A stretch of DNA of 45,621 nt from Synechococcales cyanobacterium S06 (lineage in GTDB: Bacteria > Cyanobacteriota > Cyanobacteriia > Cyanobacteriales > JAABRE01), in assembly GCA_011391125.1 (NCBI GenBank), contig JAABRE010000042.1, forward strand, positions 1 through 45,621, read 5' to 3'. This document shows positions 1 through 45,621 of this stretch, piece after piece; the first letter of the stretch is position 1, and every line of letters starts with the position of its first letter. The translations under genes were made by a program, and so were the position numbers. The notes beneath the pieces were generated by a model, which worked only from the letters and a program-made list of their open reading frames with translations, did no database searches and was not told the DNA's origin.

Positions 1-547
1 ATAAAAGATAAAATCTGATAAATAAAAATTATACTTATTTTTTATTTATTAATTTATCAAAACTGTTTGTTTTTTCGTTCACTTATTCAGCAAGCCCTAT
101 TTATTTTCAATGTAGGGGTAGGGCTTGTCCCTACCCTATCAGCGTTTCGGGGGCAACCACAAGGGATTGCCCCTACAATTTCATCTCAGAGTCATGCAAC
201 GCCAAAAATTAAGCAAAGTAGTAAAGTAGGGTGTTTCAGACCGACAAATTATCGGTTCAAATCCTTAACTAAAAAATCTGACGCACCGCGACAATTAAGA
301 GCAAATAGTTGATTATAAGCGCTAAATAAAAAATCTTTGAGATTGTCCTTGTTTATTTTGTTATAATTAAAAACAAAACCAATTGTCAACAAAAAAATAT
401 AAAATTATGACCAAAGAATTTAAGATTATTAACTAAAAAATCGCTCCGTGCGTTACATTTTTGTAATTACTTAATCGGGTATTTCAGATTAAACATTTTT
501 AATTCACAAATACCTTACAATTATTTGGACAAGGTAGCGATCGCCTT
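1..547. repeat. Gene-free stretch with dispersed palindromic repeats
   Basis: I see no convincing gene here. About 115-177 holds a repeat with GTAGGGG at one end and CCCCTAC at the other. About 228-290 is a second repeat type (GTAGGGTGTTTCAGACCG to TCTGACGCACC) that recurs in a diverged form at about 1239-1301. A T-loop-like string near 253 belongs to this repeat and is not part of a tRNA. The rest is AT-rich. Confidence 0.5.
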
Positions 548-977
548 TTAAGGTACTTTAATAAACCCCATTCCTACTTGATTAAAGTGATCGTCACCCG
601 TTAAAATTAAACTAATTCCTAACTCCTTCATAACGAGCATTGAAGATAAATCTGTAAAGGAAATTAAAGGTTTATCTAAATACTTAATACGCATTTTACA
701 AGTAGCTTTAAATCTGTCATTCTCTATTAAAATCAAATTAAAATAATCATTTTCAAAACACTTTAATAATAACTCCATCCCAGCTTTTGCTTGAGCAGAA
801 TTGAGTCTTTTAAAAAATAAAGTAAAAGTTTCATCTAAAATATAATCCGTTGTATAAATTGTTCCTTTTTTAGTTAGAAAATCCTGATAAAATTTCACAG
901 TTTCCGCGATGAAAAGACTCTTTTTTGTCATAAAGAGTTAACCATCCCCAAGTATCAATAAATAAACGATTATTCAT
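548..977 (-). pseudogene. Frameshifted PIN-domain (VapC-like) toxin
   Basis: The start ATG at 977 opens MNNRLFIDTWGWLTLYDKK, a typical PIN N-terminus with the first acidic residue in FIDTWGW. That frame stops within about 35 codons. The rest of the domain lies in another frame: FYQDF, then YTTDYILDETFTLFFKRL, then SFTDLSSMLVMKELGI and LTGDDHF, ending at 548. Joining the frames near position 905 gives one PIN protein of about 142 residues, so I read this as one indel. The start overlaps the stop of the upstream antitoxin by 8 bases, the usual coupled toxin-antitoxin layout. PIN toxins are Mg2+-dependent RNases; this copy should be inactive unless the indel is a sequencing error or is bypassed by ribosomal slippage. 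Confidence 0.8.
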
Positions 978-1182
978 ATAAATCCTGCTCAATATTTTGT
1001 GCTAAACTTCCCTGTTCTACACCGCCAATAAAATCAGCAAGAGGATCAATAATAGCGTCATGATTTGAGGGAGAATAATCTTGTATTTTCTGAATAAACT
1101 GTAATAAATAACTCAATTTTTCATCCGGCAATTTATTAACTTCTTGTAATACTTGTTCCCTGACATTAACAAAAGTAGTCAT
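970..1182 (-). CDS. Small antitoxin paired with the PIN gene
   Basis: This is a 70-residue protein (MTTFVNVREQVLQEVNKLPDE...) with an amphipathic N-terminal helix and an acidic C-terminus ending DLYE. It matches the small DUF2281-like or VapB-like antitoxins found upstream of cyanobacterial PIN genes, and that assignment rests on context plus general composition. I chose the ATG at 1182 over a TTG three codons upstream. The stop overlaps the toxin start (ATGAATAA), implying translational coupling. The antitoxin is intact while its toxin is frameshifted, as expected if the toxin is lost first. Confidence 0.65.
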   Translation of the reverse strand: MTTFVNVREQVLQEVNKLPDEKLSYLLQFIQKIQDYSPSNHDAIIDPLADFIGGVEQGSLAQNIEQDLYE

Positions 1183-1191
1183 AGTTATCAA

Positions 1192-1871
1192 TCCTATTTT
1201 TCTTAGTTAACTGGAGTATAACAGATTATTTCAGTTAGTAGGGTCTGTCAGATCGACCAATTAGGGGTTAAAATAATTAACTGAAAAAATCTGACGCACC
1301 CCCGAAAATAGTTAGCTTGGTGCGTCACACAGATAAGTTATTGGTTTCCTTTTTATGCTGTCAATGTGACGCACCCTACTATTATGATAGTTTATGAGGG
1401 CAAATTAACTTGTTAATCCGCTCCCCGTACAATTATTTAAAATCGATTTTTCCTCATTAATGTGGGTTTTAATTGGGTATATTAATAGGTCAATTAAGTT
1501 GATGTCGGAGGTTTTCGACTTGGTTTTATCGTAATTATTAGTGATCAGAATCTCAATTCTGATCACTAATTGCCACCAATTACCGAATTATTTTGCATAC
1601 ATGGCTAAAAACATCATGTATAGGCAATTAGCTACTGCATACATGGTTAAAATTACATATAACAGTAAAGTGATCAATGCCCTAATTAAATATACAATAA
1701 ATTGCGTCAATGCCCTATTTTATTATCCATAAATTGCCTCAATAATTAATAGCAAAAATCTTAATCAAATAGTAGCATATATTGCTTCAACCTGATCCGA
1801 GAAATCCGATTAAACAAAATTAATCTTGACCATTATTATAGAGAAGTATTTAGAATTACGAGGTATTAATT
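1192..1871. repeat. Repeat-rich gap with a perfect inverted repeat
   Basis: No gene is supported here. Positions 1239-1380 hold two palindromic repeats with ends of the GTAGGGT / ACGCACC type. Positions 1538-1569 are a perfect 14-base inverted repeat around GTGATCAGAAT with a 4-base loop. About 1570-1740 has irregular recurrences of ATACATGG and AATTGCC/AATGCCC, which look like decayed tandem repeats. A 63-codon open frame at 1541-1732 lies across these repeats and has no protein-like character. Confidence 0.45.
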
Positions 1872-2192
1872 ATGAGCGTCAATTCTGTCATTTATAAATG
1901 CAATAAAGACAATTTAATTATCCCTGTCGGTAGTGAAAATTGGTTTAATTGGTTATTAATAAATAAGTCATTTCTTTACCAATATGAATCATTAAACTGT
2001 CACTTTTCAAAAGATAAAAAAAGGAATAAGACAGCCCTCAAAATTATCAAGGATATTCGTGGGGTAAAATGTATGGGTATTAGCTATAATTTCACAGTTG
2101 AGAATCTGCTCTGGGTAGTTTACCGATTAAACTTGACCCAAGATAACCATGACTTATTGCAGCAAGTGAATCAACACATTCTCTTGGTTTAG
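1872..2192 (+). CDS. Hypothetical protein with a possible DNA-binding-like fold
   Basis: This 106-residue protein has an ATG start 8-10 bases after ACGAGG. The layout WFNWLL...SFLYQYESLNCHFSK, a basic stretch KDKKRNK, then IRGVKCMGISYNFTVENL recalls small cyanobacterial proteins with the pattern WFxWL...F.Y.......R..RGK....YLGK.ENLT. Here the usual YLGK is replaced by MGISYN, so either the copy has diverged or the resemblance is weak. No enzyme motif, signal peptide or membrane segment is visible. It stands alone, facing the next gene tail to tail with a gap of 2 bases. Confidence 0.45.
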   Translation: MSVNSVIYKCNKDNLIIPVGSENWFNWLLINKSFLYQYESLNCHFSKDKKRNKTALKIIKDIRGVKCMGISYNFTVENLLWVVYRLNLTQDNHDLLQQVNQHILLV

Positions 2193-2194
2193 TT

Positions 2195-2611
2195 TTAGGG
2201 ATTTTCCTGAATATAATAATCAATAAATAAATCTGTAGGATACCATCGAAAAGATATTATTGCGATAGTACCACAATTATTTGCTAGATTATTTGCCCAA
2301 ATATTCATTAAAACTAAGGAATATAAAATATCTTTTATTCTATAGGATTCTGTATTACTAATATTATCAGCACCTAAAATAATCCATAAAACATCATTTC
2401 TCTTCGGAGAAATTCCCATATTAGATTGGTTAGCAAGACCTTTTTTTACTTCAAATGTCACATGGGAAACTCCTTTATTTTTAATTTGTTGAGTCACGGA
2501 ATTTACACTGGATTGACAGGTAGATTGAGCGCTGAAAGTTGGGTTAGCTTTTGCTGGTAAAGTTAGGTTAAATAAGGTAATTCCGAATAGAAATAGGTTA
2601 ATTATTTTCAT
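2195..2611 (-). CDS. Exported hypothetical protein
   Basis: The ATG at 2611 begins MKIINLFLFGITLFNLTLPAKA, a clear Sec signal peptide with a probable cleavage site after PAKA, so this start is preferred over an upstream one that would bury the signal. The mature part is about 115 residues. It has a Cys in STCQSS and another in NNCGTI that could pair outside the cytoplasm, and a hydrophobic stretch ILYSLVLMNIWANNL. I do not recognise a family. It is probably periplasmic or secreted. Confidence 0.5.
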   Translation of the reverse strand: MKIINLFLFGITLFNLTLPAKANPTFSAQSTCQSSVNSVTQQIKNKGVSHVTFEVKKGLANQSNMGISPKRNDVLWIILGADNISNTESYRIKDILYSLVLMNIWANNLANNCGTIAIISFRWYPTDLFIDYYIQENP

Positions 2612-2677
2612 AGTTGATACTTTTTGATCGGTAGATAAAATTATAACCCAGCACGACAATTTTTAATCAGAGGTATT

Positions 2678-3161
2678 TTATCCCACTGCTGCCATATTTT
2701 CTTTTATTTGATTAAGAAACGCGGCATAAGGTTCAGGTTGGGCAAATTTTACCTATTGTTCGCAAATTTCTGGGGTCAATAATTCGACTAAGATTTTATT
2801 TTAAACCCAAAATTCCATCACTTGAAAGGGGCCTCGATCGCAAAATATAGTCAACTAACCTTCACGATTGCCCAATTTCTTGGTTTTTTTCTTGACGAAT
2901 AGAGACAGATAAAGCTAGATGAACACTACCAACTTGGCTGACTTCTCTTGTTTCAAAATTCACTTCCTCTGAACCCGGTATCAAAATAAGATTTTGGGGC
3001 ATAACTTCAATGCTTGAACCGTAGCTGTCTCCAGCAATAACCCTGTAACAACCTTGAATACCATGGAGAGGAAATTCAAAGCATTTTGCACTGATTAATT
3101 CGGCTAAAACTTGAGCAACTCGGGGAGGGTCGTTGGCAGAAATAGAAATATGATGAAGCAT
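2678..3161 (-). pseudogene. Decayed VOC/glyoxalase-like gene
   Basis: The N-terminal part is open from ATG 3161 (MLHHISISANDPPRVAQVLAE...) to a stop at 2862. The rest of the family sequence can be read below it in shifted frames: CDRGPFQVMEFWV, then a TAA, then NKILVELLTPEFANN, and in yet another frame FAQPEPYAAFLNQIKENM to a stop at 2678. I count at least two frameshifts and two in-frame stops (TAG after NREG, TAA after EFWV). The intact protein would be about 160 residues, similar to cyanobacterial VOC-fold proteins of unknown substrate. The number of lesions makes sequencing error unlikely. Confidence 0.8.
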
Positions 3162-3346
3162 GACAGATACCTTAAATATTTATTAATAAAAATTAACATT
3201 ACACTAAAAATTTGAGAGCAAAAAAATGTTAATTTTTATTAAATTAAACTCTTTTTTAGAAGAGATAACTATCTAATAGTATAATCGATTTTCAAAGCAG
3301 CTATAATAATTAATATTCTCTCGTTTTTGTGTTTAATTTTTCCCTT

Positions 3347-3670
3347 ATGGTAAGTCAAATTAACGAAAAAATCCTCACCTTAGAACTTGTTTTAACAACC
3401 CTAAAAAAAGAAGAAAATCTGTTTGAAAAATTCGATCTTAAAACTCTTGCGCTTTTTGGTTCAACTGCTAGAAATGAAGCCAACGAAAACAGCGATTTAG
3501 ATTTTCTGGTCGAATTTAAAGGAAGTGCAACCTTTGATGGTTATATGGGTTTAAAATTCTATTTAGAAGATTTATTTAACAAAAAAGTCGATTTAGTAAC
3601 CCGTAACTCTTTAAAACCAAGAATCAAAGATATCGTCTTAAAGGAGGCAATTGATGTCACGAAGTATTAA
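3347..3670 (+). CDS. MNT-family nucleotidyltransferase (MntA-like antitoxin)
   Basis: This 107-residue minimal nucleotidyltransferase carries the GSxxR...DxD signature: LALFGSTARNEANENSDLDF, with the two catalytic aspartates in DLD. In MNT/HEPN systems the protein neutralises the HEPN partner by adding nucleotides to a tyrosine near its active site. A GTG six codons upstream is possible; the ATG at 3347 puts the start just before the first helix. The stop lies inside the start of the HEPN gene (17-base overlap), and AAGGAGG near 3640 serves that downstream gene. The antitoxin is intact while the partner is broken. Confidence 0.85.
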   Translation: MVSQINEKILTLELVLTTLKKEENLFEKFDLKTLALFGSTARNEANENSDLDFLVEFKGSATFDGYMGLKFYLEDLFNKKVDLVTRNSLKPRIKDIVLKEAIDVTKY

Positions 3671-4127
3671 ACTATACCTAGATGATATACTCGCAAGTAT
3701 CAACAAAATAAAAAAATATACTGCTCAAATGAATTTAAACGAATTATTAGAAGATGAAAAAACCTTAGATGCCGTTATTTTTATAGTAATTCCAATTAAG
3801 ATTAGAACAGTTAAAAAATAGGTTCGTAGTTGCGCTTTAGCGCTTCTTAGGACTAAAGTCCAACAACAAACTAAAAACTTTTGTTTAATTTTTATTTGGA
3901 ATTACTATAACTTACAAATTATCGGTGAAGCTAGTAAAAAGATACCCGAAAATATTAGAAAACAACAAGCATAAATTTCCTGGAAAAATATCATTGGCTT
4001 AAGAAATATTATTGCTCATGTTTATTTTTCCCTTGATTATGAAGTTATTTGGGATATTATTAACACAAAATTAGATGACCTTAAAAATTGCGTGGAAATT
4101 ATGATTCAAGATGAAAATATACCTTAA
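3654..4127 (+). pseudogene. HEPN toxin (HepT-like) interrupted by a MITE
   Basis: The ATG at 3654 starts MSRSIKLYLDDILASINKIK and runs to TLDAVIF, where a 124-bp element (3784-3907) intervenes. The protein resumes at 3909 as NLQIIGEASKKIPENIRKQQ. Removing the element with one copy of its TA duplication joins the two parts in frame. A further in-frame TAA follows KQQA, just before ISWKNIIGLRNIIAHVYF. RNIIAH is the R-x4-H motif of HEPN ribonucleases. The gene therefore has two independent lesions. As it stands translation ends inside the element after about 56 residues, so no active toxin is expected. Confidence 0.88.
3784..3907 (+). mobile_element. MITE family A, copy 1 (in the HEPN gene)
   Basis: This is a 124-bp element with termini TAGTAATTCCAA and TTGGAATTACTA, flanked by TA on both sides (3782-3783 and 3908-3909). 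The interior contains GCGCTTTAGCGC and GGACTAAAGTCC, each self-complementary. It has no open reading frame. A TA duplication is what IS630/Tc1-mariner-type transposases produce, so a non-autonomous derivative is likely. Confidence 0.9.
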
Positions 4128-4200
4128 TTAACCTATAACATAAAAATACCTAGGTGGGCATGGCCCACCCTACTTAATATTGTTTTTTAAACTACAAACA

Positions 4201-5388
4201 TTACACGTTAACTACGTTAGCAAATTTTATTTTTAAGTAGTCATCTTCCATTTTTGCCCCGGATGGATTGAGAGCGGCCAAAGCTTGAGGTAATACTAAA
4301 TTTCGTCTATGATTCCCGATTCTAATATTAAGTTCATCTCCGGTTTTATTTAACTGAATTTGTTGTTTGGGAATACCGGGTAAATACAATTCTAAGCTAT
4401 AATTACTGCCATCTTGTACTACTTTGAGAGTATTTTCTTTGTAATAAACTTGTGCCGGATCTTCGTCTTTATAAAGGGTTTCTTTTAACCTTTCTAACGC
4501 TTCTAAACCGCACATTTCCTCTGAATAAAGGGGGACTTCTTTGATAGGTAAAGGGTGAAAATTATCGTAAATTTCCTGTTTATGAATTTTCTGACTTTCT
4601 TTCCAACGCTCAAAAAATGGATCATTTACTGTCTCAGGAATTATCCTATTTGCTACTACTAAATCCGTCGAAACGTTATATAAACTAAGGTAAGCATGGG
4701 CGCGCAATGACTCTTTGATTACCATTTTTTCCGGATTCATTACTAACCTAACCGTAGTTTTTGTGTTATCAGTCAAAACTTTTTCTAAAGCCTCAATTTG
4801 CTCGTAAAATTCATAGGGAGCATCCATCACTTCCTTGTTAGGAAGGGAAAATCCGGCGATCGGTCTGAAAATAGGTTCAACCAAAGGGCGTAAAGCAACT
4901 GAAATACTTTGTAAAGGTTTGTAAAATCTTCTCATATACCAGCCGCCAACTTCCGGAAGACTCAACAACCTTAATGCTGTTCCCGTGGGCGCTGAGTCAA
5001 TAATCAAAACGTCAAAATCCCCTTCATCGTAGTGGCGTTTCATTCTGACCAGTCCGAAAATTTCATCCATGCCAGGTAAAATGGCAAGTTCTTCAGCTTG
5101 CACACCGTCTAAACCCCGAGCTTGCAAGACTTGGGTGATGTAGCGTTTTACTGCGCCCCAGTTGCCTTCTAATTCCATGAGTGCGTCTAATTCCGCACCC
5201 CACAAGTTGGGTTTTACCTTCACGGGGTCATGACCTAATTCCAAGTCGAAACTATCGGCCAAGGAATGGGCCGGATCTGTACTTAAAACAAGGGTTTTAT
5301 AGCCCAATTCGGCGCAACGTAACCCCGTTGCAGCAGCCACGGAGGTTTTGCCAACTCCCCCCTTACCAGTCATTAAAATTACGCGCAT
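4201..5388 (-). CDS. ArsA/Get3-family ATPase with C-terminal Hsp20-like domain
   Basis: This 395-residue protein opens [16 protein letters not shown], the deviant Walker A of the ArsA/Get3 (TRC40) family, followed by a P-loop-linked [12 protein letters not shown] and by the switch [12 protein letters not shown]. The last 80 or so residues ([29 protein letters not shown]) form an alpha-crystallin-like ArsA_HSP20 domain common in cyanobacterial members. Such proteins bind ATP as homodimers. Eukaryotic Get3 delivers tail-anchored membrane proteins and bacterial ArsA drives arsenite export. No arsenic genes are adjacent, so a chaperone-like role is more plausible (inference). The start ATG at 5388 places the P-loop at residue 8, as usual. 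Confidence 0.9.
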
Positions 5389-5491
5389 GGTTTGATTTTA
5401 TCCTCGCTTAGAAAAGGTTTACATTACTTTACGTTATTTTTAGGGTGTTTAACGACTGCTCTCCCTATTTGTTAAAATATTCCTCTCACTG

Positions 5492-5522
5492 AAAAAAAAT
5501 CCGATTACTGTTAAAATCGGAT
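5492..5522 (-). terminator. Rho-independent terminator after the Uma2 gene
   Basis: Read on the minus strand, ATCCGAT and ATCGGAT flank a short loop and are followed by a run of eight T. It lies 38 bases past the stop of the Uma2 gene. The stem sequence is shared with the dispersed AAATCCGATTTTT repeats of this genome, so a repeat may have been adopted as a terminator. Confidence 0.65.
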
Positions 5523-5559
5523 ATCTAACTGTTGCTAAATTAGATTAAAATGAAGCCAA

Positions 5560-6306
5560 TTATTCGCCTTTGATGTCAATTCTTGATTGCTGCAAAAGTT
5601 CACGCAATCGTTGAATTTCTAACTCGGCGGCTTCAGCACGTTGCTGTTCTTGATCAGCACGTTGTTGTTCTTGGTCAGCACGTTGTTGTTCTTGGTCAGC
5701 ACGTTGTTGTGCTTGGTCAGCACGTTGTTGTGCTTGATCCGCCCGTTGTTTAAATTCTATGGTTGTTAAAAAGGAGCTACCATCTGGGTAATACACCTCT
5801 AAGGTTTCGGGAGTCATCACTAGACGTATCCCCAGTCGAGGACTTGTCCAGTCGGACATATCTTCAATAAAGATCAAATGACCTTCTTGTCTTTGTAGTC
5901 CGGTTAATTCATGGCGATCAGGATCATATAGATAGTATTCTTCAACTCCATGGCGATCGTAAAATTGCTGTTTTTTGATCATTTCCTTTAAAGTGTTACC
6001 AGGGGAAAGGATTTCAAAGACAACTTGGGGAGTAATATTCTCCTCCTGCCATTGACGATAAGAACCTCGATCGCCTTTAGGGCGGCCAAAAACCACAAAA
6101 ATATCGGGAGCGACGCGAAGTTCGGGTTTTCCTTCCACCGGATACCAAAGTAGGTCTCCAGCAACAAAAACCTGATCATTCTGAGCAAATAAACACTCTA
6201 AATTTTCTTTAAAAAATACAATCCAACGAAACTGTTTTGTGTTATCGGCCATGGGTTGTCCATCACTATCAGGATAAATTATTTCACGTTCGAGAGCAAC
6301 AGTCAT
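5560..6306 (-). CDS. Uma2-family (DUF820) putative endonuclease with heptad tail
   Basis: This 248-residue protein has the Uma2 core of the PD-(D/E)XK nuclease fold: FVAGDLLWYPVEG, then RVAPDIFVVFG (catalytic Asp region), then PQVVFEILSPGNT and the strand VEEYYLYDP. The family is hugely expanded in cyanobacteria and its cellular role is unknown. The C-terminus carries five tandem RADQ(A/E)QQ heptads plus a sixth diverged one, giving a charged helix or coiled coil encoded by an almost exact 21-base repeat (about 5640-5750). I chose ATG 6306 over a TTG at 6327. Confidence 0.85.
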   Translation of the reverse strand: MTVALEREIIYPDSDGQPMADNTKQFRWIVFFKENLECLFAQNDQVFVAGDLLWYPVEGKPELRVAPDIFVVFGRPKGDRGSYRQWQEENITPQVVFEILSPGNTLKEMIKKQQFYDRHGVEEYYLYDPDRHELTGLQRQEGHLIFIEDMSDWTSPRLGIRLVMTPETLEVYYPDGSSFLTTIEFKQRADQAQQRADQAQQRADQEQQRADQEQQRADQEQQRAEAAELEIQRLRELLQQSRIDIKGE

Positions 6307-6367
6307 AATTAAAAAGGGTTTTTCCAAGTATTAAATAAAATGTTAACATATTTTATTTAGCGATCGG

Positions 6368-6739
6368 CTAAAAATGCTGTTTAATCACATCCCAAATGGA
6401 ACAATCCCAATAGTCAAGATGGGAAATAATGAGGTTATTTTCGTTTAATTTTAACTCACTTCTACCGGAAATGGAGATCGCTGGTTGCCAAGGTAAAGGA
6501 GTAGTCCATTCAAGTGTCCATTGTGTATAAATGGTCTCATTTTTTTGCTCAATATTATGTAATTTCATCTCAATATTTTTAAACCAAGTTGTCATAAATT
6601 GGATCATTTGTTGATAACGTTTTATTCCTGTAAACCTATTTAATGGGTCTTGAAAATATACATTTTCAGCGTAAATATTATAGGTTTGATTAACAGGAAA
6701 TCTTTGATAATCTTGGGTGAGTATTTCTATAAGATTCAT
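6368..6739 (-). CDS. DUF2358 (SnoaL/NTF2-like) protein
   Basis: This 123-residue protein begins MNLIEILTQDYQRFPVNQTYNIYAENVYFQDPLNRFTG. The YAENVYFQDP string and the later WTLEWTTPLPWQP and ISHLDYWDCS fit the DUF2358 family, a cone-shaped NTF2-like fold conserved in cyanobacteria and plants with unknown function. The length is complete for the family. It is followed by the Uma2 gene on the same strand, 61 bases away, and may be cotranscribed with it. Confidence 0.8.
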   Translation of the reverse strand: MNLIEILTQDYQRFPVNQTYNIYAENVYFQDPLNRFTGIKRYQQMIQFMTTWFKNIEMKLHNIEQKNETIYTQWTLEWTTPLPWQPAISISGRSELKLNENNLIISHLDYWDCSIWDVIKQHF

Positions 6740-6863
6740 TTTGATTTAAGCTTTCTTTAAGAGCTGGAACGCAGCAAGAGGCCTGTTCCACAATTGGATT
6801 ATTATACTATATTTGGGACAACCATTTTGCCGCGTCCTAATAATCTTATGAATTATCAAAAAA

Positions 6864-7541
6864 ATGAAAATTTTATTAGTGGAAGATGATGAGAGAATTG
6901 CTGATAGTTTAGCCGAAGGTTTAATTAATGAAAAATATACTGTGGAAATCGCAAAAGATGGCCAATTTGCCTTAGATTTATTGGCAATGTTTAGCTATGA
7001 TTTAATCATTTTAGATTGGATGTTACCTAAAGTTGATGGTATTACTGTCTGTCAAAAATTAAGAAGAAATGGCTCATCTATTCCCATTTTAATGTTAACA
7101 GCAAAAGATGATAATTTAGCTCAGGTTATGGGGTTAGATTCAGGAGCAGATGACTATATTATTAAACCTTTTGAATTTAAGTTATTACTAGCGAGAATTA
7201 GAGCTTTATTACGGAGAGGAAATACCAGTTTACCTCCGATTTTAACTTGGGAAAAGTTAAGTCTTGATCCCAGTAAAGCTGAAGTTAAATATAACGGTCA
7301 TTTACTACATTTAACTCCCAAAGAATATGCTTTATTAGAATTATTTTTGCGTAGTGGAGATCGCCTTTTAAACCGTAGTATGATTTTAGATCATTTATGG
7401 ACCTATGAAGATTCACCGGGGGAAGAAACGGTTAAAGTTCATTTACGCAGTTTAAGATTAAAATTAAAAGCAGTCGGAGCTCCTAGTAATTTAATTGAGA
7501 CAATTTATGGCATTGGTTATCGGCTCAATCCCAACATCTAA
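6864..7541 (+). CDS. OmpR/PhoB-family response regulator
   Basis: This 225-residue protein has a receiver domain at about 1-115 with acidic pocket VEDDE, phosphoacceptor Asp51 in LIILDWMLPKVDG, the conserved Lys in YIIKPFE and the switch Thr in MLTAKD. A winged-helix DNA-binding domain occupies about 125-222 (LHLTPKEYALLELFL, ETVKVHLRSLRLKL, IETIYGIGYRL). It resembles cyanobacterial regulators of the RppA/NrsR/CopR type, which respond to redox state or metals. The kinase gene overlaps its last 35 bases. The partner genes downstream (PepSY-like membrane protein, rubrerythrin, Rieske protein) suggest a redox or metal stress signal, which is inference. Confidence 0.92.
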   Translation: MKILLVEDDERIADSLAEGLINEKYTVEIAKDGQFALDLLAMFSYDLIILDWMLPKVDGITVCQKLRRNGSSIPILMLTAKDDNLAQVMGLDSGADDYIIKPFEFKLLLARIRALLRRGNTSLPPILTWEKLSLDPSKAEVKYNGHLLHLTPKEYALLELFLRSGDRLLNRSMILDHLWTYEDSPGEETVKVHLRSLRLKLKAVGAPSNLIETIYGIGYRLNPNI

Positions 7542-8886
7542 TTCCCAATTTCAGGCACTAAAATTACGTTTATTATTATCCTATTTAGGGGTAATGGTAA
7601 CAATTTTAGGGACAACAGGAATCGCAATTCATCAATTTGTAGCCCAGAGTATTTATCAACAGTTGGATCGTCATTTATTAACTTTAGCGGAAACAGCGGC
7701 TCAAACTTTTGACATTGTTAAACATGAAGCTTCTGAACATAAAAAAGGTTATGATGATGATGATAAATATGAGCAAAATTCAGCCAAAAATATCACTAAT
7801 TTAATGGAAGGATACCAAAATAATCAGTTTCTTAATCTGCCTATTCTTCCTAATCATTTTCAAGGAGTAGAATGGTTTAATGAGAAACATCAATTATTAG
7901 TAAAAGAGGGAAATTTATTCCCCAATTGGTCTTTAGATACAAAATTAATAAAAGCTGAGTCCAGTTTGATCCAAAAAGATCAAATTCGTAGTTTAATTTT
8001 ACCGGTAATGTATGTTAATCATCACACAGGTAAGCCGCAAATAGCCGGTTATATTCGGGCTAGTGAGTCCATACAACCCTTAGAATTAGAATTAAGTCAT
8101 TTACGTTGGGGATTAAGTTTAGGCGGAATTTTTGCCCTAATTTTGACAGGTTTAGGCGGAGTTTGGCTAACAAGTCAGGCAATTAGACCGGTTGAAAAAA
8201 GTTTTGAACAATTAAAACAGTTTACCTCGGATGCTTCCCATGAATTGCGATCGCCTTTAACTGTTATCAAAACTTCTCTTGATATTCTCGAATCTCATAG
8301 CGAAAATCTTGATCTTCAGGATCGAAAAAAAGTAAATGCGATCGCCCATTCTGCTGATCAAATGACACATTTAGTCGAGGATTTATTATTATTAGCAAAA
8401 ATGGAGCAACCAACTATTACGAAAACTTGGATTAAAGTACCTCTTGAAGAAATTTTGGAAGATTTAATAGACGAATTAGAAATTAAATTTGAGCAGAATA
8501 ATATTAATTTTAAATATTATTTATTAGCCAATATTTTTGTCAATGGAGATGCTTTACAATTAAAAAGAATCTTTACCAATTTACTCGAAAATGCCTTACA
8601 ATATACCCCAATTGATGGTGAAATCGAGCTAAAAATGCAGAGTATTAAAGAGCAGATAATTATTACGGTAACAGATAGTGGAATTGGGATTGCAAAAACT
8701 GATTTAGATCATGTTTTTGACCGTTTTTGGCGGGCTGATCAAGCCAGAGAAAAGCGCTCCGGAGGCATGGGAATGGGGTTAGCAATTGCCAAAAGTATTG
8801 CCAACAAACACGGAGGTAAAATAACCGTTACCAGTGAATTAGGAGTCGGTAGTTGTTTCAAAGTACAGTTACCATTTGTTTATTGA
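7507..8886 (+). CDS. Membrane sensor histidine kinase
   Basis: This 459-residue protein has membrane helices at about 21-47 and 203-225 around an extracytoplasmic domain, then a HisKA domain with phospho-His245 in SDASHELRSPL, an N box (FTNLLENALQYTP) and G boxes (DSGIGIA, GGMGMGLAIAK). The sensor domain contains HEASEHKKGYDDDDKYE (about 73-89), a His- and Asp-rich patch that could bind metal. The kinase is paired with the upstream regulator by a 35-base overlap. The start ATG at 7507 is preferred to a TTG four codons earlier. It resembles the RppB/NrsS/CopS group of cyanobacterial kinases, but the ligand cannot be told from sequence. Confidence 0.9.
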   Translation: MALVIGSIPTSNSQFQALKLRLLLSYLGVMVTILGTTGIAIHQFVAQSIYQQLDRHLLTLAETAAQTFDIVKHEASEHKKGYDDDDKYEQNSAKNITNLMEGYQNNQFLNLPILPNHFQGVEWFNEKHQLLVKEGNLFPNWSLDTKLIKAESSLIQKDQIRSLILPVMYVNHHTGKPQIAGYIRASESIQPLELELSHLRWGLSLGGIFALILTGLGGVWLTSQAIRPVEKSFEQLKQFTSDASHELRSPLTVIKTSLDILESHSENLDLQDRKKVNAIAHSADQMTHLVEDLLLLAKMEQPTITKTWIKVPLEEILEDLIDELEIKFEQNNINFKYYLLANIFVNGDALQLKRIFTNLLENALQYTPIDGEIELKMQSIKEQIIITVTDSGIGIAKTDLDHVFDRFWRADQAREKRSGGMGMGLAIAKSIANKHGGKITVTSELGVGSCFKVQLPFVY

Positions 8887-9001
8887 TAAGCAAAACAATG
8901 TACCTGTTCCACAGATAATTAATGATCTTTCCGAGTTTTTTACTTTTGTTTACTAAGCTATTTCTATAAAGCTAATTGAGCTAATTTATCGCGGAAAAAT
9001 T

Positions 9002-9289
9002 ATGGATATACGTCAATTTCGTAAAATACATCGCACCCTTGCGCCAATTTTATTTTTACCTTTTTTTATTACGGCAATAACAGGAATAATCTATAGATTA
9101 GCTGGAAGTTGGTTTGGAGTAGAAAAGGAAGCGCGGGAATTTCTCATGGTAATTCATCAAGGAGAATATTTAGGCGAGCAATTAAAACCTATCTATGTAT
9201 TTTTAAATGGTTTAGGTTTAATTGGGATGTTAGTAAGTGGAATTGTCATGACAGGTATCTTTAAAAAACGTCCTCAAAATTCCGATTAG
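9002..9289 (+). CDS. Small PepSY-associated membrane protein
   Basis: This 95-residue protein starts MDIRQFRKIHRTLAPILFLPFFITAITGIIYRL, resembling the N-terminal membrane helix of PepSY-associated TM proteins (R..H...A....P.....TG..Y). A second helix, NGLGLIGMLVSGIVMTGIF, ends the protein, with about 30 extracytoplasmic residues between (HQGEYLGEQLKPIYVF). Similar small proteins sit beside cyanobacterial metal- or redox-responsive two-component genes. Function is unknown. It lies 115 bases after the kinase and 46 bases before the rubrerythrin gene, so a four-gene unit is likely. Confidence 0.75.
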   Translation: MDIRQFRKIHRTLAPILFLPFFITAITGIIYRLAGSWFGVEKEAREFLMVIHQGEYLGEQLKPIYVFLNGLGLIGMLVSGIVMTGIFKKRPQNSD

Positions 9290-9335
9290 CTAATAATTTA
9301 TTCACTAAAATTAACTACTTTTGTCACTATTAAAA

Positions 9336-10150
9336 ATGAAAAACTTTAACTTTTCTCAAGCAAAAACTCCCCTCATTTTAGCCTCAGTAATTAGTCTTTT
9401 TACCCTGGTAGGTTATGCTACTTTGTCTCCATCAGCAATGGCAATTAAAAACACTACGGAAATAGCAGCTAATACTGATAAAAATGCAACTACTCTTAAG
9501 AATCTTCAAGCAGCTTATAATGGAGAATCTAACGCCAATGTCCGTTATTTAGCATTTGCTAAAAAAGCAGATCAAGAGGGTTATAAAAAAGTAGCAACTC
9601 TCTTTCGCGCAGCTGCTTTAGCCGAACAAATTCACCGCGATAATCATGCTGCTGTGATTACTCAAATGGGGAGTACTCCAACCGATAAAATTGAAACTCC
9701 CGAAGTAAAATCCACCTCAGAAAACCTCAAAGCAGCCATTGAGGGGGAATCCTACGAAAGAGATACCATGTATCCTGAATTTATCGCTCAAGCTAAATCC
9801 GTTGGCAATTTGGAAGCCATTCGTACCTTGACTTTTGCCGAAGAAGCTGAAGCAGGACACGCATCGTATTATACAGAAGCTCTCAATAATTTGGAACAGT
9901 GGAAAGTTGGTATTAGACCTCTTGCGAAAGTATGAAAAATGGTCATTATGAGCGGCAGCGAAGAATCTCCGAGATACTTCGCTACACTGTGTTTCGCTCA
10001 GTATGACAAAAAAATCTAATTATGTTTCGCAAGAGGTCTAATGTTGCGTTTTATGTGTGTCCTGAATGTGGTTTAACTACTGATCAGCTTGCTTTTGAAA
10101 ATTGTCCTGAATGTGGTGAACCTAAAGACGAATTTCAAAAGGTAATTTAG
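9336..10150 (+). pseudogene. Exported rubrerythrin with its rubredoxin domain severed
   Basis: ATG 9336 begins a signal peptide (KTPLILASVISLFTLVGYA, processing near AMA), followed by a ferritin-like domain with both EAxE/H di-iron helices: NGESNANVRYLAFAKKA, AALAEQIHRDNH, EGESYERDTMYPEFI, FAEEAEAGHASYY. The frame stops at 9935 inside a 123-bp inserted element. After the element, at 10041-10150, the missing rubredoxin-like domain follows: FYVCPECGLTT...NCPECGEP, with two CxxC pairs, ending EFQKVI. Excising the element with one TA restores WKVGINVAFYVCPECG in frame. The truncated 200-residue product keeps the di-iron domain but loses the FeS4 site that passes electrons to it. Confidence 0.88.
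9916..10038. mobile_element. MITE family B, copy 1 (in rubrerythrin)
   Basis: This is a 123-bp element with perfect 14-base terminal inverted repeats, GACCTCTTGCGAAA and TTTCGCAAGAGGTC, flanked by TA at 9914-9915 and 10039-10040. Related copies lie at 33599-33692 and 38095-38263. The interior contains TACTTCGCTACACTGTGTTT, a motif not found in the other two copies, so the interiors differ between copies. There is no coding capacity. Confidence 0.85.
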
Positions 10151-10186
10151 CCTTTTTGTCTCGTTATTTCCTTAAGGAGAGTTATG

Positions 10187-10251
10187 ATAAATCCGATTTT
10201 TAACTACCTAAAAATTATCACAATTCAACAAAGTAAACAAATCGGATTTAT
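10187..10251. repeat. AAATCCGATT-type inverted repeat
   Basis: The arms ATAAATCCGAT and ATCGGATTTAT enclose about 43 bases. The same arm type recurs at 5499-5522, 13641-13798 and 20049-20113. It lies between the broken rubrerythrin gene and the Rieske gene and could act as a transcript-end hairpin. Confidence 0.6.
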
Positions 10252-10321
10252 GTAATAATTAGGCTATTATTTTTACTCTCCTTTTTCGATAGTTTTTAGC
10301 AAAAATATTAAGGTCAATTTT

Positions 10322-10753
10322 ATGGAACGTCGTGAATTTTTGGGTTGGATAACAGTTGGTATGGTCGCTAGTTCTTTACCTATGGCGATCGCCGCAGTTG
10401 CGGAAAATGATCTTAGTTCAGAAGTGAAAGGTAACACAAGAGCTGATGGTTTTCAAACAGTAGGAACGGTAACAGAATTAAATCAAAAAGGTCAAATTCT
10501 TAATAAAAAATCTCCTGTCGGTAAAATTTTAGTCGTTCGTAATGCTAATAATACTTTATTAGCAGTTAATCCCACTTGTTCCCATGACGGTTGTACCGTT
10601 AAATGGAGTCAAGGTGATAGTAAATATCTTTGTCCTTGTCATAGTGCTGAATTTAACACCCAAGGACAAGTTTTAAAAGGACCGCCGAAAAAACCATTAA
10701 AATTATATCAAGCAAAAATTGAAGGTAATTCAGTGTTAGTTAAAGCTGTTTAA
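10322..10753 (+). CDS. Exported Rieske [2Fe-2S] protein (PetC3-like)
   Basis: This 143-residue protein starts MERREFLGWITVGMVASSLP, a twin-arginine-like export signal, and has the two Rieske cluster motifs CSHDGC and CPCHSAEF, giving two Cys and two His ligands. It is shorter than b6f Rieske proteins (about 175) and resembles the short PetC3 type reported from cyanobacterial plasma membranes. The second box reads CPCHSAEF where b6f proteins have CPCHGS, another sign that it is not a standard b6f subunit. It follows a redox-related block and precedes a nitroreductase by 131 bases. Confidence 0.85.
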   Translation: MERREFLGWITVGMVASSLPMAIAAVAENDLSSEVKGNTRADGFQTVGTVTELNQKGQILNKKSPVGKILVVRNANNTLLAVNPTCSHDGCTVKWSQGDSKYLCPCHSAEFNTQGQVLKGPPKKPLKLYQAKIEGNSVLVKAV

Positions 10754-10884
10754 TTATCTTAATTAATAATTTTTAACAAACACCTAATTAAATATTATAA
10801 ATGTTTGTTAAAAACTTAAATAAGAATTTTTAACAAACATAATTTATGATAGTTATTAATACTCATTAATAACTAACAGGAATT

Positions 10885-11487
10885 ATGGACGCACTTGAGG
10901 CAATTAAACAAAGAAGATCGGTTAAATATTATGATGCTTCCCATCAAATGACGGAAGAAGAAATCAGACTATTGCTAGAACACGCCATGTTGTCGCCAAC
11001 TTCCTTTAATCAGCAAAATTGGCGTTTTGTGGTGGTTTCCGAGACTGAAATTAAACAGCAACTTAGAGCAGCATCTTGGAATCAAGCTCAAGTTAGCGAT
11101 GCTTCCATCGTCATTATTGTCTGTGCAGACTTAAAATGTTGGGCGAAACATCCAGAACGTTACTGGAAAAATGCTCCCGAAGAAGTCCGTAATGCAATTG
11201 TACCAATGATTCCCAGTTTTTATGATGGTAAAGATCAATTGCAACGAGATGAAGCAATGCGCTCCTGTGGAATTGCTGCCCAAACCTTGATGATTGCAGC
11301 GAAAGCCATGGGTTATGATAGTTGTCCCATGATTGGTTTTGACCCCAATGCCGTGGCTAATATTATCAACTTGCCTGAAGATCATGTTATTGGAATGATG
11401 TTGCCCATTGGTAAACCTGTCAAACCCGCAGGTGATCGTGCAGGTCAACTTGATTATAATGAAGTGGTAATTAGGGATAAATTTTAA
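10885..11487 (+). CDS. Nitroreductase-family flavoprotein
   Basis: This 200-residue protein has the family N-terminus KQRRSVKYYDASHQMTEEE (FMN phosphate-binding Arg pair), then SPTSFNQQNWRFVVV, the central CGIAAQTLMIAAKAMGYDSCPM and a C-terminal VIGMMLPIGKP. Length and spacing fit one-domain NfsB/YdjA-like enzymes, which act as FMN homodimers and reduce nitro compounds or quinones with NAD(P)H. The natural substrate cannot be told. A good terminator follows 22 bases after the stop. Confidence 0.9.
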   Translation: MDALEAIKQRRSVKYYDASHQMTEEEIRLLLEHAMLSPTSFNQQNWRFVVVSETEIKQQLRAASWNQAQVSDASIVIIVCADLKCWAKHPERYWKNAPEEVRNAIVPMIPSFYDGKDQLQRDEAMRSCGIAAQTLMIAAKAMGYDSCPMIGFDPNAVANIINLPEDHVIGMMLPIGKPVKPAGDRAGQLDYNEVVIRDKF

Positions 11488-11508
11488 TTAATCATCAAAA
11501 TAAATTTG

Positions 11509-11531
11509 AGTCGGTTTAAGCCGACTTTTTT
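11509..11531. terminator. Terminator between convergent genes
   Basis: AGTCGG and CCGACT flank a 6-base loop and are followed by a run of T. It lies between the nitroreductase stop (11487) and the stop of the convergent small gene (11541), so it may serve both. Confidence 0.75.
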
Positions 11532-11540
11532 ATTAATAAA

Positions 11541-11807
11541 TTACTTATTTTGGGGAAATAATTTAATTAATTCTGTGGGAGGGACATAAACACAACTATT
11601 AATATTTTCCTCGTAAATAGTTACATAATCTGTTACTTTTAAAGGACAAGGCATTTGCTTATATTCTTTAACTACAAATTGTTTTTCATTATTAAAAATA
11701 ATCTGCTCTCCAGCAACTTTGGGAATATTTCCTCCTTCTGAGGACGTTGGTCCGACTAAAAACAATAAAGAGGAAATTAATTGTATTAAACTTGAAGTTA
11801 CTTCCAT
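11541..11807 (-). CDS. Small hypothetical protein
   Basis: This 88-residue protein begins with a hydrophobic segment, VTSSLIQLISSLLFLVGPTSS, that could be an uncleaved anchor or a signal peptide. Two Cys (MPCPLK, INSCVYVPP) lie in the C-terminal half and could form a disulfide outside the cytoplasm. I do not recognise a family. Coding is supported by the compact convergent arrangement with a shared terminator. Confidence 0.45.
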   Translation of the reverse strand: MEVTSSLIQLISSLLFLVGPTSSEGGNIPKVAGEQIIFNNEKQFVVKEYKQMPCPLKVTDYVTIYEENINSCVYVPPTELIKLFPQNK

Positions 11808-11841
11808 GGTGATAAATTAAGGTATTTTTAATTATTATATA

Positions 11842-11936
11842 GCAATCCTAAATAGGTTGTAAAAAATTGTTTTCACTAACCTTTTACTGTAGAGATGTAG
11901 CAGGCTACGTCTGGCTTACAATTTCAAGAGGATTGC
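11842..11936. mobile_element. MITE-like element, family C
   Basis: This is a 95-bp core with ends GCAATCCT and AGGATTGC, each flanked by TATA/TA, in the gap 11808-12151. The interior is non-coding. Only this copy was found in the window. The rest of the gap is AT-rich with no gene visible. Confidence 0.6.
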
Positions 11937-12151
11937 TATAATCTAAGTGTTAATCAGGATTTTAAAATATCTTAAATAAGCTCCTTAAATTCGCCTTAAT
12001 TTGCTTAAATAAGTTTTAGTTTAGGTTGTACAGTAACAAACTTTTGAAATCAAAAAGTTTAAGCTACTTGTTACAAATTACTTGTGAATTTTCAAGTTAT
12101 AATAATCAAAATTAAGCTAATTTTTCGGTGGGAAAAACCCACCAAATTAAC

Positions 12152-13240
12152 CTAACTTAAAACAGGATGAAAATAGAAAGCTAAACCTAAAATTAGATAA
12201 GTAGCTAACAACAAACCTCCTTCTAACCAATTAGAATTACCATCAGAACTGATAGAATTTGCAATCAAAACAGCCACCATAACCGCTACCAATTCAAAGG
12301 GATTAAAGTTTAAATCCATTGGTTGGCCAATAATCCAGCCTGCAATTACTAATACTGGAGCTACAAATAAAGCTATTTGTAAACTCGAACCAACTGCCAC
12401 AGATACAGATAGATCCATCTTATTTTTAAGTGCTACTGTAACTGCGGTGGCGTGTTCAGCAGCATTACCAATAATCGGCAATAAAATAACACCAGTAAAT
12501 AAGGAACTCAACCCTAATTCTTCCGTCGCAACTTCCAAAGATTCTACTAATAATTCCGATTCAAAAGCTACGACTAAAGTAACAATTAATAAAATCATTA
12601 CCCAAAACCATAAATTCGGTTTTTCTATTGGTGTTTCCTCATTATCATCATCTAATTCTGCTACCCCCACATCATACAAATAAGAGTGAGTTTTCATCGA
12701 AAATAATAGAGTTAAACCATAGACAATTATTAACACAATTGCCACGGCGATCGATAAGGTTTGTAACGTCGTTTCACTGATACCAGTAGATGTATATTGT
12801 ACCGCAGTTGGTATGAGAATGGCGATCACAGCTAAATTCATGGAAGAAGCATTTAAACGGGCAGCCATTGGTTGAAAATCTTGCTCTTTATAGCGTAATC
12901 CACCGAGGAACATAGCAAAACCCATTACTAACAGTAAGTTACTGATAATTGAGCCAGTAATTGTCGCTTTTACCACGTCAATTAAGCCACTTTTCAAAGC
13001 AATAAAAGCAAGAATTAATTCGGTAGCATTGCCGAAAGTTGCATTCAATAAACCGCCCAAATTAGGACCAACAACTACGGCAATTTCTTCCGTTGCTTCC
13101 CCCATAAATGCCGCTAGTGGAATAATTCCTACACCTGCAGTAATAAAAACTATTGACTCTCCCCACTGCAAAAAATGTGCTGCAATAGAAATCGGGATAA
13201 AGATTAAGAGAATGGAAAGAATCGTATTTTTGTTGAACAT
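12152..13240 (-). CDS. cax: Ca2+/H+ antiporter
   Basis: This 362-residue inner-membrane protein has about 11 predicted helices and the two alpha-repeat signatures of the CaCA superfamily: GNLGGLLNATFGNATELILAF (first half, seen as GNATELI) and IGNAAEHATAVTVALKNKMDLS (second half, seen as GNAAEH), each with its essential acidic residue. An acidic loop, AELDDDNEETPIEKP, separates the halves. It matches cyanobacterial CAX exchangers that export Ca2+ in return for protons and matter in salt and alkaline stress. It is monocistronic, ending 215 bases from family C and starting about 100 bases from the divergent Dabb gene. Confidence 0.93.
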   Translation of the reverse strand: MFNKNTILSILLIFIPISIAAHFLQWGESIVFITAGVGIIPLAAFMGEATEEIAVVVGPNLGGLLNATFGNATELILAFIALKSGLIDVVKATITGSIISNLLLVMGFAMFLGGLRYKEQDFQPMAARLNASSMNLAVIAILIPTAVQYTSTGISETTLQTLSIAVAIVLIIVYGLTLLFSMKTHSYLYDVGVAELDDDNEETPIEKPNLWFWVMILLIVTLVVAFESELLVESLEVATEELGLSSLFTGVILLPIIGNAAEHATAVTVALKNKMDLSVSVAVGSSLQIALFVAPVLVIAGWIIGQPMDLNFNPFELVAVMVAVLIANSISSDGNSNWLEGGLLLATYLILGLAFYFHPVLS

Positions 13241-13339
13241 ATTTTAACCAATAACTATCTTTAGTTTACAATAACATTAATTATTTAGCACACAATTATT
13301 ATAAAATTATTACAATTGTTTATTACTGGATTTCAAATA

Positions 13340-13633
13340 ATGATTGAACATATCGTTTTATTTAAGTGGAAAACCGAAGCTACCAGCGAACAAATTAACG
13401 CTGCAATTGAGAATCTTCGGGGTTTAAAAGATAAAATTCCTGGGATAATTGATTTGTCCTGTGGGGATAATTTTGGCGATCGCAGCCAAGGTTTTCAACA
13501 TGGTTTAGTAGTAAGATTTGACAATAAAGCGGCCCTTGATGCTTATCAGACCAATCATTTTCACCAAGAGGTTGTCGTAAATTTGATCAGACCAATTTTA
13601 GCGGATATTCTTGCGGTTGATTACGAGATTTAA
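13340..13633 (+). CDS. Dabb-family (stress-responsive alpha/beta barrel) protein
   Basis: This 97-residue protein has MIEHIVLFKWKTEATSEQINAAI, the usual I.H.VLF.WK.....Q start of dimeric ferredoxin-like Dabb proteins, and the C-terminal YQTNHFHQEVV. ATG 13340 is chosen because the family normally begins two residues before HIVLF; a TTG at 13316 would add a non-family tail. Members form barrel-shaped dimers and range from stress proteins to cyclases; the role here is unknown. It is divergent from cax. Confidence 0.85.
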   Translation: MIEHIVLFKWKTEATSEQINAAIENLRGLKDKIPGIIDLSCGDNFGDRSQGFQHGLVVRFDNKAALDAYQTNHFHQEVVVNLIRPILADILAVDYEI

Positions 13634-13640
13634 CTTTTAT

Positions 13641-13798
13641 GATCTTGAGAAATCCGATTTTTTAAATTTATTTGAATTGTGATAATTTATATTTAGTTAA
13701 AAATCGGATTTCTGATCGCATTTCTGATCTTGAGAAATCCGATTTTTTAAATTTATTTGAATTGTGATAATTTATATTTAGTTAAAAATCGGATTTCT
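13641..13798. repeat. Tandem duplication of an inverted-repeat unit
   Basis: A 73-base unit beginning GATCTTGAGAAATCCGATTT and ending AAAAATCGGATTTCT occurs twice with a period of 85 bases, with no differences that I can see. Each unit is itself an inverted repeat of the AAATCCGATTTTT family. It follows the Dabb stop directly and could terminate transcripts from both sides. Confidence 0.85.
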
Positions 13799-13808
13799 TA
13801 CATCTTAC

Positions 13809-14198
13809 TTAATAAAAATATTTAATCCAATTATTTTTTAAGGCAAAATCTAGACTATAACGGGTTACTAAAAAACAAAATATATTCCCTATTCCTAATA
13901 TCATTATCGTAAAAATATCATCAAAATTAAATTCAATTCCGAAAGTTCTAATAATAGCAAATGCAAAAACTGCGCCATCTTTTAAATGAGGATTTTCGTC
14001 GTTTTTAATAATATAACGGTAAGTTACAGCAAACAAAAATCCTGTAGTTAGGGAAATAATTAGGTTAAAAATATTAATTTCACCGCTTAAATTATGGGAT
14101 AAAATATTAATTATTTTCACTAAAAAATAGGCAATACTAAACACAACTGCGCCTAAAATTCCTGTTTTAATTGATGCTTTTCTTTCCTGTATTAACAC
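13809..14198 (-). CDS. Small four-helix membrane protein, unknown
   Basis: This 129-residue protein is read from GTG 14198 (no nearer ATG). Four hydrophobic segments are visible: GAVVFSIAYFLVKIINIL, IFNLIISLTTGFLFAVTYRY, GAVFAFAIIRTFGIEF and IFTIMILGIGNIFCFLVTRY. Small conserved cyanobacterial membrane proteins of this size exist but I cannot name a family. It may be cotranscribed with nothing: a repeat separates it from the VanX-like gene upstream. Confidence 0.6.
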   Translation of the reverse strand: MLIQERKASIKTGILGAVVFSIAYFLVKIINILSHNLSGEINIFNLIISLTTGFLFAVTYRYIIKNDENPHLKDGAVFAFAIIRTFGIEFNFDDIFTIMILGIGNIFCFLVTRYSLDFALKNNWIKYFY

Positions 14199-14249
14199 GT
14201 TTTTTAATATTAATTACTAAAATACAAAGGAAAATTATAGCATAACTCG

Positions 14250-14318
14250 TAGGGTGCGTTAATGATAATGTAACGCACCCTTTTGGTGCGTTACGCCGTT
14301 GGCTAACACACCCTACCA
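14250..14318. repeat. GTAGGGTGCG palindromic repeat
   Basis: GTAGGGTGCGTT...AACGCACCC is followed by a second inverted half ending ACACACCCTAC. Related repeats occur at about 15018-15080 and 17819-17880. This copy runs into the end of the dipeptidase gene and supplies its stop codon. Confidence 0.6.
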
Positions 14319-14992
14319 TAACGGGCGCTTGTCTGATTAGAGAGCCAAGCCCAAAGTTGATCACCCTGTGAAAAGTGCCACCATTCATTAGGATGACGCA
14401 AAAATCCCGCATATTCCATGACCTGATTTAATAAAACGCGATTCTCGTGGTAAATTTTTTCGTTTAAATTATTAGTATTTGCGTAAAAATTAGGATAAGA
14501 AATCTCTGAAACTTCATCTATTTCTCCTCCCATATTAACAATTCTTCCCTGATTATTAACCAAGCAAACATCAATGGCTGCACCGGTAGAATGGGGAGGA
14601 GGAGTATTCGGATTATCGCTAGGAATTGCCCAGAATTTATAGACTTCATCCCATATTTTCTGCTTAGTTTCTAAGGATAATGTGTCTAATTTTAAGCCCT
14701 TTTCAGTTAGCAATAAATCAAAGGTATAATCTACCATAAATTGCTGTACTTGTAGCGGTCTATAAGCGTCAAAAACCTTAATTTTCCAACCTTTTTTAAG
14801 GGTATCTAAATAATTTTGTGCTTTAATTAACGCTTCTAAAACACCCTGACGTAAAAAATAGGGTGATTTATCCCCGTAATTTGCTCCTAATTTTTCATAA
14901 GGTGGGGGAGTTTCGACGCTAAATTTATCTAAGGGAATTGCGATTAAAGGTTCGCCACATTCTTGAATTAATATTTGTTGATAGGGTTTCAT
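14303..14992 (-). CDS. D-alanyl-D-alanine dipeptidase (VanX-like, M15D)
   Basis: This 229-residue protein carries the Zn2+ ligand motif SxHxxGxAxD as HSTGAAIDVCL, the third ligand in EWWHFSQGDQLWAW, and the Arg of FDAYRPLQVQQF, all diagnostic of VanX/DdpX-type M15D dipeptidases. These cleave D-Ala-D-Ala. In an organism without vancomycin resistance genes the role is probably cell-wall turnover or nutrient scavenging. There is no signal peptide, so it is cytoplasmic. The last residues (RYGRVC) read into a dispersed GTAGGGTG repeat, so the native C-terminus has probably been replaced by repeat-encoded codons. Confidence 0.9.
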   Translation of the reverse strand: MKPYQQILIQECGEPLIAIPLDKFSVETPPPYEKLGANYGDKSPYFLRQGVLEALIKAQNYLDTLKKGWKIKVFDAYRPLQVQQFMVDYTFDLLLTEKGLKLDTLSLETKQKIWDEVYKFWAIPSDNPNTPPPHSTGAAIDVCLVNNQGRIVNMGGEIDEVSEISYPNFYANTNNLNEKIYHENRVLLNQVMEYAGFLRHPNEWWHFSQGDQLWAWLSNQTSARYGRVC

Positions 14993-15387
14993 CTAAAATT
15001 ATAAATTAAATAGACTGTAGGGTGCGTCACATTTTCCAGATAATTATTAAAACGATAAGTTATCGCAAGTGACGCACCTGGCAATTTTTTTTAGCATAAA
15101 AACTGATTTTTGTCAAAAATTTCTAATAAGAAAAAACCAGATTTCTCTGAGAAATCTGGTTTTTAAAAGATTTTTGAAACACGATAATTAAACCAAGATA
15201 AGATCACTCCCTCAAGTAGGATGTGTCACCTTAACTCGTAGATCGGGTGACGCACCCCACGATAAACTGGTATTTAGTCTGTCCACTCTACAAATAATTT
15301 TTTTGTAAATTTTTGTGACAATCGGCGTTTTGAAAAAAAACAAAATATAATTTAGAAATCAAATATAATTAATGAGGTTTTCTAATC
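14993..15387. repeat. Gene-free gap with palindromic repeats
   Basis: About 15018-15080 is a GTAGGGTGCGTCACATTT...AAGTGACGCACC repeat almost identical to one at 17819. Positions 15132-15164 form a 14-base perfect hairpin (AAAAACCAGATTTC and its complement) with T runs on both sides, a possible bidirectional terminator. About 15217-15260 has another ...GTGACGCACCCC sequence. The last 90 bases before the RTX gene are AT-rich and presumably hold its promoter. Confidence 0.5.
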
Positions 15388-17121
15388 ATGGCTACTATTA
15401 CTCTGAAAGTTAATACAACTATTGACCAAAATGACGGTAATAAAACTGATGGTTTATCTTTACGGGATGCTATTATTACCGCTAATTCTAACCCGAATAA
15501 TGATTATATTATTGAGTTACAAGGAGGTCAAATTTACTCTTTAACTCAGGAAGGAAGTAGCGAAAATAATGCTAAAACGGGGGATTTAGATATTAGAAAT
15601 GGGGCTAATGTTACTATTAAAAGTGTAAATGGTCAAGCAATTATTGATGGTTCTAATTTGTTATTTAGGGACCGCATTTTTCAGGTTTTAGATGGTGGTA
15701 ATTTAACTTTAGAAAATGTTAAAGTTTTTGGTGGTAAATCTACTGTAGGTGGTGGTATTCATAATGCAGGAAATCTTACTTTAGAAGGGGCGATCGTTTC
15801 TGATAATATGGCAGGTAATGGTGGTGGTTTATTTAATACTGGTACTTTAACTATTAATAATAGTAAATTTATTAGTAATACTGCTCTATTATGGAATACA
15901 GGAGGAGGAGGTTTATTTAATAAGGGTACAGCAACTTTAAATAATAATATTTTTACTGATAATATGGCTAATGAGAATGGAGGAGGTTTATTTAATAAGG
16001 GTGGTGAAATCACTTTAATTAATAATATTATTACTGGTAATTTTTCTAATAGGGAGGGTGGTGGTTTATCTAATTCTGATGGTAAAGCAACTTTAATTAA
16101 TAATACTATTAGTAATAATTCTGCTTCTGAGGGTAGTGGTTTATATAATGAGGCGACATTAACCTTAATTAATAATACTATTAGTAATAATGATGCGATA
16201 TATTCTGGTGGTGGTTTATATAATGATGGTAAAGCAACTTTAATTAATAATACCATTGTTAATAATGCTCTTGTTGATCCTTATCAGGATGAAGGAGGAG
16301 CAGGTATTTATAATGATTATGGTACAGTAAGTTTACAAAACAATATCATTGCTAATAATACAGATTCCGAGGGAATTAATAATAATTTATCGGGTGAATT
16401 TACAGGTAATGCTTATAATTTGATTGGTGATGTCACAAATGCAACTGGTACAGTGGGAACAGGTACTGATATGGTGGGAGTTGACCCCTTATTAACAGAA
16501 ATTCAAGATAATGGCGGCTCAATTTTAGGTTATCCTATTTTTAGTTATGCTCCCCTCCCCGGTAGTCCTGTTATTAATGCCGGTTCATCAGCGTTGCTTC
16601 CCCAAGATACCTACGATTTAGACCAAGATGGTAATATCAGTGAACCTTTCCCATTTGACCAACGAGGTTTTCAACGTATCGCCGGAAAAGTCGATATTGG
16701 AGCTGTCGAATATAACGCCACATATTTAGGAACAGCTCAAGATAACTTGTTTTATGGTTCACCCGTCGCCGATAATTTATTTGGTGGTGATGGCAACGAT
16801 CGCCTGTTCGGGAAAGATGGCAACGACAAGCTATATGGTGATGCAGGAAACGACATTTTAACCGGTGGTAACGGTAAAGATACCTTAACGGGGGGAGCAG
16901 GAAGCGATACTTTTGTCTTGGTTTCCTCTTCAGGTACAGATAGAATCACCGATTTTGAAGATGGAAGCGATAAATTGCAATTAACAGGGAAATTAACTTT
17001 TGGCAAGTTAGCCATCATTGATGTTGGCTCTGATACCCAAATTAAATTAGGTCAACAATTATTAGCAACTTTAATGGGGGTTGAATCTAGTTTAATTACG
17101 GCGACTGATTTTGTAGTTTAG
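15388..17121 (+). CDS. Secreted beta-helix protein with RTX C-terminus
   Basis: This 577-residue protein opens with a CSLREA-like segment (TTIDQNDGNKTDGLSLRDAI), then about 250 residues of right-handed parallel beta-helix repeats of the pattern GGGLFN.G..TL.NN.I..N, then a choice-of-anchor Q module (NLIGD...VDPLL...NGGS...GSPVINAGS...DQRGF...VDIGAVEY). The C-terminus has four RTX nonapeptides (GGDGNDRLFG, KDGNDKLYG, DAGNDILTG, GNGKDTLTG) and the GAGSDTFVL...RITDFEDGSDKL block. There is no N-terminal signal peptide, as expected for type I (RTX) export with a C-terminal signal. No type I exporter lies in the window. The role may be surface or extracellular adhesion, or a polysaccharide-active protein (inference). 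Confidence 0.88.
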   Translation: MATITLKVNTTIDQNDGNKTDGLSLRDAIITANSNPNNDYIIELQGGQIYSLTQEGSSENNAKTGDLDIRNGANVTIKSVNGQAIIDGSNLLFRDRIFQVLDGGNLTLENVKVFGGKSTVGGGIHNAGNLTLEGAIVSDNMAGNGGGLFNTGTLTINNSKFISNTALLWNTGGGGLFNKGTATLNNNIFTDNMANENGGGLFNKGGEITLINNIITGNFSNREGGGLSNSDGKATLINNTISNNSASEGSGLYNEATLTLINNTISNNDAIYSGGGLYNDGKATLINNTIVNNALVDPYQDEGGAGIYNDYGTVSLQNNIIANNTDSEGINNNLSGEFTGNAYNLIGDVTNATGTVGTGTDMVGVDPLLTEIQDNGGSILGYPIFSYAPLPGSPVINAGSSALLPQDTYDLDQDGNISEPFPFDQRGFQRIAGKVDIGAVEYNATYLGTAQDNLFYGSPVADNLFGGDGNDRLFGKDGNDKLYGDAGNDILTGGNGKDTLTGGAGSDTFVLVSSSGTDRITDFEDGSDKLQLTGKLTFGKLAIIDVGSDTQIKLGQQLLATLMGVESSLITATDFVV

Positions 17122-17343
17122 TCCAATTTATCTAGCATTTTTAAAGTGATGCACCGCAATTAATTGCCCATACTAACTTGACAATCCTCCCTAACGGGCG
17201 ATTTCCCTTTGTAGATGTTCCCTGCTCGCTTGATATATTTACCGCATTGTGCATTACTGGTAAATTAAGAAAAAAAATGGGAATAAATTTAAAATTTCCC
17301 AAATTTTTCTCAAAAAACTATTATGTAACAAGGAGTTTAGCTT

Positions 17344-17675
17344 ATGTCAGTAATGATCGAGCAGGATTTAAAGGAATATCTGGATCAACGATTTGAAAAA
17401 ATTGACCGACAATTTGAAAAGATTGACCAAAAATTAGAGAGAATTGAAAACGATGTTACAGATTTAAAAATTGGTCAAGCAAGATTAGAAGAAAAAATTG
17501 ACGGTTTAGATAAGCGACTTGAGTTTCAAGAGTTTATTAATCGTGGTGTTTTGATGGGTAACTTCCCCCCTTTCAAGGGGGGGTAGGGGGGTACATCATT
17601 TTTATTCTAGCAATCTTAGGAGGTTTAGCAATAGTTTTCGGATTAGTTGGTAATCCTTATAGTAATTCCAAATAA
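17344..17675 (+). pseudogene. Coiled-coil membrane-anchored protein, doubly interrupted
   Basis: ATG 17344 starts MSVMIEQDLKEYLDQRFEKI, then heptads of the type F.KIDQKLERIE, then FQEFINRGVLMG. A 41-bp insert (17560-17600) containing CCCCCCTTTCAAGGGGGGG breaks the frame and gives a stop at 17584. Behind it the C-terminal membrane helix continues in frame as FILAILGGLAIVFGLVGNP. Next the MITE at 17660 sits in the TA of the TAG stop codon, changing the end to NPYSNSK. The intact paralogue at 30166-30528 (ends GLVGNP, stop) confirms both reconstructions. Function is unknown; paralogues share the MSVMIEQDL start and FQEFINRGV...LGGL..FGLVGNP end. Confidence 0.85.
17560..17600. repeat. 41-bp GC-rich palindromic insert
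   Basis: The insert has CCCCCCTTTC and GAAAGGGGGG-type halves followed by a run of TAGGGGGGTACATCATT. Its boundaries are defined by comparison with the intact paralogue at 30 kb. A related C-run/G-run palindrome lies in the element at 32631-32731. 41 is not a multiple of three, so it shifts the frame. Confidence 0.7.
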
Positions 17676-17783
17676 AAATTAAACAAAAGTTTTTAGTTTG
17701 TTGTTGGACTTTAGTCCTAAGAAGCGCTAAAGCGCAACTACGAACCTATTTTTTAACTGTTCTAATCTTAATTGGAATTACTA
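17660..17783 (-). mobile_element. MITE family A, copy 2
   Basis: This is a 124-bp copy in the opposite orientation to copy 1, flanked by TA at 17658-17659 and 17784-17785. It is inserted in the TA of the stop codon TAG of the coiled-coil gene. From 17784 to 17947 there is no gene: AAATCGGATTT at about 17797 and a GTAGGGTGCGTCACATTTG repeat at about 17819-17880. Confidence 0.9.
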
Positions 17784-17947
17784 TAAATTTTCAGAAATCG
17801 GATTTCGCTCACAAATCTGTAGGGTGCGTCACATTTGCTTGATAATTATTAAAACGATAAGTTATCGCCAGTGACGCACTTTACAACTTTTTTTTGGCTA
17901 TTATTTTATAGCATCAAACCTTAATTTTGTCAAGTATTTCTAATCAG

Positions 17948-18538
17948 TTACGGTGTCTTATTTTCAAGTGCTTTTTTAAGTTCGGGAATAAAGACGGAAT
18001 AAACCCCCCGTAAGTCACCTTCTTTAAAATCAAAAGCTAAATCTTGCGGGTATTTTTCAGCAATAAACTCCGGCCGAGTATTTTTTACACCATGGCAAGC
18101 TAAACAACTTTTACTCACGTTAATTCGACGATAATAATGGATTCCAGGTTCACCTTTGAGGTTTTCTTGTTCCCAAAAACCGATTAAATCGGGGTTTTGC
18201 TCAAATTTGGCGATCGCCATGGTTTCGTGTAAAGTTTGGGGAGCATGGGCCGGATTACGGTATTTTTGGGCAATTTGCTTTACTTGCCAGCCATTTTCTG
18301 CTCCTACCTCCTTTAATCTCATTCCCACAGGCCGACACACTTCTTTAAAGGTCTCCATGGTCGGGGGTTCGGTGGCATTTTCCAAACTTTTCGCTAACTC
18401 ACTTCTCATCAAATCTATATTTTCAATGGACTCGATCGCCTGAACTACTTCCCCTGAAATGCCCTCAGCATAAGCATTTACCGGATTCTCTATCCAGAGG
18501 AAAACCCCCATAACCACCGCAATTAATAATCGGATCAT
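17948..18538 (-). CDS. Exported haem protein with Tll0287-like (DUF3365) domain
   Basis: This 196-residue protein begins with a signal peptide (MIRLLIAVVMGVFLWIENPVNAYA). The body has the DUF3365/Tll0287-like layout with a single c-type haem motif CLACH in NVSKSCLACHG, then a C-terminal FKEGDLRGVYSVFIP. The crystal structure of Tll0287 from Thermosynechococcus showed a PAS-like fold with covalent haem and a possible redox-sensor role. The protein here is probably lumenal or periplasmic. It is divergent from petC2 across only 67 bases, so the two may share control of an electron-transfer function (inference). Confidence 0.88.
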   Translation of the reverse strand: MIRLLIAVVMGVFLWIENPVNAYAEGISGEVVQAIESIENIDLMRSELAKSLENATEPPTMETFKEVCRPVGMRLKEVGAENGWQVKQIAQKYRNPAHAPQTLHETMAIAKFEQNPDLIGFWEQENLKGEPGIHYYRRINVSKSCLACHGVKNTRPEFIAEKYPQDLAFDFKEGDLRGVYSVFIPELKKALENKTP

Positions 18539-18605
18539 TTTTTCTCCTTGTTATTTATAACTTTCTAGTTATATAATAATACATATCTTAACAAAAATTA
18601 ACATT

Positions 18606-19133
18606 ATGGAAAACGCCTTAGAAAGTCCGTCCATGTCTCGTCGACAGTTGCTGAATTTTTTAACTGGTTCAGTAGTTGCAACCGTTGTCGGGGTCGCTGT
18701 TGTTCCCGCCGCCAAGTTTTTTAGTCCTCCCTCGGAAACGACAGAAGGTGGGGGAATGATCGCCAAAGATATATTAGGCAATCCCATCCCCGCTCGTCAA
18801 ATTTTAGCAGAAATCTCCGGAACTCGAGCTTTAGTGGCGGGTTTGGCAGGTGAGCCAACCTATTTAACGATACAGGAAGACGGAACACTGCACCCTTGGG
18901 GAATTGTGAATAATTGCACCCATTTAGGTTGTACTTTTCCTTGGAACGGAATTGATGAGGAGTTCCAATGTCCTTGCCATGGTTCTCGTTATTCTGATCA
19001 AGGGGTAGTGTTGCGCGGTCCGGCTAATCGTCCGTTAAAATTGGTTCATGTGTCGGTAGTTGGTGATTCCATCTGGCTTTATCCTTGGTCAGAAACTGAT
19101 CCTCGTACCAACGAAAAACCTTGGTGGGTTTAG
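18606..19133 (+). CDS. petC: Cytochrome b6f Rieske iron-sulfur protein, PetC2 type
   Basis: This 175-residue protein has the Tat-like SRRQLLNFL, one membrane anchor (about 17-37: TGSVVATVVGVAVVPAAK), a glycine hinge TEGGGM, and the cluster boxes CTHLGC and CPCHGSRY with both Cys and His ligands. The sequence LGNPIPARQILAEISGTRALVAGLAGEPTYL follows the minor cyanobacterial isoform PetC2 rather than PetC1. It is not next to petA, which also fits PetC2; petC1 normally forms an operon with petA. It should sit in thylakoid b6f as an alternative high-potential Rieske subunit. Confidence 0.92.
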   Translation: MENALESPSMSRRQLLNFLTGSVVATVVGVAVVPAAKFFSPPSETTEGGGMIAKDILGNPIPARQILAEISGTRALVAGLAGEPTYLTIQEDGTLHPWGIVNNCTHLGCTFPWNGIDEEFQCPCHGSRYSDQGVVLRGPANRPLKLVHVSVVGDSIWLYPWSETDPRTNEKPWWV

Positions 19134-19186
19134 TTGAAGTATTGAGTGGGATTAAATACGAGCATTGAGCCAAAATTGCGAGGAGT

Positions 19187-19234
19187 AGTCTCTGTAAAAT
19201 TACTTAATAGGTGATTAGTAATTTTACGGAGACT
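19187..19234 (+). terminator. Long stem-loop after petC2
   Basis: AGTCTCTGTAAAATTACT and AGTAATTTTACGGAGACT pair over 18 positions with one T-G wobble, with a 12-base loop, about 54 bases past the petC2 stop. There is no strong T run, so it may protect the transcript 3' end or be a palindromic repeat rather than a classic terminator. Confidence 0.5.
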
Positions 19235-19371
19235 TACTTTCAGTAATTTTAATGAGTAATAATTCCTTAATTTTACCGATGCACAATAATTAAGGAAGTT
19301 GATATAGTGAATGTAAAGAAGATTAAAGTTTTTAATCTTCTTTAATATTATAATCAATAATTAATTTAACT

Positions 19372-19965
19372 ATGGAAATATCACCTTTAAATCGTTATTA
19401 TTTGCAAAAAATTATCCGTCAAAAATCTGGTTTAATAATTAAAGCTCAAGGTGCGCGCATTAATTTAACTTTAAATGAATTTCCCACTGACTCAGACTTA
19501 ACTAATTCTTTACCAATGGCGAAAATTTCTGAACTTGAATTATTAATTAGTTGGCATCAAAAGTTAGCAGATAATGGTACTATTTATGCTGATAAATTAT
19601 CAGAAATAGAAAGGAATATTTTTACTATTTTAGGATTGGGTTTTGATGGTTTTATTTATGTATCTTTATTAAATAAATTAAGTCTTACTGCTTGCAAGTA
19701 TTTAGGTAATAAAATGGTTGCTAGTTATTGGAAAGCTAGTCAGCCTAATGAATCTGGTTTAGATAGTTTTGAGGTAAATAGTTCCGGTGAAATCATTTTT
19801 AAAGGTGCTCAAAATACCAAGATTACCTTAGAACAAAAACAAAAAATACAGTTATGGATTGAACAATTTATCGCTCGCTGTAATCGCATTATCCGTAATT
19901 TTGATCAAACAATATTGTCTGATAATTTTACTAACTTTTCTTTCAAAAATTCAGCACTTTTTTAA
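19372..19965 (+). CDS. Unknown protein, paralogue of the 22.9-kb gene
   Basis: This 197-residue protein starts MEISPLNRYYLQKIIRQKSG. It shares most landmarks with the gene at 22939-23502: RYYLQK.(I/V)RQK, the block LELLIS.HQKLA.NGTIYADKLS.IE..IF.IL, KYLG..MV..YWK.SQ, SGEI.F.G, and QKKIQLWIE.FIA.C..IIR.F. It is probably mixed alpha/beta with a helical core. There is no signal or membrane segment. I do not know a family name. Its place beside spkG and the photosystem II assembly cluster suggests a related role, but this is only context. Confidence 0.7.
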   Translation: MEISPLNRYYLQKIIRQKSGLIIKAQGARINLTLNEFPTDSDLTNSLPMAKISELELLISWHQKLADNGTIYADKLSEIERNIFTILGLGFDGFIYVSLLNKLSLTACKYLGNKMVASYWKASQPNESGLDSFEVNSSGEIIFKGAQNTKITLEQKQKIQLWIEQFIARCNRIIRNFDQTILSDNFTNFSFKNSALF

Positions 19966-20334
19966 TTTTTTAGCCGCAATTTTAATAAGATTTTGTTTTT
20001 GTTATTTCATTATTTAAGACCATTTTGATAAAATATTGTTACAGCCTGCGAAATCCGATTTTTGCGAAAAATCTCGTCAAAAACTTAAAGATTGGTTAAA
20101 AATCGGATTTCTGATTAATTTGTAACTGTTGCAATATTAAATAAAATTGGTATAATTAGATACTTTTTCTCAAAATTATCTAGTTAGTTTTGAGAGCATT
20201 ATAAATTAGCCAATATTTAAGATACTGTTTATTTAGATAAAAAATTTTTTTGATTAGGCCAAATAAGTTAACGATTAATAAATAATTTTACCATTACCTA
20301 AAAAAAATGAAATTAATATTAAGTTTTAATAAGT
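19966..20334. repeat. Gap upstream of the kinase with an inverted repeat
   Basis: About 20049-20113 carries GAAATCCGATTTTT...AAAAATCGGATTTC, the dispersed inverted-repeat type. A weaker hairpin, CTCAAAA/TTTTGAG, lies at about 20169-20194. The remainder is very AT-rich and presumably contains the kinase promoter. No gene is visible. Confidence 0.5.
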
Positions 20335-20374
20335 TATAGTTATATCTTATCAAAGTTGATAAGATATAACTATA
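20335..20374. promoter_or_regulatory. Perfect 19-bp inverted repeat before the kinase start
   Basis: TATAGTTATATCTTATCAA and its exact complement are separated by AG, ending 20 bases before the kinase ATG. The arms are AT-only apart from one G and one C each. It could be an operator for a dimeric regulator, or an mRNA hairpin abutting the ribosome binding site. Nothing else in the window repeats it. Confidence 0.6.
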
Positions 20375-20394
20375 ATAGTTGTTTTAGTGGTGAT

Positions 20395-22182
20395 ATGAAT
20401 AAGGTTTTAACGATAAAGTCTCCTCCTTTACCTGCTTCTAAATATCACATTTTAGCTTTAGTTGGACAAGGACAATTTGGCAAAGTTTTTTGTGCTTTGA
20501 ATCGAGAAAGTAAACAATTAGTAGCTCTTAAATCCCTTGAGCAGAAAAATTTTTCTACCCATAAATTTTTACGAGAACTTCGTTTTTTACTTACCCTGAA
20601 ACATCCGAATATTGTCCCTTGTCATTCTCTTGAATATTTTGAACATGGTCGTTATGTAGTGATGGATTATTGCGAAGGTGGTACGTTACGAGATTTGATG
20701 GAATCAAGGCAACTTAGTAGGCTAAATAGTTTGCAATTGATTGCTGATTTGTTATTAGGCATTATTTATTGTCATCATCAAGGTGTAATTCACTGTGATA
20801 TTAAACCCGAAAATATACTTCTAAATATCTCTAATCAGGGCTGGATTCCTCGTCTCTCTGATTTTGGTATTTCTCGCTCCATTAATGATAGTAATTATTC
20901 CTATTCTGGTTATATTGGTTCACCCGCCTATATGGCCCCCGAAAGATTTTACGGCCACTATTCTGTAAGTTCAGATATTTATGCGATCGGAATTTTATTA
21001 TTTGAATTAATCGTTGGCGATCGCCCTTTTTCTGGACTCTATCAAGAATTAGTAAAAGCTCACTTAACTCAACCTGTAAATATACCAGATACTGTACCTT
21101 TTTTAATTCGTTCTACGATTACAAAAGCTTTACAAAAATTGCCCCAAAATCGTTTTAAATCCGCCGAAGAAATGCTGAAATTAGTGAACTTAGCTTTGGA
21201 AATAGAAAAAGCAACTAAGCCTGGAAATTTACGGGTTACTAATAATGAGATTCAAATCAGATATTCTCCTTTTGAAACTATACCTTTATCTAAGTCCGTT
21301 CATTATTTAACCATTGATAATGATCAAATATATCAAGTAACGAAAGAACAATTAGTGATTGATCAGCTTCACAGTGCTCATCCTCATATTTCCCCAGAAT
21401 TTCAAATTAATTTACCGGCACATTTTACTCAGATTCATTTGACTAAAGATAGTGCTTTTATTGTGGTTAATTTTGCGGATGAAGCTTCCCTTTATCGGTT
21501 TAACAAAAATCAAATTAAACCAGAAAAAATAGAATTAAACTCGCTGTTTGTCTGGAAAAAGTCCGCAGTTTTAACAGCTATTGATCCCGCAGAAAAATGG
21601 TTAGCAATTGCGAAATTTAGCGAGAATTCCTGTCAATTACAAATCCTTAAATTACCTAATTTGAAACCGGTTAATTCTCTGTTAATTTTCCAGAAATTAA
21701 CTCATTTATTTGCCCTGGATAGTCGTCATGGATTAGCTATTTTTACTGATACTGAAAAAACTATTTTTCAACTTTTTACTCGTCGTGGAAATTGGTTACA
21801 ATCTGTTTCTTTACCTCTGATTTTATCTCAAATTATACCAAGTTTCTCTAATCCCCATCGTCTTTTTGCCGTTGAAAATAACACAAATCAAGGGCTAATT
21901 ATTGAATTGCAACCTTTTCGCGTTACCCGTGTCAACTTAAATATTAATCCTAATTTGACCGTTGCTATTCCTTGGGGTTTTGTCCTTGCTGAAAAATCAG
22001 GACAAGTGGTTTTACTAAACCAAAATGGCCAACTTAGGGGGTATTTTCAAGTTTCCGCCACCATCACGGCGATCGCTCCTTGGGGAGAAGATCGTCTTTT
22101 ATTGGCGATCGCCGAATCTCCGACTAATTTTTACTATCAAATAATAAGTTTAGAAAAATTAGATTCTTCCCCTTTTAATTAA
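20395..22182 (+). CDS. spkG: Ser/Thr protein kinase, SpkG-like, with C-terminal beta-propeller-like region
   Basis: This 595-residue protein has a Hanks-type kinase domain at about 15-270: glycine loop LVGQGQFGKVF, Lys in VALKSLE, catalytic loop GVIHCDIKPENILL, DFG in LSDFGISRS, and APE in SPAYMAPERF. The catalytic loop is HCD, so it is a non-RD kinase. The remaining 320 or so residues are beta-rich without clear motifs and could be a WD40-like sensor or docking domain. There is no membrane helix. The neighbourhood matches SpkG (Slr0152) of the Synechocystis slr0144-slr0152 operon. I chose ATG 20395, since a TTG upstream would translate the palindrome. SpkG has been linked to salt stress. Confidence 0.82.
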   Translation: MNKVLTIKSPPLPASKYHILALVGQGQFGKVFCALNRESKQLVALKSLEQKNFSTHKFLRELRFLLTLKHPNIVPCHSLEYFEHGRYVVMDYCEGGTLRDLMESRQLSRLNSLQLIADLLLGIIYCHHQGVIHCDIKPENILLNISNQGWIPRLSDFGISRSINDSNYSYSGYIGSPAYMAPERFYGHYSVSSDIYAIGILLFELIVGDRPFSGLYQELVKAHLTQPVNIPDTVPFLIRSTITKALQKLPQNRFKSAEEMLKLVNLALEIEKATKPGNLRVTNNEIQIRYSPFETIPLSKSVHYLTIDNDQIYQVTKEQLVIDQLHSAHPHISPEFQINLPAHFTQIHLTKDSAFIVVNFADEASLYRFNKNQIKPEKIELNSLFVWKKSAVLTAIDPAEKWLAIAKFSENSCQLQILKLPNLKPVNSLLIFQKLTHLFALDSRHGLAIFTDTEKTIFQLFTRRGNWLQSVSLPLILSQIIPSFSNPHRLFAVENNTNQGLIIELQPFRVTRVNLNINPNLTVAIPWGFVLAEKSGQVVLLNQNGQLRGYFQVSATITAIAPWGEDRLLLAIAESPTNFYYQIISLEKLDSSPFN

Positions 22183-22544
22183 CAGAAAATTAGGTGTTAA
22201 AAACTAATCAGAAAAAATAATTTAAAATTTTTGAAATTGAGATTTAACTAAATATTATGATTAAATAATATCAATTTTTTTAGTCAAAATTTGAGTAAAA
22301 ATAAACAATTTTCTTAGTGTAATTATCCTACTAATTTTAGGGGTTCTGATTGAATAAATCTCTCGAATTCTGCGAATGTTAAGTATTTTCACTTAGTAAT
22401 TTCCCCATCAATAAAGAGTTTTTTAACTTCTCAGGGGTAAAAATGAGAGAATTGTTACAATATGTAAATTAATTTAGCTAGTATGATATCCTTAGCAGGA
22501 TCAAGGTTAAAATAACTTAATCTTAATCCATATTCTGATCACTG

Positions 22545-22810
22545 CTCGTAAATCTAGTATTTTCTGGTAATAACTGGAAAATAAGAGCCGTTGCAGTCTA
22601 AGTCTTTCGAGGGCTACGTTAGTTAAGTCATCATACCCTAGGATGAACGCCAGTCCTAGGCTCTATGTTCAAGTATTAAATAAGTCCGACTAGACGGCCG
22701 TGTACTGGGAATGACAAGCTTTTCTAACATTGACGAGGCCAACTTTACCCGTGAGAACGGAGATTAAAAATAATAGTACCGGGGCATCGTGCTTTGGTAG
22801 TATTATTTTT
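22545..22810 (+). ncRNA. Candidate structured RNA upstream of the PSII-assembly genes
   Basis: This sequence is much less AT-rich than its surroundings and has no open frame. Visible helices: 22558-22564 with 22577-22583; 22637-22643 (CCTAGGA) with 22654-22660; CCGT GAGA ACGG, a GNRA-capped hairpin at 22749-22760. A long-range helix pairs GCCGT...AGTC (22587-22598) with GACT...ACGGC (22688-22698), closing a multibranch domain. The 3' end is a terminator-like hairpin. I compared it by eye with tmRNA, 6S, RNase P RNA, SRP RNA and common riboswitches and found no match. It could be a free RNA or a leader/attenuator of the operon starting at 22939. Boundaries are approximate; a weak TATGAT box lies at 22482-22487. 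Confidence 0.55.
22766..22810 (+). terminator. Terminator-like hairpin at the end of the RNA candidate
   Basis: AAAAATAATA.TACC pairs with GGTA.TATTATTTTT (one G-G mismatch) around a loop that itself holds GCA/TGC, ending in five T. It would end a transcript about 128 bases before the next start codon. A further hairpin, TACCAATA/TATTGGTA, lies at about 22819-22853. Confidence 0.6.
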
Positions 22811-22938
22811 ATAACAACTACCAATACATAAGGTCCTACTGGATATTGGTAATTAGCCGTCCTTTAATCTTTGCGTTGAATGACCCTTTTTACCAGAAAT
22901 TACCAGTAAAAGCGGTATCTAATTATAGCAGTATCAGT

Positions 22939-23502
22939 ATGTCAATTTCCCTCTTACATCGTTATTATTTACAAAAACTTGTGCGTCAAAAAATGACCTT
23001 GAATATTAATATTCAAGGTGCTAATATTAGCTTGAATTTAGCACAAGTTTCGTCGAATTTAAGCTTTAACGATTTAGAAGGTAGGGAAAAATATATTCGA
23101 TTAGAATTATTGATTAGTATGCATCAAAAATTAGCCACAAATGGAACTATCTATGCTGATAAATTATCACAAATAGAAAAGGATATTTTTGCAATTTTAC
23201 AACTAAAAATGGAGGCAAATGCCTACCTATCTTGGTTAAACAGATTAAGTGATCTAGCTAAGAAATATTTGGGAACAAATATGGTGGTCAAATACTGGAA
23301 ATCGAGTCAAGATAAGTTAGACTTAGAGCTATTTGAAGTTAGTAATTCAGGAGAGATAACCTTCACAGGTTCGACTAATGATTTTATTACCGAAGAACAA
23401 CAAAAAAAAATACAGCTTTGGATTGAAAAATTTATCGCCCATTGTAGTATAATTATTCGGGGTTTTGAAGAAACAATTGTGGCGGAAATTCTAATAAAAT
23501 AA
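22939..23502 (+). CDS. Unknown protein, paralogue of the 19.4-kb gene
   Basis: This 187-residue protein is read from ATG 22939 (MSISLLHRYYLQKLVRQK), which aligns with the start of the paralogue at 19372; an upstream TTG would add 31 residues with no counterpart. The shared core and spacing are as described there. It differs in the first third (NINIQGANISLNLAQ) and lacks the paralogue's C-terminal SFKNSALF tail. It precedes the V4R gene by 30 bases with AAAGGAG between, so it is probably the first gene of the photosystem II assembly operon here. Confidence 0.75.
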   Translation: MSISLLHRYYLQKLVRQKMTLNINIQGANISLNLAQVSSNLSFNDLEGREKYIRLELLISMHQKLATNGTIYADKLSQIEKDIFAILQLKMEANAYLSWLNRLSDLAKKYLGTNMVVKYWKSSQDKLDLELFEVSNSGEITFTGSTNDFITEEQQKKIQLWIEKFIAHCSIIIRGFEETIVAEILIK

Positions 23503-23532
23503 ATCAAGTTAAAAGAAAACAAAGGAGATTTA

Positions 23533-24231
23533 ATGATAACAACAACTCAAGGACAAAATTCTAATTTTTCCTCTTATTTGAAAGAAAAATATCCTCAAAA
23601 TCATGCACATTATCGGTTAAATAAATTTTTTTCTTTTAATCAAGAAAAGGGAATAATTACTGACTGGAATGAAGCGAGAAATATGTTGGTAACAGAAGAT
23701 TTTATTATCGGTTTAATCGAAGGATTACAAGAAGAAGTGGGAGATGCTTCCAGTGTGATTATGTATGATATTGGTTATCAATGGGGTATCAAAGACTGTC
23801 ATTTTTTTCAGCAGTGGTTTGAGAAAGAATATAATCAAAAAATAGCCAATATGAATTTAAAATTTGTCTTAGAAGCTTGGTGGTGGCCTTTTATTTCCCA
23901 AGGTTGGGGTAACTGGGAGGTGGATTTTAGTGACCAGCAAAATGGTTTTTTATTTGTTAATATTTTTGATTCGGCCGTAGCTCGTACTTTGGGGGATGTG
24001 GGTAAACCAGTTTGCCATATTTATGCTGGTTTATTCGCCGGTTTCTTTGGTCGATTACTGAAAAAACAGTTAAGCTGCATCGAAATTCAATGTTATTCCA
24101 TGGGGGAAACTTATTGTAAGTTTCTCTTAGGAAAACAAGATAAAATTGATGCAGCAACCTTTTGGAAAAATGAGGGAGCTAATGCTAAAGATATTGAGAA
24201 AAAACTCCGTCATGGGGAATTTTTAAAATGA
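23533..24231 (+). CDS. V4R-domain protein, Slr0144-like
   Basis: This 232-residue protein has a V4R (4-vinyl reductase) domain in its C-terminal half: HIYAGLFAGFFGRLL...LSCIEIQCYSMGETYCKFLLG, with conserved Cys in EIQCYSMG and TYCKF. The N-terminal half has VIMYDIGYQWG and EAWWWPFISQGWGNWEVDF. V4R domains bind small hydrophobic ligands, and the Synechocystis homologue Slr0144 is part of the PAP operon needed for efficient photosystem II assembly. RBS AAAGGAG lies 7 bases before the ATG. The stop overlaps the next start by 4 bases (ATGA), implying coupling. Confidence 0.85.
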   Translation: MITTTQGQNSNFSSYLKEKYPQNHAHYRLNKFFSFNQEKGIITDWNEARNMLVTEDFIIGLIEGLQEEVGDASSVIMYDIGYQWGIKDCHFFQQWFEKEYNQKIANMNLKFVLEAWWWPFISQGWGNWEVDFSDQQNGFLFVNIFDSAVARTLGDVGKPVCHIYAGLFAGFFGRLLKKQLSCIEIQCYSMGETYCKFLLGKQDKIDAATFWKNEGANAKDIEKKLRHGEFLK

Positions 24232-24656
24232 GTCATTTAGTAACATCAGTAAAAGATTTTTTTCTCCTTTGTAATTGGGAAAATAAGCCGAGCAAAACTG
24301 TAGAACAAATAAAGTTTTCTGAATGGAGAACCCTCTCGGTTGAACATTTTTTTAGTCGCACTAATTGGGCAGGAATTGAGCAGCAACCAGAAGATAAGCA
24401 GGTCAAAAATCCCGAAATCTTTTCAGTAGAAGAATTTTTTAATTCCTGTAATTGGAGCGGTAAAATTAACCGAATTAGTGAACAAAATGAGTTAAAAAAA
24501 TTATCTTTGACCATATCGGTAAGTGAGTTTTTCTTAAATATCAAATGGGAAAAAGCGGCGGAAATTGCTAAGATAGTAGAAAAACCATCAAATTTAGAGT
24601 CTAAGATTAAGAAAAAAGACGATTTTTCCTTAAATGACTTATCTGATTTATTTTAG
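24228..24656 (+). CDS. Repeat protein, Slr0145-like
   Basis: This 142-residue protein is built from four copies of a short motif SVxxFF(x)3-4(N/K)W: SVKDFFLLCNWE, SVEHFFSRTNWA, SVEEFFNSCNWS, SVSEFFLNIKWE, spaced about 30-40 residues, followed by a Lys-rich linker and the tail FSLNDLSDLF. There is no catalytic motif. The repeated amphipathic FF..W elements look like short linear docking sites for several copies of a partner (inference). Position in the cluster matches Slr0145. It is translationally coupled to the V4R gene by a 4-base overlap. Confidence 0.75.
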   Translation: MSHLVTSVKDFFLLCNWENKPSKTVEQIKFSEWRTLSVEHFFSRTNWAGIEQQPEDKQVKNPEIFSVEEFFNSCNWSGKINRISEQNELKKLSLTISVSEFFLNIKWEKAAEIAKIVEKPSNLESKIKKKDDFSLNDLSDLF

Positions 24657-24666
24657 AGAGAAAATT

Positions 24667-25131
24667 ATGCACACTGATTTAACCAATCTTTACTACAAAG
24701 CTGAAAATCAAACTTTAAATCAAGGCGATTTAAAAGCTTTAAATAGTCATTTGACTTCCTTAGCAAAACGTTTAGAAGCTTATCATTTTCTCAGGGAGAA
24801 TGAAGTAATAATTTTTCAGCCAGTTGCGAATCAATTAGAAGAAAAATATTCTAATATAGAACAAGCAATCTTAGAACAAGCTCTTAAAGATTGGCTCACA
24901 ATTTTGCGTTATTGTGCATGGGCAATGTTAATTAATAGTCAAGAATATTTGCAACAAAATATTTTAGAAGGGTTAACAGATGTGATTAAAGCTAAAGAAA
25001 TGCAATCTCTAGAAACGGTTTTATCTCAAATGTTAAATACCAGACTAAAAGAATTACTTTCCGAGGAAAAATACGCCTTACTTCAACCTTTTTTAATCAG
25101 GGTTGAAAACACAATTTTGCCAACACCATAA
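24667..25131 (+). CDS. Helical protein, Slr0146-like
   Basis: This 154-residue, almost all-alpha protein contains AILEQALKDWLTILRYCAWAMLINSQEYLQQNIL. That pattern (LR....A.L......L) recalls the globin-like core of phycobiliproteins, and the downstream gene at 26359 shows the same pattern, but no bilin-binding Cys is evident. ATG 24667 follows AGAGAGAAAATT; an upstream alternative would overlap the previous gene. It is assigned by position and length to Slr0146, a component of the photosystem II assembly operon with undefined biochemistry. Confidence 0.7.
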   Translation: MHTDLTNLYYKAENQTLNQGDLKALNSHLTSLAKRLEAYHFLRENEVIIFQPVANQLEEKYSNIEQAILEQALKDWLTILRYCAWAMLINSQEYLQQNILEGLTDVIKAKEMQSLETVLSQMLNTRLKELLSEEKYALLQPFLIRVENTILPTP

Positions 25132-25165
25132 GTAAATTTATTAATTTTAACATTAAGGAGTAACT

Positions 25166-25819
25166 ATGATTAATATAGCTGATTTAACTAAAGAAAAATT
25201 ACCCGGTAATTACTTCGCACCCTCGGCCTATTTACAGGGTGATTTTGAAGCTGGAATGATCGAAAATAGAGCCGGAAATCGTATTTTAGCATTACCAGAA
25301 ACCTTAATTCAAAGCATTTATGCTACAATGGATCAAGAATTAGGTCAAGCTGCGGGATTAGTATTATTTAATTGTGGTCGTTGGTGGGGTAAAAATTTCT
25401 ATACCCGCTTCGGAGAAGAGGTAAGTAAATATTATCGAAAACCCGTCAAAAATCTGACCATGATTGAGTTAATTCAATGCTTAAAACAATCTTGGAAAAC
25501 CCACGGTTGGGGCAGCATAGATTTAGATATTTCCTATCATCACAAAGGTTTTTTAGTTATTACCAATAATAACTCTCCCTTCGCTGAAAATGCTCCCCAA
25601 ACTAACCAACCAATGTGTTATGTGGAAGCCGGAATTTTTGCTTCTTTTTTTAGTCAAATTAGTGGTCAAAATCTCCATTGTGTGCAGACAAATTGCGAAT
25701 CTATGGGGGCAAAATCTAATCTATTTATTATTGGTTTAGAAGAGCGATTGAAACCCGTAATAACCTGGGTGCAAGAACTACAAACCCATGAACAAATTAT
25801 GCAAAATCTTTGTAGTTAA
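25166..25819 (+). CDS. V4R-domain protein, Slr0147-like
   Basis: This 217-residue protein has the V4R C-terminal signature MCYVEAGIFASFFSQISG followed by LHCVQTNCESMGAKSNLFIIGL, with paired Cys. The N-terminal half has AAGLVLFNCGRWWGKNF and KTHGWGSIDLDIS, matching the architecture of the V4R protein at 23533 and indicating an old duplication. RBS AAGGAG lies 6 bases before the ATG. The stop is 13 bases before the ferredoxin start. Assigned to Slr0147 by order and domain. Confidence 0.85.
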   Translation: MINIADLTKEKLPGNYFAPSAYLQGDFEAGMIENRAGNRILALPETLIQSIYATMDQELGQAAGLVLFNCGRWWGKNFYTRFGEEVSKYYRKPVKNLTMIELIQCLKQSWKTHGWGSIDLDISYHHKGFLVITNNNSPFAENAPQTNQPMCYVEAGIFASFFSQISGQNLHCVQTNCESMGAKSNLFIIGLEERLKPVITWVQELQTHEQIMQNLCS

Positions 25820-25832
25820 AGGAGGAGAAAAA

Positions 25833-26315
25833 ATGGCTAAAATTGTTAAATTAAATCCCATTAACCAAGAAACTTTAATACAAACTAACGACAATATTCT
25901 CTGCGCTTTGCTCAAAGAAGACCTCCAAGTCATGGAAGAATGCGGGGGTAGGGGTATGTGCTCCACCTGTCACGTCTATGTCACTGAAGGAATGGAAAGT
26001 TTGTCACCCCTGAATCGTCGCGAAAAACGCACTCTCGAAGTCATCACCAGTTGTAAAACTAACTCTCGTTTAGCTTGTCAAGCTCGGGTAATTGGTGACG
26101 GAGTCGTCATTGAACTGCCCCCCGGTATGTATATCAGTGCGATGGGCGATCTTGAAACATTAATCGGCAGACGCGCCGAACAAGATATTCTCCACCCTCT
26201 TGACGGTAGAGTTTTAGTACAAGCAGGCAAATTGATCACTCGTTCGACAGTGAATTTACTCAAAGAAACTCAAGGGAAAGCGAGTCAATATTTATCCCAG
26301 ACTACAGAAGCTTAA
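25833..26315 (+). CDS. [2Fe-2S] ferredoxin, Slr0148-like
   Basis: This 160-residue protein has a ferredoxin domain with Cys ligands in ECGGRGMCSTCHVYV (C-x5-C-x2-C) and LACQARV, the adrenodoxin/FdVI-like spacing rather than the plant-type C-x4-C-x2-C. A C-terminal extension of about 50 residues (MYISAMGDLETLIGRRAEQ...) is distinctive. The start ATG at 25833 has a strong RBS (AAAGGAGG). Matches Slr0148 of the PAP operon; presumably an electron carrier for an assembly or repair step at the thylakoid membrane. Confidence 0.85.
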   Translation: MAKIVKLNPINQETLIQTNDNILCALLKEDLQVMEECGGRGMCSTCHVYVTEGMESLSPLNRREKRTLEVITSCKTNSRLACQARVIGDGVVIELPPGMYISAMGDLETLIGRRAEQDILHPLDGRVLVQAGKLITRSTVNLLKETQGKASQYLSQTTEA

Positions 26316-26358
26316 CATAATTAATAATTATCAATTAACCAGAAAAAAGGAGATTAAA

Positions 26359-26826
26359 ATGTTAACAAATTTAGCCCGTTTAAGTGTGGAAACTGATGGC
26401 CGTTATGCCACAAAAAAAGAACTAGAATTTTTAAGCGGTTATTTCAGAACCATGGAAAATCGTTTTAGTGCTTATGAAAAATTAGGTTTGGCTTTACCAG
26501 AAATTATTGAAAAAGTCTTGGCAAAAACTAAACTTATTGATCCCAATTTATTGATTAATTCTAAGGGAGATGTTACGGAAAATTGCCAAAGAGATTTAAT
26601 GTTTTTATTACGCTCTACTACAGCGGCCTTACTATTTAATGATCAAGAAACCCTGCAAGAAGATATGTTACTTTGGCATAATACCATCGCTAAATCATTT
26701 CAGTTTAGTAACGCACTTAAAACGATTTTTGAACTGATGCCCGAAGTAGTAAAAGAGTATCTTAATCCAGAAGAAATGGCTTTATTTGCTCCCTTACTTA
26801 CTCTCAATAAAATTTCTTTAGGATAG
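26359..26826 (+). CDS. Phycobiliprotein-like helical protein, Slr0149-like
   Basis: This 155-residue protein resembles the phycobilisome globin-like fold: LSGYFRTMENRFSAYEKLGLALPEI and then CQRDLMFLLRSTTAALLFNDQETLQEDMLLWHNTI, which parallels the C.RD....LR...YA......D...L.E of phycocyanin and allophycocyanin. The usual bilin-attachment Cys-Arg pair is not evident; the only Cys is in ENCQRD. It may be a degenerate, non-pigmented member. RBS AAAGGAG lies 8 bases before ATG. Assigned to Slr0149 by order. Confidence 0.72.
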   Translation: MLTNLARLSVETDGRYATKKELEFLSGYFRTMENRFSAYEKLGLALPEIIEKVLAKTKLIDPNLLINSKGDVTENCQRDLMFLLRSTTAALLFNDQETLQEDMLLWHNTIAKSFQFSNALKTIFELMPEVVKEYLNPEEMALFAPLLTLNKISLG

Positions 26827-26895
26827 TAAAAGGATTAGTTATTAGCTATTCAGTGGCTTAATAGCCGCTCTAATAAAATTAAAAGGAGTTTAAAA

Positions 26896-27747
26896 ATGTC
26901 AAGTATGTCTAAAAAACCACTAGAAATAGTCGAACAAATTTCAATTATAGCCTCTTTTGGCGGTTCCCTGGCCTCTGTTTTTTTTCAGCAAGCAATTTTA
27001 GCTGCTTTACCATTATCTATAACCGTGGGACTGAATTTTTTAAATCGCCAAGAACTTTTACAAACTCTACAAGAATTATCAGAGCAAAATCATAACTCAA
27101 TTATCGAATTAGCAAATCAAAATCAGAAGTTAATTACCGAATTAGGGGAAAAAATTGAAATTTTACAAGGGAATAATCACAAAATTAATAGTTTAGAACA
27201 AAAAGTTAAACAATTACAAAATAATGAGCAAAGTCCCTCTGTTTTGTCCAATTTAAACGAAGTTAAAGAGAAATTAGAAAACTTAGAAAATAATCGTCTT
27301 AATTATCTGAATACTAATAATCAAAAAGTTTTTGAAGATATAAAAGAATTACAAGAAGTAACCAAAAATTTCCAGAAAATTATTAATTCTAATCCCCCAG
27401 AAAGCAATTATTTAAACTCCAGTGAATTGTATTATCAAAAAGGATTAGAAAACGAAAATTTAGGCACTCAAGACATCGCTATTCAAAATTATACCTTAGC
27501 AATTCAATGTGATAATAATCATGGGAATGCCTATTATCAGCGCGGAAATCTTTACGCACAAATGGGAAATAAACAAGCTGCCCTGGATGATTTGAGGCAC
27601 GCTTCTAAATTATTCTTTGAACAAGGCGACATTGATAAATATCAACAAGCAAAAGATGCGAGTAAAAAATTGCATGATCTTAGTAATACAATTAACAATA
27701 AGCAATCGGAATCTCAGTTATTATTCTTAGATAACTTGTTATCATAA
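26896..27747 (+). CDS. Membrane-anchored coiled-coil/TPR protein, Slr0151-like
   Basis: This 283-residue protein has a hydrophobic N-terminal segment (about 14-48: IIASFGGSLASVFF...AALPLSITVGLNFL), then about 130 residues of coiled coil (LIELANQNQKLITELGEKIEILQ to LQEVTKNFQKII), then tetratricopeptide repeats (SELYYQKGLENENLGTQDIAIQNYTLAI, HGNAYYQRGNLYAQMGNKQAALDDL). Slr0151 in Synechocystis is a TPR protein reported to take part in photosystem II assembly and repair. This cluster order places it before the last ferredoxin, the reverse of Synechocystis. RBS AAAAGGAG. Confidence 0.82.
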   Translation: MSSMSKKPLEIVEQISIIASFGGSLASVFFQQAILAALPLSITVGLNFLNRQELLQTLQELSEQNHNSIIELANQNQKLITELGEKIEILQGNNHKINSLEQKVKQLQNNEQSPSVLSNLNEVKEKLENLENNRLNYLNTNNQKVFEDIKELQEVTKNFQKIINSNPPESNYLNSSELYYQKGLENENLGTQDIAIQNYTLAIQCDNNHGNAYYQRGNLYAQMGNKQAALDDLRHASKLFFEQGDIDKYQQAKDASKKLHDLSNTINNKQSESQLLFLDNLLS

Positions 27748-27783
27748 TAACAATTAAGTCCAATTAATTTCTAGAAAATAACA

Positions 27784-28107
27784 ATGTCTAACCAAAAAGA
27801 AACAGCTAAAATTTATAAAATTACCTTATTAAATCAAGATAAAAAATTAATTGGTAATCTTAAAGTTCTTGAGTCAGAGTATATTCTTGATGCAGCGGAA
27901 GAACAAGGTATAAATTTACCTTATTCCTGTCGCTCCGGTCAATGTATTAGTTGTGTCGCCAAAATAATTGAAGGGAAAGTCGATCAAGATCATTCATTCT
28001 TAAAACCGAAAGAATTAGAAGCCGGTTTTATACTTACTTGTAAATCTTATCCTACTTCAGATTGTCTGATTATGACCGATCAAGAAGAGGCACTTCTTGA
28101 CCTTTAA
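27784..28107 (+). CDS. Plant-type [2Fe-2S] ferredoxin, Slr0150-like
   Basis: This 107-residue protein has the canonical plant-type ligand set C-x4-C-x2-C in LPYSCRSGQCISCVAKI and the fourth Cys in GFILTCKSYPTSDC, with the terminal helix-like EEALLDL. The N-terminal extension MSNQKETAKIYKITLLNQDKK is a little longer than in PetF. It is the last gene of the cluster and presumably donates electrons to a V4R or assembly partner. A stem-loop follows. Confidence 0.85.
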   Translation: MSNQKETAKIYKITLLNQDKKLIGNLKVLESEYILDAAEEQGINLPYSCRSGQCISCVAKIIEGKVDQDHSFLKPKELEAGFILTCKSYPTSDCLIMTDQEEALLDL

Positions 28108-28124
28108 AAAGGAGACCAATAGAC

Positions 28125-28150
28125 CACTATTACCTGAATTGGTAATAGTG
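28125..28150 (+). terminator. Stem-loop after the ferredoxin gene
   Basis: CACTATTACC and GGTAATAGTG form a perfect 10-bp stem with a 6-base loop, 17 bases past the ferredoxin stop. It lacks a T tract, so it may stabilise the operon mRNA end rather than terminate it. Confidence 0.5.
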
Positions 28151-28157
28151 AGCTAAA

Positions 28158-28439
28158 TTGACGCTTTGGTTTAATAGCAATTTTGCCACTATTTATAATA
28201 CGGAAATCGCACCGGGACAAAGTTGGCAAGTTCGCGCAATTATTCGCCATAATGGTACAGCCTGTTTATCATCATCGGTAAAAGTATCCTTTTATGCTTC
28301 CGCCAACACTGTGATTAATACATCTGATTTTAAAATTGGCGATGTCACCGTAAGTACACTTGATCCCTTAATTAATTGTCCAGATGGCCTCACCACCACA
28401 GTTAGAGGTGGGCAATGGCGATTCAATTGGCAAACTTGA
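28158..28439 (+). pseudogene. C-terminal fragment of a CARDB-like extracellular protein
   Basis: This is an open frame of 93 residues with a stop directly upstream and no good start (TTG only). The text WQVRAIIRHNGTA...VKVSFYASANTVINTSDFKIGDVTVSTL resembles a CARDB (cell-adhesion) domain. This looks like the last domain of a larger surface protein whose front is missing. Its last 22 or so codons recur as non-coding copies at 28582 and 30056 inside repeats. Confidence 0.5.
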
Positions 28440-28543
28440 TCCCTAAGATTAATCGCAACCTTACCCACCCTACAAACTAAGCAAAATTAATGGTGAAAAA
28501 TAAACAAGGTTTGTTGTTGCGCTTTAGCGCTACCAGTAAGTTG

Positions 28544-28680
28544 GTAGGGTGGGCAATATCGGTATTAATCTGGTAAAAAAACCCTTAATTAATTGTCTAT
28601 ATTGCCCACCACAGTTAGAGGTAGCCCATAGCGATTCAATTGGCAAACTTGATCCTCTTTAAAACCATTACTCACCCTAC
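28544..28680. repeat. GTAGGGTGGG-ended repeat carrying a gene fragment, copy 1
   Basis: This is a 137-bp unit starting GTAGGGTGGGCAATAT and ending CTCACCCTAC, enclosing a damaged copy of the end of the CARDB-like frame (ACAGTTAGAGGT...GATTCAATTGGCAAACTTGAT). It is the sister of the unit at 30018-30161. Just before it, 28510-28532 contains GTTGTTGCGCTTTAGCGCT, similar to the interior of MITE family A. Confidence 0.6.
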
Positions 28681-28746
28681 AAATTCGTAGTGCGAGGTTT
28701 ATGCTAACATTAAATTAAATGCTAATTTAGTGTCATATTGCGAACC

Positions 28747-29037
28747 ATGATTAACTTAAGTCAAGATATTCAATCTCTGTCAACTTTCAAGCGTAATACC
28801 AATGAATTGATTACCCAGATGAAAAAAACTGGTAATCCTCTAATTTTAACAGTTAATGGAAAAGCAGAATTAGTCGTTCAAGATGCTGTATCTTATCAAA
28901 AATTACTCGATTCTGTGGAACATTTAGAAACAATTATGGGGATAAAAAAAGGATGAGAAGATATTGCTAAAGGTGATACCCAATTCTTAAATCAATTTAG
29001 CGAAGAAATGCAAAAAAAACAGGGAATTTCAAGTTGA
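28747..29037 (+). pseudogene. Phd/YefM-type antitoxin with an in-frame stop
   Basis: ATG 28747 starts MINLSQDIQSLSTFKRNTNELITQ and continues through NPLILTVNGKAELVVQD, the Phd/YefM N-terminal DNA-binding fold. After GIKKG there is a TGA at 28954-28956, then the expected toxin-binding tail EDIAKGDTQFLNQFSEEMQKKQG in the same frame to 29037. A single nonsense change therefore removes the toxin-neutralising part. No RelE/ParE-type toxin follows, so the pair is lost or in decay. Confidence 0.75.
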
Positions 29038-29079
29038 TAGATTTAGCAATACAGGTATTAATCTGTTCAGCAATTAACA

Positions 29080-29104
29080 ATTGTTAATTGTTAATTGTTA
29101 ATTG
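29080..29104. repeat. Heptanucleotide STRR (TTGTTAA)
   Basis: Three and a half tandem copies of a TTAATTG heptamer. Short tandem heptamers of this kind are common in cyanobacterial genomes. Other runs lie at about 38121-38160 (TAGGTAA) and 38525-38556 (TCAATTG). Confidence 0.7.
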
Positions 29105-29168
29105 CTTGTGTTTCATCTTTTTAATTCAAAAATGATACAATAAGATTAATAAAGGAGGAATAAATATT

Positions 29169-29435
29169 ATGCAAATAATAATTGATTTACCAGATAAAAT
29201 GACATTAAGAATGGAGGAAAAATGGGGTAATTTATCTGAAAAAATGTTAAAAACTTTAGCATTAGAAGCCTATCAAAATCGGTTAATTAGTACATCTGAA
29301 CTTAGGGAAATGCTAAATCTTTCTTCTTCTTTAGAAACCCATAAATTCCTTAAAGAAGCGGGTATTTATCTTAATTATGATGAAGATGAATTAAATGAGG
29401 ATTTTAACACTATTAATCAATTAAGAAAAATATGA
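29169..29435 (+). CDS. UPF0175-family antitoxin
   Basis: This 88-residue protein has LEAYQNRLISTSELREMLNLSS, the helical signature of UPF0175 proteins, which serve as antitoxins to DUF3368/PIN partners in cyanobacteria. A strong RBS (AAAGGAGG) precedes the ATG. The stop overlaps the toxin start by 4 bases (ATGA). Both genes are intact, in contrast to the three other toxin-antitoxin loci of the window. Confidence 0.8.
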   Translation: MQIIIDLPDKMTLRMEEKWGNLSEKMLKTLALEAYQNRLISTSELREMLNLSSSLETHKFLKEAGIYLNYDEDELNEDFNTINQLRKI

Positions 29436-29908
29436 TCCTTATTTCTGATACTTCTGCGTTATGTTATTTAATCTTAATTGATTGTATTAATGTTTTACCT
29501 AAATTATATGATCAAGTAATTATTACTGAAATAGTTTATCAAGAATTAATGGCTGAGGGATCACCAGAAATAGTAAAAAACTGGTGTAAAAATATACCTG
29601 AATGGTTAATTATTAAAACTATTAATAATAGCTCTGATTTAGAACTTGATAAACTTGATCCAGGGGAAAGGTCTGCGATAATTTTAGCAGAACAAATACA
29701 AGCAGATTTAATAATTTTAGATGAAAAATTTGCTAGAAAAATTGCTAAACAGAGAGGTTTAAATATTATTGGTTTATTAGGTATTCTTTATGATGCTTGT
29801 TTAGCTAATCTTATTGAGCCAACTAAATTTAAGGAATTACAAGAAACTAATTTCTTTGTTTCACCTAAATTAATACAAGATATTTTAGACAAAATTAATA
29901 ATAACTAA
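29432..29908 (+). CDS. DUF3368 PIN-type toxin
   Basis: This 158-residue protein has a PIN-like fold: ILISDTSALCYLIL (first acidic residue), VYQELM, LDPGERSAIILAEQIQADLIILDEKFARKIAKQRGL (central acidic residues) and GLLGILYDACLANLI. The pattern D.SAL, E, GE..AI.LA, DE..AR is that of DUF3368, a probable Mg2+-dependent ribonuclease toxin. It is coupled to the UPF0175 gene. No lesion is visible, so this is the one toxin-antitoxin pair here that could be active. Confidence 0.85.
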   Translation: MILISDTSALCYLILIDCINVLPKLYDQVIITEIVYQELMAEGSPEIVKNWCKNIPEWLIIKTINNSSDLELDKLDPGERSAIILAEQIQADLIILDEKFARKIAKQRGLNIIGLLGILYDACLANLIEPTKFKELQETNFFVSPKLIQDILDKINNN

Positions 29909-29910
29909 CT

Positions 29911-30021
29911 ATGAAAAACGAAGTAAATGAACAAATTTTAAACTCTCCTTTTGATGAATCTGAACGTTATTGGTTTATCAAAGAAGGTTATTATTCTGAA
30001 TTAAAGGAAGGTAGTTGGTAG
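29911..30021 (+). pseudogene. 5' stub of a restriction/helicase-type gene
   Basis: ATG 29911, two bases after the toxin stop, encodes MKNEVNEQILNSPFDESERY and WFIKEGYYSELKEGSW before a TAG. The pattern ILNSPFDEP..(H/Y)W.I.EG..PEL..GRR is the N-terminus of large DEAD-box/type III restriction-like proteins (about 900 or more residues). The stop lies in the first bases of a GTAGGGTGGG repeat. The rest of the gene is absent, so this is a remnant left when most of the gene was deleted. Confidence 0.7.
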
Positions 30022-30161
30022 GGTGGGTAATATGGGTATTAATTTTGTGAAAAAACCCTTAATTAATTGTCCAAATGGCCCTACCACAGTTAGAGGTGGG
30101 CAATAACGATTTAATTGGCAAACTTGCTCCCTAAGATTAATCGCAACCTTACCCACCCTAC
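30018..30161. repeat. GTAGGGTGGG-ended repeat carrying a gene fragment, copy 2
   Basis: This is a 144-bp unit with inverted ends GTAGGGTGGG and CCCACCCTAC. It contains CCAAATGGCCCTACCACAGT..., a non-coding relative of the end of the CARDB-like frame at 28380-28440, plus the CTAAGATTAATCGCAACCTT block that follows that frame. The repeat family has therefore captured or formed around a gene terminus. Confidence 0.65.
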
Positions 30162-30165
30162 TTAT

Positions 30166-30528
30166 CTAAGGATTACCGACTAAACCAAACATCTTCGCTA
30201 ACCCCCCCAAAATAGCAACAATAAAACCGATAAAAACACCTCGATTAATAAATTCTTGAAACTCAATTCGTTTACTAATACCTTCAATTTTTTCATCAAC
30301 TCGTTTAATTTCACCCTTTAATTCTATGTCAACCCGCTTAATTTCGCTTTTTAATTCCCCTTCAACCCGCTTAATTTCGCTCTTTAATTCTCCTTCAACT
30401 CGTTTAATTTCTCCTTCTATACGAATTTGACCAATTTCCAAGTTGTTTAAACGTTCGTCAATTTTATCTATTTTTTGATCAATTTTAAGCAAAATGTCCT
30501 TTAAATCCTGTTCAATCATTACTGACAT
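30166..30528 (-). CDS. Coiled-coil protein with C-terminal membrane helix
   Basis: This 120-residue protein starts MSVMIEQDLKDILLKIDQKI, is followed by about 65 residues of charged coiled coil containing near-exact repeats of IKRVEGELKSE, then FQEFINRGVFIGFIVAILGGLAKMFGLVGNP with one membrane helix. It is the intact paralogue of the broken gene at 17344. Function is unknown; a membrane-tethered oligomer is likely. The internal repeats are visible in the DNA as 33-base near-copies (about 30318-30420). Confidence 0.75.
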   Translation of the reverse strand: MSVMIEQDLKDILLKIDQKIDKIDERLNNLEIGQIRIEGEIKRVEGELKSEIKRVEGELKSEIKRVDIELKGEIKRVDEKIEGISKRIEFQEFINRGVFIGFIVAILGGLAKMFGLVGNP

Positions 30529-30956
30529 GAGTTAAACTCTTAGTTACAATTTTTTTTATGAATTCGGGAAACTGTTAAATAGTCCCTTTTTTTCTTAATT
30601 TATCATTAATGCATAAAACTGTAATTTTGTCAAGTACAATGAAAACATCAATTAATTTATTCCATTGACAATTAAACCCACTTTGCGCTTCAGTTGGTAG
30701 AATGCACAATGATGACCTAAAACTAAAGCTTTCTCCCTAGATTAATTGCAACCTAACCCACCCTACAATCGACAATCGGCGGATGGTTGGTTACGGTGGA
30801 TTGTTCAATTTGAGTGCTGGTTGCTGAATTTTCCCCACCTAACCCACCCTACAAACTAAGATTAATTGCAACCTAACCCACCCTAGCAAATGTAATCAAC
30901 CCCACCAACATTACCTCGGTAACTCATTCAAAAACTCAATTACCATCTGATACATA
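30529..30956. repeat. Gap of ACCCACCCTAC-type repeats
   Basis: Three ends of the type AAC(C/T)CACCCTAC occur (about 30753, 30840, 30880), with GATTAATTGCAACCTAACCC blocks repeated before two of them. These are fragments of the repeat family at 28544 and 30018. The last 46 bases, 30911-30956, are the former 3' end of the trypsin/TPR gene, cut off by the MITE. Confidence 0.6.
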
Positions 30957-31080
30957 TAGTGATTCCAATTAAGATTAAAACAGTTGAAAAATAGGTTCGT
31001 AGTTGCGCTTTAGCGCTTCTTAGGACTAAAGTCCAACAACAAACTAAAAACTTTTGTTTAATTTTTATTTGGAATTACTA
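30957..31080 (+). mobile_element. MITE family A, copy 3 (in the trypsin/TPR gene)
   Basis: This 124-bp copy has the left end TAGTGATTCC (one change from copy 1) and the right end GGAATTACTA, with TA at 30955-30956 and 31081-31082. Its sequence is nearly identical to copy 4. It lies inside the 3' end of the minus-strand protease gene and supplies that gene's present stop codon. Confidence 0.9.
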
Positions 31081-32458
31081 TATCATTATTTCCCTGCTGT
31101 TTATAAAGATTAGCCGCTTGTTGCCAATCCCGTCTTGCCTCTGGGTATTTATCTAAAAAGAAGTAGGCAGCACCCCGACCAATGTAGGTATCAGCATATT
31201 GGGGATTAAGTTGAATCGCTTTGGTATAATCGGCGATCGCCTCGGGGTATTTTTTTAAGTCATCGTAGGCATTACCCCGATTATAGTAGGCCGAAGCCTT
31301 TTGGGGATTAAGTTGAATCGCTTTGTTGTAATCGGCGATCGCCTCTGGGTATCTTTGTAAGTTTTTGTAGGTAAGACCCCGATTAATGTAGGCAGCAGCA
31401 GATTGGGGATTAAGTTGAATCGCTTTGTTATAATCAGCCATCGCCTCTTGGTATTTTTGTAAGTTAGAGTAGGCAGCACCCCGATTATGGTAGGCATTTG
31501 CATATTGGGGATTAATGGCAATTGCCTGGTTATAATCAGCGATCGCCTCGGGGTATTTTTGTAAGTTATAGTAGGTCTTACCCCGATTAATGTAGGTATC
31601 AGCAGATTGGGGATTAATAGCAATGGACTGATTATATAAAGCAATTGCTCCTTGATAATCTTTTCGATCGGATTTTTGATTAGCTTGAATAAAATAATCA
31701 GCCACCGTCAAAGGGGTGGTGACTTTGGCATTGGCATTAAAGGCAATTTGGTTAGTTAAACCGAGGTAGGAATTAATGGGAATCGCTAAATTGAAACCCG
31801 TTTTAACTCTAATATTGGGATCCGCCGTAGCTTTGCTGTCCTCACCATCTGCTCGGTCATGTACGCCAACAATTTTGCCATTCTCATCTAAAACCGCACC
31901 CCCACTCATACCCGGGAGGGTTTGATTATCATAAACCAAACCATAACCCTGATCAAAAGGTCGAGAAGCCACCGCCGTTAAATCACCCTTTTTAAAAATG
32001 AAAAGAGGATTGGTAATAACGGCCGTGGGCAGAGGAAAACCCGCTACATATAAGGTTTTGCCCTCTTTTAAGGTGGCGGAGTCTCCCATTTGACCCACTT
32101 GATAGGCTTTATTGCTGGTGAACTCCACCACCGCTAAATCCCAATCCTTACCGAAAGTTTGGATATTTTTCGTATTCATGGCATGATTTTGACCGTCAAC
32201 AGTGGTCACAGTGGCTTGTTCACCCTTGGCAATATCCTCAATCACATGACGAGCGGTTAAAACCTTGTAGGTATTACCATTTTTGCCAATAATAATACCA
32301 GACCCCGGATCACTGGCACTGACAATACGCACCGTGATTTTTTTAGCGATGTCCGCTATTTGTTCTGAAGATAAGGCTGCGATACTCGGCTGTAATGAGA
32401 CCATCGCCATGGTTGCAGCCCCGAAAATTACTGTCGGTAAATGATAATTTTTAAACAT
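31058..32458 (-). CDS. Exported trypsin-like protease with TPR repeats
   Basis: This 466-residue protein has a signal peptide (ATMAMVSLQPSIAALS), then a trypsin/HtrA-like domain with His71 (TARHVI), Asp107 (KDWDLAVVEF) and Ser185 (PGMSGGAV), then about six TPRs of the form AIADYNKAIQLNPQ.A.AY.NRG..Y..L.KYPE from about 255 to 450. There is no PDZ domain. Repeats of 102 bases are obvious in the DNA. The current C-terminus IVIPNKN is encoded by the MITE. Excising that element gives MYQMVIEFLNELPR and a stop at 30911, so the last 14 native residues have been replaced. The core is untouched and it may still function in the periplasm. Confidence 0.9.
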   Translation of the reverse strand: MFKNYHLPTVIFGAATMAMVSLQPSIAALSSEQIADIAKKITVRIVSASDPGSGIIIGKNGNTYKVLTARHVIEDIAKGEQATVTTVDGQNHAMNTKNIQTFGKDWDLAVVEFTSNKAYQVGQMGDSATLKEGKTLYVAGFPLPTAVITNPLFIFKKGDLTAVASRPFDQGYGLVYDNQTLPGMSGGAVLDENGKIVGVHDRADGEDSKATADPNIRVKTGFNLAIPINSYLGLTNQIAFNANAKVTTPLTVADYFIQANQKSDRKDYQGAIALYNQSIAINPQSADTYINRGKTYYNLQKYPEAIADYNQAIAINPQYANAYHNRGAAYSNLQKYQEAMADYNKAIQLNPQSAAAYINRGLTYKNLQRYPEAIADYNKAIQLNPQKASAYYNRGNAYDDLKKYPEAIADYTKAIQLNPQYADTYIGRGAAYFFLDKYPEARRDWQQAANLYKQQGNNDIVIPNKN

Positions 32459-32758
32459 AAAATAAGCTAATTAATTGTATAATTAATATATCATTGTTTT
32501 TCGTTGCGATTTATCATAAGTATCATTTCAGTTAACAGTAGGAGTTAACAGTACAGGTTAACGGCTGTTAACCCCTACACCGAAAGGTGGTAGCTTAAAA
32601 TGTTAGAAAAAATAAATCAATGAATAACTATAGCATTTTCATTTGACATTTTACCTCTCTTTCCCCCCCTCTCCCTTTGGGATGAGGGGGTAGGGGGTGA
32701 GGGATAAATAACATTTAATCAGAAAGTGCTATATAACTAAAATTAAGAGGTAATAATT
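32459..32758. repeat. Gap containing a MITE-like element, family D
   Basis: At 32631-32731 is a 101-bp unit with ends TAGCATTTTC and GAAAGTGCTA (one mismatch) flanked by TA, with an internal CCCCCCTCTCCC / GGGGGTAGGGGG palindrome like the 41-bp insert at 17560. Upstream, GTTAACAGTAGGAGTTAACAG...GTTAACCCCTAC around 32530-32577 is another short inverted repeat. No gene is visible. Confidence 0.6.
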
Positions 32759-33409
32759 ATGCTAAACGGTAAATTTTTAACCAGATTTTTCCTAGTTTCT
32801 TTGATGGCAATAACGAGCAGTTTAACTATTAATAAAATAGCCTCTGCTGAGGGAGTAAAATTTTTCTGTGCTAACAATGATAAAGGCCAACCTAGCAGTT
32901 TTGCCAGTAGTGGTGTCGGTGATATTGCCATGATCAATTGGCAAACAGAATTAGGAGGAGGATTCACTCCACAAAAACGCTGTGAAATGGTCTCAGAAAA
33001 GTTCCAAAATTTCTATGATCGTGGTATTTTACACTTTTTAACTACGGGTTATATTTTATCAAAATCAGGAAATAGTATTAATTTTATTTGCCCAGCAACA
33101 AGTGAAGGAGGAGGTTGTGTTTGTCTGAAAAGTAATAATTCTAATTGCGAAGAATATGAGATTTTATATACTTTAAAACCGGGGGATAATCCTTCTAGTA
33201 AATTACAACAATTAATGGATTTAAGATTAGGTGCTAGTGGTCCCATTAATGAAACGAATAAGCGTATTTATATCGACATGAACCAATATTTCAGGGAGGC
33301 TATTCCTGTTACTTACATTCCCCAACCACTTAATAATCAAACCCCAGAAGTAAGACCTTCATCTATTAATAATCGGGATCTATTTTTTAATTCTAATGTC
33401 AATAAATAA
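32759..33409 (+). CDS. COP23-domain exported protein
   Basis: This 216-residue protein has a signal peptide (FFLVSLMAITSSLTINKIASA) and a domain that fits COP23 (circadian oscillating protein 23 of Cyanothece): VKFFCANNDKGQPSS, AMINWQTE, FTPQKRCEMVSEKFQNFYDRG, INFICPAT...CVCL, YTLKPGDNPSSKLQQLMDLR. Six Cys are present in the mature part and probably form disulfides. COP23 was described as a membrane-associated protein whose amount cycles daily; its biochemical role is unknown. An AAGAGG ribosome binding site lies 9 bases before the ATG. Confidence 0.85.
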   Translation: MLNGKFLTRFFLVSLMAITSSLTINKIASAEGVKFFCANNDKGQPSSFASSGVGDIAMINWQTELGGGFTPQKRCEMVSEKFQNFYDRGILHFLTTGYILSKSGNSINFICPATSEGGGCVCLKSNNSNCEEYEILYTLKPGDNPSSKLQQLMDLRLGASGPINETNKRIYIDMNQYFREAIPVTYIPQPLNNQTPEVRPSSINNRDLFFNSNVNK

Positions 33410-33848
33410 TCTATTTTTCCTTTAAATTCCTATTAGTAATAAGCAATGAGATGATGATACCTATTATTCGGGATTAATGGAGTCGATTTGCTGTTTTTGT
33501 AGCTGATTTCGACGCTGTTTTTCCCTAATAATTAGCTCTAACCCCGAATATCGGTCAAAATGCGGGTTTTTTTCTGGTATTTTGAGGTCATTTCACCAGA
33601 CCTCTTGCGAAACTAAGAATAAAATCAATTTTCCTACAGAAAGCGTCAATTTCTTTACCTATTACCTATTACCTGACTTGGTGCAAGAAGTCTACCGTGT
33701 CGGGTGGGCATTTTCTCACAATTTTGGTTTTTATTGCAAGGTTTCGGACAGTGCATCATTCTACCTAGTTAATCAGTATAAATACTTACAGAAATTTAAG
33801 GATTATTTGCCAAGATGAAAGCAGCCTTAAATATTGTGAGGAAGTTCA
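33410..33848. repeat. Gap with MITE family B and a possible coding remnant
   Basis: Positions 33599-33692 are a 94-bp family B element (GACCTCTTGCGAAAC to GTGCAAGAAGTC). Right of it is TA; left of it the expected TA reads CA. On the minus strand 33464-33592 reads DLKIPEKNPHFDRYSGLELI then IREKQRRNQLQKQQ with a stop. It is protein-like but has no start, and may be a gene tail cut off by the element. I cannot name it. Confidence 0.4.
33599..33692. mobile_element. MITE family B, copy 2
   Basis: The left end GACCTCTTGCGAAAC matches the rubrerythrin copy; the right end GTGCAAGAAGTC matches the copy at 38095. The interior (TAAGAATAAAATCAATTTTC...GCGTCAATTTC...TTACCTATTACC) is shared with the 38-kb copy in reverse orientation, with fewer TTACCTA heptamers. 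Confidence 0.7.
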
Positions 33849-34052
33849 ATGAAGCAAAAACGCAGCGGACAAATGACTTGGAAATCAGAGGGGGTAAATT
33901 CCGCCCGAATTTTGTATCTTCGACACCATCCCCTGGAAAAATGGCAACCTTACACGGAATTTCCCGAATATACTTTACCTGACTCTCCGGGAATTTCCCA
34001 AGGTTACGCTACTTTTTTGTCACTTCTGAGACAAAATTGGCAAACTCTCTAA
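33849..34052 (+). CDS. Small conserved-looking hypothetical protein
   Basis: This is a 67-residue protein, MKQKRSGQMTWKSEGVNSAR and on, rich in aromatic residues and Pro in the middle (LRHHPLEKWQPYTEFPEYTLPDSPG) with a helical end (YATFLSLLRQNWQTL). GAGGAAG precedes the ATG at good spacing; a start at ATG 33873 (MTWKSEG) is possible. It lies 91 bases upstream of the phycobiliprotein lyase on the same strand. I cannot assign a function. Confidence 0.55.
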   Translation: MKQKRSGQMTWKSEGVNSARILYLRHHPLEKWQPYTEFPEYTLPDSPGISQGYATFLSLLRQNWQTL

Positions 34053-34143
34053 ACCTTTCTTAAATTATTGTGTTAGATTAAGAATTGTAACATTTTTTCT
34101 AACAGGTATTGACAAATTTACACTTTTATGTATAGGAGGGACA

Positions 34144-34674
34144 ATGTACCCAGTAGCTGAATTATCCGTCGAATCCCTAACCCTCGAATTTTTTAGTCAA
34201 TGTCAGGGGGAATGGAAATCCCAGAGAAGATACTACACTTTGACAGAAGAAAATGAACCTGAAGAGGTGGTCAGTTTTTTAAAAGTTAAATTTTTAGAAA
34301 AGGGAAATCCCGAACTAATTAAGTTAGCAAAATCCCATGATTTGGAGGACAAAATGATGATTGGTGGGAGTCAAGTTACTTGGTCCAGTAATTATGTTGC
34401 GAAAACTCGTAAACCGTCCCGTGGTTCCACTGTATTCGGGATTTTAGGTGATGTGTTATATCGCGATCGAGGTTTTGCTACTCCGAAACCAATTCAAGCT
34501 AATTTGCGTTTTGCTAACCCAGAAACTATGTGTTTAAAAACGGAATATCATGGCAATGTTTTTGAAGAAGAACTAAAGTTAATTGGGGAAAATTATCGCA
34601 CTAGACAAACAATTATTTCTCGGTCTGGTGAGCAAATTATGATTGGTCAATACCTAGAAAAACGCATCGGTTAA
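34144..34674 (+). CDS. CpcS/CpeS-family phycobiliprotein lyase
   Basis: This 176-residue protein has the family hallmark FFSQCQGEWKSQRRYYTLTE (FF..S.G.W.S.R..Y.L) and a lipocalin-like beta barrel ending ETMCLKTEYHGNVFEEELKLIGENYRTRQTII. CpcS/CpeS/CpcU lyases attach phycocyanobilin to Cys84 of phycocyanin and allophycocyanin subunits. The exact subtype (S, U or CpcS-III) cannot be settled by eye. It has a strong RBS (GGAGG). The bilin producer PcyA is encoded 2.6 kb downstream on the other strand. Confidence 0.87.
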   Translation: MYPVAELSVESLTLEFFSQCQGEWKSQRRYYTLTEENEPEEVVSFLKVKFLEKGNPELIKLAKSHDLEDKMMIGGSQVTWSSNYVAKTRKPSRGSTVFGILGDVLYRDRGFATPKPIQANLRFANPETMCLKTEYHGNVFEEELKLIGENYRTRQTIISRSGEQIMIGQYLEKRIG

Positions 34675-34687
34675 TTACCTTTTTAGC

Positions 34688-35395
34688 CTATTCTAACCAG
34701 AAAAATTCTTCTTCTTCTAAACGGCCATCTTCTAAGGTAATTATTCGATCTGCGACGTCTAAAATGCGATTATCATGGGTGACAATAAAAATGGTGCATC
34801 CTTGATCCTTTGCCAGTTTTTGCATGATCTCGACCACATCTCGACCCGATTTACTATCGAGAGCCGCTGTTGGTTCATCTGCCAAAATCATTTTCGGATG
34901 ACTTACTAAAGCGCGGGCGATCGCCACCCTTTGTTTTTGGCCACCGGAGAGGTTTTCGGGGTAATAATTAACCCGATCGCCCAAACCAACAGCTTCCAAC
35001 ATAGCGATGGATTTGTCCTTTGCTTGTTGAGGGGAAAAACCCTGATGTAATTCTAAGGACATTTGGACATTTTGCCTAGCAGTTAAAGCTTTTAATAAAT
35101 TATGAGCTTGAAAAATGTAACCAATATTTTTTCTCACCTTTATTAACTGATGTTTTTTCGCACCAACTAATTCTTGATTTAATACTTTTAAACTACCAGA
35201 TTGGGAAGATCTCAGACCTCCCATTAAGGTTAATAAAGTGGTTTTACCCGAACCAGAAGGACCTTTTAAAATGACAATTTCTCCTGATTTTACCGTTAAA
35301 TCTATGTTAAATAAAATCTGTTTTTTCAAAGCAGCTTGACCGAAATAATGATTTAATTTTTTAATTAAAACGACATTTTCTGGTTTATTATTCAT
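34688..35395 (-). CDS. DevA/LolD-type ABC transporter ATPase
   Basis: This 235-residue protein has Walker A GPSGSGKTT, Q-loop YIFQAHNLL, ABC signature LSGGQKQRVAIARAL, Walker B MILADEPTAALDS and switch His VTHD. It is closest to the DevA/MacB/LolD class, which powers export from the inner membrane with a DevC-like permease and a DevB-like adaptor. The DevB-like adaptor is 185 bases upstream, but no DevC permease lies between or nearby. In heterocyst formers DevBCA exports glycolipids; in unicellular cyanobacteria the substrate is unknown. Confidence 0.88.
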   Translation of the reverse strand: MNNKPENVVLIKKLNHYFGQAALKKQILFNIDLTVKSGEIVILKGPSGSGKTTLLTLMGGLRSSQSGSLKVLNQELVGAKKHQLIKVRKNIGYIFQAHNLLKALTARQNVQMSLELHQGFSPQQAKDKSIAMLEAVGLGDRVNYYPENLSGGQKQRVAIARALVSHPKMILADEPTAALDSKSGRDVVEIMQKLAKDQGCTIFIVTHDNRILDVADRIITLEDGRLEEEEFFWLE

Positions 35396-35580
35396 GATTA
35401 TTACTTATCTGCCAGAATTGGTGAGCTAAAAGGTATAAAAAGAGCTAATCTTTAAGATGGTGGGTTAGGCTGCGAATCAAAAGTTCATAGTTTTTCATCA
35501 AAATCAATTACGCTGCTAACCCACCCTACCATGTTTAAGTATTTTTTAAAGTGATAAGTTATGTCGGATAATGTTCCCGA

Positions 35581-37266
35581 TTAATTAATAAAAATTCTCA
35601 CAATTACTTTGCTATAGGTAAGACTAGAAACAATGTTGCTAGATTCGGGAGCTAATTTAATTTTCACCTCAATTACCCTAACATCAACATCCGCGGCGGG
35701 ATCGCTGGAAAGAACATCTTTTTTGCCAACTTGCCAACCAATTTCACTCACCGTCCCCTTGAGTTCAGCGTCAAAAGAGCCACTTTCGCTAGTCATAGTA
35801 GCTTCTTGGCCAATTTTCACCTTACCGATGTCGCTTTCATAAACTTCCGCAATTACCATCATTTGCTGAGTTTGCCCTAATTCGGCAATGCCTTCCTCAG
35901 AATTAATGGATTCCCCCGGATAAGCATGAATTTTCAGGATTTGGCCGTTTAAAGGTGCTTTGATGGTCGATAAATCTAAATCCGCTTGCAGTTGTTGTAA
36001 AGAGGCTTGTGCCTTCTGCACTTCGGTTTCTGCTTTACTCACATCAACCCCTCGCACTTCCATAATTCTGGCTAAATTGGCCTCAGCTTCGATGATTTGC
36101 AGAGTTAAAGTTTCCCTACTTTGATTATTTAAAGCCTTAGCTTCCGCAATTTGCGCTCTCAAAGTCTCGCCAATGCGTTGTAAATTGGCTTCTGCTTCCC
36201 TGACACTTTGTTGAGCTGTTTCTACGGTAGTGCGACGAGTGTCTAATTCTGAGGTAGGAATTGCGCCATCATTGACCAAATTTTGATAACGGTTCAACTC
36301 AAGTTGGGCATTTTTTAGCTGAGATTGTAAACGAGCAATTGTCGCTTGTTGCGCTTGGGTTTCCGTGGTTAATTGAGCCTGCAAACGGTTAATATTAGCC
36401 TGTTTAGCCTGAATTTCCGTAGTTAATTGGACTTGCAAACGGTTAATCGTCGCCCTTTGTGCGTCAATTTCCCCTTGTTTAGCTCCTGCTTTAACCATCG
36501 CCACATTAGCTTTCGCCACCTCAATTTCCTGAAGAGCCACCGCTAAAGAAGCTTGTTTTTTCTTGAAATCGTCCAAAATCGCCACTATTTGACCAGTTTT
36601 TACCCGATCGCCCTCCTTAATTAATAATTGCGCCACTTTTGCACCTTCGCGAGAGGAATTCGCCGAAATTTTGATCACTTCGCCGCTAGGTTCAACTCTT
36701 CCCAAAGCGGTGACAGCCGTTTTCACCAGGGGAGTTACCAGGGGAGTCACTTCGGGAGTCAATTTACTGGAACGGAATTTGAGGGAATAAACCAAACTAG
36801 CTACTGTGAATAAAAACGCCAAAATAAGCCCAATAATGACCCATTTTTGCTGAAAAATGGAAGCAGTGGGAGGAGTTTCTGAGGGTTGGGGCTGTGATCG
36901 TTGGTTCAGGAGAGCTAAAATGAGCTTAATCTCCCATTGTTCGCCATCTTCAGAAGCATTAATTAGCCCTTGTTTTTCCAGTAAAGCGGACAAGTGTTGT
37001 TTAAACAGAACTTCCCGTTGATGGAGATTGCGATATTGCCCAATCAAAGTTTCCTCCAACATCTTGGCTTTTTCCTGCTCTTGGGCTAAATTATGCTTAA
37101 GTTGGGGTAATTCTGACTCTGAAGTAGTGAAAATTTGTTCCTGTAATTCACTGAGTTTTTTTATTTGAACATTCAACTCCTGTTCCTGAGCATGAACAAT
37201 ATTTACGAAATGTTCCAACTCATCCTTGAGATGGTTCACCATTTCCTTTAATTCCCTCAGAGACAT
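35581..37266 (-). CDS. HlyD/DevB-type membrane fusion protein with coiled-coil N-terminus
   Basis: This protein of about 561 residues reads from ATG 37266 (GTG 37290 would add 8). About 125 cytoplasmic coiled-coil residues precede a single membrane helix (KWVIIGLILAFLFTVASLVYSLKF). After it come a lipoyl half (LGRVEPSGEVIKISANSS...GDRVKTGQIVAILDD), a long periplasmic hairpin of repeated INRLQ(A/V)QLTTE units, and the second lipoyl half (IKAPLNGQILKIHAYPGE) with a DevB-like end (VEVKIKLAPESS). The N-terminal extension is unusual for DevB proteins. The next gene is the DevA-like ATPase, and the expected permease is missing. The 185-base gap holds only a TGGGTTAG/CTAACCCA-type repeat. Confidence 0.85.
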   Translation of the reverse strand: MSLRELKEMVNHLKDELEHFVNIVHAQEQELNVQIKKLSELQEQIFTTSESELPQLKHNLAQEQEKAKMLEETLIGQYRNLHQREVLFKQHLSALLEKQGLINASEDGEQWEIKLILALLNQRSQPQPSETPPTASIFQQKWVIIGLILAFLFTVASLVYSLKFRSSKLTPEVTPLVTPLVKTAVTALGRVEPSGEVIKISANSSREGAKVAQLLIKEGDRVKTGQIVAILDDFKKKQASLAVALQEIEVAKANVAMVKAGAKQGEIDAQRATINRLQVQLTTEIQAKQANINRLQAQLTTETQAQQATIARLQSQLKNAQLELNRYQNLVNDGAIPTSELDTRRTTVETAQQSVREAEANLQRIGETLRAQIAEAKALNNQSRETLTLQIIEAEANLARIMEVRGVDVSKAETEVQKAQASLQQLQADLDLSTIKAPLNGQILKIHAYPGESINSEEGIAELGQTQQMMVIAEVYESDIGKVKIGQEATMTSESGSFDAELKGTVSEIGWQVGKKDVLSSDPAADVDVRVIEVKIKLAPESSNIVSSLTYSKVIVRIFIN

Positions 37267-37301
37267 ATTTTTCAGAGTTGAAATATTCACTGTTTTAAAT
37301 T

Positions 37302-38051
37302 TTATTCAAAATGGGGCAGATCAAATAAAACAGAAGTCATGTAGGTTTCGGCCCATGATACTCCAAAAGCCTTTTCTAAGACGCGACGGGTTTTATCATT
37401 CTGCTTTTGCTTAGTACAATAATAACGCTGTCCCGCTAAATAAATCTGTTCTTCTTCCGCGGAAACTGGGGAAACGGCTAAAGCTTGTTGACAATGAATC
37501 GCCAAAAATTGTCCCACCGTCGCTATGAATTTTTGCTCCTCATCCCGATCGCCAGGGCGAATAAATAAGCAAAATTCCGAGAAAATATCCCCCCATTCCG
37601 GTAATTCCCGTATTTGGCTAAAGGCTCTGTCAGTATTTTCACGTAGGTATTCGTGATAAGGGAGGGGTAAGGTGCGATCGCCATTCGTGGGTGATAAATC
37701 AACAATAGCGGCGCTAATTCCGGCTTTACCTGCTACCAAATCACAACCAAACATGGGTAAAGGATAATTAGAATTGGGAAACATGACACAATGCAAAATG
37801 TCCAAATTAGTACCAACTTTGGCCAATTCTAGGTGCATTTTTCTAAATTGGGGACTTTGATAACAACTATTTTGAATGGTCAATTTTTCCCCTTCCAATT
37901 TACCTTCCACATAACCCAAACCTTCGGGTAATTGGTAGGGAGCTAAATCGAGATATTTCTGCCAACTGGCCTCAATTAAATCAGCTAATTGGGCCATTGC
38001 GGGATGTAATTGTTGTTTTAAATCGGAGGTTGAACTTGCTGTTGGATTCAT
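37302..38051 (-). CDS. pcyA: Phycocyanobilin:ferredoxin oxidoreductase
   Basis: This 249-residue protein matches PcyA throughout: [45 protein letters not shown] contains the substrate-side Glu (HLELA), His (LHCVMFP) and Asp (FGCDLV) of the bilin pocket, given here only as short pieces. The enzyme reduces biliverdin IXalpha to phycocyanobilin in two two-electron steps using ferredoxin, feeding phycobilisome and phytochrome assembly. Length is full. It lies 35 bases upstream of the DevB-like gene on the same strand. A family B element sits just before its start. Confidence 0.95.
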
Positions 38052-38094
38052 TGTTTCTTTGTTCCTATTTTTTGAGAATGATGGGGAATAACTA

Positions 38095-38263
38095 GACTTC
38101 TTGCACGAAGTCAGGTAATAGGTAGGAGGTAATAGGTAATAGGTAATAGGTAATAGGTAATTAAGAATAACTATTAACTCACCTGCTTAAAATTTGTTAA
38201 CTGATAACTGAAATGACGCTTGGGGTAGGAAAATTGATTTTATTCCTAGTTTCGCAAGATATC
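38095..38263. mobile_element. MITE family B, copy 3, with heptamer expansion
   Basis: This is a 169-bp element with ends GACTTCTTGCACGAAG and GTTTCGCAAGATATC flanked by TA (38093-38094 and 38264-38265). It contains a run of TAGGTAA heptamers (about 38121-38160). The copy at 33599 has the same layout with only two or three heptamers, so the length difference is mainly heptamer expansion and extra interior sequence. Confidence 0.75.
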
Positions 38264-38279
38264 TACTGCTAAAAATCCC

Positions 38280-38483
38280 TTATTTATATTCATCGGGAAT
38301 AATCCATTTAGGTGGTGCATTTAATTTTTTCAAGCGGGCAATTTCCGCTATTTCGATCATTTTATCTAGGGAAGTTTCGCTAATAAATTTAGATATTTTT
38401 TCCCTTTCGTCCTTGCTAACACAATGTTCTGGGGCTAGACAACCATTAACACAATCCACTTTACAATTAATTTGATTTGTCAT
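38280..38483 (-). CDS. Small Cys-rich hypothetical protein
   Basis: This 67-residue protein, MTNQINCKVDCVNGCLAPEH and on, has four Cys in the first 22 residues (C-x3-C-x3-C-x6-C), a possible metal or Fe-S site, followed by a helical part and a basic LKKLNAPPKWIIPDEYK tail. Small proteins of this layout occur in cyanobacteria without a known role. It is 50 bases downstream of the coiled-coil gene and possibly in the glucokinase-coaD transcript. Confidence 0.6.
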   Translation of the reverse strand: MTNQINCKVDCVNGCLAPEHCVSKDEREKISKFISETSLDKMIEIAEIARLKKLNAPPKWIIPDEYK

Positions 38484-38524
38484 TTTTTCTTATTAATAAA
38501 TAATTAGTTGTTACAATTATAAAA

Positions 38525-38556
38525 TGTTAATTGTCAATTGTCAATTGTCAATTGTT
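38525..38556. repeat. Heptanucleotide STRR (TCAATTG)
   Basis: Four tandem copies of TCAATTG (first unit TTAATTG). The repeat overlaps the end of the coiled-coil gene and encodes its last residues (QQLTIDN), so slippage here would change the C-terminus of that protein. Confidence 0.75.
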
Positions 38557-39148
38557 GACGGCCATTTTGAATAATATTTAACATATCAGTCAGCTGATTT
38601 TCAATCTTAGTTAATACTTGATCGGCATAATCATCGGCACCTTGTTGAATCTCATCGCATTCATCTAAGGTCATTTGGCGCATTTGTTCTAATTCTTGAT
38701 AGGTTTTTTGTCTCATTTCGTCAAGTTGGGCGATCGCCTCCTGTTGCATTTGATGACATTCCCTTTCCACCTGTCGCCGAATTTGATTGGCTTCACTTTC
38801 AGCATGACGGACAATATCAGTTTGTGCAATCATTTGCGAAGCCTGTTGCTGTGCTAGGGCAATAATGGCTGCCCCTCGCTGCTCGGCTTGCTGTACAATT
38901 GTTTGTTCAATGGCGATAATATCTTCAGCTTTCTGAAGCGCTACCGGCAAACTCACGCGGATAAAATCAACCTGCGCTAAAATCTCATCCTCATCAATTA
39001 AAGTGCGACGGATAAAGGGAATCCGAGGATTATCAATGATTTTTTCTTCGAGGCGATCGAGTTCTAATTGAATATCTAAATTTTCTCCTTCGTGGGGAGG
39101 GAGGTGATTATTGGTGTCAGATTGATCCCATTGAGGTTTTTGTAACAT
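38534..39148 (-). CDS. Coiled-coil (DivIVA/ATP-synthase-b-like) protein
   Basis: This 204-residue protein has an acidic N-terminus ([21 protein letters not shown]) that docks before [19 protein letters not shown], then about 110 residues of Ala/Gln/Glu-rich coiled coil ([20 protein letters not shown] and so on). Such proteins follow coaD in many cyanobacteria and are annotated as DivIVA- or ATP synthase b-like by composition only. The ATG at 39148 lies inside coaD, giving a 73-base overlap. The function is unknown. Confidence 0.75.
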
Positions 39149-39621
39149 AAATAAATATCATCAGCAACATTGTTCGGAACAAGATGATCAATAGAACCGC
39201 CAAATTGGGCAATTTCTTTGACCATGGAACTACTTAAAAAACTATACTCATTGGAAGTAGCTAAAAAAACAGTTTCTATTTCACCCCAAAGAGTCTTATT
39301 TGCGTGGGCCATTTGTAGCTCTTTTTCAAAGTCAGAAACGGCTCGTAAACCTCGGATTAAAATTCCGGCATTTTGCGATTTGGCATAATCTACGGTTAAG
39401 CCGACAAAACTATCTACCTTTATATTAGATAATTTTTCAGTAGATTTTTTAATTTGTGCTAAACGTTTTTCCAGAGGAAATAAAGGTTGCTTATTCGGGT
39501 TACAAGAAACGATAACAATGATCTTCTCAAATAATCTCGATGCTCTCTCAATAATATCAAGATGACCGAGAGTAATGGGGTCAAAACTACCGGGATAAAT
39601 CGCAATTTTATTATTAATCAT
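39076..39621 (-). CDS. coaD: Phosphopantetheine adenylyltransferase
   Basis: This 181-residue protein has [19 protein letters not shown] (nucleotidyltransferase HxGH motif, TLGH), [18 protein letters not shown] and SSSMVKEIA near the end, all diagnostic of CoaD. It makes dephospho-CoA from 4'-phosphopantetheine and ATP in coenzyme A synthesis. ATG 39621 overlaps the end of the ROK kinase gene by 4 bases. The C-terminus [18 protein letters not shown] extends about 15-20 residues beyond the usual family end and is read from the same DNA as the start of the next gene. Confidence 0.93.
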
Positions 39622-40514
39622 TTTTGTTCTATTTGTTGCCAAGCTAATTTAGCTGCTCCCACCATACCAGCCGAATTACCCAAAGAAGCCGTTAACAACT
39701 TAAGATTAACACGGGAACTAGGTAAAACACGACGCTCAATTTCCGCCCTCGTAGCTGGGAGGAAAAATTCACTACTAGCACTGACTCCGCCACCAACAAT
39801 GACGGCTTCGGGAGTTAAAACATAGATTAAACTTGCTAAACCCGCCCCCAATAACTTGCCGTAATCTTCCCAAAATTGTAAAGCGACAGGATCGCCATTT
39901 TCGGCTAATTTACCTAATTCTAGGGGTTCTTTGCCCGTTTGTCGGCGAATGGCCGTCACTGAGGTATATTGCTCGAAAGAGCCGTTATTGCCACTATTAC
40001 AAGGAGGACCATCGGGGTTTAAAGTAATTAAACCCAATTCGGCCGCTGAACCTAAACGACCTGTAAACAGTTTACCATCGAGGATAACTGCACCACCGAC
40101 ACCGGTGCCCAAGGTTAACATGATTAGATTTTCATAATAGCGCCCTGCCCCTAACCAAGCTTCCCCTAAACCAGCGCAATTGGCATCATTAGCGATTATT
40201 GTAGGTAATCCGGTTTCGGTTTCCAGTAAATCGGCTAAAGGTACATCATGCCAACCAGCCAAATTAATCGCTACTTTAGCGATTCTACCCTTGGCATCGG
40301 CCGGTCCTGGTGTACCTAATCCCATCGCTCTTGCTTGATTGTTAGGATCAAGTTTGCCCACAGCGGCGGCGATCGCCTCGACAACAGCTTCGGGGGTGGA
40401 AGGTTGGGGGGTGGGGATACTTAGTGACTGGTGACAAGTACCATCTTGGGCAAAACGTCCCATTTTGATGGCGCTGCCTCCTAAATCAATGCCGATTACT
40501 TGATTTTCTGTCAT
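39618..40514 (-). CDS. ROK-family sugar kinase (glucokinase-like)
   Basis: This 298-residue protein has ATP-binding [13 protein letters not shown], the catalytic Asp in [24 protein letters not shown], and the glycine-rich VIVGGGVS. The usual ROK zinc motif CxCGxxGCxE is here [11 protein letters not shown], which keeps only the first Cys, so the site probably does not bind zinc. Related cyanobacterial glucokinases appear to share this, from memory. Probable reaction: glucose plus ATP (or polyphosphate) to glucose 6-phosphate. It is first in a unit with coaD and the coiled-coil gene. Confidence 0.88.
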
Positions 40515-40739
40515 GATTTTTTGTGGTTAGTTAGTGGTTAAGTTTAGACCCATTTAATTTGCTAATTTTAGCGGCCAAGAGGCCCGCTCCACAATGTTTA
40601 TAATCTGAAAGTAAATGAATCTAAGCTTATTAGTTATATCAAATTCAGCTAATTACTTCTTAATTTGTTACTTTTAACTTTTGAATAGTACGGGTTTTTG
40701 CCTGATCATCTAATCGCAAATAATTGTAGTCAAACTGAG

Positions 40740-42134
40740 TTAATTGGATTCAAAACCATAAATATACCCATCAAGAAGATGGATACGCTGAAATAGGCTA
40801 AGTTGTCCTCCAATTCTTTTTCCCTGAGTTCTTACTTCTAGTCGAGTAGCTGATTGAACTACTATTTTACCTGTGTAAGAAACACCGTTTTTAACTACTT
40901 TGGCAATGTCTCCTGTTTGCCATCCATGCTGGTATTTTTGCCTTGGTTTTGAAATCGGAAAACCATATTTATTGATTCGACATAACCTTCTTGTGCTGCG
41001 ACCTTTAGCTGTTATTATTAAAGGTTTATTAGTTAATATTTTTAGATCATTAATATTACCTACACAAGCGGCCTCTAACCAATGAGTTTTTGGTAAACCA
41101 AATTTAATTCGATTAAATTTGGTTTTACCTCCACTACTTGTAGTAACTGGTAATCCTAATTCTTTCAAGGAATTAAATAATTTCCAGCGAGTAGAATTAA
41201 CAGCCGTGGCATCTTTTAAGGGTTGTTTTGCCTGCTTTTTAATCTTATTTAATAGGTCAAATTTTCCACTTAAAAAGTCTTCAATTTGACGACTTCCTTT
41301 TTTTTCATTACAATTTCTACAAGCGAGGGTAAGATTAGAAATACGATTTGTACCTCCTAAAGATTTAGGTTTAATGTGTTCGATTTCTAAAGGAATATCT
41401 TTTTTCCCACAATAAACACAGTTTCTACCCCATTTTTCTAGCAGATATTCTCTGATTTCGTAACCTTGTAATTCTCCCTGCTGATATTCAAGTCCCGAAA
41501 TTTCAGGATTTTGTAATTTTTGCAAATCAAATTTCACCAATTCTTGAGCAATATTAGTAATTGGTGTGTACTTACAAAGTCGTTTAAGCCAAGTCAAAGT
41601 TGTTAAAACACGGTGTAGCAATGATGGAGCTAACCAACCATTTGGACGTTTCCTATTAAGAAAGCGTGGTTTTCTGTACCTTGTATGTCTATTACGGCGA
41701 CTTCGGCGAACTGCTTTTCTAGTTTCCAAACTATCTTTAATTTGTTGTCCTCGATGTTGCAATTGTGCACCCCAAATAACCTTATTGTTAGTTACCAAGG
41801 CAATTCCTGTGGTTTTTGAGCCTGGGTCTAACTTTAGTTCAATGGGTTGCGTTACTATTTCTGTTTTCACCTCCTTGAGGATAATCGTAAATGGATAACG
41901 TCTGAAAACAGCCGCTTTTTCTGTATTTAATAGCTTTCTAGCCACAGAGGGGTGAGTTGGTTGTAAGGGTATTTTGTTAGCATCTATAGTGATTCCAATT
42001 AAGATTAAAACAGTTGAAAAATAGGTTCGTAGTTGCGCTTTAGCGCTTCTTAGGACTAAAGTCCAACAACAAACTAAAAACTTTTGTTTAATTTTTATTT
42101 GGAATTACTATAAAACAAAAACATAATTACTCAT
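40740..42134 (-). pseudogene. iscB: IscB RNA-guided nuclease interrupted by a MITE at codon 9
   Basis: The present open frame (40740-41945, GTG start) has a RuvC-I motif (IELKLDPGSKTTGIAL), an Arg-rich bridge helix (RKAVRRSRRNRHTRYRK), RuvC-II (NIAQELVKFD), an HNH domain (CVYCGKKDIPLEIEHI, SLGGTNRISNLTLACRNC) and RuvC-III (THWLEAACVG). The true N-terminus is split: ATG 42134 gives MSNYVFVL, then the 124-bp element, then DANKIPLQPTHPSVARKLL in the frame of the GTG. Removing the element and one TA joins them exactly. Translation from ATG 42134 now stops at once (TAG in the element). The RuvC-III position that is normally Asp reads Glu. IscB proteins are IS200/IS605-associated nucleases ancestral to Cas9. 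Confidence 0.92.
41987..42110 (+). mobile_element. MITE family A, copy 4 (in iscB)
   Basis: This is a 124-bp copy nearly identical to copy 3 (left end TAGTGATTCC), flanked by TA at 41985-41986 and 42111-42112. It sits between codons 8 and 9 of iscB. Element plus duplication is 126 bp, which preserves frame, but the element brings a stop codon at its edge when read in the iscB direction. Confidence 0.92.
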
Positions 42135-42139
42135 TTCTA

Positions 42140-42345
42140 AGAACTCCTATTGCTAGGGTAAAGTTTGCTTCAACCTTGTTGTCTAAGCTTGTTAGGTCAA
42201 TAACACTATTCTTGCAAATTGTTTAATTATTGACGATAGAGCTTGAAACTAGCGAATTTCAAGGTATCTTGACCTAAATAACGTTTCCCTTTAATCAGGG
42301 GTTTGGTTCACACTTACTACGATTTACACCTATAGTAAGTGATCC
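42140..42345 (-). ncRNA. Putative IscB omega-RNA (HEARO-like)
   Basis: The non-coding stretch directly upstream of the iscB start has the position and structure expected of an IscB guide RNA. Read on the minus strand it has a 9-bp hairpin CACTTACTA/TAGTAAGTG (42311-42319 with 42333-42341), a 9-bp long-range helix joining 42192-42200 (TTAGGTCAA) and 42269-42277, and inside it the hairpin TTGAAA/TTTCAA (42243-42248 with 42257-42262). The guide would be at the 5' end, near 42345-42365. Identity is inferred from position and fold; the boundaries are approximate. Confidence 0.65.
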
Positions 42346-42428
42346 CACAATCTATTAAGAATTGCTATATAGTAAGATTATTAACCTTCAATTTAACAAA
42401 CATTCTTTATTTAATAAATTAAATAACC

Positions 42429-45308
42429 ATGATAGCCAATCATGCAATCTGGTCCTTTACTCCTGAAGAAGTTTACGAAAGCTTAGAAACTTCTGCTCAG
42501 GGTTTATCAGAAGCTGAAGCAGCCCAAAGACTAGCAAAATACGGTCTCAATGAACTACCAGAACCTGTGCAGCGTCCTCTCTGGTTACGTTTTACCGATC
42601 AATTAACTCATTTTATGGCATTATTGCTCTGGAGTGCGGGAGTTTTGGCGTTTATTTCCGGTACTCCTGAACTCGGTTGGGCAATTTGGGCCGTAATTTG
42701 GATTAATGCTCTCTTTAGTTTTGGGCAGGAATTTCGCGCCGAAAAAGCTTTAGCGGCCTTAAAAAAAGTCTTACCTAGTCAGGTGAAAGTCTATCGAGAC
42801 GGCGAATTAAAGCAGATTTTAGCACGGGAATTAGTCCGCGGTGATCTAATTCAATTAGAAGAAGGCGATCGCCTTTGCGCCGATGCTAGGTTGGTTTCCG
42901 CCGACAACCTTTATCTCGATGTTTCCGTCATGACGGGGGAATCATTGCCAGTTTCTCGTCAAGCTGAACCAGCCCAAGTAAGGCAAATTGTACCGATACG
43001 GGGGGAAACAGCGATGTTAGAACAAGGTGAAACCCCCCTCCAAGAGACGGTGAAACCCGCCGAAATTCGCAATTTAGTCCTAGCTGGATCGACAGTTTCC
43101 GCCGGGAGAGGAGTGGCCGTGGTTTTTGCCACGGGAGCGCAAACGGAATTTGGCCATGTAGCCCAACTTACCACCAAGGTAATTCGAGAAGCCAGTACCT
43201 TAGAAGTAGAAATCAGTAAAATTGTCCGTTTAATCACGATAATTGCCCTGAGTATGGGGACAATCGTGTTTTTATTGACTTCCTTACTGGTGGGAATGGA
43301 GGTCAAAGAGAGCTTTATTTTTGCCATTGGGATTATTGTTGCCCTTGTACCCGAAGGTCTCTTACCCACTGTTACTCTGTCTTTAGCCATGGGTGTGCAA
43401 CGCATGGCCAAGCGCAATGCTTTGGTGCGTCGGCTTTCTGCGGTGGAGTCGTTGAGTGCGACAACGGTTATCTGCACGGATAAAACAGGTACATTGACTA
43501 AAAATGAGATGACCGTGCGATCGCTCTGGATACCCAACGGCGAAGAGGGCAAAACCGTGGAAGTCACAGGAGTAGGTTATGATCCCGGCACGGGAAAAAT
43601 TATTCAATCTACTGAACCTCAAGCACAGCAACAGGTTGAGCTATTGTTAGTTGGTGCGGCGCTTTGTTCCAATGCCCATTTAGTGCATCCCCCCGGAACG
43701 AGTCGTTGGCAGGAAATGGGAGATCCCACCGAAGCAGCTTTATTGGTAGTCGCTTTAAAAGCCAATTTAAACTTAGAAGACTTACAAAAGCAATATCGCC
43801 GACTGCGGGAAGTTCCCTTTGATTCCCAACGACGGATGATGACAGTGGTATTAGACTGGCAAAAATCGGCGTTATTTGCCAATGAAAGTCCCTATTTGAG
43901 CTTTACCAAAGGTGCACCTTTAGAAGTATTGCGGCCTTGTCAGTCCATTTTACGTAATGGACAAATCCAAGAATTAACCAAGGGCGATCGCCAGCAAATA
44001 ATCACAGCGAATGATCGCCTTGCGCAAAAAGGGTTTCGGGTGTTAGGGGTAGCAATTCGCCAAGGAGAACAAAAACTGCTAGAATTTCCCCCCCAAACCT
44101 TAGAACAAAACCTCATTTTTATTGGTTTAATCGCCATGTTTGATCCACCGCGCCCAGAAGTTCCCGAGGCGATCGCCCGATGTCATGAAGCGGGAATCGC
44201 CATCACCATGGTAACCGGGGATTATGGCTTAACTGCGGCGGCGATCGCCAAAAACATTGGTTTAGTAGGCGATAAAGTCAGAGTGGTGACAGGAGATGGT
44301 TTAGGAAACCTTTCCGATGCGCAACTGAGGCAAATTTTGCAATATCGTACCGGATTAGTTTTTGCGAGGATGGCCCCCGAACAGAAATTGCGCCTCGTGC
44401 GGGCCTACAAGGATTTGGGTCATATTGTCGCTGTAACAGGGGATGGAGTCAATGATGCCCCCGCCCTCAGAGCGGCTCATATCGGGGTAGCCATGGGCTT
44501 AAACGGCACAGATGTAGCGAGGGAAGCAGCGGACATTGTGCTGACTGATGATAATTTCGCCACTATTGTCAGTGCGATCGAGGAGGGCAGGACTGTTTAC
44601 CAAAATATTCGCAAATTTATGACCTATATTTTGGCCTCCAACGTGGCGGAAGTTGTACCTTTTTTACTCATGGTCGCTTTGAAAATTCCACCTGCTTTAT
44701 TAATTATGCAAATTTTAGCCATTGATTTGGGAACCGATATAATTCCAGCTTTAGCTTTGGGGGTTGAAACCGCCGAACGAGGTACAATGCAACAACCTCC
44801 CCGTTCTAAAACTATACCCTTACTGGATCGATCCTTGTTGCTGCGTGCCTACGGCTTTTTAGGCTTAATTGAAGCGGCGATCGGAATGCTGGGATTTTTC
44901 ATCATTTGGTGGAGTTATGGCTATGGATTAGCTGAACTACAGGAAGTTACTCCGGCAATTTTGGCACACACTGCTGACGCAACCGTCATGGCAATTTATG
45001 CCCAAGCAACCACCATGACCTTAGCAGCGATTGTCGCTTGTCAAGATGGTAACGTTTTTGCCTGTCGTTCGGAGAAAACTTCCACATTTAAACTGAAATG
45101 GTTTAGCAACCCTTTAATTTGGTTTGGTATAGCAACCGAGTGGGTTTTAATCCTCTCCTTAATCTACTTTTCACCCCTAGAAAAAATCTTCGCCACTGCT
45201 CCCCTATTGGGTTGGCAAATTGGGATTTTATTTTTATGTCCTCCCCTATTATTAGGAGCAGAAGAAATGCGAAAAATGGTGTTAAGAAAAAAGGTAAAAA
45301 TAAGCTAA
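42429..45308 (+). CDS. P-type cation-transporting ATPase (P2-type)
   Basis: This 959-residue protein has an N-terminal cation-ATPase domain (1-75), actuator motif TGES (169-172), the membrane motif VPEGLLPTVTLSLA (307-320), phosphorylation site Asp351 in DKTGTLTKNE, KGAPLEVL for ATP binding, MVTGDYGLTA and the hinge TGDGVNDAPAL. PEGLLPTVT is the pattern of P2C-type (Na+,K+-ATPase-like) pumps, whereas Ca2+ pumps usually have PEGLPA, so Na+ or K+ is a plausible substrate; this is an inference. It is complete, with about ten helices. A weak ribosome binding site precedes ATG 42429. Confidence 0.9.
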   Translation: MIANHAIWSFTPEEVYESLETSAQGLSEAEAAQRLAKYGLNELPEPVQRPLWLRFTDQLTHFMALLLWSAGVLAFISGTPELGWAIWAVIWINALFSFGQEFRAEKALAALKKVLPSQVKVYRDGELKQILARELVRGDLIQLEEGDRLCADARLVSADNLYLDVSVMTGESLPVSRQAEPAQVRQIVPIRGETAMLEQGETPLQETVKPAEIRNLVLAGSTVSAGRGVAVVFATGAQTEFGHVAQLTTKVIREASTLEVEISKIVRLITIIALSMGTIVFLLTSLLVGMEVKESFIFAIGIIVALVPEGLLPTVTLSLAMGVQRMAKRNALVRRLSAVESLSATTVICTDKTGTLTKNEMTVRSLWIPNGEEGKTVEVTGVGYDPGTGKIIQSTEPQAQQQVELLLVGAALCSNAHLVHPPGTSRWQEMGDPTEAALLVVALKANLNLEDLQKQYRRLREVPFDSQRRMMTVVLDWQKSALFANESPYLSFTKGAPLEVLRPCQSILRNGQIQELTKGDRQQIITANDRLAQKGFRVLGVAIRQGEQKLLEFPPQTLEQNLIFIGLIAMFDPPRPEVPEAIARCHEAGIAITMVTGDYGLTAAAIAKNIGLVGDKVRVVTGDGLGNLSDAQLRQILQYRTGLVFARMAPEQKLRLVRAYKDLGHIVAVTGDGVNDAPALRAAHIGVAMGLNGTDVAREAADIVLTDDNFATIVSAIEEGRTVYQNIRKFMTYILASNVAEVVPFLLMVALKIPPALLIMQILAIDLGTDIIPALALGVETAERGTMQQPPRSKTIPLLDRSLLLRAYGFLGLIEAAIGMLGFFIIWWSYGYGLAELQEVTPAILAHTADATVMAIYAQATTMTLAAIVACQDGNVFACRSEKTSTFKLKWFSNPLIWFGIATEWVLILSLIYFSPLEKIFATAPLLGWQIGILFLCPPLLLGAEEMRKMVLRKKVKIS

Positions 45309-45527
45309 TTAACTTCCATATTTAGGTAAGGTGGGCAATTACTGGTCAGATCGATCTTTTTATCTTAATTAGGGTTTACTGAAAAAAGCACAAAGCCATG
45401 TCGATCAAGAATTTCAAGTTGGTGGGACTTGAATTAAGTGCAAGGATGTCAACAAATAATAGTAAAAAACCTTACATCTACGGGGATTAATCAAGATTTT
45501 TGCTCGTCAAAAGACCCGGTCAAACTA
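45309..45527. other. Gene-free gap at the window end
   Basis: I see no gene in this gap. It leads to copy 5 of MITE family A. No interrupted frame could be recognised here, unlike at the four complete copies. Confidence 0.4.
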
Positions 45528-45621
45528 TAGTAATTCCAAATAAAAATTAAACAAAAGTTTTTAGTTTGTTGTTGGACTTTAGTCCTAAGAAGCGCTAAAG
45601 CGCAACTACGAACCTATTTTT
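45528..45621 (-). mobile_element. MITE family A, copy 5 (cut by window end)
   Basis: The first 94 bases of an element in the same orientation as copy 2 (TAGTAATTCCAAATAAAA...), preceded by TA at 45526-45527. It is identical to copy 2 over the visible length as far as I can see. The right end lies outside the window. Confidence 0.88.

Follow-up and report, generated by a model that had tools for sequence, protein, structure and literature searches.

Why should a single stretch of cyanobacterial DNA carry the same short sequence four times over, each time apparently in a gene? The stretch in question, which we call the window, comprises 45,621 nucleotides from Synechococcales cyanobacterium S06. 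A sequence-only reading had listed complete 124-bp copies of a MITE starting at 3784, 17660, 30957 and 41987, with a fifth from 45528, and saw insertion into genes as the main surprise. The copies are all there, with the ends and flanking TA described. Copy 1 (3784–3907, forward strand) lies within the remnant of a HepT-like gene, copy 2 (17660–17783, reverse) on the TAA of a coiled-coil gene, copy 3 (30957–31080, forward) 14 codons short of the end of a trypsin/TPR frame and copy 4 (41987–42110, forward) in codon 8 of IscB, where it separates the gene body from its HEARO RNA. Of the fifth (45528–45621, reverse), 94 of the 124 bases are present before the contig end cuts the rest off. The four complete copies have the ends TAGTRATTCC and GGAATTACTA, with TA at either side. 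Copies 1 and 2 have the same sequence in opposite orientation; copies 3 and 4 share the variant that is commonest in the genome.

How good are these four gene hits? The best is IscB. Its open reading frame as listed (40740–41945, reverse strand, with RRXRR and HNH domains) lacks the N terminus owing to copy 4. Read alone, it matches the RRXRR profile over positions 19–174 (225.3 bits), and with the flanks of the MITE joined the match extends to positions 1–174 (253.1 bits), as expected if excision gave back the N terminus. The HEARO RNA (RF02033; 42158–42311, reverse strand; 87 bits, cut-off 83) sits just upstream. At copy 3 the last codons of the trypsin/TPR gene as listed (31058–32458, reverse strand) fall within the MITE, and the frame runs 14 codons further on its other side, a putative original tail. 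Copies 1 and 2 are weaker cases. The HepT-like remnant (3654–3974, forward strand, taken up to a further in-frame stop, its pieces read apart) is indeed cut by copy 1, but its left piece scores 18.4 bits against a Pfam cut-off of 23.5, and the in-frame stop some 20 codons beyond the MITE means that the gene is broken independently of the insertion. The TA at copy 2 does belong to a TAA, but not in the frame of the listed coiled-coil gene (17344–17586, forward strand, 80 amino acids), which stops about 70 bp ahead of the MITE; it is another frame that reaches it. Elsewhere in the window there is a second HEARO RNA (22540–22748, 93.3 bits); no IscB was seen beside it, and the downstream open reading frame (22846–23502) matches no Pfam family.

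The genome, 4.81 Mb in 168 contigs, puts these copies in perspective. The whole-genome search that the sequence-only reading had called for, run with the 124-bp consensus and allowing up to three mismatches, finds 138 places, against none for the control. The genomic stretches we fetched hold 107 distinct full copies, 105 of them 124 bp long, one 123 bp and one 128 bp. TA stands on both sides of 101. Among the other six, two border directly on a TnpB-like element, two have a right-hand TT, one is without its left TA and one is truncated where its contig stops. The 105 copies of standard length comprise 25 distinct sequences, the commonest of which occurs 45 times, and their mean pairwise identity is 98.1%. 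This is an element of fixed short length and many copies, without coding capacity (there are stops in all six frames). Copy number and near-identity together show that it has spread in a recent burst, much as had been surmised from the likeness of the window copies. Several contigs (C8, C11, C90, C115, C130, C19, C104 and C105) start or end in or near IS or MITE copies, so the true copy numbers of both are probably higher than those counted.

Does the element favor genes? We took 89 of the 107 copies (those with a two-sided TA and flanking sequence of 500 bp or more) and measured the longest stop-to-stop frame across each empty site; the control was 3,600 TA sites drawn at random from the window and eight 15-kb stretches. 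Frames of at least 100 codons cover 18 of the 89 sites (20%), compared with 82% of the controls (Fisher p ~4e-35); at 60 codons or more the figures are 36 of 89 and 88%. In 11 of the 18 in-frame cases no more than 14 codons remain on one side, which places these copies at frame ends. Genome-wide, then, the copies strongly avoid open frames, contrary to the impression that the window had given. Within the window, two of the four complete copies pass the 100-codon mark and three pass the 60-codon mark; the binomial chance is 0.18 at both lengths, and the four are therefore no unusual sample of the genome. Gene hits inside one window give no sign of a preference for genes.

The opposite case can be stated fairly. 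A MITE that prefers coding sequence or is tolerated there, or one that acts as an in-frame insert in the manner of the Rickettsia palindromic elements (RPE), would explain why copies 3 and 4 of the window occur within gene frames or where these end, why some genes elsewhere are split, and why 124 bp plus TA comes to 126, a multiple of three. The control just described rejects the preference, and the protein insert is rejected because none of the element's six frames is free of stops; we regard either version as extremely improbable. The Rickettsia elements are themselves palindromic, of similar size (~100–150 bp) and have some copies in genes, according to the accessible parts of two papers (PMC3733652, PMC10969869), but the MITE here is closed in six frames and avoids genes.

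Avoidance is not absolute, and real disruptions occur, IscB in the window being one. Elsewhere, the MITE interrupts a cyanobacterial gene for nitric oxide synthase (L159:1060–1183); the joined protein matches NOS from both bacteria and animals, and its alignment with PDB 2flq has no gap where the two parts meet. Family matches also span the junction in joined Hsp70-like and C5-methylase proteins, as they do in the joined IscB. Matches flank the MITE in an MvaI/BcnI restriction enzyme (positions 1–141 and 144–227), in a second HepT-like protein (positions 4–88 and 90–120, locus L156) and in a Phd/YefM antitoxin (positions 1–38 and 40–71, both below cut-off, locus L137). At L019 the left part of the split gene, the part scanned, is YafQ (positions 2–66), and at L091 the right part alone is recognized (RTX, cadherin). 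Copies in genes frequently lie near where the gene ends, or in genes that are dispensable. That many of the disrupted genes belong, by raw count, to dispensable classes would fit a loss of harmful insertions. The neighbors of the MITE point in a preferred direction too. With genes represented by open reading frames of at least 100 codons (the genome has no annotation), 85 copies had enough flank and 73 a called frame on both sides, to be set beside 585 typed control sites out of 710. Convergent neighbors are commoner around the MITE (20 of 73 against 75 of 585, p 0.002) and divergent ones rarer (9 of 73 against 146 of 585, p 0.02).

How, then, does the element move? The genome supplies its own empty sites. 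A transposase gene at locus L073 is interrupted by the MITE, and the two halves of that gene match positions 2–37 and 38–85 of DDE_Tnp_1_assoc (34.5 and 28.9 bits, cut-off 32.3); the interrupted transposon is one that we take to be ISAs1. A search with the sequence flanking the MITE there turned up three further copies of the transposon (L259, L260 and L261), with which contigs C8, C11 and C90 begin. They read ...TTTATA|ACTGG... where the filled site reads ...TTTATA, 124 bp, TAACTGG..., and L260 equals the right flank of L073 minus the TA over 153 bases. The 124 bp were therefore inserted and a TA was duplicated. Empty sites had been named as a check; here they are, in three other transposon copies of the same genome without the 124 bp and duplicated TA, and with the 101 TA-flanked copies they support the reading of the element as a MITE that duplicates TA. 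The target itself shows symmetry, with A at −5 and T at −3 before the TA and A at +2 and T at +4 after it, each at 60–67% in 99 copies. The MITE prefers targets like A.T-TA-A.T.

The next question is who does the moving. The Pfam DDE_3 profile finds 22 places in the genome, many at contig ends. One of them (locus L043) holds a complete, TA-flanked IS630 element of 945 bp, with open reading frames of 122 amino acids (HTH) and 160 amino acids (DDE) that match HTH_Tnp_IS630 and DDE_3, and a second copy is 98% identical. This is the IS630-type element with similar ends that had been put forward as something to look for. Between 20 and 23 of the first 27 bases agree between the MITE and IS630 ends, and the likeness extends over about 27 bp and no more. 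Past the 12-base tip, the left MITE arm scores above shuffled sequences with each of the seven IS ends compared. The right arm beats shuffles when set against IS end type A (0.5–0.8% of shuffles) and is no better than shuffled against type B (7–14% of shuffles). Among the matches listed, all 79 loci of the closest IS630 relatives are cyanobacterial by title, and ACTATA lies within ~45 bases past the transposase gene in 24 of the 25 relatives inspected from those 79, which come from other cyanobacteria. Judged by these ends, the resident two-ORF IS630 transposase probably moves the MITE in trans.

What the sequence-only reading overlooked, in an element that it rightly called a MITE, is the core. 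Element positions 39–88 hold two inverted hairpins, GTTCGTAGTTGCGCTTTAGCGC and, reversed, GTTTGTTGTTGGACTTTAGTCC, and the fold of the whole element is 6.1 standard deviations better than that of shuffles (z −6.1). The core thus consists of tagged imperfect palindromes in an inverted pair, the arrangement that defines a REP/BIME. It lies at 3822–3871 in copy 1, 30995–31044 in copy 3 and 42025–42074 in copy 4 (all forward), and at 17696–17745 in copy 2 and 45564–45613 in copy 5 (both reverse), each delimited by its sequence and its relation to REPs that flank a RAYT gene elsewhere in the genome. That gene (L068; NF047646, 93 bits, cut-off 80) has clustered GTTCGTTGTTGCGCTTTAGCGC and GTTGTTGGGCTTTAGCCC hairpins upstream, and a GGGCTTTAGCCC-type hairpin and a GCGC-type copy downstream. 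The clusters in which it is embedded (L068:1060–1960) are of two REP types, with GTTG in place of GTAG, and closely similar to the MITE core; in one of the types GGGC replaces the GGAC of the MITE. Closely similar hairpins that flank a RAYT gene, and that also occur outside the MITE, identify the core, by sequence comparison, as a REP doublet.

Could the RAYT be the mover, shifting the element as a REP or BIME with the arms as passive flanks? In favor is the RAYT gene with its closely similar REPs. Against it, the unit has a constant length of 124 bp, ends in terminal inverted repeats and comes with an exact TA duplication, and 18 REP matches outside the MITE lack the arms. We rate this reading as very improbable. 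The 18-base core motif, with up to two mismatches, occurs at 368 genomic places against none for the control. The first 100 matches listed are all exact: 82 are in the MITE or its remains (72 in copies already listed, one bearing an arm and nine of the 27 fetched) and 18, the remainder of those fetched, are without MITE arms (two of these being both strands of one palindrome). A search for GTAG-type REPs beside seven Y1-transposase loci gave one match (L065), itself a MITE copy; this negative is weak because the same search missed the GTTG-tagged REPs of L068.

Was the core captured at all? It might have arisen within the MITE, the free copies being decayed MITEs, and the 82 MITE-linked matches would sit well with that. 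Several things speak against it. Of 39 other genomes of the order, 9 match the core, through inner parts only (positions 11–109 among the matches listed), with no listed match reaching either end. The exact arm-plus-REP pattern occurs 155 times here and in none of 387 other genomes of the order. REP hairpins without arms flank the RAYT gene, and the same hairpin recurs in a second MITE-like family. An origin inside the MITE therefore strikes us as unlikely. In the viral contigs searched neither the left arm nor the arm-plus-REP pattern is present, and the 124-bp element has no match in the plasmids or phages searched.

Capture by the MITE is inferred, since the search among its variants turned up no ancestor that has these arms and lacks a REP. 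The variants include a 155-bp relative with two GCGCTTTAGCGC hairpins (L103), a longer relative with a single REP and other sequence (L105), and a 77-bp form without the core (L088) that looks like a deletion. The second small MITE-like family (L288–L297) has ends TAAGTAGGTAGTCA...TGTAACCACCTACTTA and occupies 10 genomic places by its right arm. Seven of the 10 carry the GCGCTTTAGCGC hairpin, the same REP as in the MITE; L292 and L294 have a GTAGGGGTCAACGGCC hairpin at the same place, and L296 has no clear hairpin type. Such a pattern suggests a central slot with an exchangeable hairpin.

The reading that we think very likely to be right is that of a non-autonomous IS630/Tc1-type MITE, with ends resembling those of the resident IS630 element, probably mobilized in trans by its transposase. 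Each insertion at TA duplicates the TA, at the preferred targets described above. At some point the MITE would have captured a convergent REP doublet of the RAYT-flanking kind, and a recent burst carried it to ~140 places. On the simplest account harmful insertions were then lost, so that copies persist mostly outside open frames. A broader idea we offer tentatively, and would sooner bet against than for: cyanobacterial REPs may often spread as passengers of DDE-type MITEs, not by RAYT, with at least two chassis here swapping central-slot hairpins, and the hairpin may be kept for making gene-end insertions harmless or useful, for instance as a transcription end between convergent genes.

There is precedent for the parts. 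Correia and RUP are IS630-derived elements, as the accessible part of one paper has it (PMC2817692), and MITEs in cyanobacteria have been reviewed (PMC10969869). Like Correia, RUP and Nezha, as far as the accessible accounts describe them, our element is short, noncoding and of high copy number, with inverted-repeat ends, and it has TA duplication and IS630-like ends; unlike them it has a REP doublet for a core (the Nezha of cyanobacteria being set beside it by description only). It shares closely similar hairpins with the REPs/BIMEs associated with RAYT, but here the REPs are carried by a TA-inserting element with IS630-like ends. The nearest likeness is in Anabaena variabilis, where GTAG-15 REP dimers lie in the middle of long TA-ended palindromes of the form TATAGGA...TCCTATA (PMC3733652). 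The arm sequence differs, and the accessible part of that paper gives the palindromes as a setting for REPs and does not term them MITEs; they are probably the same kind of chimera viewed from the REP side. With those dimers already published, a REP-cored MITE is not the first of its kind; the literature searched, with most subscription papers outside its scope, held no other report. New here is an IS630 MITE family that has been active recently and has REPs at its core, its insertion into genes being ordinary. DDE-type MITEs and RAYT-linked REPs, usually treated apart, are fused in one mobile unit; were such fusion general, a large share of how cyanobacterial REPs have spread would be explained by IS630 transposases. 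One genome provides the active family together with its likely helper, its empty sites and its target motif.

A minor observation concerns the two copies noted earlier that abut a TnpB-like element. At L012:1625 and L021:1224 this element directly adjoins the MITE end without TA, and the left flanks of the two differ. L012 was also weighed as an unoccupied counterpart of the second MITE site of L021 and set aside, because the right flanks are not the same. The C-terminal part of the TnpB-like element, as it occurs in L129, matches Cas12f1-like_TNB and OrfB_IS605 weakly, and the MITE end may serve as a target of this putative element.
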